From: Williamsia limnetica
Lineage (GTDB): Bacteria; Actinomycetota; Actinomycetes; Mycobacteriales; Mycobacteriaceae
DNA length: 64,000 nt
Assembly: GCF_003217475.1 (NCBI RefSeq)
Contig: NZ_QJSP01000006.1
Span: 235,878-299,877 of the forward strand
Direction of reading: 5' to 3'
Shown: in pieces, positions 1 through 64,000 of the stretch
Numbering within the stretch: position 1 is the first letter of the stretch
How the letters are laid out: each line of letters opens with the position of its first letter
Position numbers and translations under genes: made by a program
Notes under the pieces: generated by a model
Seen by the model: the letters and a program-made list of their open reading frames with translations, nothing else
Database searches by the model: none
What the model was told of the DNA's origin: nothing

Positions 1-392
1 CGAAGCTGGCAAATCTGCTGTTCGGTTACGAACTCGCGGCCAGGCTCAGGGCGTCCGGGTCATCAATCAAATCGATTGTGGCGCATCCGGGTTACGCGGC
101 GACCGAGCTGCAGTCACATACCGAGTCGATCTGGGACCGGTTCATGGGCATCGGAGGTTTGGTGGCTCAGTCCGCCGCTGATGGTGCGTTGCCGGAACTG
201 TACGCCGCCACGTCACCGCAGGCCCGCTCCGGCGCGTACTACGGGCCAACGAAAATGGGCGGCATGCGTGGTGCACCGGGGCCGGCGAAATCGAACAAGC
301 GCTCCCGCGACGAACTCGTCGCCGCCGGCCTGTGGGATCTGTCCGAGTCGCTGACCGGGGTGAACTACGCCTTCGAAGGTGACGCCGCCTGA
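1..392 (+). CDS. Short-chain dehydrogenase/reductase, C-terminal part
   Basis: Partial gene cut by the left edge; the visible frame starts at position 3 and ends in TGA at 392. The first residues read KLANLLFGYEL, which matches the segment starting with the catalytic lysine of the YxxxK motif in SDR enzymes of the retinol dehydrogenase/protochlorophyllide reductase-like group. A 'VAHPGYAATEL' segment follows, the usual place where SDR proteins have PG and T/S contacts to the nicotinamide. The Rossmann half and the catalytic Tyr lie outside the window. Expected role is an NAD(P)-dependent oxidoreductase; the substrate cannot be told. It converges on the AlkB-type gene with a 29 bp gap. Confidence 0.85.
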   Translation, partial: KLANLLFGYELAARLRASGSSIKSIVAHPGYAATELQSHTESIWDRFMGIGGLVAQSAADGALPELYAATSPQARSGAYYGPTKMGGMRGAPGPAKSNKRSRDELVAAGLWDLSESLTGVNYAFEGDAA

Positions 393-421
393 CCGGTGTC
401 GCCTATTGGCTGGTGACGCTT

Positions 422-1087
422 TCAGCGCACCCCGTGCGGGCGGAACTGCACACTGATCCGTGGCCCGACGCCGGTGGTCTTCGGGACGGCGTGCTGCCAG
501 GTGCGCTGACAGCTACCACCCATCACCAGCAGGTCGCCGTGGCCGACGGTGAACTTGAGCGATCGGCCACCGCCCGTGGGCCGCAACAGCAGTGGACGCG
601 GAGATCCGAGGGAGAGGATCGCAACCATCGTGTCCTCGGTCTTGCCCCGGCCGATGGTGTCACCGTGCCAGGCGACGCTGTCATTGCCGTTGCGATACAG
701 GCAGAGACCGGCTGAACTGAACCCCTCGGGCAACTCGTCGCGATAGAAGTCGGTGAGGGCGCCGCGGCAGGTCTCCAGCAGCGGGTGCGGGAACGCGCCG
801 CGATCCTCGTAGTGACTGACCAGCCGCGGTACCGGCAGGACCCGGTCGTACATGACGCGCCGCTCCTCGCGCCACGCGGCGCCCGACTCCAAACGGTCGA
901 ACAGTTCATCGGCGCCGGTGACCCAGCCCGGCCGCAGGTCGACCCAGGCGCCGTCGGTGAGCGTCCGCCTCGAGACGGAGCCGACCAGCGGGAGTAACCC
1001 GGAGCCGTCGCCGCAGGCCGTCGCGTTCCGCGTCTGATCGTCTGCTGTGTCCTCCTCGAACAGCGAGGCCTGGCGACCGGGGTGCAT
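422..1087 (-). CDS. AlkB-type 2-oxoglutarate/Fe(II) dioxygenase (alkylated DNA repair)
   Basis: A 221-residue protein with the AlkB iron site: H141-x-D143 in WHGD, the distal H199 in TWQHAVP, and the 2-oxoglutarate-binding arginines R210 and R216 in PRISVQFR. Enzymes of this family remove alkyl groups from damaged bases by oxidative demethylation in the cytoplasm; DNA is the likely substrate, although RNA or protein cannot be excluded. The family is usually about 200-220 aa, so this is full length. There is no ribosome binding site; a TATCCT hexamer lies 7 nt before the ATG, suggesting a leaderless mRNA. It diverges from the CorC pair. Confidence 0.9.
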   Translation of the reverse strand: MHPGRQASLFEEDTADDQTRNATACGDGSGLLPLVGSVSRRTLTDGAWVDLRPGWVTGADELFDRLESGAAWREERRVMYDRVLPVPRLVSHYEDRGAFPHPLLETCRGALTDFYRDELPEGFSSAGLCLYRNGNDSVAWHGDTIGRGKTEDTMVAILSLGSPRPLLLRPTGGGRSLKFTVGHGDLLVMGGSCQRTWQHAVPKTTGVGPRISVQFRPHGVR

Positions 1088-1094
1088 GGTGACC

Positions 1095-1132
1095 AGGATA
1101 GCGGTTGTCGAACATACATGCGAACAGTTCGC
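1095..1132 (-). promoter_or_regulatory. Probable leaderless alkB promoter with LexA-like palindromes
   Basis: Reading the minus strand, TATCCT (1095-1100) is 7 nt from the ATG and looks like a -10 box. Just upstream are TCGAAC-ATAC-ATGCGA on the plus strand (1108-1123), which fits the actinobacterial SOS box TCGAAC-n4-GTTCGA at 10 of 12 positions, and an overlapping perfect palindrome GCGAAC-A-GTTCGC (1120-1132) with the wrong spacer for LexA. The DNA-repair role of the gene makes damage control plausible, but this is inference. Confidence 0.4.
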
Positions 1133-1334
1133 CGATGAAGACTGTCGGCGGCTTCACCGGTGTGACGGTCCGGCACTGACCCCGGTGGTGACGCAATTGC
1201 AAAAAATCCTTTACCCTTGGCGAGTACATTTTCCGATCAGTCGTCTCCACAACAGAAAGAGCCATGGTCAGCGCACCGTGCAGTAGCACACCGCCCGCAT
1301 CCCTCACCAGCACCGAAGCGGGGTCGAGCCCGCG

Positions 1335-2696
1335 TTGACGGTCCTGACCATCGCGTTCGGAATTCTTGTAGTACTTCTCATCACGGCACTCACGGGCTAC
1401 TTCGTGGCCCAGGAGTTCGCGTACATGTCCGTCGATCGATCTCGGCTCAAAGCCAGGGCAGAGGCGGGGGATTCCGGGGCAGCGCGAGCTCTGACGGTCA
1501 CTCGCCGCACCTCGTTCATGCTCTCGGGAGCCCAGCTCGGCATCACCGTGACCGGCTTGCTGGTCGGCTATGTCGCCGAGCCGCTCATCGGTCGAGGCCT
1601 CGGGGAGCTGCTCGGTGGGGTCGGGGTCCCGACCGCGGTGGGGATCGCGGTCGGCGCCATCCTGGCCGTACTGTTCTCGACCTTCGTGCAGATGCTCTTC
1701 GGCGAGTTGTTCCCGAAGAACCTGGCCATCGCCCGCCCGGAACCGGTTGCCCGGTGGCTCGCCTTGTCGACCACCATCTACCTGCGGTTGTTCGGTTGGC
1801 TGATCTGGTTGTTCGACCAATCGTCGAACCTGCTGCTGAAAGCGTTGCGCATCGAACCGGTGCACGACGTCGAGCATTCGGCAACCGCCCGCGACCTCGA
1901 GCACATCGTGGCGCAGTCTCGCGACGCCGGAGAACTGCCTGCTGAGCTGTCGACCCTGCTGGACCGGATTCTCGACTTCCCGACGAGGACCGCCGAGCAC
2001 GCCATGATCCCGCGCTCCCGTGTCGACACCGTTCATGGCGACACCCTGGCCTCAGAGGTGCTGGCGAAGATGGGTGCAGGTCACACGCGGTACCCCGTGA
2101 TCGGTGAAGGCGCCGACGAGTTGTGCGGTGTCATCCATCTACACGACCTGTTGGGCGACTCGGTCGACGGTACGGCGCTGGGCCGGATGCGGCCCGCGGT
2201 CGTGGTACCAACGACATTGCCGCTGCCGCAGGTGCTGGCGCAGCTGTCGGCGGCGTCCGAGGAGATGGCGCTCGTGGTGGACGAGTACGGCGGTTTCGCC
2301 GGGGTGATCACCACCGAGGACATGGCCGAAGAACTCGTCGGCGAGATCGTCGACGAACACGATCCCGAGGGTGTGCCCGAGGTGCAGGGTTCGCCCGAGT
2401 CGGGGTGGCTGATGCCCGGCGACATGCACATCGACGAAGTGCAGCGAGTTCTCGGATTCGACCTGCCCGAAGGCGATTACGAGACGCTGGCCGGTGCGGT
2501 GGTGGCCCGGTTCGAGGGTCTGCCCGCAATCGGTGAGGTCGTTCGGATCCCGCTGCCGACCGACCCGTCGGATCTGCTCGACGAGGACGGCGCCCCGCAG
2601 CGCACCCTGGTCGCGCAGGTGCGGGAGATCGACAAGCACGTACCCGCAGCGTTGTTCGTGACGCTGGCCATCGATGAAGGATCTGACGTTGAGTAA
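1335..2696 (+). CDS. CNNM/CorC family membrane protein with CBS and CorC_HlyC domains
   Basis: A 453-residue protein. The N-terminal ~190 residues form a DUF21 (CNNM) transmembrane domain (hydrophobic helix at 1-28, then 'GAQLGITVTGLLVGY' and 'GELFPKNLAIARPE'). Two CBS motifs follow at about 200-330 (ending near 'DEYGGFAGVITTEDMAEELVGEI') and a CorC_HlyC domain fills about 350-430. The family is tied to Mg/Co efflux or metal tolerance; the older name hemolysin C is misleading. The start is TTG at 1335, chosen because the hydrophobic segment begins there. Its end overlaps the next gene by 23 nt, so the two are translationally coupled and may form a heteromer. Confidence 0.9.
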   Translation: MTVLTIAFGILVVLLITALTGYFVAQEFAYMSVDRSRLKARAEAGDSGAARALTVTRRTSFMLSGAQLGITVTGLLVGYVAEPLIGRGLGELLGGVGVPTAVGIAVGAILAVLFSTFVQMLFGELFPKNLAIARPEPVARWLALSTTIYLRLFGWLIWLFDQSSNLLLKALRIEPVHDVEHSATARDLEHIVAQSRDAGELPAELSTLLDRILDFPTRTAEHAMIPRSRVDTVHGDTLASEVLAKMGAGHTRYPVIGEGADELCGVIHLHDLLGDSVDGTALGRMRPAVVVPTTLPLPQVLAQLSAASEEMALVVDEYGGFAGVITTEDMAEELVGEIVDEHDPEGVPEVQGSPESGWLMPGDMHIDEVQRVLGFDLPEGDYETLAGAVVARFEGLPAIGEVVRIPLPTDPSDLLDEDGAPQRTLVAQVREIDKHVPAALFVTLAIDEGSDVE

Positions 2697-3702
2697 TCCG
2701 TGGATCGTTCTCGCCGTCACCGTCGGACTCATCGGTGCCAGTGCGTTTTTCGTCGCGGTCGAGTTCGCGCTGATCGCCGCGCGACGGCATCGCCTCGAAG
2801 ATGCCGCACCCGACAGCCGTTCGGCCCGTGCGGCGCTGCGTAGTTCCAGCGAGCTCTCGGTGTTGCTCGCGGGCTCGCAACTCGGCATCACCGTCTGCAC
2901 CCTTGCGCTCGGTGCGGTGACCAAACCGGCTGTGCACCACTGGCTCACGCCGCTGTTCGACGACTGGGGTGCGCCGCTCTGGCTGGCCGACGTCCTGGGG
3001 TTCGTGCTCGCCCTGATCATCGTCACGTTCTTGCACCTCGTGGTCGGTGAGATGGCGCCCAAATCCTGGGCGATCGCTCACCCGGAAAGGTCGGCGACGA
3101 TGCTCGCGATCCCGATGCGCGGGTTCATGTGGCTGACCCGCCCACTGCTCGACCTGCTGAACCGGATGGCCAACGCGCTGTTGCGGACGGTCGGCGTGAC
3201 GCCGGTGGATCAGGTTGACACGGGCCAGGATTCGGCGGCCCTGAAACATCTCGTCGAACACTCGGCGACGGTCGGGACACTCGACGAGCGGTATCACGGT
3301 CAGCTGGCGGTCGCTCTGGAGCTCGAGCATCTGACCGTCGGAGAACTCGTCCCCGCCGCCGGTGCCCCGAGCACGGTCGATGCCGGAGCGAGCGCCTCAG
3401 ACGTGCGCGCCGCCGGCCGCCGCAGTGGACACCTGCGGCTACTGGTCAGCGGAGCAGGCGGCATCGTAGGTGTGGTGCACGTCCGTGACAGTGTCGACGC
3501 CCCTGCACAGGCGACGGCGTCGGACCTGATGCGTCCGGTGCTGACGTTGACCGCGGCGACTCCCGTGTACGAGGCCCTCGGCACGATGCGGGAGAGCCGC
3601 AATCACCTCGCTGTCGTGGTCGACGACACAGGATTTCGTGGGGTGCTGACGCTCAACGATGTACTGACCAAGCTGATGCCCACCACCGCAGTTTCCGCAT
3701 AG
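2674..3702 (+). CDS. CNNM/CorC family membrane protein, short form without CorC_HlyC domain
   Basis: A 342-residue paralogue of the preceding gene. The DUF21 membrane domain is at about 1-190 with the same landmarks (GSQLGITVCTLALG, GEMAPKSWAIAHPE), followed by a degenerate CBS pair to the end. The C-terminal CorC_HlyC domain present in the partner is absent. Paired long and short CNNM genes in this order are common in mycobacteria (Rv1842c/Rv1841c type). The ATG at 2674 lies inside the upstream gene; a TTG a few codons later is an alternative start. A metal transport or regulatory role with its partner is inferred. Confidence 0.88.
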   Translation: MKDLTLSNPWIVLAVTVGLIGASAFFVAVEFALIAARRHRLEDAAPDSRSARAALRSSSELSVLLAGSQLGITVCTLALGAVTKPAVHHWLTPLFDDWGAPLWLADVLGFVLALIIVTFLHLVVGEMAPKSWAIAHPERSATMLAIPMRGFMWLTRPLLDLLNRMANALLRTVGVTPVDQVDTGQDSAALKHLVEHSATVGTLDERYHGQLAVALELEHLTVGELVPAAGAPSTVDAGASASDVRAAGRRSGHLRLLVSGAGGIVGVVHVRDSVDAPAQATASDLMRPVLTLTAATPVYEALGTMRESRNHLAVVVDDTGFRGVLTLNDVLTKLMPTTAVSA

Positions 3703-3719
3703 ACCCCACCCCGGTCGCG

Positions 3720-4895
3720 TCAGGCGAGCGCTCGCAACCTGTCTGCGGCTTGCGCGATCACATCGTCCTGCTTGGCGAAGGCGAAACGAACCAGATGGTT
3801 CCAGGGTTGCCGGTGATCGACGAAGGCGCTCACCGGCACCGCGGCCACCCCGATGCGGCCGGGAAGATCGCGGCACAGCGCGGCGCCGTCGTGGTAGCCG
3901 AGCGGCCGGGGGTCAGCGCAGACGAAGTAGGTGCCCTCGCTGCGATGGACCCCGAATCCCACATCGGCCAGTGCCGCGGAGATCAGGTCGCGTTTGCGTT
4001 GCAGTGCCGCAGCCGATCCCGCAACCCAGTCCATCTCCGAGTTCAGGGCCACCGCGACCGCCGGCTGAAACGGGCCGCTGCCCACGTAGCTCATGAACTG
4101 CTTCGCAGCCCGCGCCGCGGCGACGAGTTCGGCAGGCCCGCTGATCCAGCCCACTTTCCAGCCGGTGACGTTGAAGGTCTTCCCGGCCGACGAAACCCGC
4201 AACGTGCGTTCTCTCATGCCGGGCAGGGCCGCCAGCGGCGTGTGCGTGCGACCGTCGAACAGCAGATGCTCGTAGACCTCATCGGTCAACGCGACCACGT
4301 CGTTGTCGATACACACCGCGGCGATGGCTGCGAGGTCGTCGGCGGAAAGGACGGTTCCCGTCGGATTGTGCGGACTGTTGATCACCACCAGCGCGGTATC
4401 CGGGGTGACGGCGGCTGCCAGCGCGTCGCGGTCGAGGGCGAAGCCGTCGCCGTCTGCGACCAGCGGCACGGTCACCCGGGTGGCCCCTGCCATCGCGGTC
4501 GCGGCGGCGTAGGCGTCGTAATAGGGCTCGATCATGACGACCTCGGAACCCGGTTCCACAAGGCCGACGATGGCGCCCGCGATCGCCTCCGTCGCGCCGA
4601 CGGTGATCAGCACCTCGGTCTCCGGGTCATACTGCAGCCCATAGTGATCGAGTTGATGTGCGGCCACGGCAGCCCGCAGCGCGGGGATCCCGGGGCCGGG
4701 TGGGTACTGATTCTGCCCGGTGCCGATCGCGTTCTGCGCGGCGGCGAGCATGGCGGCGGGGCCGTCCGTGTCGGGGAAACCCTGGCCGAGATTGATCGCG
4801 TCATGCGTGGCCGCCAGCTGCGACATCTCGGCGAAGATGGTCGATGAAAACGGTTGGAGCCGTGCGACGGTCCGCATGGCACGCTCAGCACTCAT
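3720..4895 (-). CDS. dapC: PLP-dependent aminotransferase class I, DapC-type
   Basis: A 391-residue fold-type I aminotransferase. Visible landmarks are the N-terminal substrate loop LGQGFPDTDGP (36-46), N177 in SPHNPTG, D205 in LTDEVYEH contacting the pyridine nitrogen, and the Schiff-base K239 in SSAGKTFN. It best fits the N-succinyldiaminopimelate aminotransferase group that includes M. tuberculosis DapC (Rv0858c), which makes the amino donor step of lysine and meso-DAP synthesis for peptidoglycan; the kynurenine/methionine aminotransferase branch is the main alternative. A TAAGCT hexamer sits 6 nt before the ATG with no Shine-Dalgarno, so the mRNA is probably leaderless. Confidence 0.87.
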   Translation of the reverse strand: MSAERAMRTVARLQPFSSTIFAEMSQLAATHDAINLGQGFPDTDGPAAMLAAAQNAIGTGQNQYPPGPGIPALRAAVAAHQLDHYGLQYDPETEVLITVGATEAIAGAIVGLVEPGSEVVMIEPYYDAYAAATAMAGATRVTVPLVADGDGFALDRDALAAAVTPDTALVVINSPHNPTGTVLSADDLAAIAAVCIDNDVVALTDEVYEHLLFDGRTHTPLAALPGMRERTLRVSSAGKTFNVTGWKVGWISGPAELVAAARAAKQFMSYVGSGPFQPAVAVALNSEMDWVAGSAAALQRKRDLISAALADVGFGVHRSEGTYFVCADPRPLGYHDGAALCRDLPGRIGVAAVPVSAFVDHRQPWNHLVRFAFAKQDDVIAQAADRLRALA

Positions 4896-5038
4896 CCAGC
4901 CAGCTTACCCATTTGCGAAAGCGTTCCACTGGTCAAGCTCAGCAGAATATGTGGGGCGACGCGGCGGAATCGACCGGCGTGAGAGCGGTGCGGACAGTAC
5001 GCTCACACCGCAGGCATCCACGTCACCGGAGGTATCTC

Positions 5039-5860
5039 GTGTCCGATCAAGGCCCTTATCCCGGTGCGCCCGGGCCGTCCAATCAGCCCGGCGGCGGAAA
5101 CCCGTACAACTCGCCCGGTGGCGGAAATCCCTACAATCAGCCGCCCGGACCGCAGCGTCAACCCGGTTACCCTCCGCCCGGGGGCCAACCGAACTACCCA
5201 CCGAACCCGCAGCAGGGCGGGCAGCCCTACCCGGCCGGGCAGTACGGCCAGCCCTACGGTGGGCAGCCCCCGTACGGCGGCGGTCCACAGTACGCCGGCG
5301 GGATTCCCCAGTACGGCTCGAATTACGACGCCCCACCGCCCAAGAAGAAGACGATCTGGATCATCATCGGGTCGTTGGTGGCGCTGGTCGTCGCGGCCGT
5401 GGTGGCCCTCGTGGTGGTCGGGGTGGTGCTCACCGACGACATCAGCGATGTGAAGGCAGGTGACTGCGTGAGCGTCACCGGATCGAACTCCGATGCGGAC
5501 TTCGACAAGGTCGATTGTGGCGATACGGCTTCGCTCACCTTCTATGTCGCCGAGAAACTCGATTCCACCGACGCCTCCTGCGGGGGAGAGCAGTACTCGG
5601 AGCTGACCCAAACCGGCGACGACGCCACCAAACTGTGTCTCGTCCCGAACTTCGAGCAGGGCAAGTGCTATGAGATCCCGATCTCGTCGCTCACCGGTAT
5701 GAAAGAGGTCGCCTGCGGCGGAGGTGACATCAGTCAACTCAACCGGACGGTGAAGGTCACCGCTCGGGTGGACTCGGAGACCGTCCCGAACTGCGATGAC
5801 CCTGTCACCTTCGACAAGCCCAAACCGCTGGGATACTGCCTCGGCGATCCGTCCGAGTAG
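5039..5860 (+). CDS. Pro/Gly/Tyr-rich single-pass membrane protein with Cys-rich external domain
   Basis: A 273-residue protein of unknown function. Residues 1-100 are low-complexity Pro/Gly/Gln/Tyr/Asn with NPYN and GQPY-type repeats. A KKK stop-transfer-like cluster precedes one transmembrane helix at about 105-128, and a 145-residue C-terminal domain with eight cysteines follows, probably four disulfides outside the membrane. The layout resembles LppU-like or 'septum formation' family proteins of actinobacteria. The GTG at 5039 is chosen because GGAGG lies 6 nt upstream; a longer reading frame to 4844 has no such signal and overlaps dapC. It converges on the helicase gene with a 14 bp gap. 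Confidence 0.75.
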   Translation: MSDQGPYPGAPGPSNQPGGGNPYNSPGGGNPYNQPPGPQRQPGYPPPGGQPNYPPNPQQGGQPYPAGQYGQPYGGQPPYGGGPQYAGGIPQYGSNYDAPPPKKKTIWIIIGSLVALVVAAVVALVVVGVVLTDDISDVKAGDCVSVTGSNSDADFDKVDCGDTASLTFYVAEKLDSTDASCGGEQYSELTQTGDDATKLCLVPNFEQGKCYEIPISSLTGMKEVACGGGDISQLNRTVKVTARVDSETVPNCDDPVTFDKPKPLGYCLGDPSE

Positions 5861-5874
5861 CACCCGCCCGGGCG

Positions 5875-7527
5875 TCAGCCCACAGTCGGCCCGAGCAGGT
5901 CGTCGGCGTCGGTGATCCGGTACGCGTAGCCCTGCTCGGCGAGAAAACGTTGCCGGTGGGCGGCGTAGTCGGCGTCGACGGTGTCGCGCGAGACCACCGA
6001 GTAGAAGTGGGCTTGTCCACCATCGGCTTTCGGGCGGAGCAGGCGGCCCAGCCGCTGCGCCTCTTCCTGTCGTGAACCGAACGTGCCCGACACCTGGACG
6101 GCGACCGACGCCTCGGGGAGATCGATGGAGAAGTTGGCGACCTTCGAGACCACCAGCGTCTGGATCTCCCCGGTGCGGAACTGCGCGAAGAGCACCTCGC
6201 GCTCCTTGTTCTTCGTGGACCCCTTGATGACCGGCGCATCGAGGGCTTCACCCAACTCGTCGAGCTGGTCGAGGTAGGCCCCGATGATCAGGGTCTGAGA
6301 ATCCTTGTGGTTCTTCAGGATCGACTTCACCACGTTGATCTTTGTGTGTGCGGTGGAGCAGAGCTTGTATTTTTCCTCCGGCTCGGCGACGGCGTACTCG
6401 AGGCGTTCGTTGTCGGTGAGGGTCACCCGCACCTCGATGCACTCGGCCGGCGCGATCCAGCCCTGTGCCTCGATGTCTTTCCATGGTGCGTCGTAACGCT
6501 TCGGACCGATCAGACTGAACACGTCACCTTCACGGCCGTCCTCACGGACCAGCGTCGCGGTGAGACCCAGGCGGCGGCGGGACTGCAGATCAGCCGTCAT
6601 CCGGAACACCGGTGCAGGCAGCAGGTGGACCTCGTCGTAGATGATCAGACCCCAGTCGCGGGAGTCGAAGAGGTCGAGATTTCGGTACTCGCCCTTCGAC
6701 TTACGGGTCATCACCTGGTAGGTCGCGATGGTGACCGGCCGGATCTCCTTGCGCTCGCCGGAGTACTCCCCGATCTCCTCTTCGGTGAGCGAGGTCCGCG
6801 CGATGAGCTCCCGCTTCCACTGCCGCCCGGCGACGGTGTTGGTGACCAGGATCAAGGTGGTGGCCTGCGCGGTGGCCATCGCGGCGGCACCGACCATCGT
6901 CTTGCCCGCACCGCACGGCAGGACCACGACGCCCGAACCGCCGGCCCAGAACGACTCGGCGGCGAGTTGCTGGTAGTCGCGCAACTCCCAGCCGTTCTCG
7001 TCGAGGGCGATCGCGTGGGCTTCACCGTCGACGTAACCGGCGAGGTCTTCGGCGGGCCAGCCGACCTTCAACAGGATCTGTTTGAGACGGCCGCGCTCGG
7101 AGGCGTGCACGATGACGGTGTCGTCGTCGACCCTCGCCCCGAGCATCGGCGCGACCTTCTTGTTGCGCATGATCTCGACCAGGACGGCGCGGTCATTGCT
7201 GACCAGCGTCAGGCCGTGGACGGGGCTCTTCACCAACTGGAGCCGGCCGAACCGACCCATGGTGTCGACGACGTCCATCAGCAGGGGCTGCGGCACCGCG
7301 TAACGCGAGAAGCTGACGAGGGCATCGACCACCTGCTCGGCGTCGTGTCCGGCCGCCCGCGCGTTCCACAGGGCAAGCGGGGTCACCCGGTAGGTGTGCA
7401 CGTGCTCAGGCGCGCGTTCGAGCTCGGCGAAGGGTGCGATCGCCGCCCGCGCCCGCGCCGCCTGCGGGTGGTCGACCTCGAGTAGCAGGGTCTTGTCGGA
7501 TTGCACGATCAGTGGTCCATCGGTCAC
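5875..7527 (-). CDS. XPB/ERCC3-type DNA repair helicase (SF2)
   Basis: A 550-residue superfamily 2 helicase. The N-terminal XPB-specific domain covers about 1-175. Motif I (PCGAGKT) ends at residue 210, motif II is DEVH at 298-301, a thumb-like region follows TATLVRED, and motif VI includes GRLLRPK near 500. Bacterial XPB unwinds DNA 3' to 5' and is linked to nucleotide excision repair; the M. tuberculosis homologue is Rv0861c, about the same length. The start is GTG at 7527. A gene for a helicase-domain partner lies immediately upstream on the same strand, separated by a 65-bp palindrome, as in M. tuberculosis apart from that element. Confidence 0.93.
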   Translation of the reverse strand: MTDGPLIVQSDKTLLLEVDHPQAARARAAIAPFAELERAPEHVHTYRVTPLALWNARAAGHDAEQVVDALVSFSRYAVPQPLLMDVVDTMGRFGRLQLVKSPVHGLTLVSNDRAVLVEIMRNKKVAPMLGARVDDDTVIVHASERGRLKQILLKVGWPAEDLAGYVDGEAHAIALDENGWELRDYQQLAAESFWAGGSGVVVLPCGAGKTMVGAAAMATAQATTLILVTNTVAGRQWKRELIARTSLTEEEIGEYSGERKEIRPVTIATYQVMTRKSKGEYRNLDLFDSRDWGLIIYDEVHLLPAPVFRMTADLQSRRRLGLTATLVREDGREGDVFSLIGPKRYDAPWKDIEAQGWIAPAECIEVRVTLTDNERLEYAVAEPEEKYKLCSTAHTKINVVKSILKNHKDSQTLIIGAYLDQLDELGEALDAPVIKGSTKNKEREVLFAQFRTGEIQTLVVSKVANFSIDLPEASVAVQVSGTFGSRQEEAQRLGRLLRPKADGGQAHFYSVVSRDTVDADYAAHRQRFLAEQGYAYRITDADDLLGPTVG

Positions 7528-7570
7528 AAGGGTCCATTGTCCTGAAAGTGTCCGACATCCGCCACGACAG

Positions 7571-7635
7571 CCGATTCTGGTGGCTTTTGGTGACAGCGAC
7601 CTGGTGTTTTACTCGCCAGAAGCCACCAAGATCGG
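7571..7635. repeat. 65-bp palindromic element, copy 1
   Basis: Fills most of the 112 bp between the XPB helicase gene and its upstream partner. The outer 23 bases of each end pair at 19 positions: left arm starts CCGATTCTGGTGG, right arm ends CCACCAAGATCGG. Total length is exactly 65 bp, as in the five other copies listed here. In RNA it would form a long imperfect hairpin with a loop of about 19 nt; it has no U-tract. Termination or processing between the two cotranscribed genes is possible. Confidence 0.75.
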
Positions 7636-7639
7636 GATC

Positions 7640-9943
7640 TCAGTCGACGATCTCGACCGTGGTGATCCGGTGGAGCGAGAAACGGTGCTCCTCTTCGCTG
7701 TCCGGTTCGATCGCGACGAGGAGCCCTGCCCCGATCATCCGGGGCGCGACGATGTGCTTGCTCGCGAAGCCCTGCGCGTTGACGTAGCCGAGCCGGACCG
7801 TGCGGGAGGTGTTGAGTGCGGTCTGCAGCAGTGCCGCTGCGGGCGTTCCGCCCCCGGTGACGGCGGATCCTCCGGCACCGATCCGGGTGGCCACGGCGGC
7901 ATTGGCCGCATCCTGGGACCGCATGTGCGTCACGACGGTCGCGAGGCGTTCGCGGGTCGGGGGTACCAGCGCCGACGTCCGCGGCGTCCGTCGTTCCCTG
8001 GGTGTCGGCAACCGGGCACCCCGAGTACGCAGATCCACCAGTTCACCGGTGGTGTCCTCACCCGCGGGGGCGAATCCCGCTGCCCGGAGAGCTTCGAGGA
8101 CCTCGATCAGCGGATCGGTACTCACCGCGACGGTCGGCGCCAGTGCGCGCAGGGAGAGCTGCTCGGCGACGGGGGAGCGCAGGACCGAGGCCAGGATGGC
8201 CGCGTCTTCGCATCGGATGAACGAGGTGGCGACGCCGACGCGCAGCTGGCCGTGCTTGCGCGCCACATCGTCGATCAGATAGGTGATGGACTGTGGGACC
8301 GGCGTTTTCGAATGTGCGGTGAAGAAGGTGACCAACTCGGTTCCGGTGCGTCCGGCATCGAGTGCGCGCCGGACCGACGACTCGGACACGCGATAGACGG
8401 ACGCGGCGCCACCGGATTCGAGGTCGGCGACCAGGGCGAGGTCGGCGGCGAGTTCGGGGGTCAGCGGCCCGGGTGCGGTGACCGTCTGATCGGCTTGGGC
8501 GAGAAAGAAATCGATGGACGGCGGAATCGACCGCGCCATCGCCGCCACGGTGTGTTTCTCCACCTCGTCGGCCGCGCCTGCGGTTGTCAACTGGCGTCCC
8601 GCCGACGTCAGCGCGCCGTGGGCGACCAGGCCCAGAGCCTGTGCCTCGGCAAGGGTTTCGGTGATCGTCGTGCGGGGCATGCGGCGCACCCACCGCGGGT
8701 GGCGCCAAGCGATGAACCGGGCCACCGACACCGGGGTGACGTCTGCGCCGGCCTTCGCCGCACCGAGGGCCTCCAGGACCAGCAGCCGTTCGGCGCGGGC
8801 CGCACCTTCGGCCATCTCTCCGACCAAGGCACCGATCGGTGTGCCGTCGGGGGTGCGGTCACCGATCTGCCACGGCCGTCGCTGCAGGTTCAGCCATGCC
8901 GATGCGACCGAGAACCAGCGCCGTTCGGCGGCCTGGTGGATCCAGCTGTCCGTCGACGAGGTGGGTGCCCACGACGGTTCGACACCGTCGGAGGTGTCGG
9001 GAACCGGGAATCCGGAGTCGATGAGCCGCAGCTCGGCCAGTGTTTCGAGCACCAGGCCGATACGTTTCTCGTCGACGCCGACGACTTTCGCCAGTCGACG
9101 GATCTCCCGCACGCCCATCCCGCCCGCCCGCAGCACCGCGGCGGGTTGCACTCCGAGGCTGTCGAGGGTGTCGCCGGCATGCCGGAGGAATTCCAGTGCT
9201 TCACCGGCTGCCGCGGCGTCGATCTCGCTCAAGGCGATCTTGCGGCCCCCGGCGCCGGTCAATTCTGGCGGCCGTAGTTCGGCCGGTTCGGAGGGGTCTT
9301 CGCCGCGGATCAGCTGGCCGACCACCACAGGTAACTCCACCGTCTGCTCATCCACGACCACCAGCAGGTCCTGGTGCACCAGTCGCGGCACCGGACGATC
9401 CGTTTCGGGGCCGAGCGCGGCGTCGCGGGTACGTCCGAGCCCCGGTCCCGACGCCAGGGTGCCGAGCAACTCGCGTTCGCGCTCGGGCAGGGCGGCTATC
9501 TTCTCCCGGATCTCCTCCAGGGTCAGCGAGTTGATCGCGGCCGTCGCCAGCCGGGAACGCCAGGGCCACGCGGCGGCCAGGTGCGGCCCGGCGACCAGGG
9601 CCTCGGGGGGTCCCCAGAGCAGGGCGAGGTCGATCAGGGAGTCGATCCGGGCGCCGATGTCCGCCGGTTCGGCGCGGCCGGACAGCGCGTCCACGATGGC
9701 CGCGGTGGATACCGGGGACGGCCCGAGTGCGCTCACCGTCTCGAGTACCGCGACGGCGAGCAGGTCCAGCTCTTCACCGCTGCGGTTGACCGATGCAGCC
9801 GAGAGGGCGCGCTGGGCGAGCACCGCGACCCCGGGCGGTGGTGGACTCGCCAGGTCAGGACGCGACTGCATGAGGTCGAGCAGCTGGTCGTCGTCGCGGC
9901 CCGCGAGGTCGTCGGCCAGACTGGTTGGCGCCTCGGTCTTCAT
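7640..9943 (-). CDS. Helicase-associated (XPB/Ssl2 N-terminal-like) domain protein
   Basis: A 767-residue protein matching the Rv0862c family, annotated as helicase C-terminal domain 3 or 'XPB/Ssl2-like helicase N-terminal domain'. No Walker A motif is visible, so it is not itself an obvious ATPase. It carries winged-helix-like stretches and a WYL-like C-terminus with '[21 protein letters not shown]'-type residues. Conserved pairing with the XPB helicase suggests a partner role in DNA repair (inference). The start is ATG at 9943 (MKTEAPTS); an alternative ATG at 9970 adds nine residues. Upstream codons in the same frame overlap the divergent small gene and are rejected. Confidence 0.8.
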
Positions 9944-9985
9944 CCAGCCGATGATATGCCGCTGGTCCATGGCAGAATGACGCCC

Positions 9986-10165
9986 GTGGCTGAAAAGAAG
10001 AAGTACGTCGACAATGGCTGGCCGGTAGTTCCCGAGGGCGAGCACGCCGTCAGTGAGTTCGCGGCCAACGTGTCCGGCTCGCTGTCGCCGTTCGGTGATG
10101 TGGAGTTCCCGCTCCCTGTCGAGGATCTCCCGTACATCCACCCGAAGACCTCCGTCAATCGCTGA
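9986..10165 (+). CDS. Conserved small protein (Rv0863 family)
   Basis: A 59-residue hydrophilic protein beginning [10 protein letters not shown] and containing '[19 protein letters not shown]'; it has no membrane helix or cysteines. M. tuberculosis has a small protein (Rv0863) at the same place between the helicase-partner gene and moaC. Function is unknown. The GTG at 9986 is preferred because CAGAAT, a possible -10 box, ends 7 nt before it; an in-frame ATG at 9977 would add three residues. It stops 4 nt before moaC starts, so it probably heads the moaC-mog-moaE transcript. Confidence 0.75.
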
Positions 10166-10169
10166 TCCG

Positions 10170-10670
10170 GTGACGTCCTCGCCCGAGGAGGGACGCCTCA
10201 GTCATCTCGACGATGCGGGGGCGGCGCGCATGGTGGACGTGGGCGGAAAACCCACCACCACGCGAAAGGCTGTGGCCACCGGTACCTTTCGGACCACAGC
10301 CGAAGTGATCACGTTGCTGTCCTCCAGCGGGTTGCCCAAGGGTGACGCACTCGCCACAGCCCGGATCGCCGGGATCATGGCGGCCAAGAAGACCCCCGAG
10401 CTCATCCCGCTCTGCCATCAGGTCGCGCTCAGTTCCGTCAGTGTCGAATTCGACCTCGGCGAGCAGTCGATCGGCGTCCGGGCCACGGCTGTGACCACCG
10501 ATCGCACCGGTGTGGAGATGGAAGCGCTGACCGCGGTCGCCGTGACCGGTCTCACTCTCCACGACATGGTCAAAGCCGTCGATCCGCGCGCCTGCATGAC
10601 CGACATCGGGCTGTACGAGAAGACCGGCGGTAAGAAGGGGCACTGGAAACGTGACGGCGACACCCCATAA
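10170..10670 (+). CDS. moaC: Cyclic pyranopterin monophosphate synthase MoaC
   Basis: A 166-residue protein with the MoaC signature: MVDVGGKP near the N-terminus, ELIPLCHQV, VEMEALTAV and the C-terminal DIGLYEKTGGKKG. With MoaA it converts GTP to cyclic pyranopterin monophosphate in molybdenum cofactor synthesis. The start is GTG at 10170, 4 nt after the preceding stop and without other in-frame candidates close to the conserved region. moaC, mog and moaE form one operon (gaps of 15 and -1 nt), the same trio as moaC2-mog-moaE2 in M. tuberculosis. Confidence 0.95.
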   Translation: MTSSPEEGRLSHLDDAGAARMVDVGGKPTTTRKAVATGTFRTTAEVITLLSSSGLPKGDALATARIAGIMAAKKTPELIPLCHQVALSSVSVEFDLGEQSIGVRATAVTTDRTGVEMEALTAVAVTGLTLHDMVKAVDPRACMTDIGLYEKTGGKKGHWKRDGDTP

Positions 10671-10685
10671 GGCCGGAGCCGGGCG

Positions 10686-11162
10686 ATGACCGACCCGAGC
10701 GCAGTGGTGGTGGTGGCCTCGACCCGGGCAGCCGGTGGCGTCTACCCCGACCGCTGCGGCCCGATCATCGCCACCTGGCTGCGCGAACGCGGCTACGCGG
10801 TGGCCGACCCGATCGTCGTCCCCGACGGAGATCCGGTGGGTGACGCCTTACGCGAGGCCATCTCGCAGCAGGCCACCGTCGTGATCACCACGGGTGGCAC
10901 CGGATTGAGTCCCACCGATCGCACCCCCGAGCAGACGGCCGCGGTACTGGACCGGCAGATTCCCGGCCTGGCCGACGCCATCCGCCGCAGTGGGTTGCCG
11001 ACAGTGCCGACCGCAGTGCTCTCGCGCGGCATCGCGGGGACGGTCGGTCGCACACTGGTGGTGAACCTTCCCGGCTCGACCGGCGGTGTGAAAGACGGAC
11101 TGGGCGTACTCGACCCGGTGTTGGCGCACGCCGTAGACCAGATCAACGGAGGCGATCACTGA
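10686..11162 (+). CDS. mog: Molybdopterin adenylyltransferase MogA/MoaB family
   Basis: A 158-residue MoCF-biosynthesis domain protein. Landmarks are the N-terminal strand with [22 protein letters not shown] in the middle (the TGGTG-x-D loop that binds molybdopterin), and [13 protein letters not shown] near the C-terminus. It adenylates molybdopterin before Mo insertion. Its TGA stop shares one base with the ATG of moaE (TGATG), so the two are translationally coupled. MogA and MoaB proteins are hard to separate by sequence alone; the operon context supports the cofactor role either way. Confidence 0.93.
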
Positions 11163-11599
11163 TGTCTGCCGTCGTCGCTTGCGCTGCTGTCACCGAGGAA
11201 CCGCTGTCCACGGCCGTTCATGAGCAACTTGCGGCCGACGCCGCCGGCGGCACAGCGGGGGCGATCGTCAGTTTTGTCGGTGCCGTACGCAATCACGATG
11301 GCGGCCGAGACGTGACCGCGCTGAACTACAGCGCCCACCCCACGGCCGCAGAGGTCGTCGCCAAGGTGGTCGCGGACGTGGCGGCAGGCGCTGACGGAGT
11401 GCGGGCGGTCGCGGTGTCGCATCGGGTGGGTGACCTCTCGATCGGTGACGCCGCGCTCGTGGTCGCCGTCGCAGCCGACCACCGCGCTGCCGCGTTCGCC
11501 ACCTGCGCGCTCCTCGTCGATGAGGTGAAAGCGCAACTGCCCGTGTGGAAGCACCAGATCTTCGCCGATGGTTCCGACGAGTGGGTCGGCTCGGCCTGA
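11162..11599 (+). CDS. moaE: Molybdopterin synthase catalytic subunit MoaE
   Basis: A 145-residue MoaE protein. '[19 protein letters not shown]' is the typical N-terminal loop with the catalytic-site arginine, followed by [21 protein letters not shown], and the C-terminal [13 protein letters not shown] carries the conserved lysines that contact the MoaD tail. It converts cyclic pyranopterin monophosphate to molybdopterin using sulfur carried on MoaD. Its MoaD partner is in this window, on the opposite strand beyond rpfA (13677-13934). Last gene of the moaC-mog-moaE operon. Confidence 0.95.
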
Positions 11600-11656
11600 G
11601 GTTGCTCGCCGCCCCTGGTGATTGAAGATCGAACGGTTGCCCGGTACGGTCCGAGC

Positions 11657-12418
11657 ATGAAAACCAAGGCTGCCCTAACCCGCGCGCTGTCAGCCGCCGT
11701 TCTGCTGGCCACCGCCGGCTCGTTGTCCGTACCTGTCGCGTCGGCCGGTGGCGTCCCGGCAGGGGAGCGCATCGTCGTGCTGGTGCCCGGCCAGCAGGCC
11801 ACGCCCGGGACCACGAGCCGGGACCAATACCGAGACATGGAGTCCGAGCTCACCGGACAGGGGTACACCGTGCATACGGTGGACGTGAAGGGCCTCGACC
11901 TGCCCGCCGACACCCGCGTCATCGAGGCTGCGGTCGCGAAGGCCACCGCCGGCGTCGACGTGGAATCGTTGGCGCTCGTCGGCCACAGTTACGGAGGGCT
12001 CTCCGGCCGCAGCTATCTGAAGACCCGCGGCGGGGCCGACATCGTCGACACCTACATCGCCATCGGGACGCCGCAGTACGGGTCTCCCGGCGGCTGCGTG
12101 CAACTGCCCGGATTCGGCTGGGACGGTTGCCCGGTGACGCCGTTCATCGCCGACCTCGTCGCCGGCGACGACACCCCGGGCGAGGTGGCCTACTACTCGA
12201 TCCGCAGTGACGAGGAGCTGGCCGACGGCCGGCTCGACGGAGGCCAATACCGGCTCACCCCGATTCCAGACCTCGTCCACGAGGTCGAGCCCGCCGATCC
12301 CCGGGTTGTCGCCGCGGTGTCGCATATCCTCGCCGGGGACAGCTCGGCCGAATTCGTCGACGAGGCAGACGGCGACATCACCCTCGAGGAGACGCTCTTT
12401 CCGGCACCCACCGGCTAG
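11657..12418 (+). CDS. Secreted alpha/beta hydrolase (lipase/esterase)
   Basis: A 253-residue protein. A Sec signal peptide covers about 1-30, ending at ASA, and the nucleophile elbow is GHSYGG with S111. The fold order (LVPGQQ strand, GHSYGG, later acids and a His near 'PDLVHEVEP') fits a small alpha/beta hydrolase acting outside the cell; lipase, esterase and thioesterase activities cannot be told apart. TACGGT ends 6 nt before the ATG and there is no Shine-Dalgarno, so a leaderless mRNA is likely. It is not an M. tuberculosis neighbour of moaE2 and may be a lineage-specific insertion. It converges on rpfA across palindrome copy 2. Confidence 0.82.
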   Translation: MKTKAALTRALSAAVLLATAGSLSVPVASAGGVPAGERIVVLVPGQQATPGTTSRDQYRDMESELTGQGYTVHTVDVKGLDLPADTRVIEAAVAKATAGVDVESLALVGHSYGGLSGRSYLKTRGGADIVDTYIAIGTPQYGSPGGCVQLPGFGWDGCPVTPFIADLVAGDDTPGEVAYYSIRSDEELADGRLDGGQYRLTPIPDLVHEVEPADPRVVAAVSHILAGDSSAEFVDEADGDITLEETLFPAPTG

Positions 12419-12420
12419 CT

Positions 12421-12485
12421 CCGATAATGGGTCGTTGTGGCTCGGCCGACCTGGTCTTTTGTCCGCCATAGGGACCCATCATCGG
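12421..12485. repeat. 65-bp palindromic element, copy 2
   Basis: Begins 2 nt after the lipase stop codon, between convergent lipase and rpfA. Ends are CCGATAATGGGTC and GACCCATCATCGG, and 17 of the outer 22 positions pair. Its left arm shares TGGGTCGTTGTGGC with the complement of the right arm of copy 4 (29644-29708). Could act as a bidirectional terminator. Confidence 0.75.
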
Positions 12486-12561
12486 GGGGTGGAGGAGACA
12501 TGGAAAAGGGCCCCGCACGGACAGATGTCGCGTGCGAGGCCCTTCGTCTGGGTCTCCGAGA

Positions 12562-13356
<795 letters not shown>

Positions 13357-13591
13357 TTTGTTGTGTTCTCGGTTCGCGGGACGAGGTTGGGCGCGGCGAG
13401 CCGGGAATATTCAATTGCGTTGCGGTCGATCAGATCAACCGAGTCAGACGGTACGTGTTAATTCGGGTCGACACACATCTTTCAAAGGCGAGGTGTTTGA
13501 CGTGTCGGGAGGCCATTTCGCGTTCATTTCGCATTCGCGCTGCTCATCGCTATGACTGTCGTCCCGTGTCCGTACCGTGACCGTAACGTTA

Positions 13592-13607
13592 TGTGATCAA
13601 GGTCACT
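13592..13607. promoter_or_regulatory. CRP/GlxR-type cAMP receptor binding site upstream of rpfA
   Basis: TGTGA-TCAAGG-TCACT matches the CRP consensus TGTGA-n6-TCACA at 9 of 10 positions. It lies about 236 nt before the riboswitch, between moaD and rpfA. M. tuberculosis rpfA is known to be controlled by the CRP-family regulator Rv3676, so the site is likely functional. No clear -10/-35 pair was identified; the 13357-13591 stretch otherwise shows no gene. Confidence 0.72.
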
Positions 13608-13676
13608 GTGTCATCCGAAGGAATGAGGCGACGTAGAAGGCCGATCTATCCGATCGATGACCGCCCGTACGTGGCG

Positions 13677-13934
13677 TCAGCCGCCCGCGAAGGGCGGCAG
13701 GACGTCCACGGTGTCGCCGTTCGACAGCACGCGAGAGCGGTCCCGGACCGCGATCGACTCATGCAGATATGAGCATCGGTTCAGCACGTTGGCCAACTCT
13801 GGATTCTGTTGACCCAACACATTTTCCAGATCAGCAAGTGTGGCTTTGTCAGTGAGTTTCACCACACTCTGGTCGGTACCCGCAGCAGCTTGCGCCGCGG
13901 CGAAGAAGCGTACGCAGATTTCCACCTCAGCCAC
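13677..13934 (-). CDS. moaD: Molybdopterin synthase sulfur carrier subunit MoaD
   Basis: An 85-residue ubiquitin-like protein ending in PPFAGG, the C-terminal Gly-Gly that is adenylated and thiocarboxylated by MoeB and inserted into MoaE. N-terminal strand VEICVRFFAAAQAAAG is typical. The start overlaps the last 8 nt of moaA, so moaA-moaD are translationally coupled. The partner MoaE is encoded on the other strand at 11162-11599. Confidence 0.93.
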   Translation of the reverse strand: MAEVEICVRFFAAAQAAAGTDQSVVKLTDKATLADLENVLGQQNPELANVLNRCSYLHESIAVRDRSRVLSNGDTVDVLPPFAGG

Positions 13935-15018
13935 CGATCGCCGACATGGGCCGGGAGGGCTGCAAGAAGCCTGGTTCGTTCACGCCATGGCCGGGAAGTT
14001 TGCCCCAGGTGGACTCTCGCCAGCGCAACGCGATTTCTTCGTCTGAAGACGAAGTTGACTTGAGCAAATCGGCCAAATTGGTCTCGTTGGTCGCGAAGAG
14101 GCAATTGCGTAGCTGCCCGTCGGCGGTCAGACGGGTGCGGTCGCAGTCACCGCAGAACGGCCGCGTGACCGACGCGATGACCCCGACGCGCGCCGGTCCG
14201 CCGTCGGCGCCGAGGTACCCGGCGACGGTCCACCTCTGCGCCGGTGCGGCACCCCGAGGTGCCGAATCGGGCTGCAGGTCGAACTCGCGTTGCAGCCGCT
14301 CCAGAATCTGGTCCGCGGTGATCATGGTGGTGCGCGACCAGTGGTGCTCGGCATCGAGGGGCATCTGCTCGATGATGCGGAGCTCATAGCCTCGGTCCAG
14401 GCACATCCGGAGCAACGCGGCGGCGTCGTCGAGGCCGTGCTCGGTGTCGAGCACGGCGTTGACCTTCACCGGTAGCAGGCCGGCGGCCGCCGCGGCGTCC
14501 AGTCCGGCGAGGACGTCGGGGAGTCGGTCACGGCGCGTGATGGCGGCGAATCTGGCCGCGTCGACGGTGTCGAGCGAGACGTTCACCCGGTTCAAGCCGG
14601 CTTCGGCCAAGCGCGCGGCCTGGTGACGCAGACCCAGACCGTTGGTGGTGAGCGCGATCTCGGGGCGTGGGTCGAGGGCGGCCACGGCCTCGATGATCTC
14701 GGGCAGGTCTTTGCGCAGGAGCGGTTCGCCGCCGGTGAAACGAACGGCTTCGACGCCGAGATGACGTACGCCGATCGATACCGCCCTGACGATCTCCGCC
14801 GCGGTCAGCACCTTGTCCCGCGCGAGCCAATCGAGGCCCTCGGCGGGCATGCAATAGGTGCAGCGCAAGTTGCATCGGTCCGTCACCGAGACGCGCAGAT
14901 CACGCACTGCACGCCCGAAGGTGTCGACCATGGGCCCGCTGGTGGGCATGGCGGCGTCGCGCAGAACGGCCTTTTGGGCGGACAGGCCGCTCGGCATGCC
15001 GAGAGCGATGACAGTCAC
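13927..15018 (-). CDS. moaA: GTP 3',8-cyclase MoaA (radical SAM)
   Basis: A 363-residue radical SAM enzyme. The N-terminal cluster motif is C49-x3-C53-x2-C56 in RCNLRCTYCMP, and the second cluster is at PFCGDCDRTRL plus LRNCLF (C-x2-C-x13-C). The C-terminus ends in Gly-Gly (SAIGG), which in MoaA enters the active site. It starts molybdenum cofactor synthesis from GTP with MoaC. GTG at 15018 is preceded by TAGGCT at 7 nt with no ribosome binding site, so probably leaderless. Followed by moaD and then rpfA on the same strand. Confidence 0.95.
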   Translation of the reverse strand: MTVIALGMPSGLSAQKAVLRDAAMPTSGPMVDTFGRAVRDLRVSVTDRCNLRCTYCMPAEGLDWLARDKVLTAAEIVRAVSIGVRHLGVEAVRFTGGEPLLRKDLPEIIEAVAALDPRPEIALTTNGLGLRHQAARLAEAGLNRVNVSLDTVDAARFAAITRRDRLPDVLAGLDAAAAAGLLPVKVNAVLDTEHGLDDAAALLRMCLDRGYELRIIEQMPLDAEHHWSRTTMITADQILERLQREFDLQPDSAPRGAAPAQRWTVAGYLGADGGPARVGVIASVTRPFCGDCDRTRLTADGQLRNCLFATNETNLADLLKSTSSSDEEIALRWRESTWGKLPGHGVNEPGFLQPSRPMSAIGG

Positions 15019-15118
15019 AGGTCCCAGCCTACGGTTCGAGCCTGCGCAGGGTCGGGCCGACGGGGGCGTCGGCCCAGGCGATATCCGCAGATACGAACCC
15101 CTGGACCGTGAAACACCG

Positions 15119-15646
15119 CTACTGCGGAGTCGTTGCCTTTTTGCGCTCCAGGGCGCGGAAGGTGCTGGCGTGGAATACCAGCGGTTCCTGCACCGGGTCG
15201 GCGCGTAGAGCGTTCACCTTGAGCAGCACCAGGCTGTGGTCGCCTGCAGGGATCTCGTTGTAGATGGTGCAGGACAGTTGCGCCACAGCGCCGCCGATGA
15301 ACAGTGCGCCGTCTGCGGTGGTCTCCAGATCCAAACCGGTGAAGCGGCGGTCGGCGGCACCGGCGAGCTGTTTGCACTCGGCGTCCTGGTCGTGGGCGAA
15401 CACCGACACCCCGAGCACCGGTGCGATACGGAGTTTGGGCCACGTGGTCGACTCGTTCTGCACGCACAGAGACACCAGCGGAGGGTCGAGTGAGACCGTC
15501 GCGAACGAGCTGGCGGCCAGGCCGATCGATTGGTCGCCGGCCTGATGGCAGACCGCCACCACACCGGTCGGGAAACAGCTGTAGGCACGCCGCAGGGCCG
15601 ATCCATCGCTGGTCGGGCTCAGGGCTCCGTCGATTGGTGTCGTCAT
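15119..15646 (-). CDS. Flavin reductase-like, FMN-binding oxidoreductase
   Basis: A 175-residue flavin reductase domain protein: LRRAYSCFPTGVVAV at the N-terminus, GLAASSFATVSLDPPLVSLCV with the flavin-binding strand, and a central 'CTIYNEIPAGDHSLVL' carrying the conserved GDH. Members reduce free FMN or FAD with NAD(P)H for a partner monooxygenase or act as stand-alone oxidoreductases. No oxygenase is adjacent; the only candidate partners here are the distant StyA-like and FMO genes (62306-63679, 55519-56643). ATG 15646 is selected because homology begins there; upstream codons read into intergenic DNA. Confidence 0.87.
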   Translation of the reverse strand: MTTPIDGALSPTSDGSALRRAYSCFPTGVVAVCHQAGDQSIGLAASSFATVSLDPPLVSLCVQNESTTWPKLRIAPVLGVSVFAHDQDAECKQLAGAADRRFTGLDLETTADGALFIGGAVAQLSCTIYNEIPAGDHSLVLLKVNALRADPVQEPLVFHASTFRALERKKATTPQ

Positions 15647-15659
15647 GTCACCGTTCAGC

Positions 15660-15905
15660 CTAGTTCGCTGGAGTTCCGGGGTCGGTTCGAGCGGCGTCCG
15701 CGCGCTGCCGTCGGCCTGATCGCAGGGCAAAAATCAGGCCGCACAAAAATCCGAGCGGCGCGCACATCGTCAACAGATAGACGAACAAGGGGGCCGTCTC
15801 ACCCGTGATCGGTGGCGTGAGGAACAGCGCGAACAGTGCGACGAGACCGATCGCGAAGAGGCCCAGTGCCACCCGCAGGAGCAAGCTGCCTTCGGCTTTG
15901 CGCAT
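15660..15905 (-). CDS. Small two-helix membrane protein
   Basis: An 81-residue protein with two hydrophobic helices at about 8-29 and 38-61 and a basic, Arg-rich C-terminus (SGRRQRADAARTDPGTPAN), predicted N-in/C-in. No family recognised; M. tuberculosis has an integral membrane protein gene (Rv0870c) in this place between moaA2 and cspB. TACCGT ends 7 nt before the ATG, suggesting a leaderless transcript. The gap to the flavin reductase start is 13 nt, so the two genes are probably cotranscribed. Confidence 0.72.
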   Translation of the reverse strand: MRKAEGSLLLRVALGLFAIGLVALFALFLTPPITGETAPLFVYLLTMCAPLGFLCGLIFALRSGRRQRADAARTDPGTPAN

Positions 15906-16060
15906 GTGGTCAACGGTAGTGCAGTCCGGCGAGCCCGGGAAAACCCGTGTGCTGCGCGCCGGGGCCAGGGGCTAGACTGGCTCAAACGCGTCTGGCTGGA
16001 CCTACCGTCACAGCGGGCGCTTTCGTTTTGTGTAGACACGAGCAGATGAGGGTGAGCGCA

Positions 16061-16477
16061 GTGCCCAGCGGCAAGGTGAAGTGGTACGACGCGGAGAAGG
16101 GCTTCGGCTTTCTCTCGCAAGATGAGGGCGAAGACGTCTATGTGCGTTCGTCCGCGCTCCCCGATGGCATCGAGGCTCTCAAGCCCGGCCAGAAGGTCGA
16201 GTTCGGGATGGCTGCGGGACGTCGCGGCCCGCAGGCGTTGTCGGTGAAGGTGCTCGATCCTGCCCCGAGCGTCGCGAAGAACACCCGTGAGGCAGCTCGC
16301 AAGGATCAGCCGAAGAAGCACACGACCGACGAACTGCACGGCATGATCGCCGACCTGGTGACGCTGCTCGAAGGCAAGGTGCAGCCGGACCTGCGCAAGG
16401 GACGGTATCCCGATCGCAAGACGGCCCAGATGATCTCCGAGGTCGTTCGGGCCGTCGCCCGCGAGCTGGAGAACTAG
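16061..16477 (+). CDS. cspB: Cold shock domain protein (CspB type) with C-terminal extension
   Basis: A 138-residue protein. The cold shock domain occupies about 1-66 with RNP1-like KGFGFLS and RNP2-like VYVRSSAL, followed by a charged ~70-residue extension ([16 protein letters not shown]...[11 protein letters not shown]) absent from 67-residue Csp proteins but present in Rv0871. It binds RNA or single-stranded DNA in the cytoplasm. GTG 16061 is chosen because [10 protein letters not shown] is the usual N-terminus and a GGTGAG sequence precedes it; in-frame ATG 16046 is an alternative. TAGACT at 15973-15978 would give a leader of about 80 nt, common in cold shock genes. Confidence 0.88.
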
Positions 16478-16487
16478 CCCCGACCTC

Positions 16488-16552
16488 CCGATCTTGGTGG
16501 GTTCTGGCGAGCGTTTCCCCTGGTCACGCGCGCCACAACCCACCATTTTCGG
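16488..16552. repeat. 65-bp palindromic element, copy 3
   Basis: Lies 10 nt after the cspB stop, between convergent cspB and the DUF2771 gene. Arms begin CCGATCTTGGTGGG and end CCCACCATTTTCGG; 21 of 26 outer positions pair, extending into GGCGAGCG/CGCGCGCC. Closest in sequence to copy 5 (32919-32983). Confidence 0.75.
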
Positions 16553-16565
16553 TAGGTCCGGGGGG

Positions 16566-17099
16566 TTACTGAACCGGCGCGGGCACCTCGACACCGTCCG
16601 GAAGGGTGTCGATACCCCAGATTCCGCGGGGGACGAAGCCGAACTCGTCCTCGACCTGAGACGGTTGCTTGATCTCGACGGCCGCCAGGATCCTGTCGCG
16701 GGACGAGTGGAGCGTGATCGTCCGTGCCGAATCGCTGGGGTAGAAGACCTCGTCGCCGATGTCCGAGCCCTCCGCGGTGAGGTACTGCACCACCAGGGTC
16801 CAGGGGCCGACCGCCAGCTCCGCCGACAGCGACAACATCAAGGTGTCTCCGACCTTCACCGGGACCCGCACCGGTGGATCGAGATCCTCTTGGTTGCAGG
16901 ACTTGAGGTCGATGCTGCAGTACTTGAGCGGCTCGACCCGCACGAGCTTGTCGCCGCTGGCCACCTGTACATAGGGGGTGTCGTCGGCCTCGTGTCCGGA
17001 CGCCAGCACCGCCACCGAACCGGCGACGACGGCGACGAAGAGGACAGCGACGATCGAGAAGATGGCGAAGAATTTCTTTTCGCCGGAGGACAATCTCAT
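16566..17099 (-). CDS. DUF2771 membrane-anchored protein
   Basis: A 177-residue protein with one N-terminal transmembrane or signal helix at about 10-33 and a beta-rich extracellular part with C61 and C68 near 'YCSIDLKSCNQ', probably a disulfide, then a strand pattern ending in GIDTLPDGVEVPAPVQ. It matches the DUF2771 family (Rv0875c place in M. tuberculosis). Function unknown. Its ATG overlaps the stop of the upstream MFS gene by 4 nt (ATGA), so the two are translated together. Confidence 0.78.
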   Translation of the reverse strand: MRLSSGEKKFFAIFSIVAVLFVAVVAGSVAVLASGHEADDTPYVQVASGDKLVRVEPLKYCSIDLKSCNQEDLDPPVRVPVKVGDTLMLSLSAELAVGPWTLVVQYLTAEGSDIGDEVFYPSDSARTITLHSSRDRILAAVEIKQPSQVEDEFGFVPRGIWGIDTLPDGVEVPAPVQ

Positions 17100-19078
17100 G
17101 CGCCGTGTGCACCTTTGTTCCAGGCCTCGCGGGTCGCGGGATCGACGTGGATCGCACCGGTCGGCATTGTCATATCTGGTCGTTTACCACCGAAGCCGGG
17201 GACGAGTGTCGTCCCGCGGTTGGTGGCGAAGGTCTGGATGAATCCGAGTGCCAGCAGTCCGGCGACCACGCCGAAACCGATGGTGAGGTTGGGCGGCAAC
17301 AGGACTCCGAGAGATGCGCCGAACACCCAGCTCATCTGCAACACGGTTTCGGAGCGGCCGAAGGCAGAGGCCCGGGACTCGTCGGGTAGGTCGTCCTGGA
17401 TCGAGGAGTCGAGGCATACCTTGCCGATGGCGCTGGTGCCCGAGGCGATCAGCGCCGCGATGGCGATCAGGAGCAGGTTGCTGATGATGGCGGCCACGGC
17501 AGCGACGACCATGCAGGCGCCGGTGACCATCACGATGATGTTCTGCGGGTTCTTCAGCTCGAGGCGGGTGCCGGTCGCGTTGCCGACGAAGTTGCCGATC
17601 CCGGCCGCGGCGCCGACGGCGCCGAGCATCGCGACCTGTGCCCAGCCACTGCCCCCGCCCTGCTGCGACTTGGCGTAGAAGGCGATGAACAGTGTCAGGA
17701 ATCCGGTGAGGATGCGGATGGTGCCGTTGCCCCACAGGCCCACCAGGACGTTGCGGCCCAACGGTTGACGCATGCTGGCCGCGAGCGCCTTGACCGGAGA
17801 CTGTTTCTCACCGGGCGGTTCGGTGGCCGCGGGAGGGGAATCGGTCCGGTACAGGGGGTCTCGGGCGGGTTCGCCGTGGTAGGTGAGTGTGGTCGGGACC
17901 TCACCGGCAGTGACCTCCACCCACGACGGGATCCGCATGCACAGGACGGCGCCGACGACGGTGATGATGGCCAACCACACCATCGCTCCCGGAAGATGCA
18001 GCGGCAGCACCTTGCCGAGGAGGACCTCACACAGCGCTGCGACGCCGCCGCCGATGATGGTTCCGCCGACCAGCCCGAAGGTGGTCAGCCGAGAGTTCAC
18101 CCGCACCAGGTCGATGGACGGGGGTAGTACGCGGGGCGTGACAGCCGATTTCAGGACACCAAAGGACTTGGACAACACCAACATTCCGAGTGCGCACGGG
18201 TAGAGGACCCAGGGGTCGTACGTCAGCTGCCCGGCTGCGGCGTCCCACCCGCAGTTGGCCATGATCAACACGGCCAGAAGCGTGCGTCCGACGAACGTCC
18301 CGGCCATCGCGATGCGCCTGCCCCGCTGCAACTTGTCGAGCATCGGCCCGATCAGCGGCGCGATGATCGCGAACGGTGCGATGGTCAGCAGGAGATAGAG
18401 CCCCACCTTGCCCTTGGACTCGGCGCTCGCGGCTGCGAAGAACAGGGTGTTCGCCAAGGCGATGGTCATGGCGGCGTCGACCGCGAAGTTGACCACGGTC
18501 GGATAGGTCAGTGCCGTCAGACCCGAGCGATCAGCACCATCGGCCGTGGCGGCCTGGTGGATCTTGCCGATGCCCTTGGACGTCAATTCGCGCCCGCGCA
18601 GTGCGGCCACCCGGGTGACCGTGAGCTTGCGGGGCATCGCTCGCTGCTTGTCGTCGCGGTGGTAGTCGGTCTCGTCGAGCGGCGGCAGGTGGTGATTGTG
18701 TGACGTCTGCTGCCGGGTGTCGTGGCGAGTCTGTGCGCCTGGTGGGGGATAGGCCGCGGTCGGTGGGTTGCCCGGCGGGGGGCCCGCCGGAGGCGGTCCC
18801 TGTGGTGCGGCCGGAGGTGGTCCCGGTGGTCGCTGCCGGGGCGCTGGTGGGCCCTGTGGTGATGGTGGGCCCTGCCGCGGTGGCCTGGGGCCCGGAGTGC
18901 TGTCCACCGGGTAGTTCGCCGCTCCTGGGTGCGCCGCCGGCGCGGGCCGGGGAGGCTGCCGCGGGTCCTGGCGCGTGGGTTCGTTGCGGGGAGAACCGGA
19001 AGGCTCTCGCGCGACTCTGCCCCGGTCCGAGGAGGTCGCACGAGGATCGCGTGGTGCATTTCCTCGGTTCACTTCCAC
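17096..19078 (-). CDS. MFS-type transporter with long proline-rich N-terminus (Rv0876c-like)
   Basis: A 660-residue protein. Residues 1-150 are disordered and rich in Pro, Arg and Gly (PPRQGPP-type repeats), probably cytoplasmic. A 12-helix major facilitator core follows from about 190, with 'YLLLTIAPFAIIAPLIGPMLD' and RGRRIAMAG near the loop 2-3 signature, and a hydrophilic insert at about 405-440. Substrate unknown. Start is GTG 19078 with AGGG 8 nt upstream. It forms a two-gene operon with the DUF2771 gene, the same order as Rv0876c-Rv0875c, so the pair may be a functional unit of the cell envelope. Confidence 0.82.
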   Translation of the reverse strand: MEVNRGNAPRDPRATSSDRGRVAREPSGSPRNEPTRQDPRQPPRPAPAAHPGAANYPVDSTPGPRPPRQGPPSPQGPPAPRQRPPGPPPAAPQGPPPAGPPPGNPPTAAYPPPGAQTRHDTRQQTSHNHHLPPLDETDYHRDDKQRAMPRKLTVTRVAALRGRELTSKGIGKIHQAATADGADRSGLTALTYPTVVNFAVDAAMTIALANTLFFAAASAESKGKVGLYLLLTIAPFAIIAPLIGPMLDKLQRGRRIAMAGTFVGRTLLAVLIMANCGWDAAAGQLTYDPWVLYPCALGMLVLSKSFGVLKSAVTPRVLPPSIDLVRVNSRLTTFGLVGGTIIGGGVAALCEVLLGKVLPLHLPGAMVWLAIITVVGAVLCMRIPSWVEVTAGEVPTTLTYHGEPARDPLYRTDSPPAATEPPGEKQSPVKALAASMRQPLGRNVLVGLWGNGTIRILTGFLTLFIAFYAKSQQGGGSGWAQVAMLGAVGAAAGIGNFVGNATGTRLELKNPQNIIVMVTGACMVVAAVAAIISNLLLIAIAALIASGTSAIGKVCLDSSIQDDLPDESRASAFGRSETVLQMSWVFGASLGVLLPPNLTIGFGVVAGLLALGFIQTFATNRGTTLVPGFGGKRPDMTMPTGAIHVDPATREAWNKGAHGA

Positions 19079-19153
19079 GATTGTTCCCTATCTCCGGTAA
19101 CCCGACCAACCCTCGGGCGCCTGCGGCGAGTTGCGATACGGCACACTGGAGGT

Positions 19154-19945
19154 GTGAACGCGGTAACCGAGCAGGCAGACACAGCAACTGATCATGAGCA
19201 GGCGGATCAGCAGCGCGTGGAAACGTTGCTGGCGGGGGCCGTCTCGCAGGCGCGTGAGGCCATCGACGCCGGCGACGACGAGGTCGGCGAACACCTCGAC
19301 GCGGTGACCGAGGCGAGCTATACCGTCACCCATTACTTCGCCGCCGACGTCCCCGGCTACCGGGGATGGCAGTGGTGCGTCGTGCTCGCGGGCTGCCCGG
19401 ACAGCGACGACGTGACCGTGAACGAGATCGCACTGCTCCCCGGCTCGCAGGCTTTGACTGCGCCTGATTGGGTGCCGTGGGCCGAGCGGCTCAAACCGGG
19501 TGATCTCCATCCCGGCGACCTGCTCGCCAGCCCGCCTGACGACCCTCGCCTGGAACCGGGTTACGTCGACAACGGCGATGTCGATCCCGTCGACCCGGCA
19601 ACGCAGGTCGTCGCCGAACTGGGTCTGGGCCGCGACCGGCTGATGACCCGTGAGGCCCGCCTCGACACCGCGCAACGGTGGACCGAAGGCGAATACGGCC
19701 CGGACTCGCCGATGGCGCAAGGTGCTCGGCACAACTGTGTCAGCTGCGGTTTCTACATCCCGATCGTCGGCGCCCTGCGCGCGGCCTTCGGCGTCTGTGC
19801 CAACGAGTACTCCGCGGACGGACGGGTGGTGCACGCCGATCACGGGTGCGGTGCCCACACCGACGTCAAGGCGCCGACGGGTGCCGGGAGTCCGGCATAC
19901 GACGCCTACGACGATGGTGCGGTCGAAATCCACGCCAACTCCTGA
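19154..19945 (+). CDS. DUF3027 protein with putative zinc-binding cysteines
   Basis: A 263-residue protein matching the DUF3027 family (Rv0877). The C-terminal third has CVSCGF, then GVCANEYS and HGCGAH: a C-x2-C...C...H-x-C set that could bind a metal. The middle contains GWQWCVVLAGC and 'LPGSQALTAPDWVPW'. Function unknown. The start is uncertain: GTG 19154 follows GGAGG with only one base between, which is too close for a standard ribosome binding site; GTG 19217 is a later option. The next gene, an HSP90-like ATPase, begins within 6 nt of its stop, suggesting a shared transcript. Confidence 0.82.
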   Translation: MNAVTEQADTATDHEQADQQRVETLLAGAVSQAREAIDAGDDEVGEHLDAVTEASYTVTHYFAADVPGYRGWQWCVVLAGCPDSDDVTVNEIALLPGSQALTAPDWVPWAERLKPGDLHPGDLLASPPDDPRLEPGYVDNGDVDPVDPATQVVAELGLGRDRLMTREARLDTAQRWTEGEYGPDSPMAQGARHNCVSCGFYIPIVGALRAAFGVCANEYSADGRVVHADHGCGAHTDVKAPTGAGSPAYDAYDDGAVEIHANS

Positions 19946-19950
19946 CGTCC

Positions 19951-22674
19951 TTGCCTACATCGGGGCCGGATCCGTTTGGGATCAATGAGATCCGCGATTC
20001 GACCTTGCAATCCTGGCTCACCTCGCCGACGCGGTTGCGCGAAGACGTCGCTGCCGAATCGGATCTCGTAGGCGTCGGGTACCGGGACCGGCTGCTCACC
20101 GAGCTGGTGGCCAATGCCGCTGACGCCGCAACTGCTGCCGGGATCGTCGGCGTGGTGAAGGTGTGGCTCGACGGTCCGGATCTGCACATCGCGAACACAG
20201 GCGCACCCCTCGACGCGGGCGGGGCCGCGGCGCTGACCGCATTGCGTTCGTCGAACAAGACCGGCTCCGGCCTGGTGGGGCGTTTCGGGGTCGGGTTCAC
20301 CGCGGTCGCCGCGGTCACCCATCACGTCCAGATCCGTTCGCGCAGTGGATCGATCGAGTTCTCTGCCGAACGCACCCGCAGTGAACTGCAGGCGCATGGC
20401 ATCGAGACCGACGTGGTCCCGACCCTGCGCCTCGCCTGGCCGATCGATGCCGGGCCCGCGGCGGGTTTCGACACCGAGGTGGTGCTGCGCCTGGATCCCC
20501 ACGTCGAGGTCGAGACCATGATGGAGGGGTTCGGTACCGAAGCGGTCGAGTTGTTGCTGGAGTTGCCTGCGGTCGACACGATCGTGATCGACGGCCACAC
20601 CCATGTCCGTGAGCGCGCCGGCGACATCGTCGCGGTGGGGCCCGACAGGTGGCTGGAGTTCTCGGCGCCTCATGCGCGGTGGTTGCTGCCCATGACCGGT
20701 GACTGGTTGGTGGCCCGCCGCCGCGACGTGCTGCGCGCCCCGACGCGAACCGACGTCGAGCTCACCGTTCCCGCGATCTGTGTCGCGGACGTGCAGCTGA
20801 CCGCAGACCGCCGCGGACTGCATCCAGACGCCGACATCGCCACTGCTGCAGTCGGATACGCGGATTTCGCCGCGTCCCTGCCCACCGACCAGCGGACGAT
20901 TCTGGTCCCGGAGCCAGGGTTCGCGGCAAGCCGCACCGACGAGCGCCTGCGCAGCGCCCTGCTCGATGAGTTGTCCACTCGCCCTTGGCTCCCCGGCGCA
21001 GGCGGTGACGATCTGATCCCCGAGCGCGCAGAGGTGCTGGTCGACCTGACCGCAGGTCTGGCGCATCTTCTCGGCGAGATCATCACCACGCTGGTCCACC
21101 CCGAGCAGTCTGACCGCGGAAGCCTCACCCGGTTGCGCTCGGTGGGGGTCACGGAGATCGGCCTGGCAGAGATCGCCTCGCGCCTCACCGGGATCGAACG
21201 CGAACCCCGTTGGTGGGGAGAGCTGTACGCCGAACTGTCGGTGGTGGCCCAGGGGCAGGTCGATGAACTCGGTGCACTGCCGGTGCCGCTGACCGACGGC
21301 CGGACCATGCCCGGCGCACGGGGCACGGTGCTACCGCCGCCGCAGTCCGCCGAGTCCGGCACCGACGTCGTCGCGCCGTCGTGGCTGCCCACCGTGCACC
21401 CGGAAGCGGCGCATGAACTCCTCGAACGTCTCGGTGCCCGCCGGCTGTCGGTGTCCGAGATGCTGTCCGATCCGGCTCTGCGCGGCGAGGTCGAATCCGA
21501 CCCGGAAGGTGACGACCTGGCCCGTAGCGTGCTGGGTCTGCTCCGCACGGCACCGGACGCATCGGTACCGGCCTGGCTGGGGCAGATGTTGCTGCCCACC
21601 GCTGACGGCGACGAACGTCCGGCGGACGAACTGTTGCTACCGGACAGTCCGCTGGCATCGGTGCTGGTCGACGATTCACCGTTCGGCGTCGTGGACCCGG
21701 AATGGGTACGCCGGTATGGCGCAGATGCCTTCCGCGCGCTCGGAGTGGGGTGGGGGTTCACCGTCACCCGCGAGGAATATCCGACCGGTCCCGACCACGA
21801 TCTTCCCGATGAGGCGACGTGGTGGGACACCGTAGGCGATCCGCCGCAGACCTTTTCGGCGGTTCGCGACCTCGACCTCGTCCACCCGGACCGGTGGCCG
21901 CAGGCGCTGAGCCTGCTCGTCGAATCTCCGGACACTGCAGCGTTGCTGACCGATCGCGGCGGCTACACCGCGTGGTGGCTTCGGCACTACGCGGAGATCG
22001 GTGCTGCGCCGCTGGGTCACTGGCGCGCGCCGAGTGACCAGACGATGGCCGGTGTGCTGGATCCGCTTGATCATCCGCACGCCGATGAGTTGTCCGGAGC
22101 CCTCGGCACCGCTGACATCGAGGACACCGATCAGGCACTGATGGTTCTGACGCACCTGGCCGATGTGCACCGATCGATCAGCCCGTCGGTGGCCGCGATC
22201 GCTCACACCGCCCTCGCCACCGCGCTTCGGGACGGACGTATCGACCTCGCGCGGGTCGAGCCCCCGACCGGTCTGCGTACCCTGGCGGGATCGGTCGCCG
22301 ACGACGCGGTGGTATTGGATGTGCCCTGGCTCGCGGCCGCGCTCGACCCCACCGACGTGGTCGTACTGGCGCCGCCCGGCTTCGGACTGGCCGCGCAACT
22401 GGCCGATCTACTGGACATCCCGACGGCGACCGAGGAGTACTCGGGTGGTCCCACGGAGCCGGGTGAGGCGTCGACGTGGCAGGCGCACCCGCGGGCACTG
22501 CGATCGGCGCTGATCCAGGACCGGGCCCTGCCCACCGGTCCCATCCGCGTCCACGAGGCGCTGACGGTCGAACTGCGGCGCGGCGACGAGCGCAGCGAGC
22601 ACCGGGTGCCCTGGTGGCGTGATGAGCACGGGATGGTCCACGTGGATGCGGGGTTCGATGTCCTCGGTGGCTGA
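19951..22674 (+). CDS. Sacsin/HSP90-like GHKL ATPase-domain protein
   Basis: About 907 residues. The N-terminal ~200 residues carry the GHKL ATP fold: ELVANAADAAT (N box with Glu and Asn), LHIANTGAPL (G1, with N-T-G instead of the usual D-x-G), and GLVGRFGVGF (G2, very close to HSP90 GQFGVGF). The remaining ~700 residues are helical/acidic with no recognised domain. Similar actinobacterial proteins are annotated 'sacsin N-terminal ATPase-like'. No M. tuberculosis counterpart sits at this place. Start unresolved: TTG 19951 is the best candidate, no ATG/GTG exists upstream of the homology in this frame. It sits in an apparent operon between DUF3027 and PAP2 genes. Confidence 0.8.
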   Translation: MPTSGPDPFGINEIRDSTLQSWLTSPTRLREDVAAESDLVGVGYRDRLLTELVANAADAATAAGIVGVVKVWLDGPDLHIANTGAPLDAGGAAALTALRSSNKTGSGLVGRFGVGFTAVAAVTHHVQIRSRSGSIEFSAERTRSELQAHGIETDVVPTLRLAWPIDAGPAAGFDTEVVLRLDPHVEVETMMEGFGTEAVELLLELPAVDTIVIDGHTHVRERAGDIVAVGPDRWLEFSAPHARWLLPMTGDWLVARRRDVLRAPTRTDVELTVPAICVADVQLTADRRGLHPDADIATAAVGYADFAASLPTDQRTILVPEPGFAASRTDERLRSALLDELSTRPWLPGAGGDDLIPERAEVLVDLTAGLAHLLGEIITTLVHPEQSDRGSLTRLRSVGVTEIGLAEIASRLTGIEREPRWWGELYAELSVVAQGQVDELGALPVPLTDGRTMPGARGTVLPPPQSAESGTDVVAPSWLPTVHPEAAHELLERLGARRLSVSEMLSDPALRGEVESDPEGDDLARSVLGLLRTAPDASVPAWLGQMLLPTADGDERPADELLLPDSPLASVLVDDSPFGVVDPEWVRRYGADAFRALGVGWGFTVTREEYPTGPDHDLPDEATWWDTVGDPPQTFSAVRDLDLVHPDRWPQALSLLVESPDTAALLTDRGGYTAWWLRHYAEIGAAPLGHWRAPSDQTMAGVLDPLDHPHADELSGALGTADIEDTDQALMVLTHLADVHRSISPSVAAIAHTALATALRDGRIDLARVEPPTGLRTLAGSVADDAVVLDVPWLAAALDPTDVVVLAPPGFGLAAQLADLLDIPTATEEYSGGPTEPGEASTWQAHPRALRSALIQDRALPTGPIRVHEALTVELRRGDERSEHRVPWWRDEHGMVHVDAGFDVLGG

Positions 22675-23323
22675 AGTCGTCGAAACCGACGAGGTGTTCG
22701 GTCCTGACCAGGCGGTCCTGGATTGGATGGTCGATCACCGGACCGATTTCTGGAACTGGGTGATGAAGGCGATCACGACTCTGGGCAACACCGGAGTGCT
22801 CACGGCGATCGCCGTTGTCGCCGCGGTGATCCTCGCCGGCAACCGGCAGTGGCGCCCGGCGTTGTTGGTCTCGATCGGCTCGTTGGTGGGGTCGATCATC
22901 ATGTTCGGGCTCAAACAGCTCATCGAACGACCGAGGCCGCCGATCCCGGAGCGGATGGTGGAACTGTCGAGCTACTCGTTCCCGTCGGGGCACGCGATGT
23001 CGTCGACCGTGGTCTATGGCCTCATCGCGGTGTCGGCGTATTGGTGCAGCGCGTGGGTACGCGCTCATCGTTGGGTGTTGATCACCGCGCCGTTGCTGGC
23101 GCTCGCTATCGGCTTCTCCCGGGTTTATCTGGGCGCACACTGGATGACCGATGTGCTGGCCGGGTGGGCTTTCGGGGCGATCTATCTCGCGGTGGTCGCG
23201 TTTCTCGTGCTCAGGACAGACCCTGCTGGGCCGCCCGGCTCCCGCGGCGGACAGCCCACTTCTGCAGGGCCACCACGAAGCAGCCGAACAGACCCACCCC
23301 GAGGCCGACCAGACAGATCGTGA
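22658..23323 (+). CDS. PAP2-family phosphatase, membrane
   Basis: A 221-residue membrane protein with the three PAP2 motifs: KQLIERPRPP, SYSFPSGHA and SRVYLGAHWMTDV, giving the catalytic histidines and arginine. It would dephosphorylate a lipid phosphate such as undecaprenyl diphosphate or phosphatidic acid at the membrane. ATG 22658 overlaps the ATPase gene by 17 nt; GTG 22667 is an alternative. Its last ~37 codons run antisense through the 3' part of the DUF2530 gene, and the Pro/Gly/Arg-rich tail they encode looks like readthrough of that antisense sequence rather than part of the enzyme. Confidence 0.87.
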   Translation: MSSVAEVVETDEVFGPDQAVLDWMVDHRTDFWNWVMKAITTLGNTGVLTAIAVVAAVILAGNRQWRPALLVSIGSLVGSIIMFGLKQLIERPRPPIPERMVELSSYSFPSGHAMSSTVVYGLIAVSAYWCSAWVRAHRWVLITAPLLALAIGFSRVYLGAHWMTDVLAGWAFGAIYLAVVAFLVLRTDPAGPPGSRGGQPTSAGPPRSSRTDPPRGRPDRS

Positions 23324-23453
23324 GGGTGTTGTCGGTCCCGACGCCCCAGCCCGCGACAACGATCGTGGCGACGAGCCATCCCAGCATGCCGACGACTATG
23401 ACCGGCTCGGGGGCGGTCAACCTGTGCGGCAGTTCGGGTATGTGGGCGGCCAT
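23211..23453 (-). CDS. DUF2530-like two-helix membrane protein
   Basis: An 80-residue protein starting MAAHIPELP with two hydrophobic helices (about 21-41 and 46-68: VVGMLGWLVATIVVAGW and ICLVGLGVGLFGCFVV) and a basic C-terminus KWAVRRGSRAAQQGLS. It matches the DUF2530 pattern (Rv0879c place). Function unknown. TAGGCT ends 7 nt before the ATG, so a leaderless mRNA is likely. The gene overlaps the convergent PAP2 gene by 113 nt. Confidence 0.75.
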   Translation of the reverse strand: MAAHIPELPHRLTAPEPVIVVGMLGWLVATIVVAGWGVGTDNTLTICLVGLGVGLFGCFVVALQKWAVRRGSRAAQQGLS

Positions 23454-23677
23454 GATGATCAGCCTAATTCGACGAGCCGAAACGGCCCTCCCGCGGCCCC
23501 CGCAAGTACACCATTTCGGAAAAAGTGAACATACTTTTAGAGGCAAAGAATCGGGTGTGTGCAGGCACAGGAATGAGCACCTCCGGCATTAAGTTAACGA
23601 AGACTCGCTAGTGGGCCGAACAAATGAAGATCGCCGGTTTGGCATGTATTTGCCGCAAGCTGACTTATCCTGGCTGC

Positions 23678-24109
23678 GTGGACCAGAATGACGAGAAGCT
23701 CGCGAGTGACTTGGCGTTAGCCGTGGTCCGATTGACGAGGCATCTGCGAGGTCGCAGAAATGCGTCGCCGGTGTCGCTCACGCAGCTGTCCGCGTTGTCG
23801 ACGCTGCGACGAGAGGGGCCGATGACCCCGGGAGCCATCGCCGCCCGGGAACGCGTCCAACCCCCGTCGATGACCAGGGTGATCGCGTCGCTGGCCGACC
23901 TCGGATTGGTGAAACGGGATCCGCACCCCACCGACGGCAGGCAGGTGATCGTCACCCTGTCGCCAGCGGGCGACGCGGTGGTCGTCGACGAGGCCAACGC
24001 CCGCGAAGAATGGCTCCGCGCTCAGCTCAAACGCCTCGATGACGACCAGCTCGCCACCCTGCGCAGCGCCGTCGGCATCATCGAGTCGATAGTCGCCGAA
24101 AGCGACTGA
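23678..24109 (+). CDS. MarR family transcriptional regulator
   Basis: A 143-residue winged-helix protein: dimerisation helix ALAVVRLTRHLRG, recognition part RERVQPPSMTRVIASLADLGLV, and wing HPTDGRQVIVTLSPAG with the conserved DGR. It corresponds to Rv0880, between the DUF2530 and SpoU loci as in M. tuberculosis. GTG 23678 has TTATCC ending 7 nt upstream and no Shine-Dalgarno, so it is probably leaderless. The upstream region contains an imperfect repeat GGCA-TGTATT-TGCC (23641-23654), which may be an autoregulatory site. Confidence 0.9.
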   Translation: MDQNDEKLASDLALAVVRLTRHLRGRRNASPVSLTQLSALSTLRREGPMTPGAIAARERVQPPSMTRVIASLADLGLVKRDPHPTDGRQVIVTLSPAGDAVVVDEANAREEWLRAQLKRLDDDQLATLRSAVGIIESIVAESD

Positions 24110-24314
24110 GTCTTTTGGGAATGCCCGCGATGGCGAGTCAGGCACACTCAACGGAAGCCGTTTACGTGAGGTGAGCAAGGCAAACTCGCACCGCTTGCCT
24201 GCGGACCCGCGTTGTTTGGACTAAGGATGAGCGAGCGAAGCGATGCGAAGACGAGGGAAAACGACGCGTTGAGGGCCGCGGGCCCGCGAGCGAAGCGAGC
24301 CAAGAACACAGGAG
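24110..24314. other. Intergenic stretch with GCGAGCGAAGCGA direct repeats
   Basis: About 205 bp without a convincing gene, between convergent marR and the Eis-type gene. GCGAGCGAAGCGA occurs at 24231-24243 and again at 24286-24298. A small imperfect hairpin AGGCAA/TTGCCT near 24180-24200 may terminate marR. A 42-codon frame (MSERSDAK...) starting at 24228 runs through both repeats into the antisense of the Eis-type gene and is not supported as a gene. Confidence 0.5.
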
Positions 24315-25541
24315 CTAGAAGAACGTTCCGGCGTGCGGTTTCTTGTCCGTGCTGAACGCCTGGTCGATCGCGTGCAAGGTGGGCGCATCGACCGTCCACA
24401 GACGCTCCGCCGCCGCAAAATCGACTGCGCGGTACCCACCCAGGTACAGACTGCCCAGCACGGAGATGTCCATCCGGACCGTCGGGTCGGCCTCGGTGAC
24501 CGCCACGGTGGCCCGGCTGTCGGTGATCGAGACAGCGAACCTGCCGCCGGACTCGCGGTAGCCGTCGGAGACCTCGAGGACGAACTGGGTGTCGTGACCG
24601 TACTCGCGCAAGGCCAGGGCCTTCTCGACGTCGAGGATTCGTAGCCACATGCTGTCGCGGATACCGGTCACCGCCGGTGCCCGCAGATCCGTCAGCTTCA
24701 GGGGCAGCGGGTCGTCGACCGGTGTGGTGGCGGTGATGGCCGGGATGAGATCGAGTCCGACGAGAACCCGCCACAGGTCTGTATGCGCCTCGTCGGTGAT
24801 CGCGAAGATCTCGTAAACCTCTGCAATGGAGGTGCTTTCGGTTTCATGATGGATCCGGTAGCTCGCGTACCCGTCAGCATGCAGCAGGTAGTGCAGACCG
24901 CTGCGACCATTCCTCAGCATGGGCCGGTCGGCGAAGATCATGTTCCACCACACCGGAGCTCGCATGATTGCCCCGGGCCTGGTCGAGACCCACCGGTTGT
25001 GCAGCTCCGGAACGCGCTCACGAATCTGGTCGGGATCGCCGAATCTCACGCGGGAATCGGCAGGCGCCTTGGCGCGAAAGACGGCGCGACGCAGGTCAAC
25101 TCGGACCGAATGCTCGAACGCCGCCGGGCCGTAGCCGAAGCGTTCGTAGATGGTGCCCTCGGAAGCGGTGAGGATGGAGAAGACGGACTCTTCCCGTTTC
25201 CACTGTTCGAAGAGTTCGGTGATCATCATCCGGAGGATGCCGCGCCTGCGATGGGTGGACGCGACGGACACCCAGGACAGGCCGGGCAGGTTCGCGCGGT
25301 GTCCGCCGGGTACCGACATCACCATGCGGTAGAACATCGCGATGCCGACGAGTACCGGTCGGTCGGGGTCCACGTTGTCGTGAACAACCACCACGTCGCC
25401 GTCGTCGACCTTGGAGCGGATGTCGGCCAGCGCCTCGTCGTCGAGGGGTTCGATGAAGGCAAACGCCCGGGCGTCGGCTGTGGCGATGTCCTGCCAGTCC
25501 GAATCGATTGCGCGACGAAGAGTCAGGTTGCCGTTGCTCAC
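24315..25541 (-). CDS. eis: Eis-like GNAT N-acetyltransferase
   Basis: A 408-residue protein with the three-part Eis layout: an N-terminal GNAT domain (acetyl-CoA loop near VASTHRRRGILRMMI, residues about 93-107), a second GNAT-like domain, and a C-terminal SCP2-like domain ending in GTFF, where the terminal carboxylate of Phe acts as the base in Eis enzymes. Eis proteins acetylate aminoglycosides at several amines and also proteins; the natural substrate here is unknown. Start is GTG 25541. It diverges from the SpoU methyltransferase with only 41 bp between starts. Confidence 0.88.
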   Translation of the reverse strand: MSNGNLTLRRAIDSDWQDIATADARAFAFIEPLDDEALADIRSKVDDGDVVVVHDNVDPDRPVLVGIAMFYRMVMSVPGGHRANLPGLSWVSVASTHRRRGILRMMITELFEQWKREESVFSILTASEGTIYERFGYGPAAFEHSVRVDLRRAVFRAKAPADSRVRFGDPDQIRERVPELHNRWVSTRPGAIMRAPVWWNMIFADRPMLRNGRSGLHYLLHADGYASYRIHHETESTSIAEVYEIFAITDEAHTDLWRVLVGLDLIPAITATTPVDDPLPLKLTDLRAPAVTGIRDSMWLRILDVEKALALREYGHDTQFVLEVSDGYRESGGRFAVSITDSRATVAVTEADPTVRMDISVLGSLYLGGYRAVDFAAAERLWTVDAPTLHAIDQAFSTDKKPHAGTFF

Positions 25542-25582
25542 CCATCCAACTTGTCATACCGGGCGTCGGGCAGACTAGCCGG

Positions 25583-26452
25583 ATGCCCGGATCGCACCCT
25601 TCCCGTGCCGACGCCCTGCCCGATCTCGCGGTGACCGTGGTCGACATCGACGACCCCGGTGACCCGCGGGTGGACGACTTCCGCGATCTCAACTCGGTCG
25701 ACCGGCGTCCTGATCTGCCGATCCTGCCTGGCGGTAGCCCCGGAAAGGGGTTGGTGATCGCCGAGGGCGTGCTGGTGGCCGAGCGGATGGTCGCCTCCCG
25801 TTTCACCACCCACGCGTTTCTCGGCGTCGACAAGCGGCTCCGTGAGCTCGCTCCCACTCTCACCGACGCATCGGTCTCGGGAGTCCCGTTTTATCGTGCG
25901 AGCGCCGCGGTGATGGCCGAGATCGTCGGTTTCCATCTCAATCGCGGCGTGCTGGCGGTGGCTCGCCGGCCGGTCCCGCTCGGTGTCGCGGAGGTGATCG
26001 AGACGGCACGGACGGTTGCGGTGCTCGAAGGCGTCAACGACCACGAGAACATCGGCAGTATCTTCCGTAACGCCGCCGGTCTGGGTGTCGACGCGGTGAT
26101 CTTCGGCGGCGCATGTGCCGATCCGCTGTACCGGCGGTCGGTGCGCGTGTCGATGGGTCACGCCTTGCTCGTCCCGTTCGCGCACGCCGCGAACTGGCCG
26201 TCAGATCTGGACATCCTGCGCGAGAAGGACTTCCGCATCATCTCGATGACACCGGATGCTGCCGCGATTCCGTTGTCCGAGGCGGTGGACGCCGAGCGGG
26301 TGGCGTTCATGGTGGGAGCAGAGGGGCCCGGCCTGTCCGAGACCGCAATGCGTGCAGGAGATGTGCGGGCGCGGATCCCGATGGCCCGGGGCACCGATTC
26401 ACTCAACGTGGCGACCGCGGCCGCACTGGCTTTCTACGAACGAGCGCGTTAG
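25583..26452 (+). CDS. SpoU/TrmH-type RNA 2'-O-methyltransferase
   Basis: A 289-residue SPOUT enzyme. The N-terminal substrate-binding part includes PGKGLVIAEGVLVAERM; the C-terminal knot carries the three motifs NHENIGSIFRNA-like (DHENIGSIFRNAAGLG), VGAEGPGLS and IPMARGTDSLNVATAAALA. It would methylate a ribose 2'-OH in rRNA or tRNA with S-adenosylmethionine; the target is unknown. It corresponds to Rv0881. CAGACT 6 nt before the ATG may be a leaderless -10 box. Its stop overlaps the convergent downstream gene by 4 nt. Confidence 0.9.
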   Translation: MPGSHPSRADALPDLAVTVVDIDDPGDPRVDDFRDLNSVDRRPDLPILPGGSPGKGLVIAEGVLVAERMVASRFTTHAFLGVDKRLRELAPTLTDASVSGVPFYRASAAVMAEIVGFHLNRGVLAVARRPVPLGVAEVIETARTVAVLEGVNDHENIGSIFRNAAGLGVDAVIFGGACADPLYRRSVRVSMGHALLVPFAHAANWPSDLDILREKDFRIISMTPDAAAIPLSEAVDAERVAFMVGAEGPGLSETAMRAGDVRARIPMARGTDSLNVATAAALAFYERAR

Positions 26453-27237
26453 TTCTTGTGACCGAATCCGAACCAGCGAGCAACACGACCGGGCGTGCTG
26501 GGCGCCGGCGCCTGCGCCGTGGTGGCGTCGCCGGTTGGCGTGTTCGGCGTGTTCGAGGTCGAAAGTCCTAGTTCCACATCTGCTTCCGTCGGCTGGTAGC
26601 CCTTCGGCCGAATCGCGAACCCCGAGACTGTGATGGTGGCCGGGTCGGTGTCAGAGTCTTCGAGCGGCGTCGTGAAGCGGAATCCCAGCCACTCGCGGAT
26701 CGCCTGTTCGGCGAACTCCTGCGGATGGAATGGCAGGGCCTGCGGATCGGGTTGTGCGCCATCGGCATACACCAGTGGATGTTCGCCCGACCAGAACGGA
26801 CCCTCGAATACGAAGGGCAGTCCGTTGTTCTCGAAGATGTCGACGGGGTTCGCCGAGAACGACCGGCGCAACTCGCCGGCGTCCCAGCGGGCGAAGGCGC
26901 CGAGCGAGGTCTCCGGGTCGGTGTGGAGCACGATCGTCGAATCCGACGGCAAGGCGGCGATCCAGGACTGCGGCAATGTCGACGGCGTCGTCGAGGCCAG
27001 AACCGGACTGGTCACCACCGTCAGTGCACCGTACGTACCGACGAAGAGCTGGTCGGTGTCGGGATCGGCGGCGGCCGCCAGCGTGGTTTCGCCGATCGGT
27101 ACCGCGGTCAGATCCGGGGTGAGTGCGGCCGCGATCGCACCGGCCGTCGCCGGGTCATGGCGTAGGCCCTGCCGGATCTCCGCTGCCGGATCGCTGGAAT
27201 TGACGAACCAGAGCATGGATGCTGCTTTCGCTGCCAA
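26449..27237 (-). CDS. DUF6928-like protein
   Basis: A 262-residue protein with an N-terminus MAAKAASMLWFVNSS, which fits the actinobacterial DUF6928 family, and a 45-residue Thr/Pro/Ala-rich tail ending RVARWFGFGHKN. Middle parts include QLFVGTYGALTVVTSP and 'FPFHPQEFAEQAIREWLGF'-like residues. No enzyme motif is recognised and function is unknown. The start is TTG 27237 with GAAAGG 7 nt upstream; an internal ATG eight codons in is less likely because AKAA belongs to the family N-terminus. It sits downstream of sepH on the same strand. Confidence 0.7.
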   Translation of the reverse strand: MAAKAASMLWFVNSSDPAAEIRQGLRHDPATAGAIAAALTPDLTAVPIGETTLAAAADPDTDQLFVGTYGALTVVTSPVLASTTPSTLPQSWIAALPSDSTIVLHTDPETSLGAFARWDAGELRRSFSANPVDIFENNGLPFVFEGPFWSGEHPLVYADGAQPDPQALPFHPQEFAEQAIREWLGFRFTTPLEDSDTDPATITVSGFAIRPKGYQPTEADVELGLSTSNTPNTPTGDATTAQAPAPSTPGRVARWFGFGHKN

Positions 27238-27292
27238 CTCAAGCCTTTCGTATGGTTCGACCGGTTTTGCGTACCGATCAACTTAGCCTGTG

Positions 27293-28312
27293 TCAGGTGT
27301 TCCCACTGCTGCGGACCCCGAGAAGTACGTCCTCCCACGCCGGGACGGACGGTTTCCGGTTGCCACGACCGCGTTTGCGGGAGGGCGGTGACTTCTCGTC
27401 GTGGACAGACTCGTCGTCGGTATCGTCCACCGGCACCGACTCCTCAGCGGATTCCACCTCCGCCGCCACCTCGGGCTCGGGTGGTGCCGGGCGAGGAGCA
27501 GGCCGCGGCGCGGTACGCCTGGCCTGGGCATCGGTCACCGAATCGGCATCGACGGTCACGGCCTCGGTGCCGTCTGACTTCAGAGTCAGTCGGGCCGAGC
27601 GTGAGACAGGGGAGATCGGAGCCACCTGGGAGGCCTGCGGAGGGGTGTAGTCGAACGCCAACTCAGGATGCTCGGAGTCGTCGTCCTCGATCGCCACCGG
27701 TGCGACCGGCTGTACACTGCGCAACGGCCTGCTGATATCCGGGTCGATGAGCTCGTCGGCGACTTCGTCGATCGCCTCGACGGTGCCGGAGTTGGACCCG
27801 GGTACATAACGCCAGTGCGCCCGGTTCACCGACCGGCCGACGCGCCAGCTGACCTGGACCACCCAGCGGTTGTCCTCGGCCTTCCACGCATCCCAGTCGG
27901 TGTCGTCGGGATTGTGTCCACGTGCCCCGAGTGCCGCGGAGACGACCTCGGACAGCGTCGACAGTGCTGGACCGTCGTAGCGCAGGGGGTGGGCCGCAGC
28001 GGCGAGTTCGGCGGCACGGGCACGTTCGAGCAACACGGGGTGGGCGAAACGCTCGACCCGGTCGATACCGACACCGGCTGCCGCGGCGACCTGGGCAACC
28101 GAGGCTCCCGCCCGGATACGTGACTGGATCTCGCGCGGCCGCAACGTGCTTTCCATTTCGATCTCTATCTGACCCATGCGTGTCAGGTCGCCGCGGGCAG
28201 CGGCGCGCAATGTGTCGTCAGCAGGGATACGGAACTTCTCGCCCGACTCGGTGTCCTGACAGATCACCTTTTTGCCGTCCGGCTCCAGGCCGATGACTCG
28301 AAGCTCACGCAT
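27293..28312 (-). CDS. sepH: Cell division protein SepH
   Basis: A 339-residue protein. The N-terminal DUF3071 region (about 1-170) begins MRELRVIGLE and contains the helix-turn-helix SVAQVAAAAGVGIDRVERFAHP. The rest is acidic, disordered, and ends with a short conserved RKPSVPAWEDVLLG motif. SepH binds FtsZ and promotes its assembly in actinobacteria; the M. tuberculosis homologue is Rv0883c. ATG 28312 is selected because GGAGG lies 5 nt upstream; an in-frame GTG at 28327 would overlap that site. Confidence 0.92.
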   Translation of the reverse strand: MRELRVIGLEPDGKKVICQDTESGEKFRIPADDTLRAAARGDLTRMGQIEIEMESTLRPREIQSRIRAGASVAQVAAAAGVGIDRVERFAHPVLLERARAAELAAAAHPLRYDGPALSTLSEVVSAALGARGHNPDDTDWDAWKAEDNRWVVQVSWRVGRSVNRAHWRYVPGSNSGTVEAIDEVADELIDPDISRPLRSVQPVAPVAIEDDDSEHPELAFDYTPPQASQVAPISPVSRSARLTLKSDGTEAVTVDADSVTDAQARRTAPRPAPRPAPPEPEVAAEVESAEESVPVDDTDDESVHDEKSPPSRKRGRGNRKPSVPAWEDVLLGVRSSGNT

Positions 28313-28360
28313 CTGCTCCTCCTTCACGTCTCGGAGCCAGCCTCTACACTTGCGTCGGTC

Positions 28361-28383
28361 TGCATTAGCGTCAGCGTAATGCA
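28361..28383. promoter_or_regulatory. Inverted repeat between serC and sepH
   Basis: TGCATTA and TAATGCA (7 bp, perfect) are separated by GCGTCAGCG, itself nearly symmetric. It is 49 nt upstream of the sepH start and 76 nt after the serC stop. It may be an operator or a terminator for serC; no U-tract follows on either strand. Confidence 0.4.
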
Positions 28384-28458
28384 GTGTTGTGAATTCGCCT
28401 GCCGTGACACGCGGAAAAATGCCAGCTCAGCAGGGGTGTTCTCCGGCCCGATCGGCGA

Positions 28459-29601
<1,143 letters not shown>

Positions 29602-29643
29602 CTAGAGACCGCGCGTGAGCGCCCTGACCACCCCCGGACTCTC

Positions 29644-29708
29644 CCGATGATGGGTCCTTACGGCGAACAAAACGCCAGGTGAGCGCCGCCACAACGACCC
29701 ATCATCGG
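29644..29708. repeat. 65-bp palindromic element, copy 4
   Basis: Between citA and serC, both on the minus strand: 7 nt after the citA stop and 40 nt before the serC -10 box. Arms are perfect over the first 13 bases (CCGATGATGGGTC) and 19 of 22 overall. The loop half CAGGTGAGC-n-CCGCC is shared with copy 6. This copy is in a tandem, not convergent, junction. Confidence 0.75.
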
Positions 29709-29715
29709 GGAGGGG

Positions 29716-30843
29716 CTACTTCGGGGCGATGGCGTCCCAGCCCTCGACGTCTTCGGGGCGACGGGGAGCTGCGCCCACGTACAGCGCCGCGGGACGGACC
29801 AGTTTGCCCAGTCGCTTCTGCTCCATGATGTGCGCGCACCAACCGGCGGTCCGGCCACAGGTGAACATCGCGGGCATCATGTGTGGCGGCACCTCGGCGA
29901 AGTCGAGGATGACCGCGGCCCAGAACTCGACGTTGGTCTCGATCGCGCGGTCCGGGCGACGCTCGCGCAGTTCGGTCAGCGCGGCCTGCTCGAGAGCGGC
30001 GGCGACCTCGTAGCGCGGTGCGTTCAGTTCCTGGGCGGTGCGGCGCAGAACCCGGGCGCGGGGATCCTCGGCGCGGTAGACGCGGTGCCCGAAGCCCATG
30101 AGCTTTTCCTTGCGGTCGAGGATGCCCTTGACCAGCGCTCGGGCGTCGCCCGTCTTCTCGACTTCTTCGATCATCGGGAGCACCCGGGCCGGGGCGCCGC
30201 CGTGCAGCGGTCCCGACATCGCGCCGATCGCTCCCGACAGCGACGCGGCGACGTCGGCGCCGGTGGAGGCGATGACGCGGGCGGTGAAGGTGGACGCATT
30301 CATGCCGTGTTCGGCGGCACTGACCCAGTAGGCATCGATGGCGCGGATGTGCGCCGGGTCGGGCTCGCCCTTCCAGCGGGTCATGAAACGAGCTGTGACC
30401 GTGTCGCATTCGTCGATGACCGCTTGCGGAACCGCGGGGCGGTGGATGCCCCGCGCCGACTGGGCGACGTAGGACAGGGCCATCACCGAGGCGCGCGCGA
30501 GGTTGTTGCGGGCGGTGGTGTCGTCGATGTCCAGGAGCGGCTGATAGCCCCAGATCGGGGCGAGCATCGCCAGTCCGGCCTGCACGTCGACGCGCACGTC
30601 ACCGGTGTGGATGGGCAGCGGGAACGGCTCGGCCGGTGGCAGCCCGTCGCCGAACTTGCCGTCGACGAGCAGCGCCCACACATCGGAGAACGTGACCTGA
30701 TTCTCGACGAGGTCTTCGATGTCGACGCCCCGGTAACGGAGGTTGCCGCCGTTCTTGTCCGGTTCGGCGATCTGGGTCGTGAAGGCGGTGACACCCTCGA
30801 GGCCCTCCACGAAACCTTCGGGTATTTCCACGTTGACTGCCAT
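29716..30843 (-). CDS. citA: Citrate synthase 2 (CitA type)
   Basis: A 375-residue citrate synthase with the catalytic residues in SGPLHGGAPARV (His), MGFGHRVYR (His) and the C-terminal FWAAVILDFAEVP (Asp). It is shorter than the GltA-type enzyme encoded at 37887-39209 and matches CitA (Rv0889c). It condenses acetyl-CoA and oxaloacetate; a 2-methylcitrate synthase side activity is common in this group. A GAGGAG ribosome binding site lies 9 nt before the ATG. Divergent from pdxH with about 98 bp between starts. Confidence 0.92.
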   Translation of the reverse strand: MAVNVEIPEGFVEGLEGVTAFTTQIAEPDKNGGNLRYRGVDIEDLVENQVTFSDVWALLVDGKFGDGLPPAEPFPLPIHTGDVRVDVQAGLAMLAPIWGYQPLLDIDDTTARNNLARASVMALSYVAQSARGIHRPAVPQAVIDECDTVTARFMTRWKGEPDPAHIRAIDAYWVSAAEHGMNASTFTARVIASTGADVAASLSGAIGAMSGPLHGGAPARVLPMIEEVEKTGDARALVKGILDRKEKLMGFGHRVYRAEDPRARVLRRTAQELNAPRYEVAAALEQAALTELRERRPDRAIETNVEFWAAVILDFAEVPPHMMPAMFTCGRTAGWCAHIMEQKRLGKLVRPAALYVGAAPRRPEDVEGWDAIAPK

Positions 30844-30941
30844 CGAACCGGACTCCTCATGCCATGTGCGCCATTGCCGTACTGGTTAGGACTGTAGTGG
30901 GCCGAAGAGATCCCGGTTACCCGGGAGTAGCGTTATTTGCC

Positions 30942-31649
30942 GTGGGTAGCGAACCAATTGATTTGGCGAACATGCGGGTGGCGTATTCCAGTTCGGGCGG
31001 GGACGACGCCGCGGGCAAGGACGGCGTGAAAGGCAACCTCGATCCGAGCTGGCTCGCCGGCGATCCGCCCTGGACTGCGCTGTTTTCGCAGTGGCTCACC
31101 GAGGCGATCGATGCAGGCGTTGCCGAGCCCAACGCGATGGTGCTCGGCACCGTCGATGCCCATGGTCATCCGTCGACCCGAACGGTGCTGTGCAAGGGTG
31201 CGGATTCCGGCGGCATCGTGTTCTTCACCGGTTATGACTCCGACAAAGGCAATCACCTCGCCGCGGTCCCTTATGCGTCGGTGACGTTTCCGTGGATTGC
31301 GATGGAACGGCAGGTGCATTTCCGCGGTGCCGTCGAAATGATCCCGGCTGAGCAGACCGAGAATTACTGGGTCAAGCGCCCGCGTGGATCGCAGCTGAGT
31401 GCGTACTCGTCCGAGCAGTCGGCGCCGATCGATTCGCGCCAGGCACTCGAGGAGAAGGCTGCCCGAAGCGCGGCCGAGTTCGGTGGCCCTGAGGGCGAGA
31501 AGCCGGTCCCGGTGCCGCCGCGCTGGGGCGGATATCGACTCGTGCCGACCGAGGTGGAGTTCTGGCAGGGCCGGGCCAACCGCTTGCACAACCGTGTTCG
31601 GGCCACCCTTGCCGACGGTCGGTGGTCCGCAGTGAGACTGCAACCGTAG
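30942..31649 (+). CDS. pdxH: Pyridoxamine 5'-phosphate oxidase
   Basis: A 235-residue PdxH. Conserved parts are EPNAMVLGTVD, RTVLCKGAD, GIVFFTGYDSDKGNHL, ERQVHFRG and the C-terminal VEFWQGRANRLHNRV with LQP at the end. It oxidises PNP and PMP to pyridoxal phosphate using FMN. Start GTG 30942 gives the residues before 'MRVAYSSSG' that homologues possess; ATG 30972 is a shorter option. TAGCGT ends 8 nt before the GTG. PLP made here serves SerC and DapC encoded nearby. Confidence 0.94.
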   Translation: MGSEPIDLANMRVAYSSSGGDDAAGKDGVKGNLDPSWLAGDPPWTALFSQWLTEAIDAGVAEPNAMVLGTVDAHGHPSTRTVLCKGADSGGIVFFTGYDSDKGNHLAAVPYASVTFPWIAMERQVHFRGAVEMIPAEQTENYWVKRPRGSQLSAYSSEQSAPIDSRQALEEKAARSAAEFGGPEGEKPVPVPPRWGGYRLVPTEVEFWQGRANRLHNRVRATLADGRWSAVRLQP

Positions 31650-32918
31650 GTGGCACGCCGCTTCCTCGCCGACACCACTCCGCTCCAGCAGCCTGATTTC
31701 CGGCGCCTGTGGTGGGCGAACATCATCACCGTCATCGGCGCCCAGCTCACGGTCGTCGCTGTCCCCGCGCAGATCTATCAACTCACCGGTAGTTCCGCGT
31801 ACGTCGGATTGACGGGTCTGTTCGGGCTGGTACCGCTGGTGGTGTTCGGGCTCTGGGGCGGTGCCCTGGCCGACGCGATGGATCGCCGCATCCTGCTCAT
31901 CATCACGACCATCGGCCTGATCGGCACCAGCGCACTGTTTTTCGTCCAGTCGTTCCTCGGCTTCGGCAATGCCTGGCTGATCCTGTGTCTGTTCGCGGTT
32001 CAGCAGGCGTTCTTCGCGGTCAATCAACCGACGAGGACCGCGATCCTGCCCAAGTTGTTGCCTGTTGCGCAGTTACCGGCGGCGAACTCACTCAACATGA
32101 CGGTGATGCAGGCCGGAGCCATCGCCGGACCGTTGGTCGGCGGTGCGATGATCCCCATCCTCGGGTACTCACTGCTCTACTTCGTCGATGCACTGTTCCT
32201 GTTCGCGACGATGTGGGCAGTCATACGGCTGCCGTCGCTGCGACCGGGGGACGGCCTCACGAAGGCGAAGACACCCGGGCTCAAATCCGTGATCGACGGG
32301 TTCCGGTACCTGGCCGGGCACAAGGTGTTGATGGCGTCGTTCCTGGTGGACCTCATCGCGATGATCTTCGGTATGCCGCGCGCGTTGTTCCCGCAGATGG
32401 CGCACGAGAGTTTCGGCGGCCCCGACGGCGGCGGTGTCGCTTTTGCTCTGTTGTTCTCCGCGATAGCCATCGGGTCGGTGGTCGGCGGGGTCTTCTCCGG
32501 GTGGGTGTCTCGCGTCGAACGGCAGGGCCGCGCGGTCATCATCTGCATCCTGATCTGGGGTGTGGCGATCATCGGGGTCGGCGTCAGCGTCGGATTCGCC
32601 GGAGGCACAGCGATTCCGATGCTGCCGGTCGCGGTCACCCTGTTGATGATCGGTGGTGCCGCGGACATGGCCTCGGCGGCGTTCCGTCAGTCGATGTTGC
32701 AGGCCGCTGCCAGCGACGAGGTGCGTGGCCGACTACAGGGTGTGTTCATCGTCGTGGTGGCGGGCGGTCCGCGGATCGCCGATGTCGCTCACGGCGCGGC
32801 GGCAGCGTCGGTCGGTACGGCGGTGGCGACCGCGGGCGGCGGCGTTCTCGTCGTGGTCTTCACCGTCGTCGCGGCTCTGGCGATCCCGGCATTCGTGCGT
32901 TACCGCATCACCCGCTGA
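31650..32918 (+). CDS. MFS efflux transporter, EntS-like
   Basis: A 422-residue 12-helix permease of the MFS_3/enterobactin-exporter type: FRRLWWANIITVIGAQ in helix 1, loop 2-3 GALADAMDRR, and NQPTRTAILPKLLP, a typical helix 5 region. Substrate unknown, probably a drug or siderophore-like molecule pumped outward. The GTG start directly follows the pdxH TAG with no gap, so it is cotranslated with pdxH. Palindrome copy 5 begins at the first base after its stop. Confidence 0.85.
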   Translation: MARRFLADTTPLQQPDFRRLWWANIITVIGAQLTVVAVPAQIYQLTGSSAYVGLTGLFGLVPLVVFGLWGGALADAMDRRILLIITTIGLIGTSALFFVQSFLGFGNAWLILCLFAVQQAFFAVNQPTRTAILPKLLPVAQLPAANSLNMTVMQAGAIAGPLVGGAMIPILGYSLLYFVDALFLFATMWAVIRLPSLRPGDGLTKAKTPGLKSVIDGFRYLAGHKVLMASFLVDLIAMIFGMPRALFPQMAHESFGGPDGGGVAFALLFSAIAIGSVVGGVFSGWVSRVERQGRAVIICILIWGVAIIGVGVSVGFAGGTAIPMLPVAVTLLMIGGAADMASAAFRQSMLQAAASDEVRGRLQGVFIVVVAGGPRIADVAHGAAAASVGTAVATAGGGVLVVVFTVVAALAIPAFVRYRITR

Positions 32919-32983
32919 CCGATTTTGGTGGGTTCTGGCGGTCGCGACCTGCGGAAATCCTCGTCGGAACCCACCAATTCCGG
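32919..32983. repeat. 65-bp palindromic element, copy 5
   Basis: Starts at the base after the MFS stop and ends 2 nt before the stop of the convergent ABC1-kinase gene, so it is the entire junction. Arms begin CCGATTTTGGTGGG and end CCCACCAATTCCGG; 17 of 23 outer positions pair. Confidence 0.75.
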
Positions 32984-32985
32984 GG

Positions 32986-34323
32986 TTACCGGGCTGCGGC
33001 GCGGGCCCGGCTCGAGTCTTTGAGTAGGCCGGCGGTGTAGCCGACGACCATCGGATCCGACATCGCCTTCCACCGTGGGGCCAGCAATTTCATGTACCGC
33101 TCGACGTACAGCAACTGCTTGCCGACGAGTACCAGTTCGCGGGGGAGTCGGGCGTCATAGGTCTTGGCCATGTTCGCCAGCTGTCGGCCGAGGTTCGCGT
33201 ACGACATGTCGCCGAGTTCGGTGCCACCGATCGGAGCGGCCACCCGGCGCAGATCTTTCGCCGTCTCGCGGACGGACCCGGGCTTGTTGAAGGTGCCCAG
33301 GGCGGCCAGTGCTTGACCGGCGGCCTCGTAGTCACTGCGCATCATGTTGCCGAGCAGCGAGCGCACGATCATGCGGGTCTCGTCGTCGAAGCGACCGACG
33401 ATGCCCCAGTCCAGGAACACGATCCGGCCCTGGTCGTCGACCAGCACATTCCCGGCGTGCAGATCACCGTGGAAGATGCCGTCGGTGAACGCGGACTCGA
33501 GCAACGACATCAGCAAGGTCTTGACGATCGCGGCGGGATCGTGACCGGCGCGGCGGATCGCTTTGACGTCGTCGATGCGGATGGCATCAACGTACTCGAG
33601 CGTGAGTACCTTCTCGGTGGTGTAGTCCCAATAGACCTGGGGGACACGGACCTTGTCAGCGAATCGCGAGCCGGAGATTGCGCTGGTCCACTCCTCCATG
33701 GCTGCGGCCTCGGTGCGGAAGTCGAGCTCGGAGTTCAGATTTGCGGTGAAGTCCTCGATCACTGCCTTGGCGCTGAGCATCCGCCCGTACGACGAGAACT
33801 CCGCGACCGTGGCCGTGCGCTGCAGGATCTGCAGATCGGCCGCGAGCCTGGATTTGATCCCGGGTCGCTGGATCTTGACGACGACGGACTCGCCGGTCAG
33901 CAGGGTGGCGGTGTGCACCTGCGAGATCGACGCCGACGCGATGGGCTCGGGATCGAACTCGGCAAAGATCTCGTCGGGATCGCTGCCGAGTTGTGCGGTC
34001 AGCAGTGCCCGGACCTCGGCGGGGTCGGCGGCCGGAACCCGATCGAGGAGCGAGCGGAACTCGTCGGAGAGGACCTTGGGGAACACCCCCGGACTCGACG
34101 CGATGAGCTGGCCGAGCTTGACGTAGGTCGGGCCGAGCGCTGCGAAGGTGTTGCGTGTCTCCCCGGCGCCCTTGGACGCCAGGTCGCCTGACCCGGGCAC
34201 GCGAGCGGCGAAGCGGGCTCCACCGCACACGGCCTGCCAGGCGGTGGCCCCGATGCGGGCCACCTCGGTGGTGAGCGACACCTTCTGCAGGGTCAGCGGT
34301 GCTTTCTCGGTCGTGATCGTCAT
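32986..34323 (-). CDS. ABC1/UbiB-family atypical kinase
   Basis: A 445-residue ABC1 (AarF/ADCK) protein. Landmarks are the KxGQ motif (YVKLGQLIASSPGVFP), the Ala-rich nucleotide loop IASASISQVHTA, VVKIQRPGI with the ATP-anchoring lysine, and the catalytic HGDLHAGNVLV followed by FLDWG (magnesium Asp). Family members support quinone or lipid homeostasis; the substrate is not settled. ATG 34323 has GGAGG 4 nt upstream. It is downstream of and codirectional with the DUF2236 gene. Confidence 0.9.
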   Translation of the reverse strand: MTITTEKAPLTLQKVSLTTEVARIGATAWQAVCGGARFAARVPGSGDLASKGAGETRNTFAALGPTYVKLGQLIASSPGVFPKVLSDEFRSLLDRVPAADPAEVRALLTAQLGSDPDEIFAEFDPEPIASASISQVHTATLLTGESVVVKIQRPGIKSRLAADLQILQRTATVAEFSSYGRMLSAKAVIEDFTANLNSELDFRTEAAAMEEWTSAISGSRFADKVRVPQVYWDYTTEKVLTLEYVDAIRIDDVKAIRRAGHDPAAIVKTLLMSLLESAFTDGIFHGDLHAGNVLVDDQGRIVFLDWGIVGRFDDETRMIVRSLLGNMMRSDYEAAGQALAALGTFNKPGSVRETAKDLRRVAAPIGGTELGDMSYANLGRQLANMAKTYDARLPRELVLVGKQLLYVERYMKLLAPRWKAMSDPMVVGYTAGLLKDSSRARAAAR

Positions 34324-34514
34324 AGGTCCTCCGCATGCGACTTCTCGTCTTGGCCGGCCCTCGTCGGGGCCACAGTTACTCGACTGCCGAAATGCTCCGC
34401 GTGAGTTTAGGGCATGAGGCCGATATCGCCAGGTCGATCCGTATCCGCAGGCCGTGGTTGTTACCACGCTGCGTTGTTCTCGTGCCGAAGGTGTGTCGAA
34501 ATCGCAGGCCAGGA

Positions 34515-34557
34515 TGTTAGCGTGCCACGCCGGAAAAAGCCTGTGTCGTCGCTAACA
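34515..34557. promoter_or_regulatory. 8-bp inverted repeat between DUF2236 and ABC1-kinase genes
   Basis: TGTTAGCG (34515-34522) and CGCTAACA (34550-34557) are perfect complements separated by 27 bp that include a short A-run. It begins 14 nt after the DUF2236 stop on the minus strand. Either a weak terminator of that gene or paired operator halves for the kinase gene; no firm assignment. Nothing else is seen in the 248 bp gap. Confidence 0.35.
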
Positions 34558-34571
34558 CTTTGAGTGGCCGA

Positions 34572-35591
34572 TCAGTGCGGGACGGGGCATTCCCCGGTCG
34601 CGTTGCTTTGCCAGGGGAGGTTCGCCCGGCGGGCTGTGGTGACGGGGCAGTAGTGCACGGACTCACCGCGCACGTCTTCGGGCGGGAGGTTCCGGGTCGG
34701 CGTTTCAAGCAAGGGAGCCTCGGTCGGCACCGTGCCGGCGAGCCGATCCCAGGCGTCGCGGCAGCGCGGATGTTTCCGGTAGCGCTCGGGCAGTGTGTGC
34801 ATGAACGTGTTGACCGCAGCGCCGAATCGGCGGAATCTACGCTCGTCTTTCTCGGACCATTCGAAGCCCATCATCTCGCGCACGGCGGGGTGATACAGCC
34901 CCACGGTCAGCCAGGTGAAGAACTTCTCGGTGGGCTTGATCATCACCTTCCAGACGGGCCCGGGCAGTCCCGCAAGCCACGGCGGTGGCGGTAGCTCGGA
35001 GATGTCGAGCACGGTGCGCACCGCGGGGTGGTCTTCGAGGACGTTGCGGCACATATGATCCCAATACTCGAGGAATTCCTCGTAGGTGTCGGGACACGGT
35101 CTGGTGCTCACCCCGTACATGGAGTACCAGGTCCTGGACTCGGCGAACAGCGCACGCTTCTCGGCTTCGGTGATCGGCGGTCCGAATACTTCGGCGCATC
35201 GGATGTTGCCGTACCAGAAGGTGGCGTGCGCCCAGTAGAAGACGTCGGGATCGAGTGCGTGATAGCGGCTGCCGTCGGGCATGGCGCCCTTGATCTCGCG
35301 GTGGTAGTCGCGGACCTCGCGGCCGGTATCGGTGGTGCCGTCGAAGACCACCCCGATGATCGGATACAGCGAGCGGTTGAGGCGCTGCCAGCGTTCGCGG
35401 AAAAAGTCCGAATGCTCCCAGACCGCGGCACCCAGCTTGGGGTGCATGTTCTGCATCGACCCTGACCACAGGCCGATCAGCATGCCGTGCCATCCGCCGA
35501 AGAACTTCCACGTCACCGAGTCGGGACCCAGTGGTGCGGGTTCGGTCGGCTGCGGCTGGGCGATCTGGTCGGGCTCGTGGACGTCGGTCAT
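34572..35591 (-). CDS. DUF2236 / MpaB-type oxygenase family protein
   Basis: A 339-residue protein of the 'oxygenase MpaB' (DUF2236) family, related to latex clearing protein Lcp. Family-like elements are GPDSVTWKFFGGW, MQNMHPKLGAAVWEHSDF, the FYWAHATFWYG helix with a possible haem-ligand histidine, and YWDHMCRNV. Some members are haem enzymes that cleave polyisoprene or oxidise mycotoxins; the substrate here is unknown. ATG 35591 is chosen over 35606 because GGAAGG, inside the longer form, serves as its ribosome binding site. The promoter contains a strong palindromic operator (see 35619-35657). Confidence 0.82.
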   Translation of the reverse strand: MTDVHEPDQIAQPQPTEPAPLGPDSVTWKFFGGWHGMLIGLWSGSMQNMHPKLGAAVWEHSDFFRERWQRLNRSLYPIIGVVFDGTTDTGREVRDYHREIKGAMPDGSRYHALDPDVFYWAHATFWYGNIRCAEVFGPPITEAEKRALFAESRTWYSMYGVSTRPCPDTYEEFLEYWDHMCRNVLEDHPAVRTVLDISELPPPPWLAGLPGPVWKVMIKPTEKFFTWLTVGLYHPAVREMMGFEWSEKDERRFRRFGAAVNTFMHTLPERYRKHPRCRDAWDRLAGTVPTEAPLLETPTRNLPPEDVRGESVHYCPVTTARRANLPWQSNATGECPVPH

Positions 35592-35618
35592 GGCAGCACC
35601 TTCCATCGACAGGCTGTC

Positions 35619-35657
35619 TGAGACGAAACTCTAGATCCGTCTCAACCCGCTTGTCAA
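35619..35657 (-). promoter_or_regulatory. Promoter with palindromic operator for the DUF2236 gene
   Basis: On the minus strand TTGACA (35652-35657) and TAGAGT (35628-35633) are 18 bp apart, a near-consensus housekeeping promoter. The -10 is embraced by the inverted repeat TGAGACG-n12-CGTCTCA (35619-35644). This layout suits repression by a TetR-type dimer, but no regulator gene is adjacent. The rest of the ~300 bp up to the next gene holds only a CCGAGGGGA/TCCCCTCGG hairpin (35788-35821). Confidence 0.75.
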
Positions 35658-35891
35658 CGGTCGTCGGACTCAAGGTGCCGGTGGCCCGACGATCGGAGAG
35701 ACACAGGCGGGGTCGACCGCTCGGGGGCGGTTGGACCGAACGTCAGAGCATCGCCGGACCGGTGATTTTCGGTCCCCGTGCGTGTGTCCGAGGGGAATGT
35801 GCCCTCGGGCGCTCCCCTCGGGGACGAACTTCGCCGCGGCGCCGCGCGTCACGCGAGGTGGCATCGAGACCACGACCGCTAAGCTTCACCC

Positions 35892-36860
35892 GTGGCCGGT
35901 CACAGCATCGAAGCGAATGGATACAGCGCGCAGATCGCAAGTACGGGTGCCGGTCTGAGAGCGGTCCGGTGGGGTGATCAGTTGCTCACCGAGACCTGGG
36001 AGATCGAGCCGGGCGTCAAGCCGCCGCTGTCGTGCGGTCTGGTGCTGGCGCCCTGGCCCAACCGCACCGGCGACGGCCGATACACCTACGACGGTCGGTC
36101 CTACGAACTGCCGATCACCGAAGCCGCGCGCAACAATGCCAACCACGGTTTCGTCCGGATGGTCGACTGGAATGTGCTCGACACCACCGGGTCCTCCGTC
36201 ACGCTGGGCGTCGCGGTCGGGCAGCATCCGGGCTGGCCGTTCGATCTGCAGTTGACCGTCACCTACTCGCTGGACGCCGGCGGCCTGACGGTCACCCACA
36301 CCACCACCAACTCGGGTAAACAGAAGGCGCCGTACGCCTTGGGGCAACACACCTTTGTGCGCCGCGGAGACGTCCCCGCCGACGACTGCACGCTGCAACT
36401 GGCGGCTCGCCAGTATCAGCCCCTGGACCCCGAACGTCAGCTGCCTGCCGGTCCGCCGGTCGATGTGGCAGGCACCGACTTCGACTTCTCGACGCCGCAA
36501 CCGGTTTCGGGTCATTGGCTCGACACCCCGTTCACCGACATGGCGGACGAGGCAGGGTTCATCACCCACCGGCTGATCGGTCCGGACGGCGATGCGACCG
36601 AGCTGTGGACCGACCTCAACTTTCCCTGGGTGCAGGCCTTCACCGCCGATCCCGCGCACGATCAGCCCTATCCCGGCCGCGGTCGTGCGGTGGCGATCGA
36701 GCCGATGACGGCGCCGCCCAACGCACTCGCGAGCGGCACCGATCTGATCGAACTCGAACCTGGACAGATCTGGACGGGACGCTGGGGACTGCGGTACCGC
36801 GCGGCTGTAGACCCTCTGGTGACGACTGGGAGCGACTCCAGTGGAAGGCGTGCCCGGTGA
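35892..36860 (+). CDS. Aldose 1-epimerase family protein
   Basis: A 322-residue galactose mutarotase-like protein. Visible parts are LAPWPNRTGDGRYTYDG (substrate arginine), NANHGFVR with the catalytic His, LGQHTFVRRGD with the second His, and VAIEPMTAPPNAL carrying the catalytic Glu. It interconverts alpha and beta sugar anomers in the cytoplasm. GTG 35892 is preceded by TAAGCT at 6 nt and no Shine-Dalgarno, so likely leaderless. Its stop overlaps the start of the kinase gene by 4 nt (GTGA), linking it to sugar phosphorylation. Confidence 0.88.
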   Translation: MAGHSIEANGYSAQIASTGAGLRAVRWGDQLLTETWEIEPGVKPPLSCGLVLAPWPNRTGDGRYTYDGRSYELPITEAARNNANHGFVRMVDWNVLDTTGSSVTLGVAVGQHPGWPFDLQLTVTYSLDAGGLTVTHTTTNSGKQKAPYALGQHTFVRRGDVPADDCTLQLAARQYQPLDPERQLPAGPPVDVAGTDFDFSTPQPVSGHWLDTPFTDMADEAGFITHRLIGPDGDATELWTDLNFPWVQAFTADPAHDQPYPGRGRAVAIEPMTAPPNALASGTDLIELEPGQIWTGRWGLRYRAAVDPLVTTGSDSSGRRAR

Positions 36861-37777
36861 AAGAAATCGTGGTGTGCGGTGAGGGCCTGGTCGACCTGGT
36901 GCCCGCCGGCGACGACCCGCTCAGTCCCTTGGTCCCTGCGCTCGGCGGCGGGCCGTTCAACGTGGCCATCACCCTGGGCAGGCTCGGCTCCGCTGTGTCG
37001 CTGATCTCGCGACTGTCGGACGACCCGTACGGGGAAGCACTCACGCGTGCGTTGCGGGCGGCAGGAGTGAATCTGTCACTGCTGCAGCGCGGTTCTGAGT
37101 CCACCACCCTTGCCTTGACGAGCATCGCCGCGGACGGGTCGGCGCAGTACAGCTTCTACCTCGAGAACACCGCCGACCGACTCGTGGTCGACCCCGGAGA
37201 GTTGCCCCGCACGGTCGGGGCACTGGCATTCGGTACATTGTCGATGGTGATCGAACCCGGGGCGAGCGTGTACGAGGCGCTGCTGCACCGCAGTCACGCC
37301 GAAGGTCGGTTGACCCTGCTCGACCCGAACATCCGCGCAGGGGTCATCGACGACCCCGATGCGTACCGGACCAGGTTCACTTCCTGGTTGCCCTCCCTGG
37401 ACATCGTGAAGGTCTCCGACGACGACGCGGAGTGGCTTGCCCTCGGCGGCGGCGCGGGCGGGCCCGAGCAGTGGATCGAGGCCGGGGTCGGCGCCGTGCT
37501 GATGACCCGCGGAGGGAGCGGTCTCAGTGTCCTCACCGAGCGGTTCTCGGTCGAGGTCCCGGCGCCGGCGGTGACCGTCGTCGACACCATCGGCGCGGGG
37601 GACACGATTTGCGGTGCGCTGCTGCATTGGCTCGATACGCACCGGCTGCTCGAGCCGGCGAAAGTGCGGCAGATGTCGCAAAGTGACTGGTCGGAGGGTT
37701 TGACTTTTGCTGCCAAAGCCGCGGCGGTGACCGTCTCGCGGCCCGGAGCGGACCCTCCATGGGCGGGCGAGCTTTAA
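36857..37777 (+). CDS. PfkB-family sugar kinase (fructokinase-like)
   Basis: A 306-residue ribokinase-fold enzyme. The N-terminal motif is LGGGPFNVAITLGRLG, D and N of the substrate site lie near LLDPNIRAGV, and the C-terminal anion hole with catalytic Asp is DTIGAGDTICGALL. It most resembles bacterial fructokinases; the precise sugar is not fixed by sequence. Translationally coupled to the aldose 1-epimerase gene just upstream. Confidence 0.88.
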   Translation: MKEIVVCGEGLVDLVPAGDDPLSPLVPALGGGPFNVAITLGRLGSAVSLISRLSDDPYGEALTRALRAAGVNLSLLQRGSESTTLALTSIAADGSAQYSFYLENTADRLVVDPGELPRTVGALAFGTLSMVIEPGASVYEALLHRSHAEGRLTLLDPNIRAGVIDDPDAYRTRFTSWLPSLDIVKVSDDDAEWLALGGGAGGPEQWIEAGVGAVLMTRGGSGLSVLTERFSVEVPAPAVTVVDTIGAGDTICGALLHWLDTHRLLEPAKVRQMSQSDWSEGLTFAAKAAAVTVSRPGADPPWAGEL

Positions 37778-37836
37778 ACCGACTAGGTTGTTAAGCGGGT
37801 CGCGCGACCAGTTCGACGACCCCGGAGGTCAAACAC

Positions 37837-37863
37837 CTGCACCGGTTCACGAGACCGGTGCAG
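37837..37863 (+). promoter_or_regulatory. Hairpin in the 5' untranslated region of gltA
   Basis: CTGCACCGGT and ACCGGTGCAG form a perfect 10-bp stem with a 7-nt loop, ending 23 nt before the GTG of gltA and only 11 nt before its GGGGAGGA ribosome binding site. No U-tract follows. It could terminate the preceding sugar-kinase transcript, or stabilise or regulate the gltA leader. Confidence 0.55.
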
Positions 37864-37886
37864 CCCGTCGAAAAGGGGAGGACCAA

Positions 37887-39209
37887 GTGTCCGCCGAAAC
37901 AGTGTCTGCCAACGGAAACGCAACCGAGGCCAGTGCCTCGTTCGTGTACCCCGGTGGCGAGATCAAGCTGCCTATCGTCAAGGCAACAGAGGGCAGCGAC
38001 GGCGTCGGTTTGGGCAAGTTCCTTGCCGAGACCGGACTGACCACATTCGATGGTGGCTTCGTGAACACCGCGTCCACGAAGTCGGCCATCACCTATATCG
38101 ATGGTGATGCCGGAATCCTGCGGTACCGCGGTTACCCGATCGAGCAGCTCGCGAAGGGCTCCAGCTTCTTGGAGGTCAGCTACCTGCTGATCAACGGCGA
38201 GCTCCCGACCCCGTCCGAGCTCGAGGGGTTCACCAACAAGATCCAGCGTCACACGTTGCTGCACGAAGATTTGAAGCGTTTCTTCGACGGGTTCCCGCGC
38301 AACGCGCACCCCATGCCGGTGCTCTCGAGCGCCGTCAACGCGCTGAGCGCCTACTACCAGGATTCGCTGGACCCGAAAGATCCCGAACAGGTCGAACTTT
38401 CGACGATCCGATTGCTGGCCAAGTTGCCGACCATCGCGGCGTACGCCTACAAGAAGTCGGTCGGACAGCCGTTCCTCTACCCGGACAACTCTCAGGGTCT
38501 GGTGGAGAATTTCCTGCGGATGACCTTCGGCCTTCCCGCCGAGCCGTACGTGGTCAATCCGGACATCGTCAAGGCGCTCGACATGCTGTTCATCCTTCAT
38601 GCCGACCACGAGCAGAACTGCTCGACGTCGACGGTGCGACTGGTCGGTTCGTCGCAGGCGAACCTCTTCACCTCGATCTCCGGTGGCATCAACGCACTCT
38701 GGGGCCCGCTGCACGGCGGTGCCAACCAGGCCGTGCTGGAGATGCTCGACGAGATCAAGGAGTCCGGTGGCGACACCAAGGACTTCATGAACCGGGTCAA
38801 GAACAAAGAGGCCGGCGTCAAGCTCATGGGCTTCGGGCACCGCGTCTACAAGAACTACGACCCGCGTGCGGCCATCGTCAAAGAGACGGCCGACCAGATC
38901 CTGCAGATACTCGGCGTCAACGACGACCTGCTGGACATCGCCAAAGGGCTCGAGGAAGTGGCCCTGTCCGACGACTACTTCATCTCACGCAAGCTGTACC
39001 CGAATGTGGACTTCTACACCGGGTTGATTTACCGTGCGATGGGCTTCCCGACCCGGATGTTCACTGTGTTGTTCGCTCTGGGGCGGTTGCCAGGATGGAT
39101 CGCTCACTGGAGCGAGATGAACGCCGACCCGACCGGAAAGATCGGCCGTCCGCGGCAGATCTACACCGGCTACACCGAACGCGACTACCCGAATATGGAT
39201 CAACGCTGA
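37887..39209 (+). CDS. gltA: Citrate synthase (GltA type)
   Basis: A 440-residue type II citrate synthase. Residues include GLTTFDGGFVNTAS near the N-terminus, LNADHEQNCST-like 'HADHEQNCSTSTV' around residue 240, the catalytic His in LWGPLHGGANQAV and in MGFGHRVYKNYDPR, and the Asp in NVDFYTGLIYRAMGF. It starts the TCA cycle and is the main citrate synthase, matching GltA2 (Rv0896); CitA is encoded 7 kb away. GTG 37887 is set by the strong GGGGAGGA at 5 nt. Probably cotranscribed with the FKBP gene 3 nt downstream. Confidence 0.95.
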   Translation: MSAETVSANGNATEASASFVYPGGEIKLPIVKATEGSDGVGLGKFLAETGLTTFDGGFVNTASTKSAITYIDGDAGILRYRGYPIEQLAKGSSFLEVSYLLINGELPTPSELEGFTNKIQRHTLLHEDLKRFFDGFPRNAHPMPVLSSAVNALSAYYQDSLDPKDPEQVELSTIRLLAKLPTIAAYAYKKSVGQPFLYPDNSQGLVENFLRMTFGLPAEPYVVNPDIVKALDMLFILHADHEQNCSTSTVRLVGSSQANLFTSISGGINALWGPLHGGANQAVLEMLDEIKESGGDTKDFMNRVKNKEAGVKLMGFGHRVYKNYDPRAAIVKETADQILQILGVNDDLLDIAKGLEEVALSDDYFISRKLYPNVDFYTGLIYRAMGFPTRMFTVLFALGRLPGWIAHWSEMNADPTGKIGRPRQIYTGYTERDYPNMDQR

Positions 39210-39212
39210 ACC

Positions 39213-39572
39213 ATGACTAAACCTGAGATCGAGTTCCCGCAAGGCCCTGCCCCGACCGAGTTGGTCGCCACCGACATCACCGTCGGTGAGGGCGCCGAAG
39301 CCGTCGCAGGCGGCATCGTCGACGTCCACTACGTCGGCGTCGAGTTCGAGACCGGTGAGGAGTTCGACTCCTCCTGGAATCGCGGCCAGTCGGCCAACTT
39401 CCCGCTCGACCGGCTCATCCCCGGCTGGCAAGAAGGCATCCCGGGCATGAAGGTCGGCGGTCGCCGCCAACTCGTGGTGCCGCCGCTGCTGGCGTACGGC
39501 CCTGAAGGCGCCGGACACCGGTTGTCCGGCAAGACCCTGGTCTTCGTGATCGACCTGCTGGGCGTCGGCTAG
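39213..39572 (+). CDS. FKBP-type peptidyl-prolyl cis-trans isomerase
   Basis: A 119-residue single FKBP domain without a signal peptide: VDVHYVGVEFETGEEFDSSW, FPLDRLIPGWQEGIPGMKVGGRRQL and LAYGPEGAG, LVFVIDLLGVG. All core aromatic and Asp residues of the proline pocket are present. It speeds proline isomerisation in the cytoplasm. It follows gltA by 3 nt and is followed by a strong hairpin terminator. Confidence 0.93.
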   Translation: MTKPEIEFPQGPAPTELVATDITVGEGAEAVAGGIVDVHYVGVEFETGEEFDSSWNRGQSANFPLDRLIPGWQEGIPGMKVGGRRQLVVPPLLAYGPEGAGHRLSGKTLVFVIDLLGVG

Positions 39573-39600
39573 ACACTCAGCTCGACAACAGTTCTTCCAC

Positions 39601-39629
39601 ATGCCCTGCGCGGTTCACGCGCAGGGCAT
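39601..39629 (+). terminator. Terminator after gltA-FKBP operon
   Basis: ATGCCCTGCGCG and CGCGCAGGGCAT form a perfect 12-bp stem with a GTTCA loop, 29 nt after the FKBP stop, followed by TTTGG. The U-run is short, as is usual for high-GC actinobacteria. Confidence 0.8.
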
Positions 39630-39653
39630 TTGGCGTCGGGATAGATTTGCGGG

Positions 39654-41147
39654 GTGATCGCAAACCCCTTCGTCTACGAGATCAACACCTGGCCATGGCT
39701 CCACGACGTCGGCGAGCGATGTGGCCGCGACGTGGCACTCGGTGACGTTCCGGCAGGCGAGTGGGACGCGATAGCGGCAACGGGTTGCGACGCGGTGTGG
39801 CTGATGGGGGTCTGGCAACGTAGCCCCGCCGGCGTCGCGATCGCGCTGTCAGACAACGGCCTCGTCGACACCTTCGCCGAAGCACTACCGGGCTACACCT
39901 CCGGCGACGTGTCCGGCTCCCCGTACGCGGTGCGCGACTACGTCGTCGACGACCATCTCGGAGGTCCTGCGGGGCTCGCCCTGGCGCGGGCCGAACTGGC
40001 GCGGCGTGGGCTGTCGCTGATCCTGGACTTCGTGCCCAACCATGTGGCCGCCGACCACCCCTGGGTTGCGCAGCATCCCGAGGTCTTCATCCACGGCACC
40101 ACCGAGGACTTACAGCAGGACCCTGCTTCTTACCTCGAGGTCGATGGACAGGTGCTCGCCAACGGCAAGGATCCCTATTTCGCCGCGTGGACCGATGTGG
40201 TGCAGCTCAACGCGTTCTCACCGTTGCTCCGGACCGCGGCGATCGACACGCTGCTGCAGATCGCCTCGCAGTGCGACGGTGTCCGCTGCGACATGGCGAT
40301 GCTCATGATGAACGATGTGTTCGCCCGTACCTGGGGTGACCGTGCCGGCCCCAGGCCGCGAAACGAGTACTGGCCCATCGTGATTCGTGCTGTCCGACGT
40401 GAACATCCCGACTTCGTGTTCATCGCCGAGGCGTACTGGGACCTCGAAGCCGGCCTTCAGGATCAAGGTTTCGACTACTGCTACGACAAAGGCCTCTACG
40501 ACAAGCTGGTGGAACAACAGGGCGCTGACCCGGTGCGTGGCTTGCTGGCCGACGACAGGCGGTATCAGAGTGGGCTGATCCGTTTCCTCGAAAATCACGA
40601 TGAGCCGCGGGCAGCAGCGGAGTTCGGCGATGGACGGCAGCGGGTTGCGGCCGTGACGGCATTCACGACGCTGGGCGCCCGCCTCATCCACGACGGGCAG
40701 CTGCGTGGGCTGACCACGCGCCTGCCAGTGCAACTCGGCAGGTATCCCCATCAGTCCGACGACACCGAGCTTGTCGATTTCTATCAGAAGCTGCTCGCTG
40801 TGGTGCGTGAGGAGACCTTCCGCACCGGCCGGTGGCAGCTGTGCGACACCCGGGGATGGCCGGACAACCCGACGTCGCAAGACCTGATCGCTTGGACATG
40901 GACCGGATCGACAAGGTGGCTGGTCGTGGTGAATCTGAGTGCCGAAACCGCGAGCGCGGCAGTAAGCGTTCCCTGGGATGATATGCGCGGCAAAGAGTTC
41001 GAACTGATCGACGACACCAGGGGCCTGCGGTTCACCCGGAAGGGCGATGACCTGCGGAACGGAATGTTCGTCGAGCTCGGCCCCTGGCTGTGGCATCTGC
41101 TGCGTGTCGACCCGATTGATACGCCACCATCTGAGGAGCGTTCGTGA
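39654..41147 (+). CDS. GH13 alpha-amylase family glycosidase
   Basis: A 497-residue (beta/alpha)8 enzyme. GH13 regions are LDFVPNHVA (region I), DGVRCDMAM with nucleophile Asp (region II), FIAEAYWD with acid/base Glu (region III) and FLENHDEPR (region IV). A C-terminal beta domain ends at LWHLLRVDP. The specificity is not readable, but it is not a standard GlgB/GlgX/TreZ by landmarks. TAGATT ends 6 nt before GTG 39654 without a ribosome binding site, so probably leaderless. The stop overlaps the next glycosidase gene by 4 nt, suggesting joint breakdown of one glycan or glucoside. Confidence 0.85.
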   Translation: MIANPFVYEINTWPWLHDVGERCGRDVALGDVPAGEWDAIAATGCDAVWLMGVWQRSPAGVAIALSDNGLVDTFAEALPGYTSGDVSGSPYAVRDYVVDDHLGGPAGLALARAELARRGLSLILDFVPNHVAADHPWVAQHPEVFIHGTTEDLQQDPASYLEVDGQVLANGKDPYFAAWTDVVQLNAFSPLLRTAAIDTLLQIASQCDGVRCDMAMLMMNDVFARTWGDRAGPRPRNEYWPIVIRAVRREHPDFVFIAEAYWDLEAGLQDQGFDYCYDKGLYDKLVEQQGADPVRGLLADDRRYQSGLIRFLENHDEPRAAAEFGDGRQRVAAVTAFTTLGARLIHDGQLRGLTTRLPVQLGRYPHQSDDTELVDFYQKLLAVVREETFRTGRWQLCDTRGWPDNPTSQDLIAWTWTGSTRWLVVVNLSAETASAAVSVPWDDMRGKEFELIDDTRGLRFTRKGDDLRNGMFVELGPWLWHLLRVDPIDTPPSEERS

Positions 41148-43819
41148 ACGAGCATCGCAAGCCGCCGACCGGCACCGTCGAGCACGGAAGACTCGCCGAG
41201 GCCACCGGCCGTCTCGAAGACGGATTGCATGACGCGAACCCCTGGTACGAATGGGGTCCATACCTGTCCGAACGCGCATGGGGCACAGTGCGTGAGGACT
41301 ACAGCGCCGATGGGGACGCCTGGTCGTACTTCCCGCATGATCATGCCCGATCGAGGGCCTACCGCTGGAACGAGGACGGGATGGCGGGCATCTCCGACAT
41401 CGCCCACGACTTCTGCCTGGCGCTGTCACTGTGGAACGGCGTCGACCCCATTCTCAAGGAACGGATGTTCGGTCTCACCGGACCGCAGGGCAATCACGGC
41501 GAGGACGTCAAAGAGTACTGGTGGTATCTGCAGGGGCTGCCCAGCCACGCTCTGCTGCAATGGCGCTACCACTACCCGCAGGTCGAATTCCCATACGCGG
41601 ATCTGATCGCGGAGAACGGCAGGCGCGGCCGGGAGGACTTCGAGTACGAATTGCTCGACACCGGGGTCTTCGATGACAACCGATTCTGGATCGTCGACGT
41701 CACCTACGCCAAGGCGAGTCCGACCGATTTGCTGATGCAGGTCGATGTCACCAACAACGGTCCGGCTGAGGCAACCATCGATGTGCTGCCGACGGGGTGG
41801 TTCCGCAATTCCTGGCGGGCCGAGGCCGGTTCGGCGGTTCCCGGTTTGTCCTTCACCGGCGACGAGATGGTGCTCGACCATCACCGGCTCGGCGGATACC
41901 GGCTGCAGGCTGCGCCGGCGAGTGACGGAACCACACCGAGAGTACTGTTCTGCGACAACGAGACCAACATCCCGAAGATCTACGGCGGTGACCCTGTCAC
42001 CGCATACCCCAAAGACGGGATCAACGACCACCTGATCGATGGCGCCGCGACGGTGAACCCGGATCTACGGGGTACGAAAGCGGCCTGGCATTACCGCTTG
42101 ACGGTACCTGCCGGTCAGTCGGTACAGCTGCGTCTGCGGCTGTCCGATGCCGAGTCGGCGGTCCACGACACCGACTGGGCCGGCGGCGCTTTCGAGCAGA
42201 CCCAGACGGCCCGGCAGCACGACGCCGACGAGTTCTATGCGGCGCTCGCACCGGATGACATCGACACCGAGCGAATGCGGATCGTCACCCAGGCGAGCGC
42301 CGGTCTCATCTGGAGTAAGCAGATGTACTCCTACGATGTGGGCCGCTGGCTCGACGGTGATCCCGCGGAGCCGCCGCCCCCGCCGGGGCGCGAGAACGGC
42401 CGCAACGCCGGCTGGCGCCACCTCGACGCCCGCGACATCCTCGCCATGCCCGACCCCTGGGAGTACCCGTGGTTCGCGGCCTGGGACCTGGCATTCCATA
42501 CGATCCCATGGGCCCACCTCGACCCTGCGTTCGCCAAGTACCAGCTGGTCGTGTTGCTGCGCGAGTGGTTCCAGCACCCGAACGGTGCATTGCCCGCCTA
42601 CGAATGGAGCTTCGACGACGTCAACCCGCCTGTCCACGCACTCGCAGCGCTACGGGTGTTCATCATCGACGGCGGCACCGATGTCCAGTTCCTCGAGCGG
42701 GTGTTCCAGAAACTGCTCCTCAACTTCACCTGGTGGCTCAACCGCGAAGATCCGCAGGGCAACAACATCTTCGGTGGCGGCTTCCTCGGACTCGACAACA
42801 TCAGTCCCGTAGACCGGTCGCACCTACCGGCCGGCTGCACCCTGGAGCAATCCGACGGCACCGGCTGGATGGCGTTCTACTCCAGCGCGATGCTCAGCAT
42901 CGCCCAGCACCTCGTCGACTTCGACCCGGTCTACGAGGACATGGTCATCAAATTCCTCGAACAGTTCGCGCTGATCGGGGAGGCTCTCGAGAAATCTGGG
43001 CTGTACGACGCCGAAGACGGCTTCTACTACGACCGATTCACCGACTCCGCAGGCAACTCCTCGGCCATCAAGGTGCAATCGCTCGTCGGGGTCATCCCGG
43101 CCCTGGCCGCGGCGACGGTACCGCTCGACGACACCGCTCGCGCGAACAAGCTACGCAAGCGCTTTCAGCGTCGCTTCACCAATGCCGCGAAACGCGAACA
43201 ACGTTCGTGGCGGTTCCGCACCGATGCGACCGGTCACACCCGGGTGCTCTTGTCGGTGCTGGGCGCCAACCAACTGCGCAGACTGCTCCAGACCGTCTTC
43301 GACGAAGACGCCCTGCTCTCACCCTACGGTTTGCGCTCGCTGTCGAAGAAGTACGAGACCCCCTACGAACTACCCAACGAGGCAGGGGCCGTCATCGACT
43401 ACGAACCCGCCGAATCCCGGACTGCCATGTACGGCGGCAACTCCAACTGGCGCGGACCGGTGTGGTTCCCGATCAACTACCTGGCCATCCGCGCAATGGT
43501 CCAATACGGACGCTTCTTCGGTGAAGAAACCAAGATGCCCTACCCGGCGGGATCGGACACCGAACACACCTTCTTCGACGTCGCCCACGACATGGCCGAA
43601 CGCCTCATCTCCATCTGGCTACCCGACGCCCACGGTCGCCGACCAGTCTACGGTGGCACCGAAATCTTCCAGACCGACCCGGCATGGAAAAACAATCTGA
43701 CGTTCAACGAGTACTTCCACGGCGACAACGGCGCCGGGCTGGGAGCCGGACACCAAACCGGGTGGACGGCGCTCGTGATCGATCTGCTCTTGCGGCCGCC
43801 GAGTAAGTCGCATCACTGA
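41144..43819 (+). CDS. GH63/MGH1-like glucosidase
   Basis: An 891-residue protein. An N-terminal beta-sandwich region begins WGPYLSERAWGTVREDYSADG and includes HARSRAYRWNEDG; an (alpha/alpha)6 catalytic barrel follows from about 340, with EYPWFAAWDLAFH, PAYEWSFDDVNPPVHA, DGTGWMAFY and NSNWRGPVWFPIN, typical of the MGH1-like/GH63 clan-G glucosidases. The catalytic acids are likely the Asp in AAWDLA and a Glu near the end (FNEYFHGDNG). No signal peptide, so it is cytoplasmic. Coupled to the GH13 gene by a 4-nt overlap; substrate unknown. Confidence 0.85.
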   Translation: MNEHRKPPTGTVEHGRLAEATGRLEDGLHDANPWYEWGPYLSERAWGTVREDYSADGDAWSYFPHDHARSRAYRWNEDGMAGISDIAHDFCLALSLWNGVDPILKERMFGLTGPQGNHGEDVKEYWWYLQGLPSHALLQWRYHYPQVEFPYADLIAENGRRGREDFEYELLDTGVFDDNRFWIVDVTYAKASPTDLLMQVDVTNNGPAEATIDVLPTGWFRNSWRAEAGSAVPGLSFTGDEMVLDHHRLGGYRLQAAPASDGTTPRVLFCDNETNIPKIYGGDPVTAYPKDGINDHLIDGAATVNPDLRGTKAAWHYRLTVPAGQSVQLRLRLSDAESAVHDTDWAGGAFEQTQTARQHDADEFYAALAPDDIDTERMRIVTQASAGLIWSKQMYSYDVGRWLDGDPAEPPPPPGRENGRNAGWRHLDARDILAMPDPWEYPWFAAWDLAFHTIPWAHLDPAFAKYQLVVLLREWFQHPNGALPAYEWSFDDVNPPVHALAALRVFIIDGGTDVQFLERVFQKLLLNFTWWLNREDPQGNNIFGGGFLGLDNISPVDRSHLPAGCTLEQSDGTGWMAFYSSAMLSIAQHLVDFDPVYEDMVIKFLEQFALIGEALEKSGLYDAEDGFYYDRFTDSAGNSSAIKVQSLVGVIPALAAATVPLDDTARANKLRKRFQRRFTNAAKREQRSWRFRTDATGHTRVLLSVLGANQLRRLLQTVFDEDALLSPYGLRSLSKKYETPYELPNEAGAVIDYEPAESRTAMYGGNSNWRGPVWFPINYLAIRAMVQYGRFFGEETKMPYPAGSDTEHTFFDVAHDMAERLISIWLPDAHGRRPVYGGTEIFQTDPAWKNNLTFNEYFHGDNGAGLGAGHQTGWTALVIDLLLRPPSKSHH

Positions 43820-43915
43820 GGGCGGTTCGGGTTGGTTCGGTTCCGTTCGGGCCGTTTCGAGGGAGCTGAGCAGGGGTAACAGTCTTCTCATGAGCATTTT
43901 CGGCAGGATGGTGTG

Positions 43916-45265
43916 ATGAGCGAACAACCGATCGTGCTGTGGCTACGCCGAGACCTGCGACTCAGCGATCTACCACCACTGCTGGCAGCCCAAGGACGAC
44001 AGGTGCTGGCGTGTTTTGTACTCGACCCCACGCTCGAGGCGTCATCGGGTGATCGCAGACTGACCTTCCTGTACGACTCGTTGCGCGACATCGAGGATCA
44101 ACTCGACGGTTCGTTGCTGGTCGTGCGCGGCGAGGCGGACAAGGTGATCCCCAAGATTGCGAAGTCGATCGACGCCGGCGCCGTCCACATCAGCGCCGAC
44201 TACTCGCCCTACGGTGTGCGCCGCGACGACAAGGTCCGAAAGGCGCTCGGAGACATCCCTCTCCAGGAGGAAGGCTCCCCGTACGCGGTTGCGCCGGGCC
44301 GAGTCCTCAAGGACGACGGCGAGCGGTACCGGGTGTTCACCCCGTACTTCCGCAAATGGCGCGAGCACGGTTGGCGCGACCCCGCGGACACCGGGGTCAA
44401 CAGCGCGACGTGGATGAAGCCGGGCGATGTCTCAGGGGTCCGTTCCACAGTCATACCGAAATCGAAGGGTGAGTTGGACATCCCCGCAGGCGAGCGGGCG
44501 GCATACGCCCGGTTTGCAGAATTCATGGCGGACGACATCGACGGATACGACGACGACCGGAACCGTCCCGACCACGCGTCGACCAGTCGGATGTCGGCCT
44601 ACCTCAAGTTCGGCAACATCCATCCGAGGGCGCTGCTCGCCGACCTCGAGAACAGCGAAGGCACCGGCCGCGCCGCCTACATCCGTGAGTTGGCGTTCCG
44701 GGACTTCTACGCAGACGTCCTACATCAACGTCCTGACAGTAGTTGGTGGAATCTCAACAAGAAATTCGATGCGATACAACATGATTCGGGCAAGGACGCC
44801 GATGCGGACTTCGACGCCTGGCGCGAAGGCAAGACCGGATTCCCGATCGTCGACGCCGGCATGAGGCAGCTGTCGGAAAGCGGTTTCATGCACAACCGAT
44901 TACGGATGATCGTCGGATCGTTCCTGGTCAAAGATCTACACCTACCGTGGCAGCGGGGCGCCGCCTGGTTCCTCGATCAACTGACCGACGGCGACATGGC
45001 CAACAATCAGCACGGCTGGCAGTGGGTGGCCGGCTGCGGCACCGACGCTGCGCCCTACTTCCGCGTGTTCAACCCGATCACCCAGGGCAAGAAGTTCGAT
45101 CCGTCGGGTGATTACGTGCGGCGCTGGGTGCCAGAACTACGGGAGATCAGCGGCGCCGCTGTCCACGAACCGGGTGACGCGCGACCCGCCGACTACCCCG
45201 AACCGATCGTCGACCACAAAACCGAGCGACAGGTCGCGCTGGATCGCTACCAGAGTCTCGCCTGA
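43916..45265 (+). CDS. phrB: Deoxyribodipyrimidine photolyase
   Basis: A 449-residue class I CPD photolyase/cryptochrome. The N-terminal antenna domain begins IVLWLRRDLRLSD; the FAD domain carries TSRMSAYLKFGNIHPR, ELAFRDFYADVL, GKTGFPIVDAGMRQL and WQWVAGCGTDAAPYFRVFNP, with the tryptophans expected for electron transfer. It repairs UV pyrimidine dimers using light. ATG 43916 is used; a GTG directly before it is an alternative. The 96 bp upstream has no strong signal except CAGGAT 6 nt before the ATG. Confidence 0.94.
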   Translation: MSEQPIVLWLRRDLRLSDLPPLLAAQGRQVLACFVLDPTLEASSGDRRLTFLYDSLRDIEDQLDGSLLVVRGEADKVIPKIAKSIDAGAVHISADYSPYGVRRDDKVRKALGDIPLQEEGSPYAVAPGRVLKDDGERYRVFTPYFRKWREHGWRDPADTGVNSATWMKPGDVSGVRSTVIPKSKGELDIPAGERAAYARFAEFMADDIDGYDDDRNRPDHASTSRMSAYLKFGNIHPRALLADLENSEGTGRAAYIRELAFRDFYADVLHQRPDSSWWNLNKKFDAIQHDSGKDADADFDAWREGKTGFPIVDAGMRQLSESGFMHNRLRMIVGSFLVKDLHLPWQRGAAWFLDQLTDGDMANNQHGWQWVAGCGTDAAPYFRVFNPITQGKKFDPSGDYVRRWVPELREISGAAVHEPGDARPADYPEPIVDHKTERQVALDRYQSLA

Positions 45266-45302
45266 CGGGCACACACGGCGGCGCTGTCGGCACGGTCGGT
45301 CA

Positions 45303-46052
45303 CTAGCGCGCTTTCCACTCCGGCGGGCGTTTCTCGAAGAACGCATTGATCCCTTCGCGCATGTCGTCGGACGCCAGAATTTTCTCCTGGGCCCGCCCAG
45401 TCGCCTCCCAACCTGTGGCGTCGGCTGCTGCGTACTGCTCGTTCAGCGCAGCCAGGGTCGCCCGCACCGCAACGGGTCCGGATGCGTTGATGTCCTCGGC
45501 GAGCAGCTGGGCGTCGGCCAGTGCCTGTCCCGGTTCGCTGACGACGTTCACCAGACCCAGATCGTAGGCCCGCTGCGCGGTCAGCCCGGCGCCGGTGATG
45601 AGTAGTTGGCGCGCGATGTTGGGCGGCAGCGCGCGAGTGACCCGGAACAAGGCGCCGGAGGTGGCGACCAGCCCACGCCGGGTCTCGGGCAGCGCCATCC
45701 GCGCTGCCGTGGACGCGACGATGAGGTCGCAGGCCAGCGCGATCTCCAGACCGCCACCCATGCAGGGACCCTCGACCGCCGCGATCAGCGGTTTGATCCG
45801 CTGACGCCGGATGATGCCGTACTCGCCGCCGCGATCGGTGCGAGCCCCTGCGCCGTCCTTCAGGTCCGTGCCCGCGCAGAACACCTTCGGCGTGCCGGTG
45901 ATGACCCCGGCCCACAGCGTGTCGTCGTCATCGAGTCGGTCGAGGGCCGCGGAGATCCCCAGTGCCATCTCCACATTGATGGCGTTGCGCTTGTCCTCCC
46001 GGTCCAGGTGGACGATCAGCGTGCGACCCCGGACTTCTTCACGAATCGGCAT
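45303..46052 (-). CDS. Enoyl-CoA hydratase/isomerase (crotonase) family protein
   Basis: A 249-residue crotonase. Oxyanion-hole segments are VFCAGTDLKDG and GPCMGGGLEIALACDL. Of the two catalytic glutamates of classical hydratases, the first is present (LPETRRGL) while the second position appears to be Gln in ARQLLITG, so dehydration/hydration may be slow or replaced by another CoA-thioester reaction. TACGTT ends 6 nt before the ATG, suggesting a leaderless transcript. It is downstream and codirectional with the ABC importer, whose last gene starts 97 nt upstream on the opposite edge. Confidence 0.85.
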   Translation of the reverse strand: MPIREEVRGRTLIVHLDREDKRNAINVEMALGISAALDRLDDDDTLWAGVITGTPKVFCAGTDLKDGAGARTDRGGEYGIIRRQRIKPLIAAVEGPCMGGGLEIALACDLIVASTAARMALPETRRGLVATSGALFRVTRALPPNIARQLLITGAGLTAQRAYDLGLVNVVSEPGQALADAQLLAEDINASGPVAVRATLAALNEQYAAADATGWEATGRAQEKILASDDMREGINAFFEKRPPEWKAR

Positions 46053-46090
46053 CCATGAAACGTAGCAAGCACCCGCTGGACGGCCCCGTG

Positions 46091-47149
46091 TCAGATGGGC
46101 TTCTTGAGATCCGGATTCTCGGCGTAGACCTCCTGGATCAGCGACATGTCGAAGAGTTGCTCCGCGGCGATCTCGTAGCCGGCCTTGGCCAGTGCTTCGA
46201 TGTTGAGGTCGATCAACGCGGGGGTCATGGTCAGCAGACCGTTGGCCTTGCTGTCGTCGTTGACGACCAACAGGTTCTGGGCCTCGGCCTCTTTGGTCTG
46301 CTCACCGAGCTCGAGCCCGAGATCCTTGCCGTACTTGGTGACGGCCAGCTCGGCGGACTTCGCCGGATCGGCCACTGCGTCGTACCAGCCCTGGATGTCG
46401 GCCTTGAGGAACGCCTTGAGCTTGTCGCGTTCGTTGTCGATCGTCTCCTGCCGGACCACAAGGGTCTCGGCGACGAGGGGCAGGTTGAAATCGGCGAACA
46501 GGAAGTTGGCGTTCGGGAACCCGCCTTCGGCGAGCGTGATCGGCTCGTTCGTCACGTACGAGACCCAGCCGTCGACCTCGCCGGTGGTCAGCGGCGTCGG
46601 GTCGTACTGGACGGTGATCTTCTGAACGTCCGAATCGACCATTCCGTTGGCCGTCAACAGCGCCTTGAAGACGTTCTCGTTCGACGCCTGGACCCCGATC
46701 TTCTTGCCTCTCATATCCTGTGGCGAGAGGATCGGGCTCTGCGCACCGGAGACGATGCAGAACGGATTCTTCTGGAACGTCGCGGCGATCGTCTTGAGGG
46801 CCGCGCCCTGCAGGATGACGGGGGCGGTGAGTTGCGGCGCGGTCATACCGATCCACACCTTGTTGGACGTCAGGCCGGTTTCGACGCCGGTGCCCGGGCC
46901 GCCGCCGGTGATGAGTTCAGGGGTACCGAGCCCCGCCGCCTCGTAGTACCCGTTCTCGATGGCGAAGTATTCGCCTGCGAATTCGATGTTCTTCTGCCAC
47001 GACAGCTGCACCTTGGGGTTGGTGGCGCTGCCACCACCGCTGTCGCTGCTGCCGGAGCTACAGGCGGCGAGAACACTCGCGCTGCCCACGGCGCCGCCGG
47101 CGATCATCGAATACCGAAGGAACGACCGGCGGTCGAACGTATAGGCCAT
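46091..47149 (-). CDS. ABC transporter substrate-binding lipoprotein, NMT1/THI5-like
   Basis: A 352-residue solute-binding protein. The N-terminus has a twin-arginine motif DRRSFLRY (R7, R8) and a lipobox ending at C30 (VLAAC), so it is probably a Tat-exported lipoprotein. The mature part begins with 'SWQKNIEFAGEYFAIENGYYE', the signature of the NMT1/THI5/SsuA group that binds pyrimidines, thiamine precursors, sulfonates or similar. ATG 47149 has GGAG 7 nt upstream. A 118 bp gap with small hairpins separates it from the permease gene, which would allow higher expression of the binding protein. Confidence 0.88.
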   Translation of the reverse strand: MAYTFDRRSFLRYSMIAGGAVGSASVLAACSSGSSDSGGGSATNPKVQLSWQKNIEFAGEYFAIENGYYEAAGLGTPELITGGGPGTGVETGLTSNKVWIGMTAPQLTAPVILQGAALKTIAATFQKNPFCIVSGAQSPILSPQDMRGKKIGVQASNENVFKALLTANGMVDSDVQKITVQYDPTPLTTGEVDGWVSYVTNEPITLAEGGFPNANFLFADFNLPLVAETLVVRQETIDNERDKLKAFLKADIQGWYDAVADPAKSAELAVTKYGKDLGLELGEQTKEAEAQNLLVVNDDSKANGLLTMTPALIDLNIEALAKAGYEIAAEQLFDMSLIQEVYAENPDLKKPI

Positions 47150-47267
47150 CTGAGGACTCCTTGTGTTGAGCGTGCTTCGCACGACGGTAGGGCGGCCTGG
47201 TTTCGGCCAGATTTCGCGCGCGGATTGCTTTGTTACGTAATCGGGTTCGCCACCGAGCGGGCCGTGA

Positions 47268-48137
47268 TCAGGTGGGTTTGGTGCCCATCTGGGCCAGGAC
47301 GAGCTTTTCCGCGACTCCGACGAAGGCGTAGAGCACGATCGAAGCGACCGTGATGACCAGCACCGAGGCCCAGAGTTCGTTGTAGGCGGCTGCAGGCAGG
47401 GCCTGCTGCAACGTGGCGCCCAGACCAGTGTTGGTGCCTAGCCACTCGGCGACAGTTGCGCCGATCATGGCGCCGGGTACGGATACTTTGGCCGCGGCGA
47501 ACAGCGCCGGCACCGCCGAGGGCAGCGACGCCATCCGCATCGAGGTCATCCGGGTGCCGCCGTAGGCGACGATGACGTCGTTGATCTGCTTGGGTGCGTT
47601 GGCGAGTCCGGTCATGATCATCACCAGGGCAGGGAAGAACACGACGATGCCGCCCATGACGGCGACCACCGCGACCCCGCGGCCGACCACCAGTGTGATC
47701 AGGGGCGTCATCGCGACCAGCGGAACCGAACGGAGCAACATGGCGATGGGCATGAATGTCTGTGCGACAGGCCGGAACATCACGAACAGTGCCGCCGCGA
47801 TGATGGCGGCGCCCATCCCGCACACAAAACCTATTCCCGCGTCTTTCAACGTGATCCAAAGGTTGTCCAGGATTTCGCTGCGGTTTGTCGCCGACGCCGG
47901 CTCGGTGAACAGATAGTGGAAGACGTCGATCGGGGTCTTGCCGATGATGGGGCCGATGTCGGGAAAGGCCAGCAGGAACAGCCACCAGATCACCAGGATC
48001 AGGAAGAACGAGATGATCAGGGAGCCGATGAACTTCGCGATCTCCCAGGAGATCGCCTTCGCGTTGCCCGAGTTGGCCTGCGCGGCAGCGGCGGCGGGGA
48101 CCGGTGCCGACGGCGGTGCCTTGGTGGTGGCGGTCAT
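47268..48137 (-). CDS. ABC importer permease (SsuC/ThiX type)
   Basis: A 289-residue permease: an Ala/Pro-rich cytoplasmic N-terminus of about 30 residues, then six hydrophobic helices. The EAA loop is at 'VAYGGTRMTSMRMASLPSAVPALFAAAK' (positions about 183-210), which contacts the ATPase. ATG 48137 overlaps the upstream permease stop by 4 nt. With the second permease it would form a heterodimeric channel. Confidence 0.88.
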   Translation of the reverse strand: MTATTKAPPSAPVPAAAAAQANSGNAKAISWEIAKFIGSLIISFFLILVIWWLFLLAFPDIGPIIGKTPIDVFHYLFTEPASATNRSEILDNLWITLKDAGIGFVCGMGAAIIAAALFVMFRPVAQTFMPIAMLLRSVPLVAMTPLITLVVGRGVAVVAVMGGIVVFFPALVMIMTGLANAPKQINDVIVAYGGTRMTSMRMASLPSAVPALFAAAKVSVPGAMIGATVAEWLGTNTGLGATLQQALPAAAYNELWASVLVITVASIVLYAFVGVAEKLVLAQMGTKPT

Positions 48138-48943
48138 TTGCTGCCTGCCATTCCGGTGCTGTAACGGGTGACGTAGGTCGAGATCACCGCGACGATCGCG
48201 TACCCCACACCGGCGACGGCGCCGGCGACGAGCGCGATGGCCCACACCGCCGGGATGTCGCCGCGCTGCTGGGCAACGATGAGTGCCGGTCCTGCCCCGC
48301 GTTCGGGCATGGCCAGGAACTCACCGAGCACCGCGCCGAGGACGGCTGCCGGGGCGGCGATCTTCAGGGCGGCAAAGGTACTGGGCAGGGCGGAGACAAC
48401 CCGGACCCGGACGAGCTGGGCGATGGTCCCGCCGCCGTACACCTTCACCAGGTCGAGGCTGGCCTGGTGCGGTGACCGAAGACCGGCGAGGGTGCCGATC
48501 ATCGTGGTGAAGAAGACGGAGATGGCAGCCAGGAAGATGATCATCGTCTGGACTTCGGCGAAGGCGACCTGGACGATCGGGGCGACCGCGATGATCGGGG
48601 TGCAGTAGCTGATGATCGCGAGCTGGGTCGCGACCCCCTCGATCAGCGGGATGATGACCACCATCAGGGCGAGCCCGATGGCGAGCACGTTGCCCCACAT
48701 GAACCCACGGAGCGACAGTTCGATGGTCGGGCCGAAGTTGTTGGCGTAGTAGGTCCATCCCTGGTCACCGATGGTCTGCAGTACGGCCCAGGGGGTAGGG
48801 ATGGTGCCCTTGAACCATTCGAAGTGCCCGGCGACGGACCAGAGCAGCAGGACCACGATGATGCCGGTCGCGCCGGCGCCCCAGCGTTTGCCGGCCTGCT
48901 GGGCACGACCGGTGAAAGGCGTTGTGGCTGCGAGGGTGCTCAC
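48134..48943 (-). CDS. ABC importer permease (SsuC/ThiX type), second subunit
   Basis: A 269-residue BPD_transp_1 permease with six helices and the EAA loop near [21 protein letters not shown]. Paralogue of the adjacent permease. Overlaps the ATPase stop and the next permease start by 4 nt each, so the three genes are translationally chained. Confidence 0.88.
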
Positions 48944-49791
48944 GCCACCCCCGCCGTTCCCTTGCTGCCGAAGAGCAGTCCGCTGAGGTGATCGTGCAGT
49001 GCATGGAACTCGGGGGTGCGCATCATCTCGGGCACCCGTGGCCGAGGCAGGTCGATGTCCACCATCTCGAGGATGGTGCCCGGCCGCGGACTCATCACCG
49101 CGACCACGTCCGAGAGGAATACGGCCTCACCGATGCCGTGGGTGACCATCAACGTGGTCGCAGGCTTCTCTGTCCAGATCCTGAGTAGTTCGATGTTGAG
49201 GCGTTGGCGGGTCATGTCGTCGAGTGCGCCGAACGGTTCGTCGAGCAGCAAGGCGGTCGGCTTCACCACGAGCGCTCTAGCGATCGAGACCCGTTGGCGC
49301 ATACCGCCGGACAAGGTCGCGGGTTTGGCCTTCTCGAAACCCTTGAGACCCACGAGCTCGATCAGATCCGCGATCGCGGTCTTGTCGATCGGGAGGCCCG
49401 CGACCTGCAGGGGGAGTTTGATGTTCGACTCCACGCTGCGCCAGGGCAACAACGCCGAGTCCTGGAACGCGATACCGAGGCCGTGTTGTGATTGCAGCTC
49501 TCTGGGGGAGCGCCCGTTCATCAGCGCGGTACCCGCCGTCGACTCCTCGAGCCCGGCGAGGATCCGCAGCACCGTCGACTTGCCGCAGCCAGAGGGTCCG
49601 AGCAGTGACAGGAAGGCACCTTCGGAAGTTTGCAGGTCGACGTCGTGCAGCGCGGTCACGGACGAACCACCGCGCAGGCCCGCGGACTTGAATTCCTTGG
49701 TCAGCCCGGAGATGTTGATCCCGGTGCCGAGCGGGCGCGCGGTCTTGACGGTGGCGACCGGATCGGTGTCCGGGATGTCGGTGGAGCTCAT
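48940..49791 (-). CDS. ABC importer ATP-binding protein (SsuB/TauB type)
   Basis: A 283-residue ATPase: Walker [11 protein letters not shown]-loop [12 protein letters not shown], signature [15 protein letters not shown], Walker [13 protein letters not shown] and switch H in VTHGIGEAV. The Q-loop and 'FGALDDMTR' are typical of the nitrate/sulfonate/taurine family. It heads the four-gene importer operon (ATPase, permease, permease, binding protein). TAGCGT lies 8 nt before the ATG, and a GlnR-like box is centred about 43 nt upstream of the start. Confidence 0.92.
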
Positions 49792-49826
49792 ATTCCGCGA
49801 CGCTAGGCGGCGCTGGTTTCTTGCGC

Positions 49827-49842
49827 GTTACGCACGCGTTAC
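49827..49842 (-). promoter_or_regulatory. GlnR-like nitrogen control box upstream of ABC importer
   Basis: On the minus strand GTAAC-GCGTGC-GTAAC, two direct GTAAC half-sites with a 6-bp spacer (AC-n9-AC), as in GlnR boxes of streptomycetes and mycobacteria. Centred about 43 bp upstream of the ATPase start, where a TAGCGT -10 lies 8 nt before the ATG, a good place for an activator. The same 121 bp also holds the promoter of the divergent glycosyltransferase. Confidence 0.55.
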
Positions 49843-49912
49843 TGCCCTCGTACCCAATCCCCAGGTGATCATCGATTCGGCAGCAACGGTTTTCGGTGAC
49901 TATCGTGCGGGC

Positions 49913-51205
49913 ATGCAGATTGTGCTGATGTTCTACGGGAGCCGCGGCGATATCCAGCCCGGCATCGCAGCGGGCCTTGAATTGCAGAGACGTGGCCACG
50001 ACGTCGCGATCGCCGTCCCGCCGAACTTCGTCGACTTCGCCACCGGCCTGGGGCTCCGGGCCTACCCGGTCGGTCTCGACACCTCATCGGTCTGGGACAC
50101 CCCGAATGCGAAGAAGGTACTCGCGACGAAGAACCCGTACACCAAGTTCACGCTCGCGTCCGAGACGATCAAGGCCGGGTTCGCCGCGTTCGACGCGGAC
50201 ATGATCGCGCTGCTCTGCGGACCCGACCCGGTGTTGTCGGGAGTCGACGCGCTCGTCAGCGGTCCGCTGTGTCAGGAGCGTGTGTACGGCTTCGCCGAGA
50301 AACTGGGCATCGCGTTCTCGGTCATGAGATTTGGTCCGTTCTCGGAGAACGGGATCATCGGAGCGATTCCGGGGGTGACCCGAGACCTGCCTCCGCGGGT
50401 CAATCGGGCGTCGTGGCGGGTGTCGGATGCGCTGACCTGGACGTTCACCAGGGGAGCCGAGAACACCTTCCGGAGCAAGCTAGACCTCGAACCTGCGTCC
50501 GGGTCGCTGCAAGAGCGACTCACTCGCGACGGCGCGGTCCAGGTGCAGGCCTACGACCCAATCCTGTTCCCGGGGCTTGCCGAGGAATGGGGTGAGGCGA
50601 AACCGATCGTCGGCTACCTCGACCTCCCCGCCGCGGCGCGCGGCGGCCTCACCGAATCGTCCCGGTCCGACCCGGCGTTGTGGTCGTGGCTGACCGAGGG
50701 GGACCCGCCGGTGCACATCACGTTCGGCAGCGTGCCGGTGCGCGACCCCGTCGCATTGACCGACGTGATCGTCCGCGCCGCGCGGTCGGTGGGGGTCCGC
50801 ACCCTGATCACGATGAAGGGCAGGTCCGACGGCCCCGACCCGGCGCACCCCGACGTCTATTTCGCGCGCGCACTCGATCACGCCGCCGTGTTGCCCCACT
50901 GCCGGGCGATCGTCCACCACGGGGGAGCGGGCACCACCGCCGCCGGTCTGCGCGCCGGACTACCCACGATGGTCTGCTCCGGCGGCGCCGACCAGGCCTA
51001 CTGGGGCGCCCAGGTGACGCGACTGAAGGTCGGTACCGCCACTCGGCTCAAGGGCCTCGACGAGGCCACGCTGACCGCCGGTCTCCGAGAGATCCTGACT
51101 CCGGAGGCGGGTGAGCACGCGCGGTTGTTGGCGCAGCACCTCATCGCCCCGGACGTGGCGGTGTCGCGGGCGGTGGACATCCTCGAGAGGTCCGCGGCCG
51201 CCTGA
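49913..51205 (+). CDS. GT1-family glycosyltransferase
   Basis: A 430-residue GT-B enzyme. N-terminus VLMFYGSRGDIQPGIAAGLELQ is the acceptor-domain hallmark; the donor-site motif is LPHCRAIVHHGGAGTTAAGLRAG with HHGGAGT. It resembles sterol and antibiotic UDP-glucosyltransferases and the glycopeptidolipid rhamnosyltransferases of mycobacteria. Acceptor unknown. TATCGT ends 6 nt before the ATG, so possibly leaderless. Longer frames upstream run antisense through the ATPase gene and are rejected. Confidence 0.88.
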   Translation: MQIVLMFYGSRGDIQPGIAAGLELQRRGHDVAIAVPPNFVDFATGLGLRAYPVGLDTSSVWDTPNAKKVLATKNPYTKFTLASETIKAGFAAFDADMIALLCGPDPVLSGVDALVSGPLCQERVYGFAEKLGIAFSVMRFGPFSENGIIGAIPGVTRDLPPRVNRASWRVSDALTWTFTRGAENTFRSKLDLEPASGSLQERLTRDGAVQVQAYDPILFPGLAEEWGEAKPIVGYLDLPAAARGGLTESSRSDPALWSWLTEGDPPVHITFGSVPVRDPVALTDVIVRAARSVGVRTLITMKGRSDGPDPAHPDVYFARALDHAAVLPHCRAIVHHGGAGTTAAGLRAGLPTMVCSGGADQAYWGAQVTRLKVGTATRLKGLDEATLTAGLREILTPEAGEHARLLAQHLIAPDVAVSRAVDILERSAAA

Positions 51206-51213
51206 CGCACAAT

Positions 51214-51278
51214 CCGAAATTGGGGCCTTTTGGCGAGCAAACCCGCAGGTGAGCTCCGCCAAAAGGCCCCATTTCCGG
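51214..51278. repeat. 65-bp palindromic element, copy 6
   Basis: Between convergent glycosyltransferase and ABC-2 permease genes, 8 nt and 11 nt from their stops. It has the best stem of the set: 20 of 22 outer positions pair, including GGGGCCTTTTGGCG on the left. The loop half AGGTGAGC-n-CCGCC is shared with copy 4. Confidence 0.78.
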
Positions 51279-51289
51279 GTGGTCGGGGA

Positions 51290-52504
51290 CTAGCCCTTGA
51301 TTGCTTCCATCCACTTGACCCGCGCACCGGTGCGCAGGATGTTGCGCTGGTAGATGCGGGCGGCCAGCCAGGTGGCGATGGCGCAGGCGATGATCATCAA
51401 CACGATGGTGGCGATCACCTGGAAGATCGATGCGTCGCCGGTCGCGATACGCATCGGCATGATCGACGCCGAGAACGGTGGGATCCAGGCGAGGGTCTGC
51501 ATCAGGGTGCTGTCGAGCGCGTTGATGCCGAAGATGGCGGCATAGATGACGGCCATGGCCAGGATCGTCAGTGGCGCAGAACTCGATCCCAGCTCTTCCT
51601 GTCGAGACACCACGGCACCGGTGGCGGCGTACAGGGTTGCGAAGAACAGGAATCCGAGGATGAACCAGACGATGACGGCGGCGAACATGGAACCGGCGGT
51701 CGACGGTACGTCGAGCAGGCCGGTCGCCAGCGCCGTTATCAGGGCTGTGCCGCCGAGTAGGACCACCTGCGCAAACGCCATGAGCCCGATGCCGACGATC
51801 TTGCCCCACAACAGGTGCAGTGGCTTGATGGTGGCGAGCAGCAGTTCGACGACGCGCGATGTCTTCTCCTCCACCACGCCGGCAGCAACCATGGAGCCAC
51901 CCTGCAACACCGCGAACATCAGCAGGGACACACCGGTCAGTGCGATGGCGATCCGTTGTCCCTCATTGGGTTTGGCCGGTTCGGTTTCGGTGACGTTGAG
52001 CGTGGAATCGGCTGTGATGGCGGCGAGGTCGACGTTTTCTGCGGCCAGCGCCTTGCTCAATCCGTCTTGGCTGACGGACGTGCGCAGCACGCCTTCGAGG
52101 GTGCCGTCCAGATCGTCTTTGGTGATCGCGTCGTAGCTGTTGCCGGTGCCGGTCGGCACGAGAGCGACCGCGACATCGCCCTTTTCGGCTTCCGTTCGAG
52201 CTTCGTCGGCGTCGGCAAGGGGCACGATCTCGATCTTCTCGCCCGATGCGTCACCGACCTCGACGATCGTCTGTGACATCTCCGGGTTGTCGCCGACCAG
52301 CCCCACCTTGGTGGCTTTGTCGTTGCCGGTGAAGATCGACAGGACGATGATGCCCGCGATGATGACCACCAGCAGGATGATGTTGGTGATGATGAAGGAC
52401 TTGGTCGCGGCCCGGGTGGTGATCTCGCGACGGGCGACGAGGCTGATGGCCCGGCCGGCACCGAGGCGGCCAGAGCTGGGAGTCTGAGAAGAATTGAAGC
52501 TCAT
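51290..52504 (-). CDS. ABC-2 type exporter permease (NatB-like)
   Basis: A 404-residue ABC-2 permease: a cytoplasmic N-terminus with ARREITTRAATKSF, one helix at about 37-58, a ~115-residue extracellular domain (VGLVGDNPEMSQTIV...), then five to six helices with VEEKTSRVVELLLAT, the cytoplasmic coupling motif of the NatB family. It would export small ions or lipophilic compounds with the ATPase next door. ATG 52504 overlaps the ATPase stop by 4 nt. Confidence 0.87.
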   Translation of the reverse strand: MSFNSSQTPSSGRLGAGRAISLVARREITTRAATKSFIITNIILLVVIIAGIIVLSIFTGNDKATKVGLVGDNPEMSQTIVEVGDASGEKIEIVPLADADEARTEAEKGDVAVALVPTGTGNSYDAITKDDLDGTLEGVLRTSVSQDGLSKALAAENVDLAAITADSTLNVTETEPAKPNEGQRIAIALTGVSLLMFAVLQGGSMVAAGVVEEKTSRVVELLLATIKPLHLLWGKIVGIGLMAFAQVVLLGGTALITALATGLLDVPSTAGSMFAAVIVWFILGFLFFATLYAATGAVVSRQEELGSSSAPLTILAMAVIYAAIFGINALDSTLMQTLAWIPPFSASIMPMRIATGDASIFQVIATIVLMIIACAIATWLAARIYQRNILRTGARVKWMEAIKG

Positions 52505-53397
52505 GCGGATACAACCTCTCGGAACAGTTCGGTCAGATCGGGCTTGGACAGGGCGAAGTGCGTGACCGGCCCGGTGGCGAGTGCGGCGGCGAGGATGGCT
52601 TGCTCGTCGGTGCCGGGGGTCAGGCTCACCGTCGTGAGGGCGCCGCGCTGCACGCTGCCCTGCACGCCGGGTAGATGGTCGGCCCATCCGGAGGGTGCGG
52701 CCGGGGCGCCCACGTCCAGCCGGATCTCGCCGGTGGATCGGAGGTCGTCGACCGTGCCGAGAGCTCGCATGGTTCCCTTGGTGATGATCCCGACCCGATC
52801 GCACAGTCGCTGGACCAACTCGAGCTGGTGGCTCGAGAAGATCACCGGTACCCCTTGCGCGGCCTTCTCTTTGAGCACGTCGCTCATCACGTCGACGGCG
52901 ACGGGGTCGAGGCCGGAGAACGGTTCGTCGAGCACCAGGACGTCAGGATTGTGGACCAGGGCGGCCGCGAGTTGCACTCGCTGCTGATTGCCCAGGCTCA
53001 GATTGTTGACGTCGTCGTTGATCCGTTCGTGGATCCCGAGTCGGCGCACCCAGGTCTCGACCTGATCGTCGGCCTCGGCCCGCGACAACCCGTGTAGCTG
53101 TGCGAGGAACGAGAGCTGCTTGCCGACTTTCATCTTGGGATAGAGGCCCCGCTCCTCGGGCATGTACCCGATGCGGCGGCGCAGGTCGAGATCGATGGGC
53201 CTCTCGCCGAGGCGTACCTGCCCCGAATCCGCGCCGAGGACGCCGAGGATGATGCGCATGGTGGTCGACTTGCCGGCACCGTTGGAACCGACGAATCCGA
53301 AGATCTCGCCGGGCGCGACGGTGAAGCTCATGTCCTGCAGGGCCGTGAGCGACCCGTACCTCTTGGTCAGTCTGTCGACGATCAGCGGGGCGGTCAC
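52501..53397 (-). CDS. ABC-2 exporter ATP-binding protein (NatA-like)
   Basis: A 298-residue ATPase: Walker A GSNGAGKST, Q-loop YMPEERGLYPKM, signature LSLGNQQRVQLAAAL (LSLGN instead of LSGGQ, normal for this group), Walker B VLVLDEPFSGLDP, switch H in SSHQLELV. A C-terminal ~80-residue extension is typical of DUF4162-containing NatA-type proteins. GTG 53397 overlaps the upstream gene by 4 nt. Third gene of the XRE-headed operon. Confidence 0.9.
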   Translation of the reverse strand: MTAPLIVDRLTKRYGSLTALQDMSFTVAPGEIFGFVGSNGAGKSTTMRIILGVLGADSGQVRLGERPIDLDLRRRIGYMPEERGLYPKMKVGKQLSFLAQLHGLSRAEADDQVETWVRRLGIHERINDDVNNLSLGNQQRVQLAAALVHNPDVLVLDEPFSGLDPVAVDVMSDVLKEKAAQGVPVIFSSHQLELVQRLCDRVGIITKGTMRALGTVDDLRSTGEIRLDVGAPAAPSGWADHLPGVQGSVQRGALTTVSLTPGTDEQAILAAALATGPVTHFALSKPDLTELFREVVSA

Positions 53398-54044
53398 TGG
53401 TCCAATCCTCCTGTGTTGGTGGCATTCCTGGTTTCGTGCGGGGGTGCGTGGGTGTATTCCGGTTGGTCGTAGACGACGTAGTCCTCGGGGTCGGGGTCGT
53501 TGAGCCACCACGCGAGTAGGCAGGTGGGCAGGCAGGTGGCGCCGATGACGAGGACGATCAGCAGCATGCCGGCTCCGTAGACGACCTGACCGCTCACACT
53601 GTCGTCTGCGCCGTTCGAGATCACGATCAGCAGGAGATAGGGAACGAACATGCCGACCCAGAGGGCGGTGTAGGCAAGTGAGCGGGCAGCGTTGCGGGTG
53701 GACAGCTGGATTTCGTCGAGTGCCGCCGCGGGTGCATCACTCACATTCAAGGTGATGGCGCGCAGAACGTACAGGACCGGCAGGAAAACACCAACGATCA
53801 AGACGATGAACGGCAGACCGAACCACATCGTGAAGAACGCGGCGATGCTCGCGGCGAGGACGAGGACCCAGGTGATGATGAGCGCGACCACGAGTCGCCG
53901 GGCCGACGCGCGGTTGCGCAGACGCGGGAAGCGGCTTCCCCAGCGTCGTAGGAACTTCTCGTGACTCTTTGCCTGCCACCCCTCGTAGCCGCGCCACCAG
54001 CCGGGCTTGGCCGATTCAGGGATGGCGGAGTTCGGATGGTTCAT
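53394..54044 (-). CDS. Four-helix membrane protein of the XRE/ABC-2 operon
   Basis: A 216-residue protein: ~50-residue basic N-terminus (GWWRGYEGWQAKSHEKFLRRWG), then about four transmembrane helices in two pairs (52-70 and 73-95; 122-143 and 155-176) and a ~35-residue acidic tail. No family recognised. Overlaps of 4 nt with both the regulator upstream and the ATPase downstream show it is a fixed member of the operon; it may modulate the exporter or act as its sensor. Confidence 0.78.
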   Translation of the reverse strand: MNHPNSAIPESAKPGWWRGYEGWQAKSHEKFLRRWGSRFPRLRNRASARRLVVALIITWVLVLAASIAAFFTMWFGLPFIVLIVGVFLPVLYVLRAITLNVSDAPAAALDEIQLSTRNAARSLAYTALWVGMFVPYLLLIVISNGADDSVSGQVVYGAGMLLIVLVIGATCLPTCLLAWWLNDPDPEDYVVYDQPEYTHAPPHETRNATNTGGLDQ

Positions 54045-54319
54045 GACGGACCTCCGTTGTTGCTGCGGTACAGCTGGGTTGACATCGCGCTGAACTCGTG
54101 GCGGCTGAAGACCGCCTCGACCGGGAGCCGGAACACGTCGCAGATCCGGAAGGCCAGATCGAGGCTCGGGTAGTTGTCACCCCGCTCCAGTGATCCGATG
54201 GACTGGACATTGACTCCGACCAGTTCGGCCAATTGCGCGCGCGACATCCGGCGTTCGGCGCGGAGTACGCCGATGCGGTTGCAGATCGGCAGGTGCTCTG
54301 CCTTCTTGACCGGACTCAC
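54041..54319 (-). CDS. XRE/Cro-CI family transcriptional regulator
   Basis: A 92-residue HTH protein: NRIGVLRAERRMSRAQLAELVGVNVQSIGSLERG carries helices 1-4 of the Cro/CI fold, followed by FRICDVFRLPVEAVFS, the YozG/YdcN-like class often found next to ABC-2 exporters. GTG 54319 lies 7 nt after AACACT and is likely leaderless; the palindrome TGTTGTG-AAAA-CACAACA directly upstream is the probable operator. First gene of a four-gene operon with 4-nt overlaps throughout. Confidence 0.9.
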   Translation of the reverse strand: MSPVKKAEHLPICNRIGVLRAERRMSRAQLAELVGVNVQSIGSLERGDNYPSLDLAFRICDVFRLPVEAVFSRHEFSAMSTQLYRSNNGGPS

Positions 54320-54328
54320 AGAACTAAG

Positions 54329-54346
54329 TGTTGTGAAAACACAACA
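54329..54346 (-). promoter_or_regulatory. Promoter and autoregulatory operator of the XRE/ABC-2 operon
   Basis: TGTTGTG-AAAA-CACAACA is a perfect 7-bp inverted repeat. On the minus strand TTGACA (54350-54355) is followed after 17 bp by AACACT (54327-54332), so the repeat lies between and over the -35 and -10 boxes, the expected place for repression by the adjacent XRE protein. Confidence 0.75.
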
Positions 54347-54434
54347 AGATGTCAAGGATTCTGCCCATATTGGTGGCCGAAACATTTAGCCAGAGTCGCT
54401 AACTTCCCAGTGGCGAGGAGTCGGCGGGTCGCGG

Positions 54435-55436
54435 TCAGGAGTTCTCGGCGATCACCATCTCGAGAATTCCGGCTCCGAGCGGCACCGCGGTGCAGGGTGC
54501 GGTGACCCCGGCGCCGGGGTCGAGCGCCGAGTGTACGAGCGCGATGGCGAAGTCGTCATAGGGCATGCGGAAGTGGCCGCTCTGGTTGACCGGGCAGAGG
54601 TCGGAGATCACCAAATTCGTGGCTCCGGGCCCCCGCAGGCCGGCGTTGCTCAGCGGCTGGATCACCTCGTCGACCCGCGAGGAGATGGTTGTGTATTCGA
54701 CTCCGGGGACGGTGTCGGAGGGGTTGTTCAGCCCTTCGAGCAGCGGCGAGCCCTGCGACTGTTGCCACAACGCGGTCGAGACGACCTCGGCGGGCAGCAC
54801 CGTCTTCGCCAGATCCATCGAACCGGGTATCAGCTCGGCCAGCGGGACGAGCCCATAAAGGGTGCCGCCATAGCTGGGCGATGCCAGGCCGACCCAGCGC
54901 TTCACCGCGTCGGCGCCGCCCAGTCGATTGGTGTAGTACCTCGACACCGTCGCGCCTTGCGAGTATCCGACCAGGTCGACCTCGGTGGCGCCGCTCGATC
55001 GCCGGACCTCGTCGACGAACACGCCGAGCTGCCCGGCGCTTGTCGGGATGTCTTCGGTGCCGAAGGTTCTCGCACCCGGCGCGGAGCCGTAGTTGAGTGC
55101 GTACACGCAGAAACCGGCGTCGGCGAGATACGGACCGATTGCCGCGTAGTCGGAGTATGCGGAGGAATCGGTGCCGTGCAGGAGTATCACCGGGCGTGGA
55201 TGTGTCGCCGAAGGAACGCAGGTGAAGTCGTTGACCCCCGGCGGTACTGCGCCGGGGTGCGCGCGGGCGTATCGCGACGCATCGGGATGTGTGCTCTGGG
55301 AAGGGGCGATGACCCCGGGGACCTGCGAGATAGAGAACAGCACGGGCGGCGGGGTTGCTGCCGCGGGTGATGCGAGACAGACGGCAGCGATCGCGCTGAT
55401 CCCCACGGCTGCGGTCCTGGACAGACGTTTGCGCAT
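54435..55436 (-). CDS. Secreted lipase/esterase (EstA/lipase class 2-like)
   Basis: A 333-residue alpha/beta hydrolase. Signal peptide about 1-27 ending PAAA; oxyanion strand VILLHGTDSSAY; nucleophile elbow GYSQGA (Ser near residue 175); a late His in NQSGHFRMPYD. Five cysteines, two likely pairs, fit a secreted enzyme. The class includes triacylglycerol lipases of actinobacteria. Longer upstream frame has no signal peptide and is rejected. No link to its neighbours is evident. Confidence 0.86.
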   Translation of the reverse strand: MRKRLSRTAAVGISAIAAVCLASPAAATPPPVLFSISQVPGVIAPSQSTHPDASRYARAHPGAVPPGVNDFTCVPSATHPRPVILLHGTDSSAYSDYAAIGPYLADAGFCVYALNYGSAPGARTFGTEDIPTSAGQLGVFVDEVRRSSGATEVDLVGYSQGATVSRYYTNRLGGADAVKRWVGLASPSYGGTLYGLVPLAELIPGSMDLAKTVLPAEVVSTALWQQSQGSPLLEGLNNPSDTVPGVEYTTISSRVDEVIQPLSNAGLRGPGATNLVISDLCPVNQSGHFRMPYDDFAIALVHSALDPGAGVTAPCTAVPLGAGILEMVIAENS

Positions 55437-55518
55437 GCGCCACCTCTTCGAGTCGCCCGACCCCGCTGACCTGTACATCTCACCACCGGGGGCCACCGCG
55501 CGCACTCCGTCGGGAACA

Positions 55519-56643
55519 TTACGTACGTTCGGGGGACCTCGAGAGCACGTCTTGGACGACCCGGGCGGCTTCGCGGCCTGCGCGATTGGCGCCGATGGTC
55601 GAGGCCGATGGCCCGTACCCCAGCAGCTGTACCCGGGGCTCGGCTGCGACCACGGTCGCGAGGCGGCCGGTCATCACGATGCCGCCGCCCGGCCCGCGCA
55701 GTTTCAGCGGCGCGAGGTGGTCGAGCGAGCTGCGAAAACCTGTGCACCACAATATGACGTCGACGTCGAGATGATCGGATCCGGCGTGGCCGGGGGTGCA
55801 GTCCCAGCACACGCCGGTGTCGGTGATGCGGGTGAACATCGGCCGCCACTGCAGGATCCCGTCGGCCCTGGCGCTCCTGATGGCGTCGTTGACCGGCAAC
55901 CCCGTCACCGACACCACCGAGCCGGGTGCGAGTCCGGCGCGCACGCGTTGCTCGACCCGGGCGACAGCGGCGCGGCCCTGCTCGGCGGTGAACGACCTCT
56001 CGGTGAAGCGGGGCTCGGTCCTGCTGCACCAGAAGGTCTGCACCCCTTCGGCTTCACGCGCGATCTCGATCAGCAGCTGCACTGCTGAGATCCCTGCGCC
56101 CACCACCAGGACTCGCTGACCCGCAAAGGCGCCGGGGCCGAAGTAATCGTGCGTGTGCAGCTGGGTGCCTGTGTAGCTTTCGATACCCGGAACGTAAGGG
56201 ATGAAGGGGCGATCCCAGGTACCGGTCGCGTTGATCACGGTGCGAGCCAGCAGGTGTGAACCGTCGGCCGCCGTGACCCGGAAGTCGTCGCCCTCCTTCG
56301 ACACGGTGCGGATGTGCACCGGGCGCTGCACCTTCAGATCGAACTTGTCCTCGTACTGTGCGAAATAGTCCGGCACCGCGGTGCGCGCGGGCCACTGATC
56401 GCACTCCGTGCCGAGGGCCTCGGACAATCCCAGGCCAGGGAGGTCGTGCACATTGTTTGCGCCGGCCAAAGTCAGTGTCGGCCAACGAAACTGCCATGCG
56501 CCGCCAGGCCCGGGGGAGTGGTCGAGCATGACGGTGCGGTCACCGAGGCCGAATCGGTGCAGGTAATACCCGGCGGACAGACCGGCCTGTCCGCCACCGA
56601 TCACCACTACGTCTGTGCGACCTCCGAGGACTTGGGCGTTCAC
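55519..56643 (-). CDS. Flavin-containing monooxygenase
   Basis: A 374-residue FMO-type enzyme with two dinucleotide folds: GGGQAGLSAGYYL at residues 17-29 (FAD) and VVGAGISAVQL at about 175 (NADPH). The linking motif is YTGTQLHTHDYF, which matches FxGxxxHxxx(Y/F) of FMO and N-hydroxylating enzymes rather than the Baeyer-Villiger signature. Substrate unknown. GTG 56643 lies 7 nt after TACTGT and appears leaderless; it diverges from a crotonase gene with just 30 bp between the start codons. Confidence 0.87.
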   Translation of the reverse strand: MNAQVLGGRTDVVVIGGGQAGLSAGYYLHRFGLGDRTVMLDHSPGPGGAWQFRWPTLTLAGANNVHDLPGLGLSEALGTECDQWPARTAVPDYFAQYEDKFDLKVQRPVHIRTVSKEGDDFRVTAADGSHLLARTVINATGTWDRPFIPYVPGIESYTGTQLHTHDYFGPGAFAGQRVLVVGAGISAVQLLIEIAREAEGVQTFWCSRTEPRFTERSFTAEQGRAAVARVEQRVRAGLAPGSVVSVTGLPVNDAIRSARADGILQWRPMFTRITDTGVCWDCTPGHAGSDHLDVDVILWCTGFRSSLDHLAPLKLRGPGGGIVMTGRLATVVAAEPRVQLLGYGPSASTIGANRAGREAARVVQDVLSRSPERT

Positions 56644-56673
56644 ATCAGAAACAGTAGCTGTACGCTGACTGCC
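56644..56673. promoter_or_regulatory. 30-bp divergent promoter with interleaved leaderless -10 boxes
   Basis: Plus strand: TACGCT (56661-56666) ends 7 nt before ATG 56674. Minus strand: TACTGT (56651-56656) ends 7 nt before GTG 56643. The two -10 boxes are 4 bp apart, so each -35 region must lie inside or at the start of the other gene and polymerase cannot occupy both promoters at once. Confidence 0.6.
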
Positions 56674-57405
56674 ATGATTGGGACCAGCCGAGATGGCGAC
56701 GTGCTGACCATTGAACTCCAGCGTGAGAAGCAGCGCAACGCGCTCAACCACGAACTCGTGGAGGCGCTGTCGGGGGCGTTCACCGATGCCGTCGCCACCG
56801 GGGCGCGCGTCATCGTCCTCACCGGGCAGGGCACCGTCTTCTGTGCCGGTGCCGACCTGTCCGGTCCGGTGTACGAAGAGAACTTCCTCGACAAGCTGTT
56901 GGCGATGCTCGCCGTCATCGAAAGCGTCCCGGTGCCGGTGATCGCAGCTCTCAACGGACCGGCGATCGGTGCGGGTCTGCAATTGGCGCTCGCTGCCGAT
57001 CTGCGGGTGATGGCACCCACTGCGTTCTGCGGAATTCCCGCGGCGAAAATCGGTGTCACGGTTGATGAGTGGACCATCAGGCGGTTGGTGTCCCTCGTCG
57101 GCGCGGGCGATGCCGCCGGAATCTTGATCGGCTGCGATTCGCTCACCTCCGAGCGTGCGTCCACTGTGGGCTTCGCCAATCGCATCGGCGATCTGGGCGA
57201 GGCTCAGCGGTGGGCGGCGATGATCGCAACGCTCGCTCCACTGACGCTGCAGCATTACAAACTGGTGCTCGGAGACGACGGCGCACGCGATCCGGCTCCC
57301 GAATCCCACCGTGCGGCCATGGTCAGGGCCTGGCAGAGCCAGGACATGGCGGAGGGTCGCGCCGCTCGGGCGGAGAAGCGTCAGCCTGTCTTCACCGGTC
57401 GCTGA
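56674..57405 (+). CDS. Crotonase-fold protein lacking classical catalytic glutamates
   Basis: A 243-residue enoyl-CoA hydratase/isomerase family protein. Oxyanion-hole parts are VFCAGADLSG and GPAIGAGLQLALAADL. At the two catalytic-Glu places the sequence reads GIPAAKIGV (Ala instead of Glu) and GDAAGILIG (Ala instead of Glu), so plain hydration is unlikely; it may be another CoA-thioester activity or a binding protein, as proposed for some mycobacterial EchA proteins. Divergent from and probably coregulated with the flavin monooxygenase. Leaderless start, TACGCT at 7 nt. Confidence 0.85.
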   Translation: MIGTSRDGDVLTIELQREKQRNALNHELVEALSGAFTDAVATGARVIVLTGQGTVFCAGADLSGPVYEENFLDKLLAMLAVIESVPVPVIAALNGPAIGAGLQLALAADLRVMAPTAFCGIPAAKIGVTVDEWTIRRLVSLVGAGDAAGILIGCDSLTSERASTVGFANRIGDLGEAQRWAAMIATLAPLTLQHYKLVLGDDGARDPAPESHRAAMVRAWQSQDMAEGRAARAEKRQPVFTGR

Positions 57406-57591
57406 CAGGCACTCCCATCGGCCCGGGTGGGTCACAGCACCTGACGTTGCATCGTCATGTCCGAAATGTCCGATTTCTGTCGGTTTTCATATCGGTAACA
57501 CAACTGCAGCCCCGCAGATACATGACGGCCATAGGTTCAGCCAGTCTTCAACAAAGAGGACGCGCGGGATGGTGCACGTGAGGGGATATGA

Positions 57592-59280
57592 ATGTCAGTT
57601 GACAACACGGGGAAGGCGGCGGACCCGGTAGCGGGTGCTGCATTGCCCAGCAACATCAACGCGATGAGCGAGACGCTCGAGGATTACACCTTGAGATTCG
57701 CCCCTCGCAGCTATCGCAAATGGGGCCCCGCGGTTGTCGCGACCTCCGCTCTCGGCGGCATCGCCTACCTCGCAGACTTTGCCATCGGCGCAAACATCGG
57801 TATCGCGAACGGTACCGGTAACGCGTTGTGGGGCATCCTGATCTTTGCGGTGGTCATCGTCCTCACCGGGTACCCGCTGGCCTATTACGCGGCTCGCTAC
57901 AACATCGACCTCGACCTGATCACCCGCGGAAGCGGCTTCGGTTATTACGGGTCGGTGGTCACAAACGTCATCTTCGCGTCGTTCACGTTCATCTTCTTCG
58001 CACTCGAGGGCTCGATCATGGCGCAGGGCCTCAAACTGGGTCTGGGTATCCCGTTGTGGCTGGGCTACCTGATCTCGTCCGTGATGGTCATCCCACTGGT
58101 GATCTACGGTATGAAGACCCTTGCGACCCTTCAGGTGTGGACCACCCCGCTGTGGCTCGTCATGATGGTGCTGCCGTTCCTCTACCTGGTCATCAAGCAC
58201 CCCGACGCGATCGGCGACTTCCTCGCGTTCAGCGGCGGAACCGACGCGCAAGGCGGACACGGCGTGAACTTCGCGGGCATCATGCTCGCTGCCGGCGTGT
58301 GTCTGTCGCTCATCGCGCAGATCGCCGAGCAGATCGACTACCTGCGCTTCATGCCTCCCAAGACACCCGAGAACTCCCGTCGCTGGTGGACGGCTGTGAT
58401 CATGGCCGGGCCGGGCTGGGTCTTCTTCGGTGCCATCAAGCAGATCGTCGGCTTGTTCCTGGCCGTCTACCTGATCATGAACTTCGCCGACCAGGCCGGT
58501 GTTGCCAACGAGCCTGTCGAGCAGTTCCTCGCCGTCTACGAAGAGTTCATGCCGCACTGGCTGGCCATGACCCTCGCGGTGATCCTGGTCGTCATATCCC
58601 AGATCAAGATCAACGTCACCAATGCCTACTCGGGGTCGCTTGCCTGGACCAACAGCTTCACCAGGATCACCAAGACCTACCCGGGCCGGCTGTTCTTCGT
58701 GTTCTTCAACGTCGCAATCGCGTTGATCCTGATGGAAGCCAACATGTTCAGCTTCCTCAACAACATCCTCAACTTCTACGCCAACATTGCCATCGCCTGG
58801 ATCGTGGTCGTGGCCTCGGACATCGCCATCAACAAGTACCTGCTGAAGATCTCACCGAAGGTGCCGGAGTTCCGTCGCGGCATGCTCTACAACTTCAATC
58901 CGGTCGGCTTCGTCAGTGTGCTCCTCGCCGGCGGTCTCTCGATTCTGGTGTACTTCCACGCGTTCGGTGACAGCATCCAGCCGTACTCGCCCGTCGTCGC
59001 CACCATTCTGGGGCTGTTCCTTCCCCCGATCATCGCGCTGGCGACCAAGGGCAAGTACTACCTGCGTCGTACCGACGACGGCATCGATCTCCCGATGTTC
59101 GACGAGTACGGCAATCCCGCAGACGACAAACTCATGTGCTGTGTCACCGGCATCGAGTTCGAGCGCCCCGACATGCTGATGTCGAACAAGCCCGGTCCGA
59201 ACGGGGAGAAGCAGTACATCAGCTCGCTGGCCCTCTCCTGTGACAAGACCGGGGAACACGTGCTGCCCGCCCAGAAGTAG
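57592..59280 (+). CDS. NCS1-family nucleobase permease with C-terminal cytoplasmic domain
   Basis: A 562-residue purine-cytosine permease-like transporter. Twelve helices lie between about 45 and 490; GFGYYGSVVTNVIFASFTF and QIAEQIDYLRFMPP are typical of NCS1 substrate and cation sites. After the last helix there is a ~70-residue cytoplasmic domain with LMCCVTGIEFERPDM and LALSCDKTGEHV, containing three cysteines, not seen in CodB-type members. It would import a nucleobase, allantoin, hydantoin or a related ring with cations. ATG 57592 has GAGGGG 8 nt upstream. The 186 bp before it shows no clear operator. Confidence 0.86.
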   Translation: MSVDNTGKAADPVAGAALPSNINAMSETLEDYTLRFAPRSYRKWGPAVVATSALGGIAYLADFAIGANIGIANGTGNALWGILIFAVVIVLTGYPLAYYAARYNIDLDLITRGSGFGYYGSVVTNVIFASFTFIFFALEGSIMAQGLKLGLGIPLWLGYLISSVMVIPLVIYGMKTLATLQVWTTPLWLVMMVLPFLYLVIKHPDAIGDFLAFSGGTDAQGGHGVNFAGIMLAAGVCLSLIAQIAEQIDYLRFMPPKTPENSRRWWTAVIMAGPGWVFFGAIKQIVGLFLAVYLIMNFADQAGVANEPVEQFLAVYEEFMPHWLAMTLAVILVVISQIKINVTNAYSGSLAWTNSFTRITKTYPGRLFFVFFNVAIALILMEANMFSFLNNILNFYANIAIAWIVVVASDIAINKYLLKISPKVPEFRRGMLYNFNPVGFVSVLLAGGLSILVYFHAFGDSIQPYSPVVATILGLFLPPIIALATKGKYYLRRTDDGIDLPMFDEYGNPADDKLMCCVTGIEFERPDMLMSNKPGPNGEKQYISSLALSCDKTGEHVLPAQK

Positions 59281-59290
59281 TTCCGCCCCC

Positions 59291-59366
59291 CGCACAAACC
59301 CACCCACCCCAGGGAGAACCAGGTGTTGCAGCACCTGGGTATGCCCGGAGCGGGTGGGTTTGTGCG
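59291..59366 (+). terminator. Nested hairpin terminator after NCS1 permease
   Basis: CGCACAAACCCACCC (59291-59305) and GGGTGGGTTTGTGCG (59352-59366) form a perfect 15-bp stem; inside lies a second perfect stem CCAGGTG-TTGCAG-CACCTGG (59319-59338). It starts 11 nt after the permease stop and ends 10 nt before the -10 of the following marR gene. Length and ends differ from the 65-bp family. Confidence 0.72.
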
Positions 59367-59389
59367 TGCTGGTTGCTAATCTCGGCCGT

Positions 59390-59839
59390 GTGGCAATCGC
59401 GGACGACGCAGTCGAGATCCGGGCGCAGGGCTGGCGCACGCTCGCGACCCTGCACGGTCTGCTCTACGGCGAATTGGAGCGAGCACTCCAGCGCGAACAC
59501 ACGTTGTCGGTCGTCGAATACACGGTGCTCGAGGCTCTGAGCCGTCAGGACGGCTGGCACATGCGCATGGCCCAGCTGGCACGGGCGGCGGCTCTCAGTT
59601 CGAGCGCGACCACTCGACTGGTGAATCGGCTGGTTGAACGAAACATGTTGCGGCGCCATCTCAGCGCCGACGATCGGCGTGGCATCTACACCGAACTGAC
59701 CGACGAGGGCCGGACGATGCTCGACCAGGCACGTCCGACCCACGACGCGACACTTGAGATGGCCCTGGACGAGGCACGTCGAACCCCGGAGCTCGCCCCT
59801 CTGGTGGCTGCGCTGCATGAACTGCCTGCGAGACCGTAG
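59390..59839 (+). CDS. MarR family transcriptional regulator
   Basis: A 149-residue winged-helix protein: GLLYGELERALQREH dimerisation helix, MAQLARAAALSSSATTRLVNRLVERNML recognition region, and wing SADDRRGIYTELTDEG. TAATCT ends 7 nt before GTG 59390 and there is no ribosome binding site, so a leaderless mRNA is likely. It may control the NCS1 permease upstream or the NAD(P)-binding protein 155 bp downstream. Confidence 0.9.
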   Translation: MAIADDAVEIRAQGWRTLATLHGLLYGELERALQREHTLSVVEYTVLEALSRQDGWHMRMAQLARAAALSSSATTRLVNRLVERNMLRRHLSADDRRGIYTELTDEGRTMLDQARPTHDATLEMALDEARRTPELAPLVAALHELPARP

Positions 59840-59994
59840 CCGCCGAATCGCTCGTTCGCAGGCCGTGCCTCTCCATCGCGGGTGCTCCCGATGGTTTAGC
59901 AGGCATGACCTCGGTGGAATGCCATCGCTGATGGCCTTGTTGGAATCACAAGTGCCCTAGCAAGGGCGAGCCCATCAACGACGAAGGGATTCAC

Positions 59995-60657
59995 ATGTCA
60001 CGTGTCGCCATTATCGGAGGCCACGGCAAGATCGCGCTCAAGCTGGCCAAGATCCTGACCGGCGAGGGACACGAGGTCAGTTCGCTGATCCGCAACCCTG
60101 ATCAGTCCGACGACATCAGGGCAACCGGCGCGACACCGGTCATCGCCGATGTCGAGAATCTGTCCACCGACGAGATCGGTGAGGCGATCAAGGGACACGA
60201 CGCGGTGGTGTTCTCGGCAGGTGCCGGCGGCGGCAATCCCGACCGCACCTACGCGGTCGACAGAGATGCGGCCATCCGCAGCATCGATGCCGCACTGAAG
60301 GTCGACGTACCCCGATACCTGATCGTCTCGTACTTTGGTGCCGGACTGGATCACGGCGTACCAGAAGACGATTCGTTCTACGCGTACGCCGAGGCCAAGG
60401 CCGAGGCGGACGACTACTTGCGCAAGACGACGCTGCTGTGGACGATCATCGGACCGGGCAAGCTCACCGACGACGCCGGCACGGGCCGGATCGCCACCAA
60501 GGAGCGTGGCGCTGAGTACGACGGGGTGCCGCGCGACGACGTCGCTGCCGTGATCGCCGCAGCCCTGCAGACCCCGTCGAGCGTCGGTACCACCATCGAC
60601 TTCGTCAGCGGTGAGACGCCGATCGCCGATGCAGTCCAAGGGGCCGCACCCGCCTGA
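59995..60657 (+). CDS. Atypical SDR NAD(P)-binding protein (YwnB-like)
   Basis: A 220-residue Rossmann protein: IIGGHGKIALKLAKIL (G-x-x-G-x-x-A type loop), a nucleotide-selecting RNPDQSDD after strand 2, and AYAEAKAEAD in place of the YxxxK catalytic pair (Y-x3-K kept as YAEAK). It fits the atypical SDR5/NmrA-like group. Function unknown; probably an oxidoreductase or NAD(P)H sensor. GAAGG 8 nt before the ATG. A neighbouring MarR gene on the same strand suggests redox or electrophile control (inference). Confidence 0.86.
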   Translation: MSRVAIIGGHGKIALKLAKILTGEGHEVSSLIRNPDQSDDIRATGATPVIADVENLSTDEIGEAIKGHDAVVFSAGAGGGNPDRTYAVDRDAAIRSIDAALKVDVPRYLIVSYFGAGLDHGVPEDDSFYAYAEAKAEADDYLRKTTLLWTIIGPGKLTDDAGTGRIATKERGAEYDGVPRDDVAAVIAAALQTPSSVGTTIDFVSGETPIADAVQGAAPA

Positions 60658-60663
60658 CGAGTG

Positions 60664-61578
60664 TCAGTCGGGTAGTGACTCTGTCGCAGACGTCCAGTCG
60701 AAGTCGCCGTGGTCACTGCCCAGGCCGGTGGCCACCACCCCGGCGACCGCGCATCCGAGCTGCGCAGCCCGCAACGCACTGAAGTCGTTCAATCGGCCGG
60801 CTATGAACCCGGCCGAGAACGCATCCCCGCAGCCACTGGTGTCGACAACCTCGACAGCGGTGGCTGCGGCATGTTCAGCCCCCGCCGCCGTCACCACCCA
60901 TGCGCCGTCGGCTCCCGCGGTCACCGCCACGCAGCCGACCCCGCGATCGATCAGAGTGCGGCATCCCTCGATGAGGTCGGTGGCCCCGGTGAGGCCGAGA
61001 ACCTGTTCGTCGTTGGGCAGCAGATAGTCCAGGTGCGGCAGCACGGCCTCGATCCACGCCAGCACCCCGGGATCGCCGGGCGCCAGTATGTCGGCCGAAA
61101 TCGTCACCCCCGCTGCGCGTATCCGTTCGAGCGTCGGCGCGAGCTCGGCCGGGCCCAGCAATTCGGGCGCCCCGATGTGGACATGGTCGGCCGAGGTCAG
61201 CAGTTCGATCGGAACCTGGTCCAGCGGGTACGCCAGGTTGGCGCCGGGTAGGTGCAACGCGGGCCGGTCGCCGTTGGTCCGGATGGGCAACACACTCATC
61301 GACGTTGGTTGATCATCCACGCGCAGAAGATGTTCGGTTACGACCCCGTGGCGTTGCAGTTGAGTGATCAACAGGTCGCCGGAATCGTCGCGCCCCAGCG
61401 CCCCGACGGTCGACACCGCAGCTCCCAGCTTGGCCAGCGTGATCGCCGTGCCGCCTGCGGGACCTGCGGGAACCAGCCTGATATGTGGAACCAGTACGGC
61501 ACCTTGGCCTTCGGGGATCTCATCGACGGGGTGCACCACCACGTCGAGAACGTGAGCGCCGAACGTGACAACCTGCAT
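60664..61578 (-). CDS. PfkB-family carbohydrate kinase
   Basis: A 304-residue ribokinase-fold kinase: PAGPAGGTAITLAKLGA near residue 40, LPNDEQVLGLTG and the C-terminal anion hole VVDTSGCGDAFSAGF with catalytic Asp. Substrate not determinable. It starts 4 nt after the class II aldolase stop with AGGACC-type ribosome binding sequence, so kinase and aldolase are made together and probably act in one sugar-degradation route giving DHAP or lactaldehyde-type products. Confidence 0.88.
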   Translation of the reverse strand: MQVVTFGAHVLDVVVHPVDEIPEGQGAVLVPHIRLVPAGPAGGTAITLAKLGAAVSTVGALGRDDSGDLLITQLQRHGVVTEHLLRVDDQPTSMSVLPIRTNGDRPALHLPGANLAYPLDQVPIELLTSADHVHIGAPELLGPAELAPTLERIRAAGVTISADILAPGDPGVLAWIEAVLPHLDYLLPNDEQVLGLTGATDLIEGCRTLIDRGVGCVAVTAGADGAWVVTAAGAEHAAATAVEVVDTSGCGDAFSAGFIAGRLNDFSALRAAQLGCAVAGVVATGLGSDHGDFDWTSATESLPD

Positions 61579-61582
61579 GGTC

Positions 61583-62233
61583 CTACTTTCTCCGGAGAGG
61601 GGAGTAGCCACGCTCTGCGGCGGCCACCGCCACCTGGACGAGTTGCTCTTGGGTGAGGGTGGCCCCGGGCCCGACCGCTGCGGTCCGGAGGTAGATCTCG
61701 GCCTGCCATTCCACGAGTTCGATTCTCTCGCAGGCAGTTGCAAGTGACTCGCCGTAGGCCACCGAGCCGTGATTGCGCATGAGCGCAGCGGTACGTTCGG
61801 CGAGCGCGGCGGCCACGGCGTCGGTGAGGGCCTGGGTTCCGAAGATTTCGTGTGGGGCCACTCGTACGGCTCCGCCGAGCAGGGCGGCGGTGTAGTGCAC
61901 GGCCGGCAGTTCGTCGACGAGATTGGCAACGGCGATCGAGGCGATCGGATGCGCGTGGACCACGGCTGCAGCGTCTGTCGAGCGATAGATCTCGAGATGG
62001 AGTAGCAGCTCGGACGTCGGCTTGTGGTCGGTGTCCTCGATCACTGTGCCGTCGAGATCGGTGACCACCATCTGATCGGCGGTCACTTGCGCGAGGTCGG
62101 CGCCGCTCGGGGTGGTGAACACCCGGTCGCCGTCCCGAACCGACAGGTTGCCGCCGGTGCCGATCACGAGACCGCGGGTGGCCAGTCGAGCGGCCGCGAC
62201 CGCAAGTCCTTCCCGCACCGCCTCGGAGTCCAT
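61583..62233 (-). CDS. Class II aldolase (L-fuculose-1-phosphate aldolase family)
   Basis: A 216-residue AraD/FucA-type zinc aldolase: GTGGNLSVRDGD and FTTPSGADL phosphate-binding segments, the Glu in KPTSELLLHLEIYR, zinc ligands in VVHAHP and a third His in MRNHGSVAYG. It would cleave a ketose 1-phosphate to DHAP and an aldehyde. ATG 62233 matches the family N-terminus. Coupled to the PfkB kinase downstream; a 12-bp hairpin ends 20 nt before its start codon. Confidence 0.9.
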   Translation of the reverse strand: MDSEAVREGLAVAAARLATRGLVIGTGGNLSVRDGDRVFTTPSGADLAQVTADQMVVTDLDGTVIEDTDHKPTSELLLHLEIYRSTDAAAVVHAHPIASIAVANLVDELPAVHYTAALLGGAVRVAPHEIFGTQALTDAVAAALAERTAALMRNHGSVAYGESLATACERIELVEWQAEIYLRTAAVGPGATLTQEQLVQVAVAAAERGYSPLRRK

Positions 62234-62252
62234 GACGATGAGGTTATCGGGC

Positions 62253-62285
62253 GGTGGCGGCGATCGGGTGAAGATCGCCGCCACC
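62253..62285 (-). terminator. Hairpin between StyA-like gene and aldolase-kinase pair
   Basis: GGTGGCGGCGAT (62253-62264) and ATCGCCGCCACC (62274-62285) form a perfect 12-bp stem with a 9-nt loop, 21 nt after the StyA-like stop and 20 nt before the aldolase ATG. No U-tract. It may end the monooxygenase transcript or lie in the aldolase leader. Confidence 0.6.
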
Positions 62286-62305
62286 GGTGGTGCTCCGTGT
62301 CGACG

Positions 62306-63679
62306 TCAGACTGCAGGTTCGAGTGCCTTGTACTGCGACCGCGAGAACCGGCCCGCCGGAGCGAACTTCGCCAGGATGGAGTTGGCGTCCTCGCCGGTGA
62401 CCTGCTTGATCAGCGACTTCGCGTCGTCTACCGAGTTGATGGAGAGCACCGGTGACGGGTCGGACAGCAGGCCGAACAGCGCAGACCCGAACTTCGGGTC
62501 GGTCGCCGCGGCAGGGAACAGCACCGAGGCGTACTCGGCGAAGAGGGGATCGCGTAGGAAGATGCGGGTGGCCAGGTTGGCCGCATCGACGCGGCTGGTG
62601 AGGAACTTGTCGTAGGTGCCGGTGATCCAGGCGTCGTCGAACTCGCCGTCATGATTTTTGGCGGCGGCCAGGAACTGGGCAGCCTGGATGAAGCCACTCT
62701 GGGCACCCTGTCCCGTGATGGGATCGTAAGATACGGCGGTGTCACCCAATGCGACGACGCGGTGGCCGCTTGCGGTGTGTCCCAATGCCTTCCGAACCAC
62801 CGGCCGAACAGCGCCCTGGATCCACGAATGCGGGTCCTCTTCGATGACGCGGGTGCTGAGCACCTCGGGCAGATCCCAGTCGAAGTACTCGCGATGCAGG
62901 TCGATCACGACCTTGTGCGCCGAATGGGCGTCGGTGACCGACCGGAAGCGTCGCTCCCACTCGCTACCCGGCTGCGCCCAACCGAGGAATGACCATGACG
63001 GTCCGGCGTCCTTGTGCAGGTACGGACCCCACCAGCCCTCACCGTGATCGGCGAAGTTGAACGCCTGATGCTTGCCGCCTGCCGGACTCCGGTGCGCGAA
63101 CACGTCGTCTCCGTGGCCGAGACCGGCGACGGTGACCAGCAGAACACTGCGCTGGGGGCTCTGGTACGGCGACCGCGACTCGTCGACCGAGAACAGACCG
63201 GAGAGACCGGCCTTACCGGTGGCGACGAAGGTGAGATCGTTCGCGCCGGCGATGGAGTCGAGGCGATCGGGATCGACGTTCTCGACGATGAAGCGTCCGC
63301 CCTTTTCCAGGAATTGCGTCAGGCGCTCATCGACCTTGAGGCGGGTGTCGACACCGACCGCCTCCCACCCCGGGAAGTCGGCATCGAAGTCGAGCAATTC
63401 CGCGTAGTCATGGCCGCTTCCGGTGATGGTGCGCGCGCTGATACCGGTGACCTGCGGTGCGCGACCCAGGAAGTTGTCCACTCCCAGTGCGGTTTCCGAC
63501 TGCTGCGAGAGCCCGAATGTGACTGCGGTTCCGGTGGCGGGGATGTCGCGGAAGAGGCTCTGCTGATCTCTTTCGCTGTAGACGGTGACGTCGAATCCGG
63601 CATTCAGGAACCCCACGGCTGCTGAAATACCCGTCTGGCCGGCTCCGATGATGGCGACGGAACGGTTGGTGCTGGTCAT
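62306..63679 (-). CDS. StyA-like FAD-dependent monooxygenase
   Basis: A 457-residue protein of the styrene/indole monooxygenase (StyA) type: GAGQTGISAAVGFLNAGF FAD fold at residues 12-29, VATGKAGLSGLFSVDESRSPY in the middle, and ALGDTAVSYDPITGQGAQSGF, the second FAD site. StyA is about 415 aa, so this is slightly longer. It needs reduced FAD from a separate reductase (StyB); none is adjacent. ATG 63679 has GGAG 8 nt upstream. A glyoxalase-fold gene follows on the same strand farther upstream at the window edge. Confidence 0.83.
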   Translation of the reverse strand: MTSTNRSVAIIGAGQTGISAAVGFLNAGFDVTVYSERDQQSLFRDIPATGTAVTFGLSQQSETALGVDNFLGRAPQVTGISARTITGSGHDYAELLDFDADFPGWEAVGVDTRLKVDERLTQFLEKGGRFIVENVDPDRLDSIAGANDLTFVATGKAGLSGLFSVDESRSPYQSPQRSVLLVTVAGLGHGDDVFAHRSPAGGKHQAFNFADHGEGWWGPYLHKDAGPSWSFLGWAQPGSEWERRFRSVTDAHSAHKVVIDLHREYFDWDLPEVLSTRVIEEDPHSWIQGAVRPVVRKALGHTASGHRVVALGDTAVSYDPITGQGAQSGFIQAAQFLAAAKNHDGEFDDAWITGTYDKFLTSRVDAANLATRIFLRDPLFAEYASVLFPAAATDPKFGSALFGLLSDPSPVLSINSVDDAKSLIKQVTGEDANSILAKFAPAGRFSRSQYKALEPAV

Positions 63680-63701
63680 TCGGCGATCTCCAATGCTCAT
63701 T

Positions 63702-63715
63702 GTTTGTCTGCAAAC
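63702..63715. promoter_or_regulatory. Short inverted repeat upstream of StyA-like gene
   Basis: GTTTG-TCTG-CAAAC, 5-bp perfect arms, 22 nt upstream of the ATG. It may be a regulator half-site pair; short enough to be chance. Confidence 0.3.
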
Positions 63716-63806
63716 GAATACGGTGAGCATCCGCCGGGAGTCCGATCAACGGAACCCTTCGGATCAGCGGGAGATTAACTACGGGTGCAGGTCGCGGAAG
63801 TGGTCC

Positions 63807-64000
63807 TCAGAAGCCCAGACGCTCGAACCCGTGGTTGACGGCTTCGACGTTGTTTCCGTCCGGGTCGCGCAGGAAGACACCGTAATACGTCGGGTGATAC
63901 TCGGGCCAGACACGGGGTTCGTGCAAGATCTCTGCCCCGGCCCCGACGGCCAGTTCATGCACCTCGTCGACGACCTCGCGCGTTGCGGCTGCCAACGCCA
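63807..64000 (-). CDS. VOC (glyoxalase/bleomycin resistance) family protein, C-terminal part
   Basis: Partial gene cut by the right edge; the visible 64 residues end at 63807. GVFLRDPDGNNVEAVNHG is the last beta-strand with a metal-ligand Glu typical of VOC proteins, preceded by VHELAVGAGAEILHEPRVWPEYHPTYYG. It could be a glyoxalase, dioxygenase or binding protein. Same strand as the StyA-like gene, with 127 bp between. Confidence 0.82.
   Translation of the reverse strand, partial: ALAAATREVVDEVHELAVGAGAEILHEPRVWPEYHPTYYGVFLRDPDGNNVEAVNHGFERLGF

Follow-up and report, generated by a model that had tools for sequence, protein, structure and literature searches.

Many short extragenic palindromes, located mostly at convergent or tandem gene junctions, together with an enzyme gene lying between two of these palindromes, characterize the REP/REPIN sequences and their RAYT enzymes as described in PMC2817692 and PMC3733652. 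The system of Williamsia reported here is organized like REP/RAYT but its enzyme is unrelated: it is an AbiEi-DUF559/Vsr-like protein, and there is no Y1 domain in the genome. The palindromes also differ, being 65-66 bp long, without a GTAG/CGTC tag and with their own arms in each nuclease lineage.

Compared to EDxHD/Vsr-like homing endonucleases such as I-Bth0305I, the Williamsia enzyme is encoded in a free-standing intergenic cassette framed by palindromes rather than in an intron or intein, and the element has approximately 100 copies without a gene. AbiEi antitoxins bind inverted repeats. The N-terminal half of the Williamsia protein resembles AbiEi of the AbiE toxin-antitoxin system, from which it differs in that the AbiEi-like part is fused to a nuclease domain. 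The Caulobacter protein VsrA is a DUF559 nuclease described as Vsr-like in PMC12907096; in contrast to the situation in Williamsia, a term search of that article gave no mention of a palindrome family. Among the papers listed by searches of the open-access literature, none connected dispersed palindromes with nucleases of the DUF559 or Vsr-like type.

At the ends of mycobacterial genes, Gardner et al. in 2011 (RNIE) reportedly described the TRIT motif of M. tuberculosis as a conserved structured motif. The motif is also named in PMC3526491. Coming from a related genus, TRIT is possibly the mycobacterial counterpart of the Williamsia palindromes.

A family of 65-bp palindromes

We analyzed a stretch of 64,000 nucleotides of Williamsia limnetica (the window), in which an initial annotation had proposed six intergenic palindromes of exactly 65 bp. 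All six were confirmed at the positions given in Table 1, each 65 bp long, and the annotation had assigned them correctly to four convergent and two tandem junctions. The proposed sequence signature held in part: copies 5 and 6 end in CCGG and not, like the other four, in the TCGG that was said to close every copy opposite CCGA, and copy 4 departs from the shared left-arm pattern, with TTACGG where TT-N-TGG was expected. The palindromes had no match in Rfam at the gathering score; the sole match in the window at that score is a c-di-AMP riboswitch (13177-13366).

Table 1. Palindromes of the window, with the state of each site in relatives (G252, G254 and G255 are individual genomes). Strand is that of the GACCTG centre.
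Feature	Position	Strand	Junction	Site in relatives
Copy 1, 65-bp palindrome	7571..7635	+	tandem; 4 bp to stop of gene 7640-9970(-)	occupied in G252, G254 and G255
Copy 2, 65-bp palindrome	12421..12485	+	convergent; stop 2 bp before	present in G255; absent in G252 and G254
Copy 3, 65-bp palindrome	16488..16552	-	convergent; stops 10 and 13 bp away	absent in G252
Copy 4, 65-bp palindrome	29644..29708	-	tandem; stop 7 bp away	occupied in 9/9 Williamsia genomes; arm type swapped and centre flipped in several
Copy 5, 65-bp palindrome	32919..32983	+	convergent; stops 0 and 2 bp away	different copy in opposite orientation in G252; deletion remnant in G254
Copy 6, 65-bp palindrome	51214..51278	-	convergent; stops 8 and 11 bp away	near-identical sequence inverted in place in G254

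A degenerate pattern whose spacer was allowed to vary by 10 bases occurred at 41 places in the genome, all of them 65 bp long, while the reversed pattern used as a control occurred at none. The covariance-model search and length count that the annotation had recommended returned at least 98 distinct places; among those listed, 90 were 65 bp, six were 64 bp and two were 63 bp. The idea of a defined family of fixed length was upheld. The family was found in all nine genomes of the genus Williamsia and in 26 of the 401 genomes of a family-level survey. Copies from Tsukamurella retain the length and the centre, and their arms are different yet paired. A pattern search in a set of named genomes, which possibly excludes near relatives, gave no stretches, and one 65-bp copy used as the query had no match at E 0.1 in plasmid and phage collections.

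Across 46 sequences from two genera, 89.6% of the cells were paired (69.8% in shuffles) and 216 cells had changed on both sides (72 in shuffles); none of 500 shuffles reached either value. Two of five covariation measures, double-change pairs and the number of pair types, were not above the shuffles. The compensating arm changes noted by the annotation stand as pairing beyond shuffles, although part of the signal is the exchange of a whole arm type at a site and not base-by-base compensation. The ends CCGA and TCGG pair with each other in 44 aligned copies. Single arms resembling uptake sequences were also considered: when only exact partners were scored, 16 of 30 exact TGGTGGGTTCTGG arms lacked an inverted partner within 75 bp, a count that leaves imperfect partners aside and was not taken as evidence for such a reading.

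The copies that we folded had minimum free energies of approximately -32 to -45 kcal/mol. The consensus folded better on the GACCTG strand (-32.9 compared to -20.9), and wobbles were one-sided in the inner stem (65 G-T, 11 A-C) and symmetric in the outer stem (46 G-T and 46 A-C). A strand-specific function in single-stranded form was considered; because the outer-stem wobbles are symmetric, the strand bias was not accepted as proof of RNA. We also considered integron attC-like sites and set this reading aside, since the conserved GTT/AAC pair is oriented opposite to that of the attC consensus.

A nuclease gene between two palindromes

In each of the nine Williamsia genomes a single nuclease gene lies between two copies of the palindrome. 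The gene-bearing form of the host genome is outside the window (G000:C2:273900-274778), beyond what the annotation had in view. The protein consists of an AbiEi-like N-terminal domain and a DUF559/Vsr-like nuclease domain. It scored 35 bits against DUF559 (PF04480; cut-off 20.6), and three relatives scored 21.6, 22.0 and 25.5 bits. The framed protein has the Vsr/EDxHD nuclease fold, and the nuclease residues S-W-E-T, D, E-Y-D-G and H-R are conserved in 13 of 13 sequences. An AbiEi antitoxin structure was among the fold-comparison matches listed for the N-terminal half, which PADLOC AbiEi models match weakly (1.7e-5).

In two strains that are 95.7% identical over 80 kb the entire palindrome-nuclease-palindrome cassette has been exchanged, with the switch close to the palindromes, and nuclease allele and palindrome arm type match and travel together. 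Ordinary recombination with a donor strain could account for such an exchange. As regards homing, bounded cassette exchange is the one outcome that was seen. The same arrangement recurs in other genera with other palindromes. Thirty-six of 82 DUF559 homologue loci had their own palindrome pair, compared to none of 403 control genes; the remaining 46 failed the paired-palindrome test, some being cut by contig ends, and the others may truly be without palindromes. Of the 401 genomes in the family-level survey, 184 had related nucleases (E 1e-40 or better), and in most of these the palindrome family described here was not found.

The palindromes could be REP/RAYT or IS200/IS605 derivatives moved by a Y1 tyrosine transposase, and their location, copy number, free inverted orientation and framed enzyme gene are as described in PMC2817692 and PMC3733652. 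However, Y1_Tnp (PF01797) had no match in the host genome while five of 14 control genomes were positive; the copies are 65 bp long and not 20-40, their ends showed no unpaired GTAG or CGTC tetranucleotide, and the framed gene encodes a DUF559 protein. For the host genome this reading is already contradicted, and we consider it extremely unlikely. Alternatively, the elements could be MITEs or the ends of an ordinary DDE transposon, as they are palindromic, dispersed and intergenic. This is extremely improbable: none of 95 copies was flanked by direct repeats of at least 3 bp (0.9 expected at k=3), and the framed gene is not a DDE transposase. Of the two guesses in the initial annotation, a non-autonomous palindromic element and an RNA hairpin, the former was the better one, although not as REP in the strict sense, which is contradicted by the absence of a Y1 domain and of target duplication.

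Location of the palindromes at gene ends

Among 95 copies examined, 56 were at convergent junctions, 31 at tandem junctions and two at divergent junctions, close to stop codons. When we counted junctions whose gap was 40 bp or longer, 28 of 78 convergent, 35 of 307 tandem and two of 163 divergent ones were occupied. One possibility is that the palindromes are operator sites, bound by the AbiEi-like protein in order to repress or mark genes, and that the nuclease domain acts elsewhere in repair or defence. The AbiEi-like N-terminal fold agrees with this, as does the binding of inverted repeats by AbiEi antitoxins, but the copies are behind genes and not in promoters (divergent 2/95) and the nuclease residues are conserved throughout; we regard operator sites as very unlikely.

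Another possibility is that the palindromes are bidirectional gene-end hairpins under selection, acting as terminators or protectors of mRNA 3' ends, and that the nuclease gene, itself unrelated to their spread, simply uses two of them as its terminators. The location at gene ends, with convergent junctions enriched over tandem and divergent ones, fits this reading, as do the pairing retained despite sequence drift and the occupation of some sites in all nine Williamsia species. A stable hairpin directly follows the stop, which lies within 13 bp upstream in 29 of 31 tandem copies. On the other hand, the flank composition of 95 copies shows no T run on either side, and the asymmetric centre is oriented without regard to transcription (co-directional in 12 of 31 tandem copies, p 0.28). 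The RNA hairpin suggested by the annotation, and with it a terminator or 3'-end role, is thus possible from the location but finds no support in the orientation. In the transcribed direction, tandem copies do not favour G-T wobble (25 G-T, 35 A-C), and hairpins are absent from most convergent junctions that do not carry the palindrome (mean z -0.46; 37 of 136 sampled). Selection for gene-end hairpins also leaves unexplained the private palindrome pair of each nuclease lineage and the joint travel of nuclease allele and arm type. We judge this explanation rather unlikely, although the sites kept in all nine species also fit selection for a gene-end function. In the genomes compared, one per species, we found no empty site of recent origin, and the sequences on either side of empty sites are no longer alike.

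A proposed two-part element and its meaning

We think it probable that the six palindromes belong to an element with two parts, of which they are copies that lack the gene and have become dispersed. The gene-bearing form is palindrome-nuclease-palindrome, and the element would be spread by nuclease-driven exchange. The AbiEi-like N-terminal part would probably recognize the palindrome and the DUF559/Vsr-like PD-(D/E)XK domain would probably cut or nick it, perhaps in an extruded or single-stranded state. Another palindrome copy would serve as the template for repair of the break; under this proposal cassettes and solo palindromes would therefore be exchanged, inverted and occasionally added as units, in a manner resembling homing. 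Copies would persist where they are least harmful or of some use, behind stops and chiefly at convergent junctions; there the hairpin may in addition contribute to transcript termination or protection. Palindrome binding, cleavage, break repair, mobility and transcript effects are all inferred.

REP/RAYT already offers a precedent for the framing architecture; the new features are the class of enzyme, the lineage-private palindrome and the bounded exchange. A broader proposal, to which we give an even chance, is that AbiEi-Vsr-type nuclease elements unrelated to RAYT or DDE enzymes are widespread in Mycobacteriales. Each nuclease would be framed by, recognize and copy its own 65-66-bp palindrome, a private "address" of its lineage, and gene ends would be seeded with gene-less copies, some of which would become conserved 3'-end structures; this may be the origin of the mycobacterial structured gene-end motif.

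If this is true, the large and unexplained AbiEi-DUF559 protein family would gain a function as the cognate enzyme of dispersed palindromes, and the REP/RAYT arrangement would have been invented a second time, independently. Each genome would offer approximately 100 natural sites for testing nuclease-driven exchange, and the specificity code between nuclease and palindrome could be read by comparing alleles. Classical terminators account poorly for mycobacterial 3' ends, and for the structured gene-end motifs of mycobacteria the element would provide a possible origin.

A dispersed family of fixed-length palindromes

The six palindromes of the window lie where the initial annotation had placed them and are 65 bp each; the CCGA...TCGG ends ascribed to all six are present in most, while two copies end in CCGG. 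A degenerate pattern search of the W. limnetica genome, with the spacer allowed to vary by 10 bases, gave 41 matches, every one of them 65 bp, and the reversed pattern used as a control gave none. The further 65-bp copies expected of a defined family were found with a covariance model, R1, built from 44 copies: it located at least 98 distinct places in this genome, 90 of 65 bp, six of 64 bp and two of 63 bp. The family occurs in all nine Williamsia genomes (67 to at least 150 R1 strand-matches each).

Each element has 22-23 paired positions around a centre of 19 bases, in which an asymmetric GACCTG..TTT motif is conserved. The arm sequence is free and falls into a few types (TGGTGGG, TGGGTCG, TGGGGCC and others). 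In the Tsukamurella genus the arms are wholly unlike those of Williamsia (TTGAACGACGTT and others) with pairing kept; the centre is that of Williamsia, the length is mostly 65 bp and the elements adjoin stop codons. Covariation of the arms was assessed in 46 sequences. None of the 500 shuffles and none of the slid versions reached the observed pairing or double changes, whereas the counts of varied pairs and of pair types were not above the shuffles. A family-wide search with strict filters, using a model from two genera (R2), found matches in 26 of 401 genomes and 4 of 31 genera. No direct target duplications were found beside the copies.

Location at gene ends

Genes were called with a simple finder trained on the window and applied to 95 of the 98 copies, three weak copies being left out. 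Fifty-six copies lie at convergent and 31 at tandem junctions, five overlap a called gene, two are divergent and one is at a contig end. Both stops are within 18 bp for 50 of the 56 convergent copies, although this closeness is partly forced because element-free convergent gaps are short (median 25 bp). Among the tandem copies, 29 of 31 begin at most 13 bp from the stop upstream, and the next start follows at a median of 51 bp. Counting only junctions of 40 bp or more in fetched syntenic DNA, an element is present at 28 of 78 convergent ones, against 35 of 307 between tandem genes and 2 of 163 between divergent genes (p 1.4e-6 and 1.3e-8 for the comparison of junction types). Some gene ends overlap the palindrome by 7 bp, and there the element itself provides the stop codon (examples in the table).

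One possibility is that the palindromes are purely a terminator family. Their location at gene ends favors some terminator-like function; however, they lack a T tract, and the centre is indifferent to transcription, 12 of the 31 tandem copies being co-directional.

Features in the window, in fetched DNA loci (L) and in the W. limnetica genome
Feature	Location	Strand	Observation
Nuclease gene, W. limnetica	L065:15467-16342		292 aa; framed by two elements 983 bp apart
Stretch, W. limnetica	L065:9800-9870		~70 bp absent from aligned relatives; short repeated motif; not of the palindrome family
Nuclease gene, G382 (Tsukamurella genus)	L185:1502-2442		between two elements; seemingly frameshifted
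Palindrome, G255 (Williamsia)	L108:9290-9362		nearly perfect, ~70 bp; convergent junction; L267 family
Elements reached 7 bp deep by gene ends, W. limnetica	C12:26037; C9:266306
c-di-AMP riboswitch, RF00379	window 13177-13366	-	65.2 bits

Palindromes frame a nuclease gene and are exchanged with it

Outside the window, two elements frame a gene of the DUF559 family (PF04480). The other eight Williamsia genomes (G249-G256) also carry homologs flanked by element pairs, as do G191, G238, G382, G409 and G360; as the G382 gene is seemingly frameshifted, framing can outlast the gene. A single ortholog (E 2.6e-105 or better) is present per Williamsia genome, besides weaker homologs, the next best at E 3.1e-28. 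By coordinates, none of the 11 other homologs in W. limnetica is within 2 kb of an element among those listed, and no homolog was found within the window. The predicted structure (13 sequences; mean pLDDT 87.8, pTM 0.82) shows an AbiEi-like first part joined to a Vsr/I-Bth0305I-like nuclease domain. One residue set is invariant in all 13 sequences, and we read it as typical of a PD-(D/E)XK site.

When 13 W. limnetica sites were compared with the eight relatives, 13, 10 and 11 were occupied in three close species, and four, including both nuclease flanks, in all nine genomes. Deep conservation at some sites likewise favors some terminator-like function. Orthologous copies vary in arm type and in orientation of the centre. 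Window copy 4 is of TGGTGGG type and + in G250, G251 and G253-G256, and of other types and - in W. limnetica, G249 and G252. In G254, copy 6 lies inverted at its site and copy 5 survives only as a remnant; in G252 another copy has taken the place of copy 5.

The Williamsia nucleases form two allele groups, W. limnetica with G250, G251 and G256 versus G249 with G252-G255. These groups run across species boundaries: over the syntenic stretch, W. limnetica shares 87% identity with G252-G255 and 76-77% with the remaining genomes, and the identity of G253 with G250, G251 and G256 is 94-96%. (G253, locus L309, groups with Williamsia though its record label reads Kitasatospora arboriphila.) Arm type matches allele group in every readable case (17 of 18 flanking copies). 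Aligned with each other, G253 and G250 are 91-99% identical until the left palindrome, 43-80% within and 99% beyond; the switch is placed to within ~15 bp at its left edge and 55 bp at its right. The nearest solo element beyond, at 1.2 kb, was swapped by itself. The same picture of exchange is seen between W. limnetica and G252. Of all the evidence that the nuclease and its palindromes are one unit, this bounded cassette exchange is the strongest.

A wider class of nuclease-palindrome loci

At E 1e-40 or better, 184 of 401 genomes, from 22 of 31 genera, carry a DUF559 homolog. Of 83 loci taken, 82 were testable for a similar palindrome on both sides, and 36 passed at the set threshold (38 at a laxer and 28 at a stricter one) compared to 0 of 403 control genes. 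Orthologs were counted separately here, and two genes are doubled (L263 = L303, passing; L265 = L304, failing). In an overlapping named set of 80 loci, 28 of the 75 testable passed, against 1 of 181 mixed flanks. The passing labels are for the most part Mycobacteriales genera; a locus labelled Acidobacteriaceae is probably from genome G426, placed in the Tsukamurella genus. Each nuclease lineage has a palindrome of its own, and such private palindromes argue against a pure terminator family.

W. limnetica carries more DUF559 genes (L266, L267, L269, L271 and L273), each with its own unrelated palindrome pair. Two of these palindrome families of its genus are also dispersed, the L267 type at three further places and the L273 type at six, several of them orthologous. 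At the Williamsia paralogs L228, L230, L231 and L235, two to three similar palindromes cluster either side of the gene, which recalls BIME-like arrays.

R3, a model built on six palindromes taken from three mycobacterial loci, found copies in 24 of 25 genomes of genus g2, which we infer to be Mycobacterium, at 1-56 strand-matches per genome; in 2 of 11 other genomes it gave single weak matches. Among five named loci outside its training, it matched both flanks of three and one flank of two. The best 20 copies, from three g2 genomes, comprise 8 convergent, 9 tandem, 1 divergent and 2 overlapping. In mycobacteria, a relative of these palindromes may be the TRIT motif of M. tuberculosis.

The literature searched yielded no link of DUF559/Vsr-like nucleases with dispersed palindromes. 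TRIT is named in PMC3526491. REP/RAYT systems, as described in PMC2817692 and PMC3733652, are organised alike; however, the W. limnetica genome gave no match to the Y1 transposase domain, and its palindromes do not end in an unpaired GTAG or CGTC tag. The framing of the nuclease, the agreement of arm type with allele, the bounded exchange and the position at gene ends are observed. By inference, the AbiEi-like part would read the palindrome, the Vsr-like part would cut it, and repair from another copy would swap, flip or add copies.
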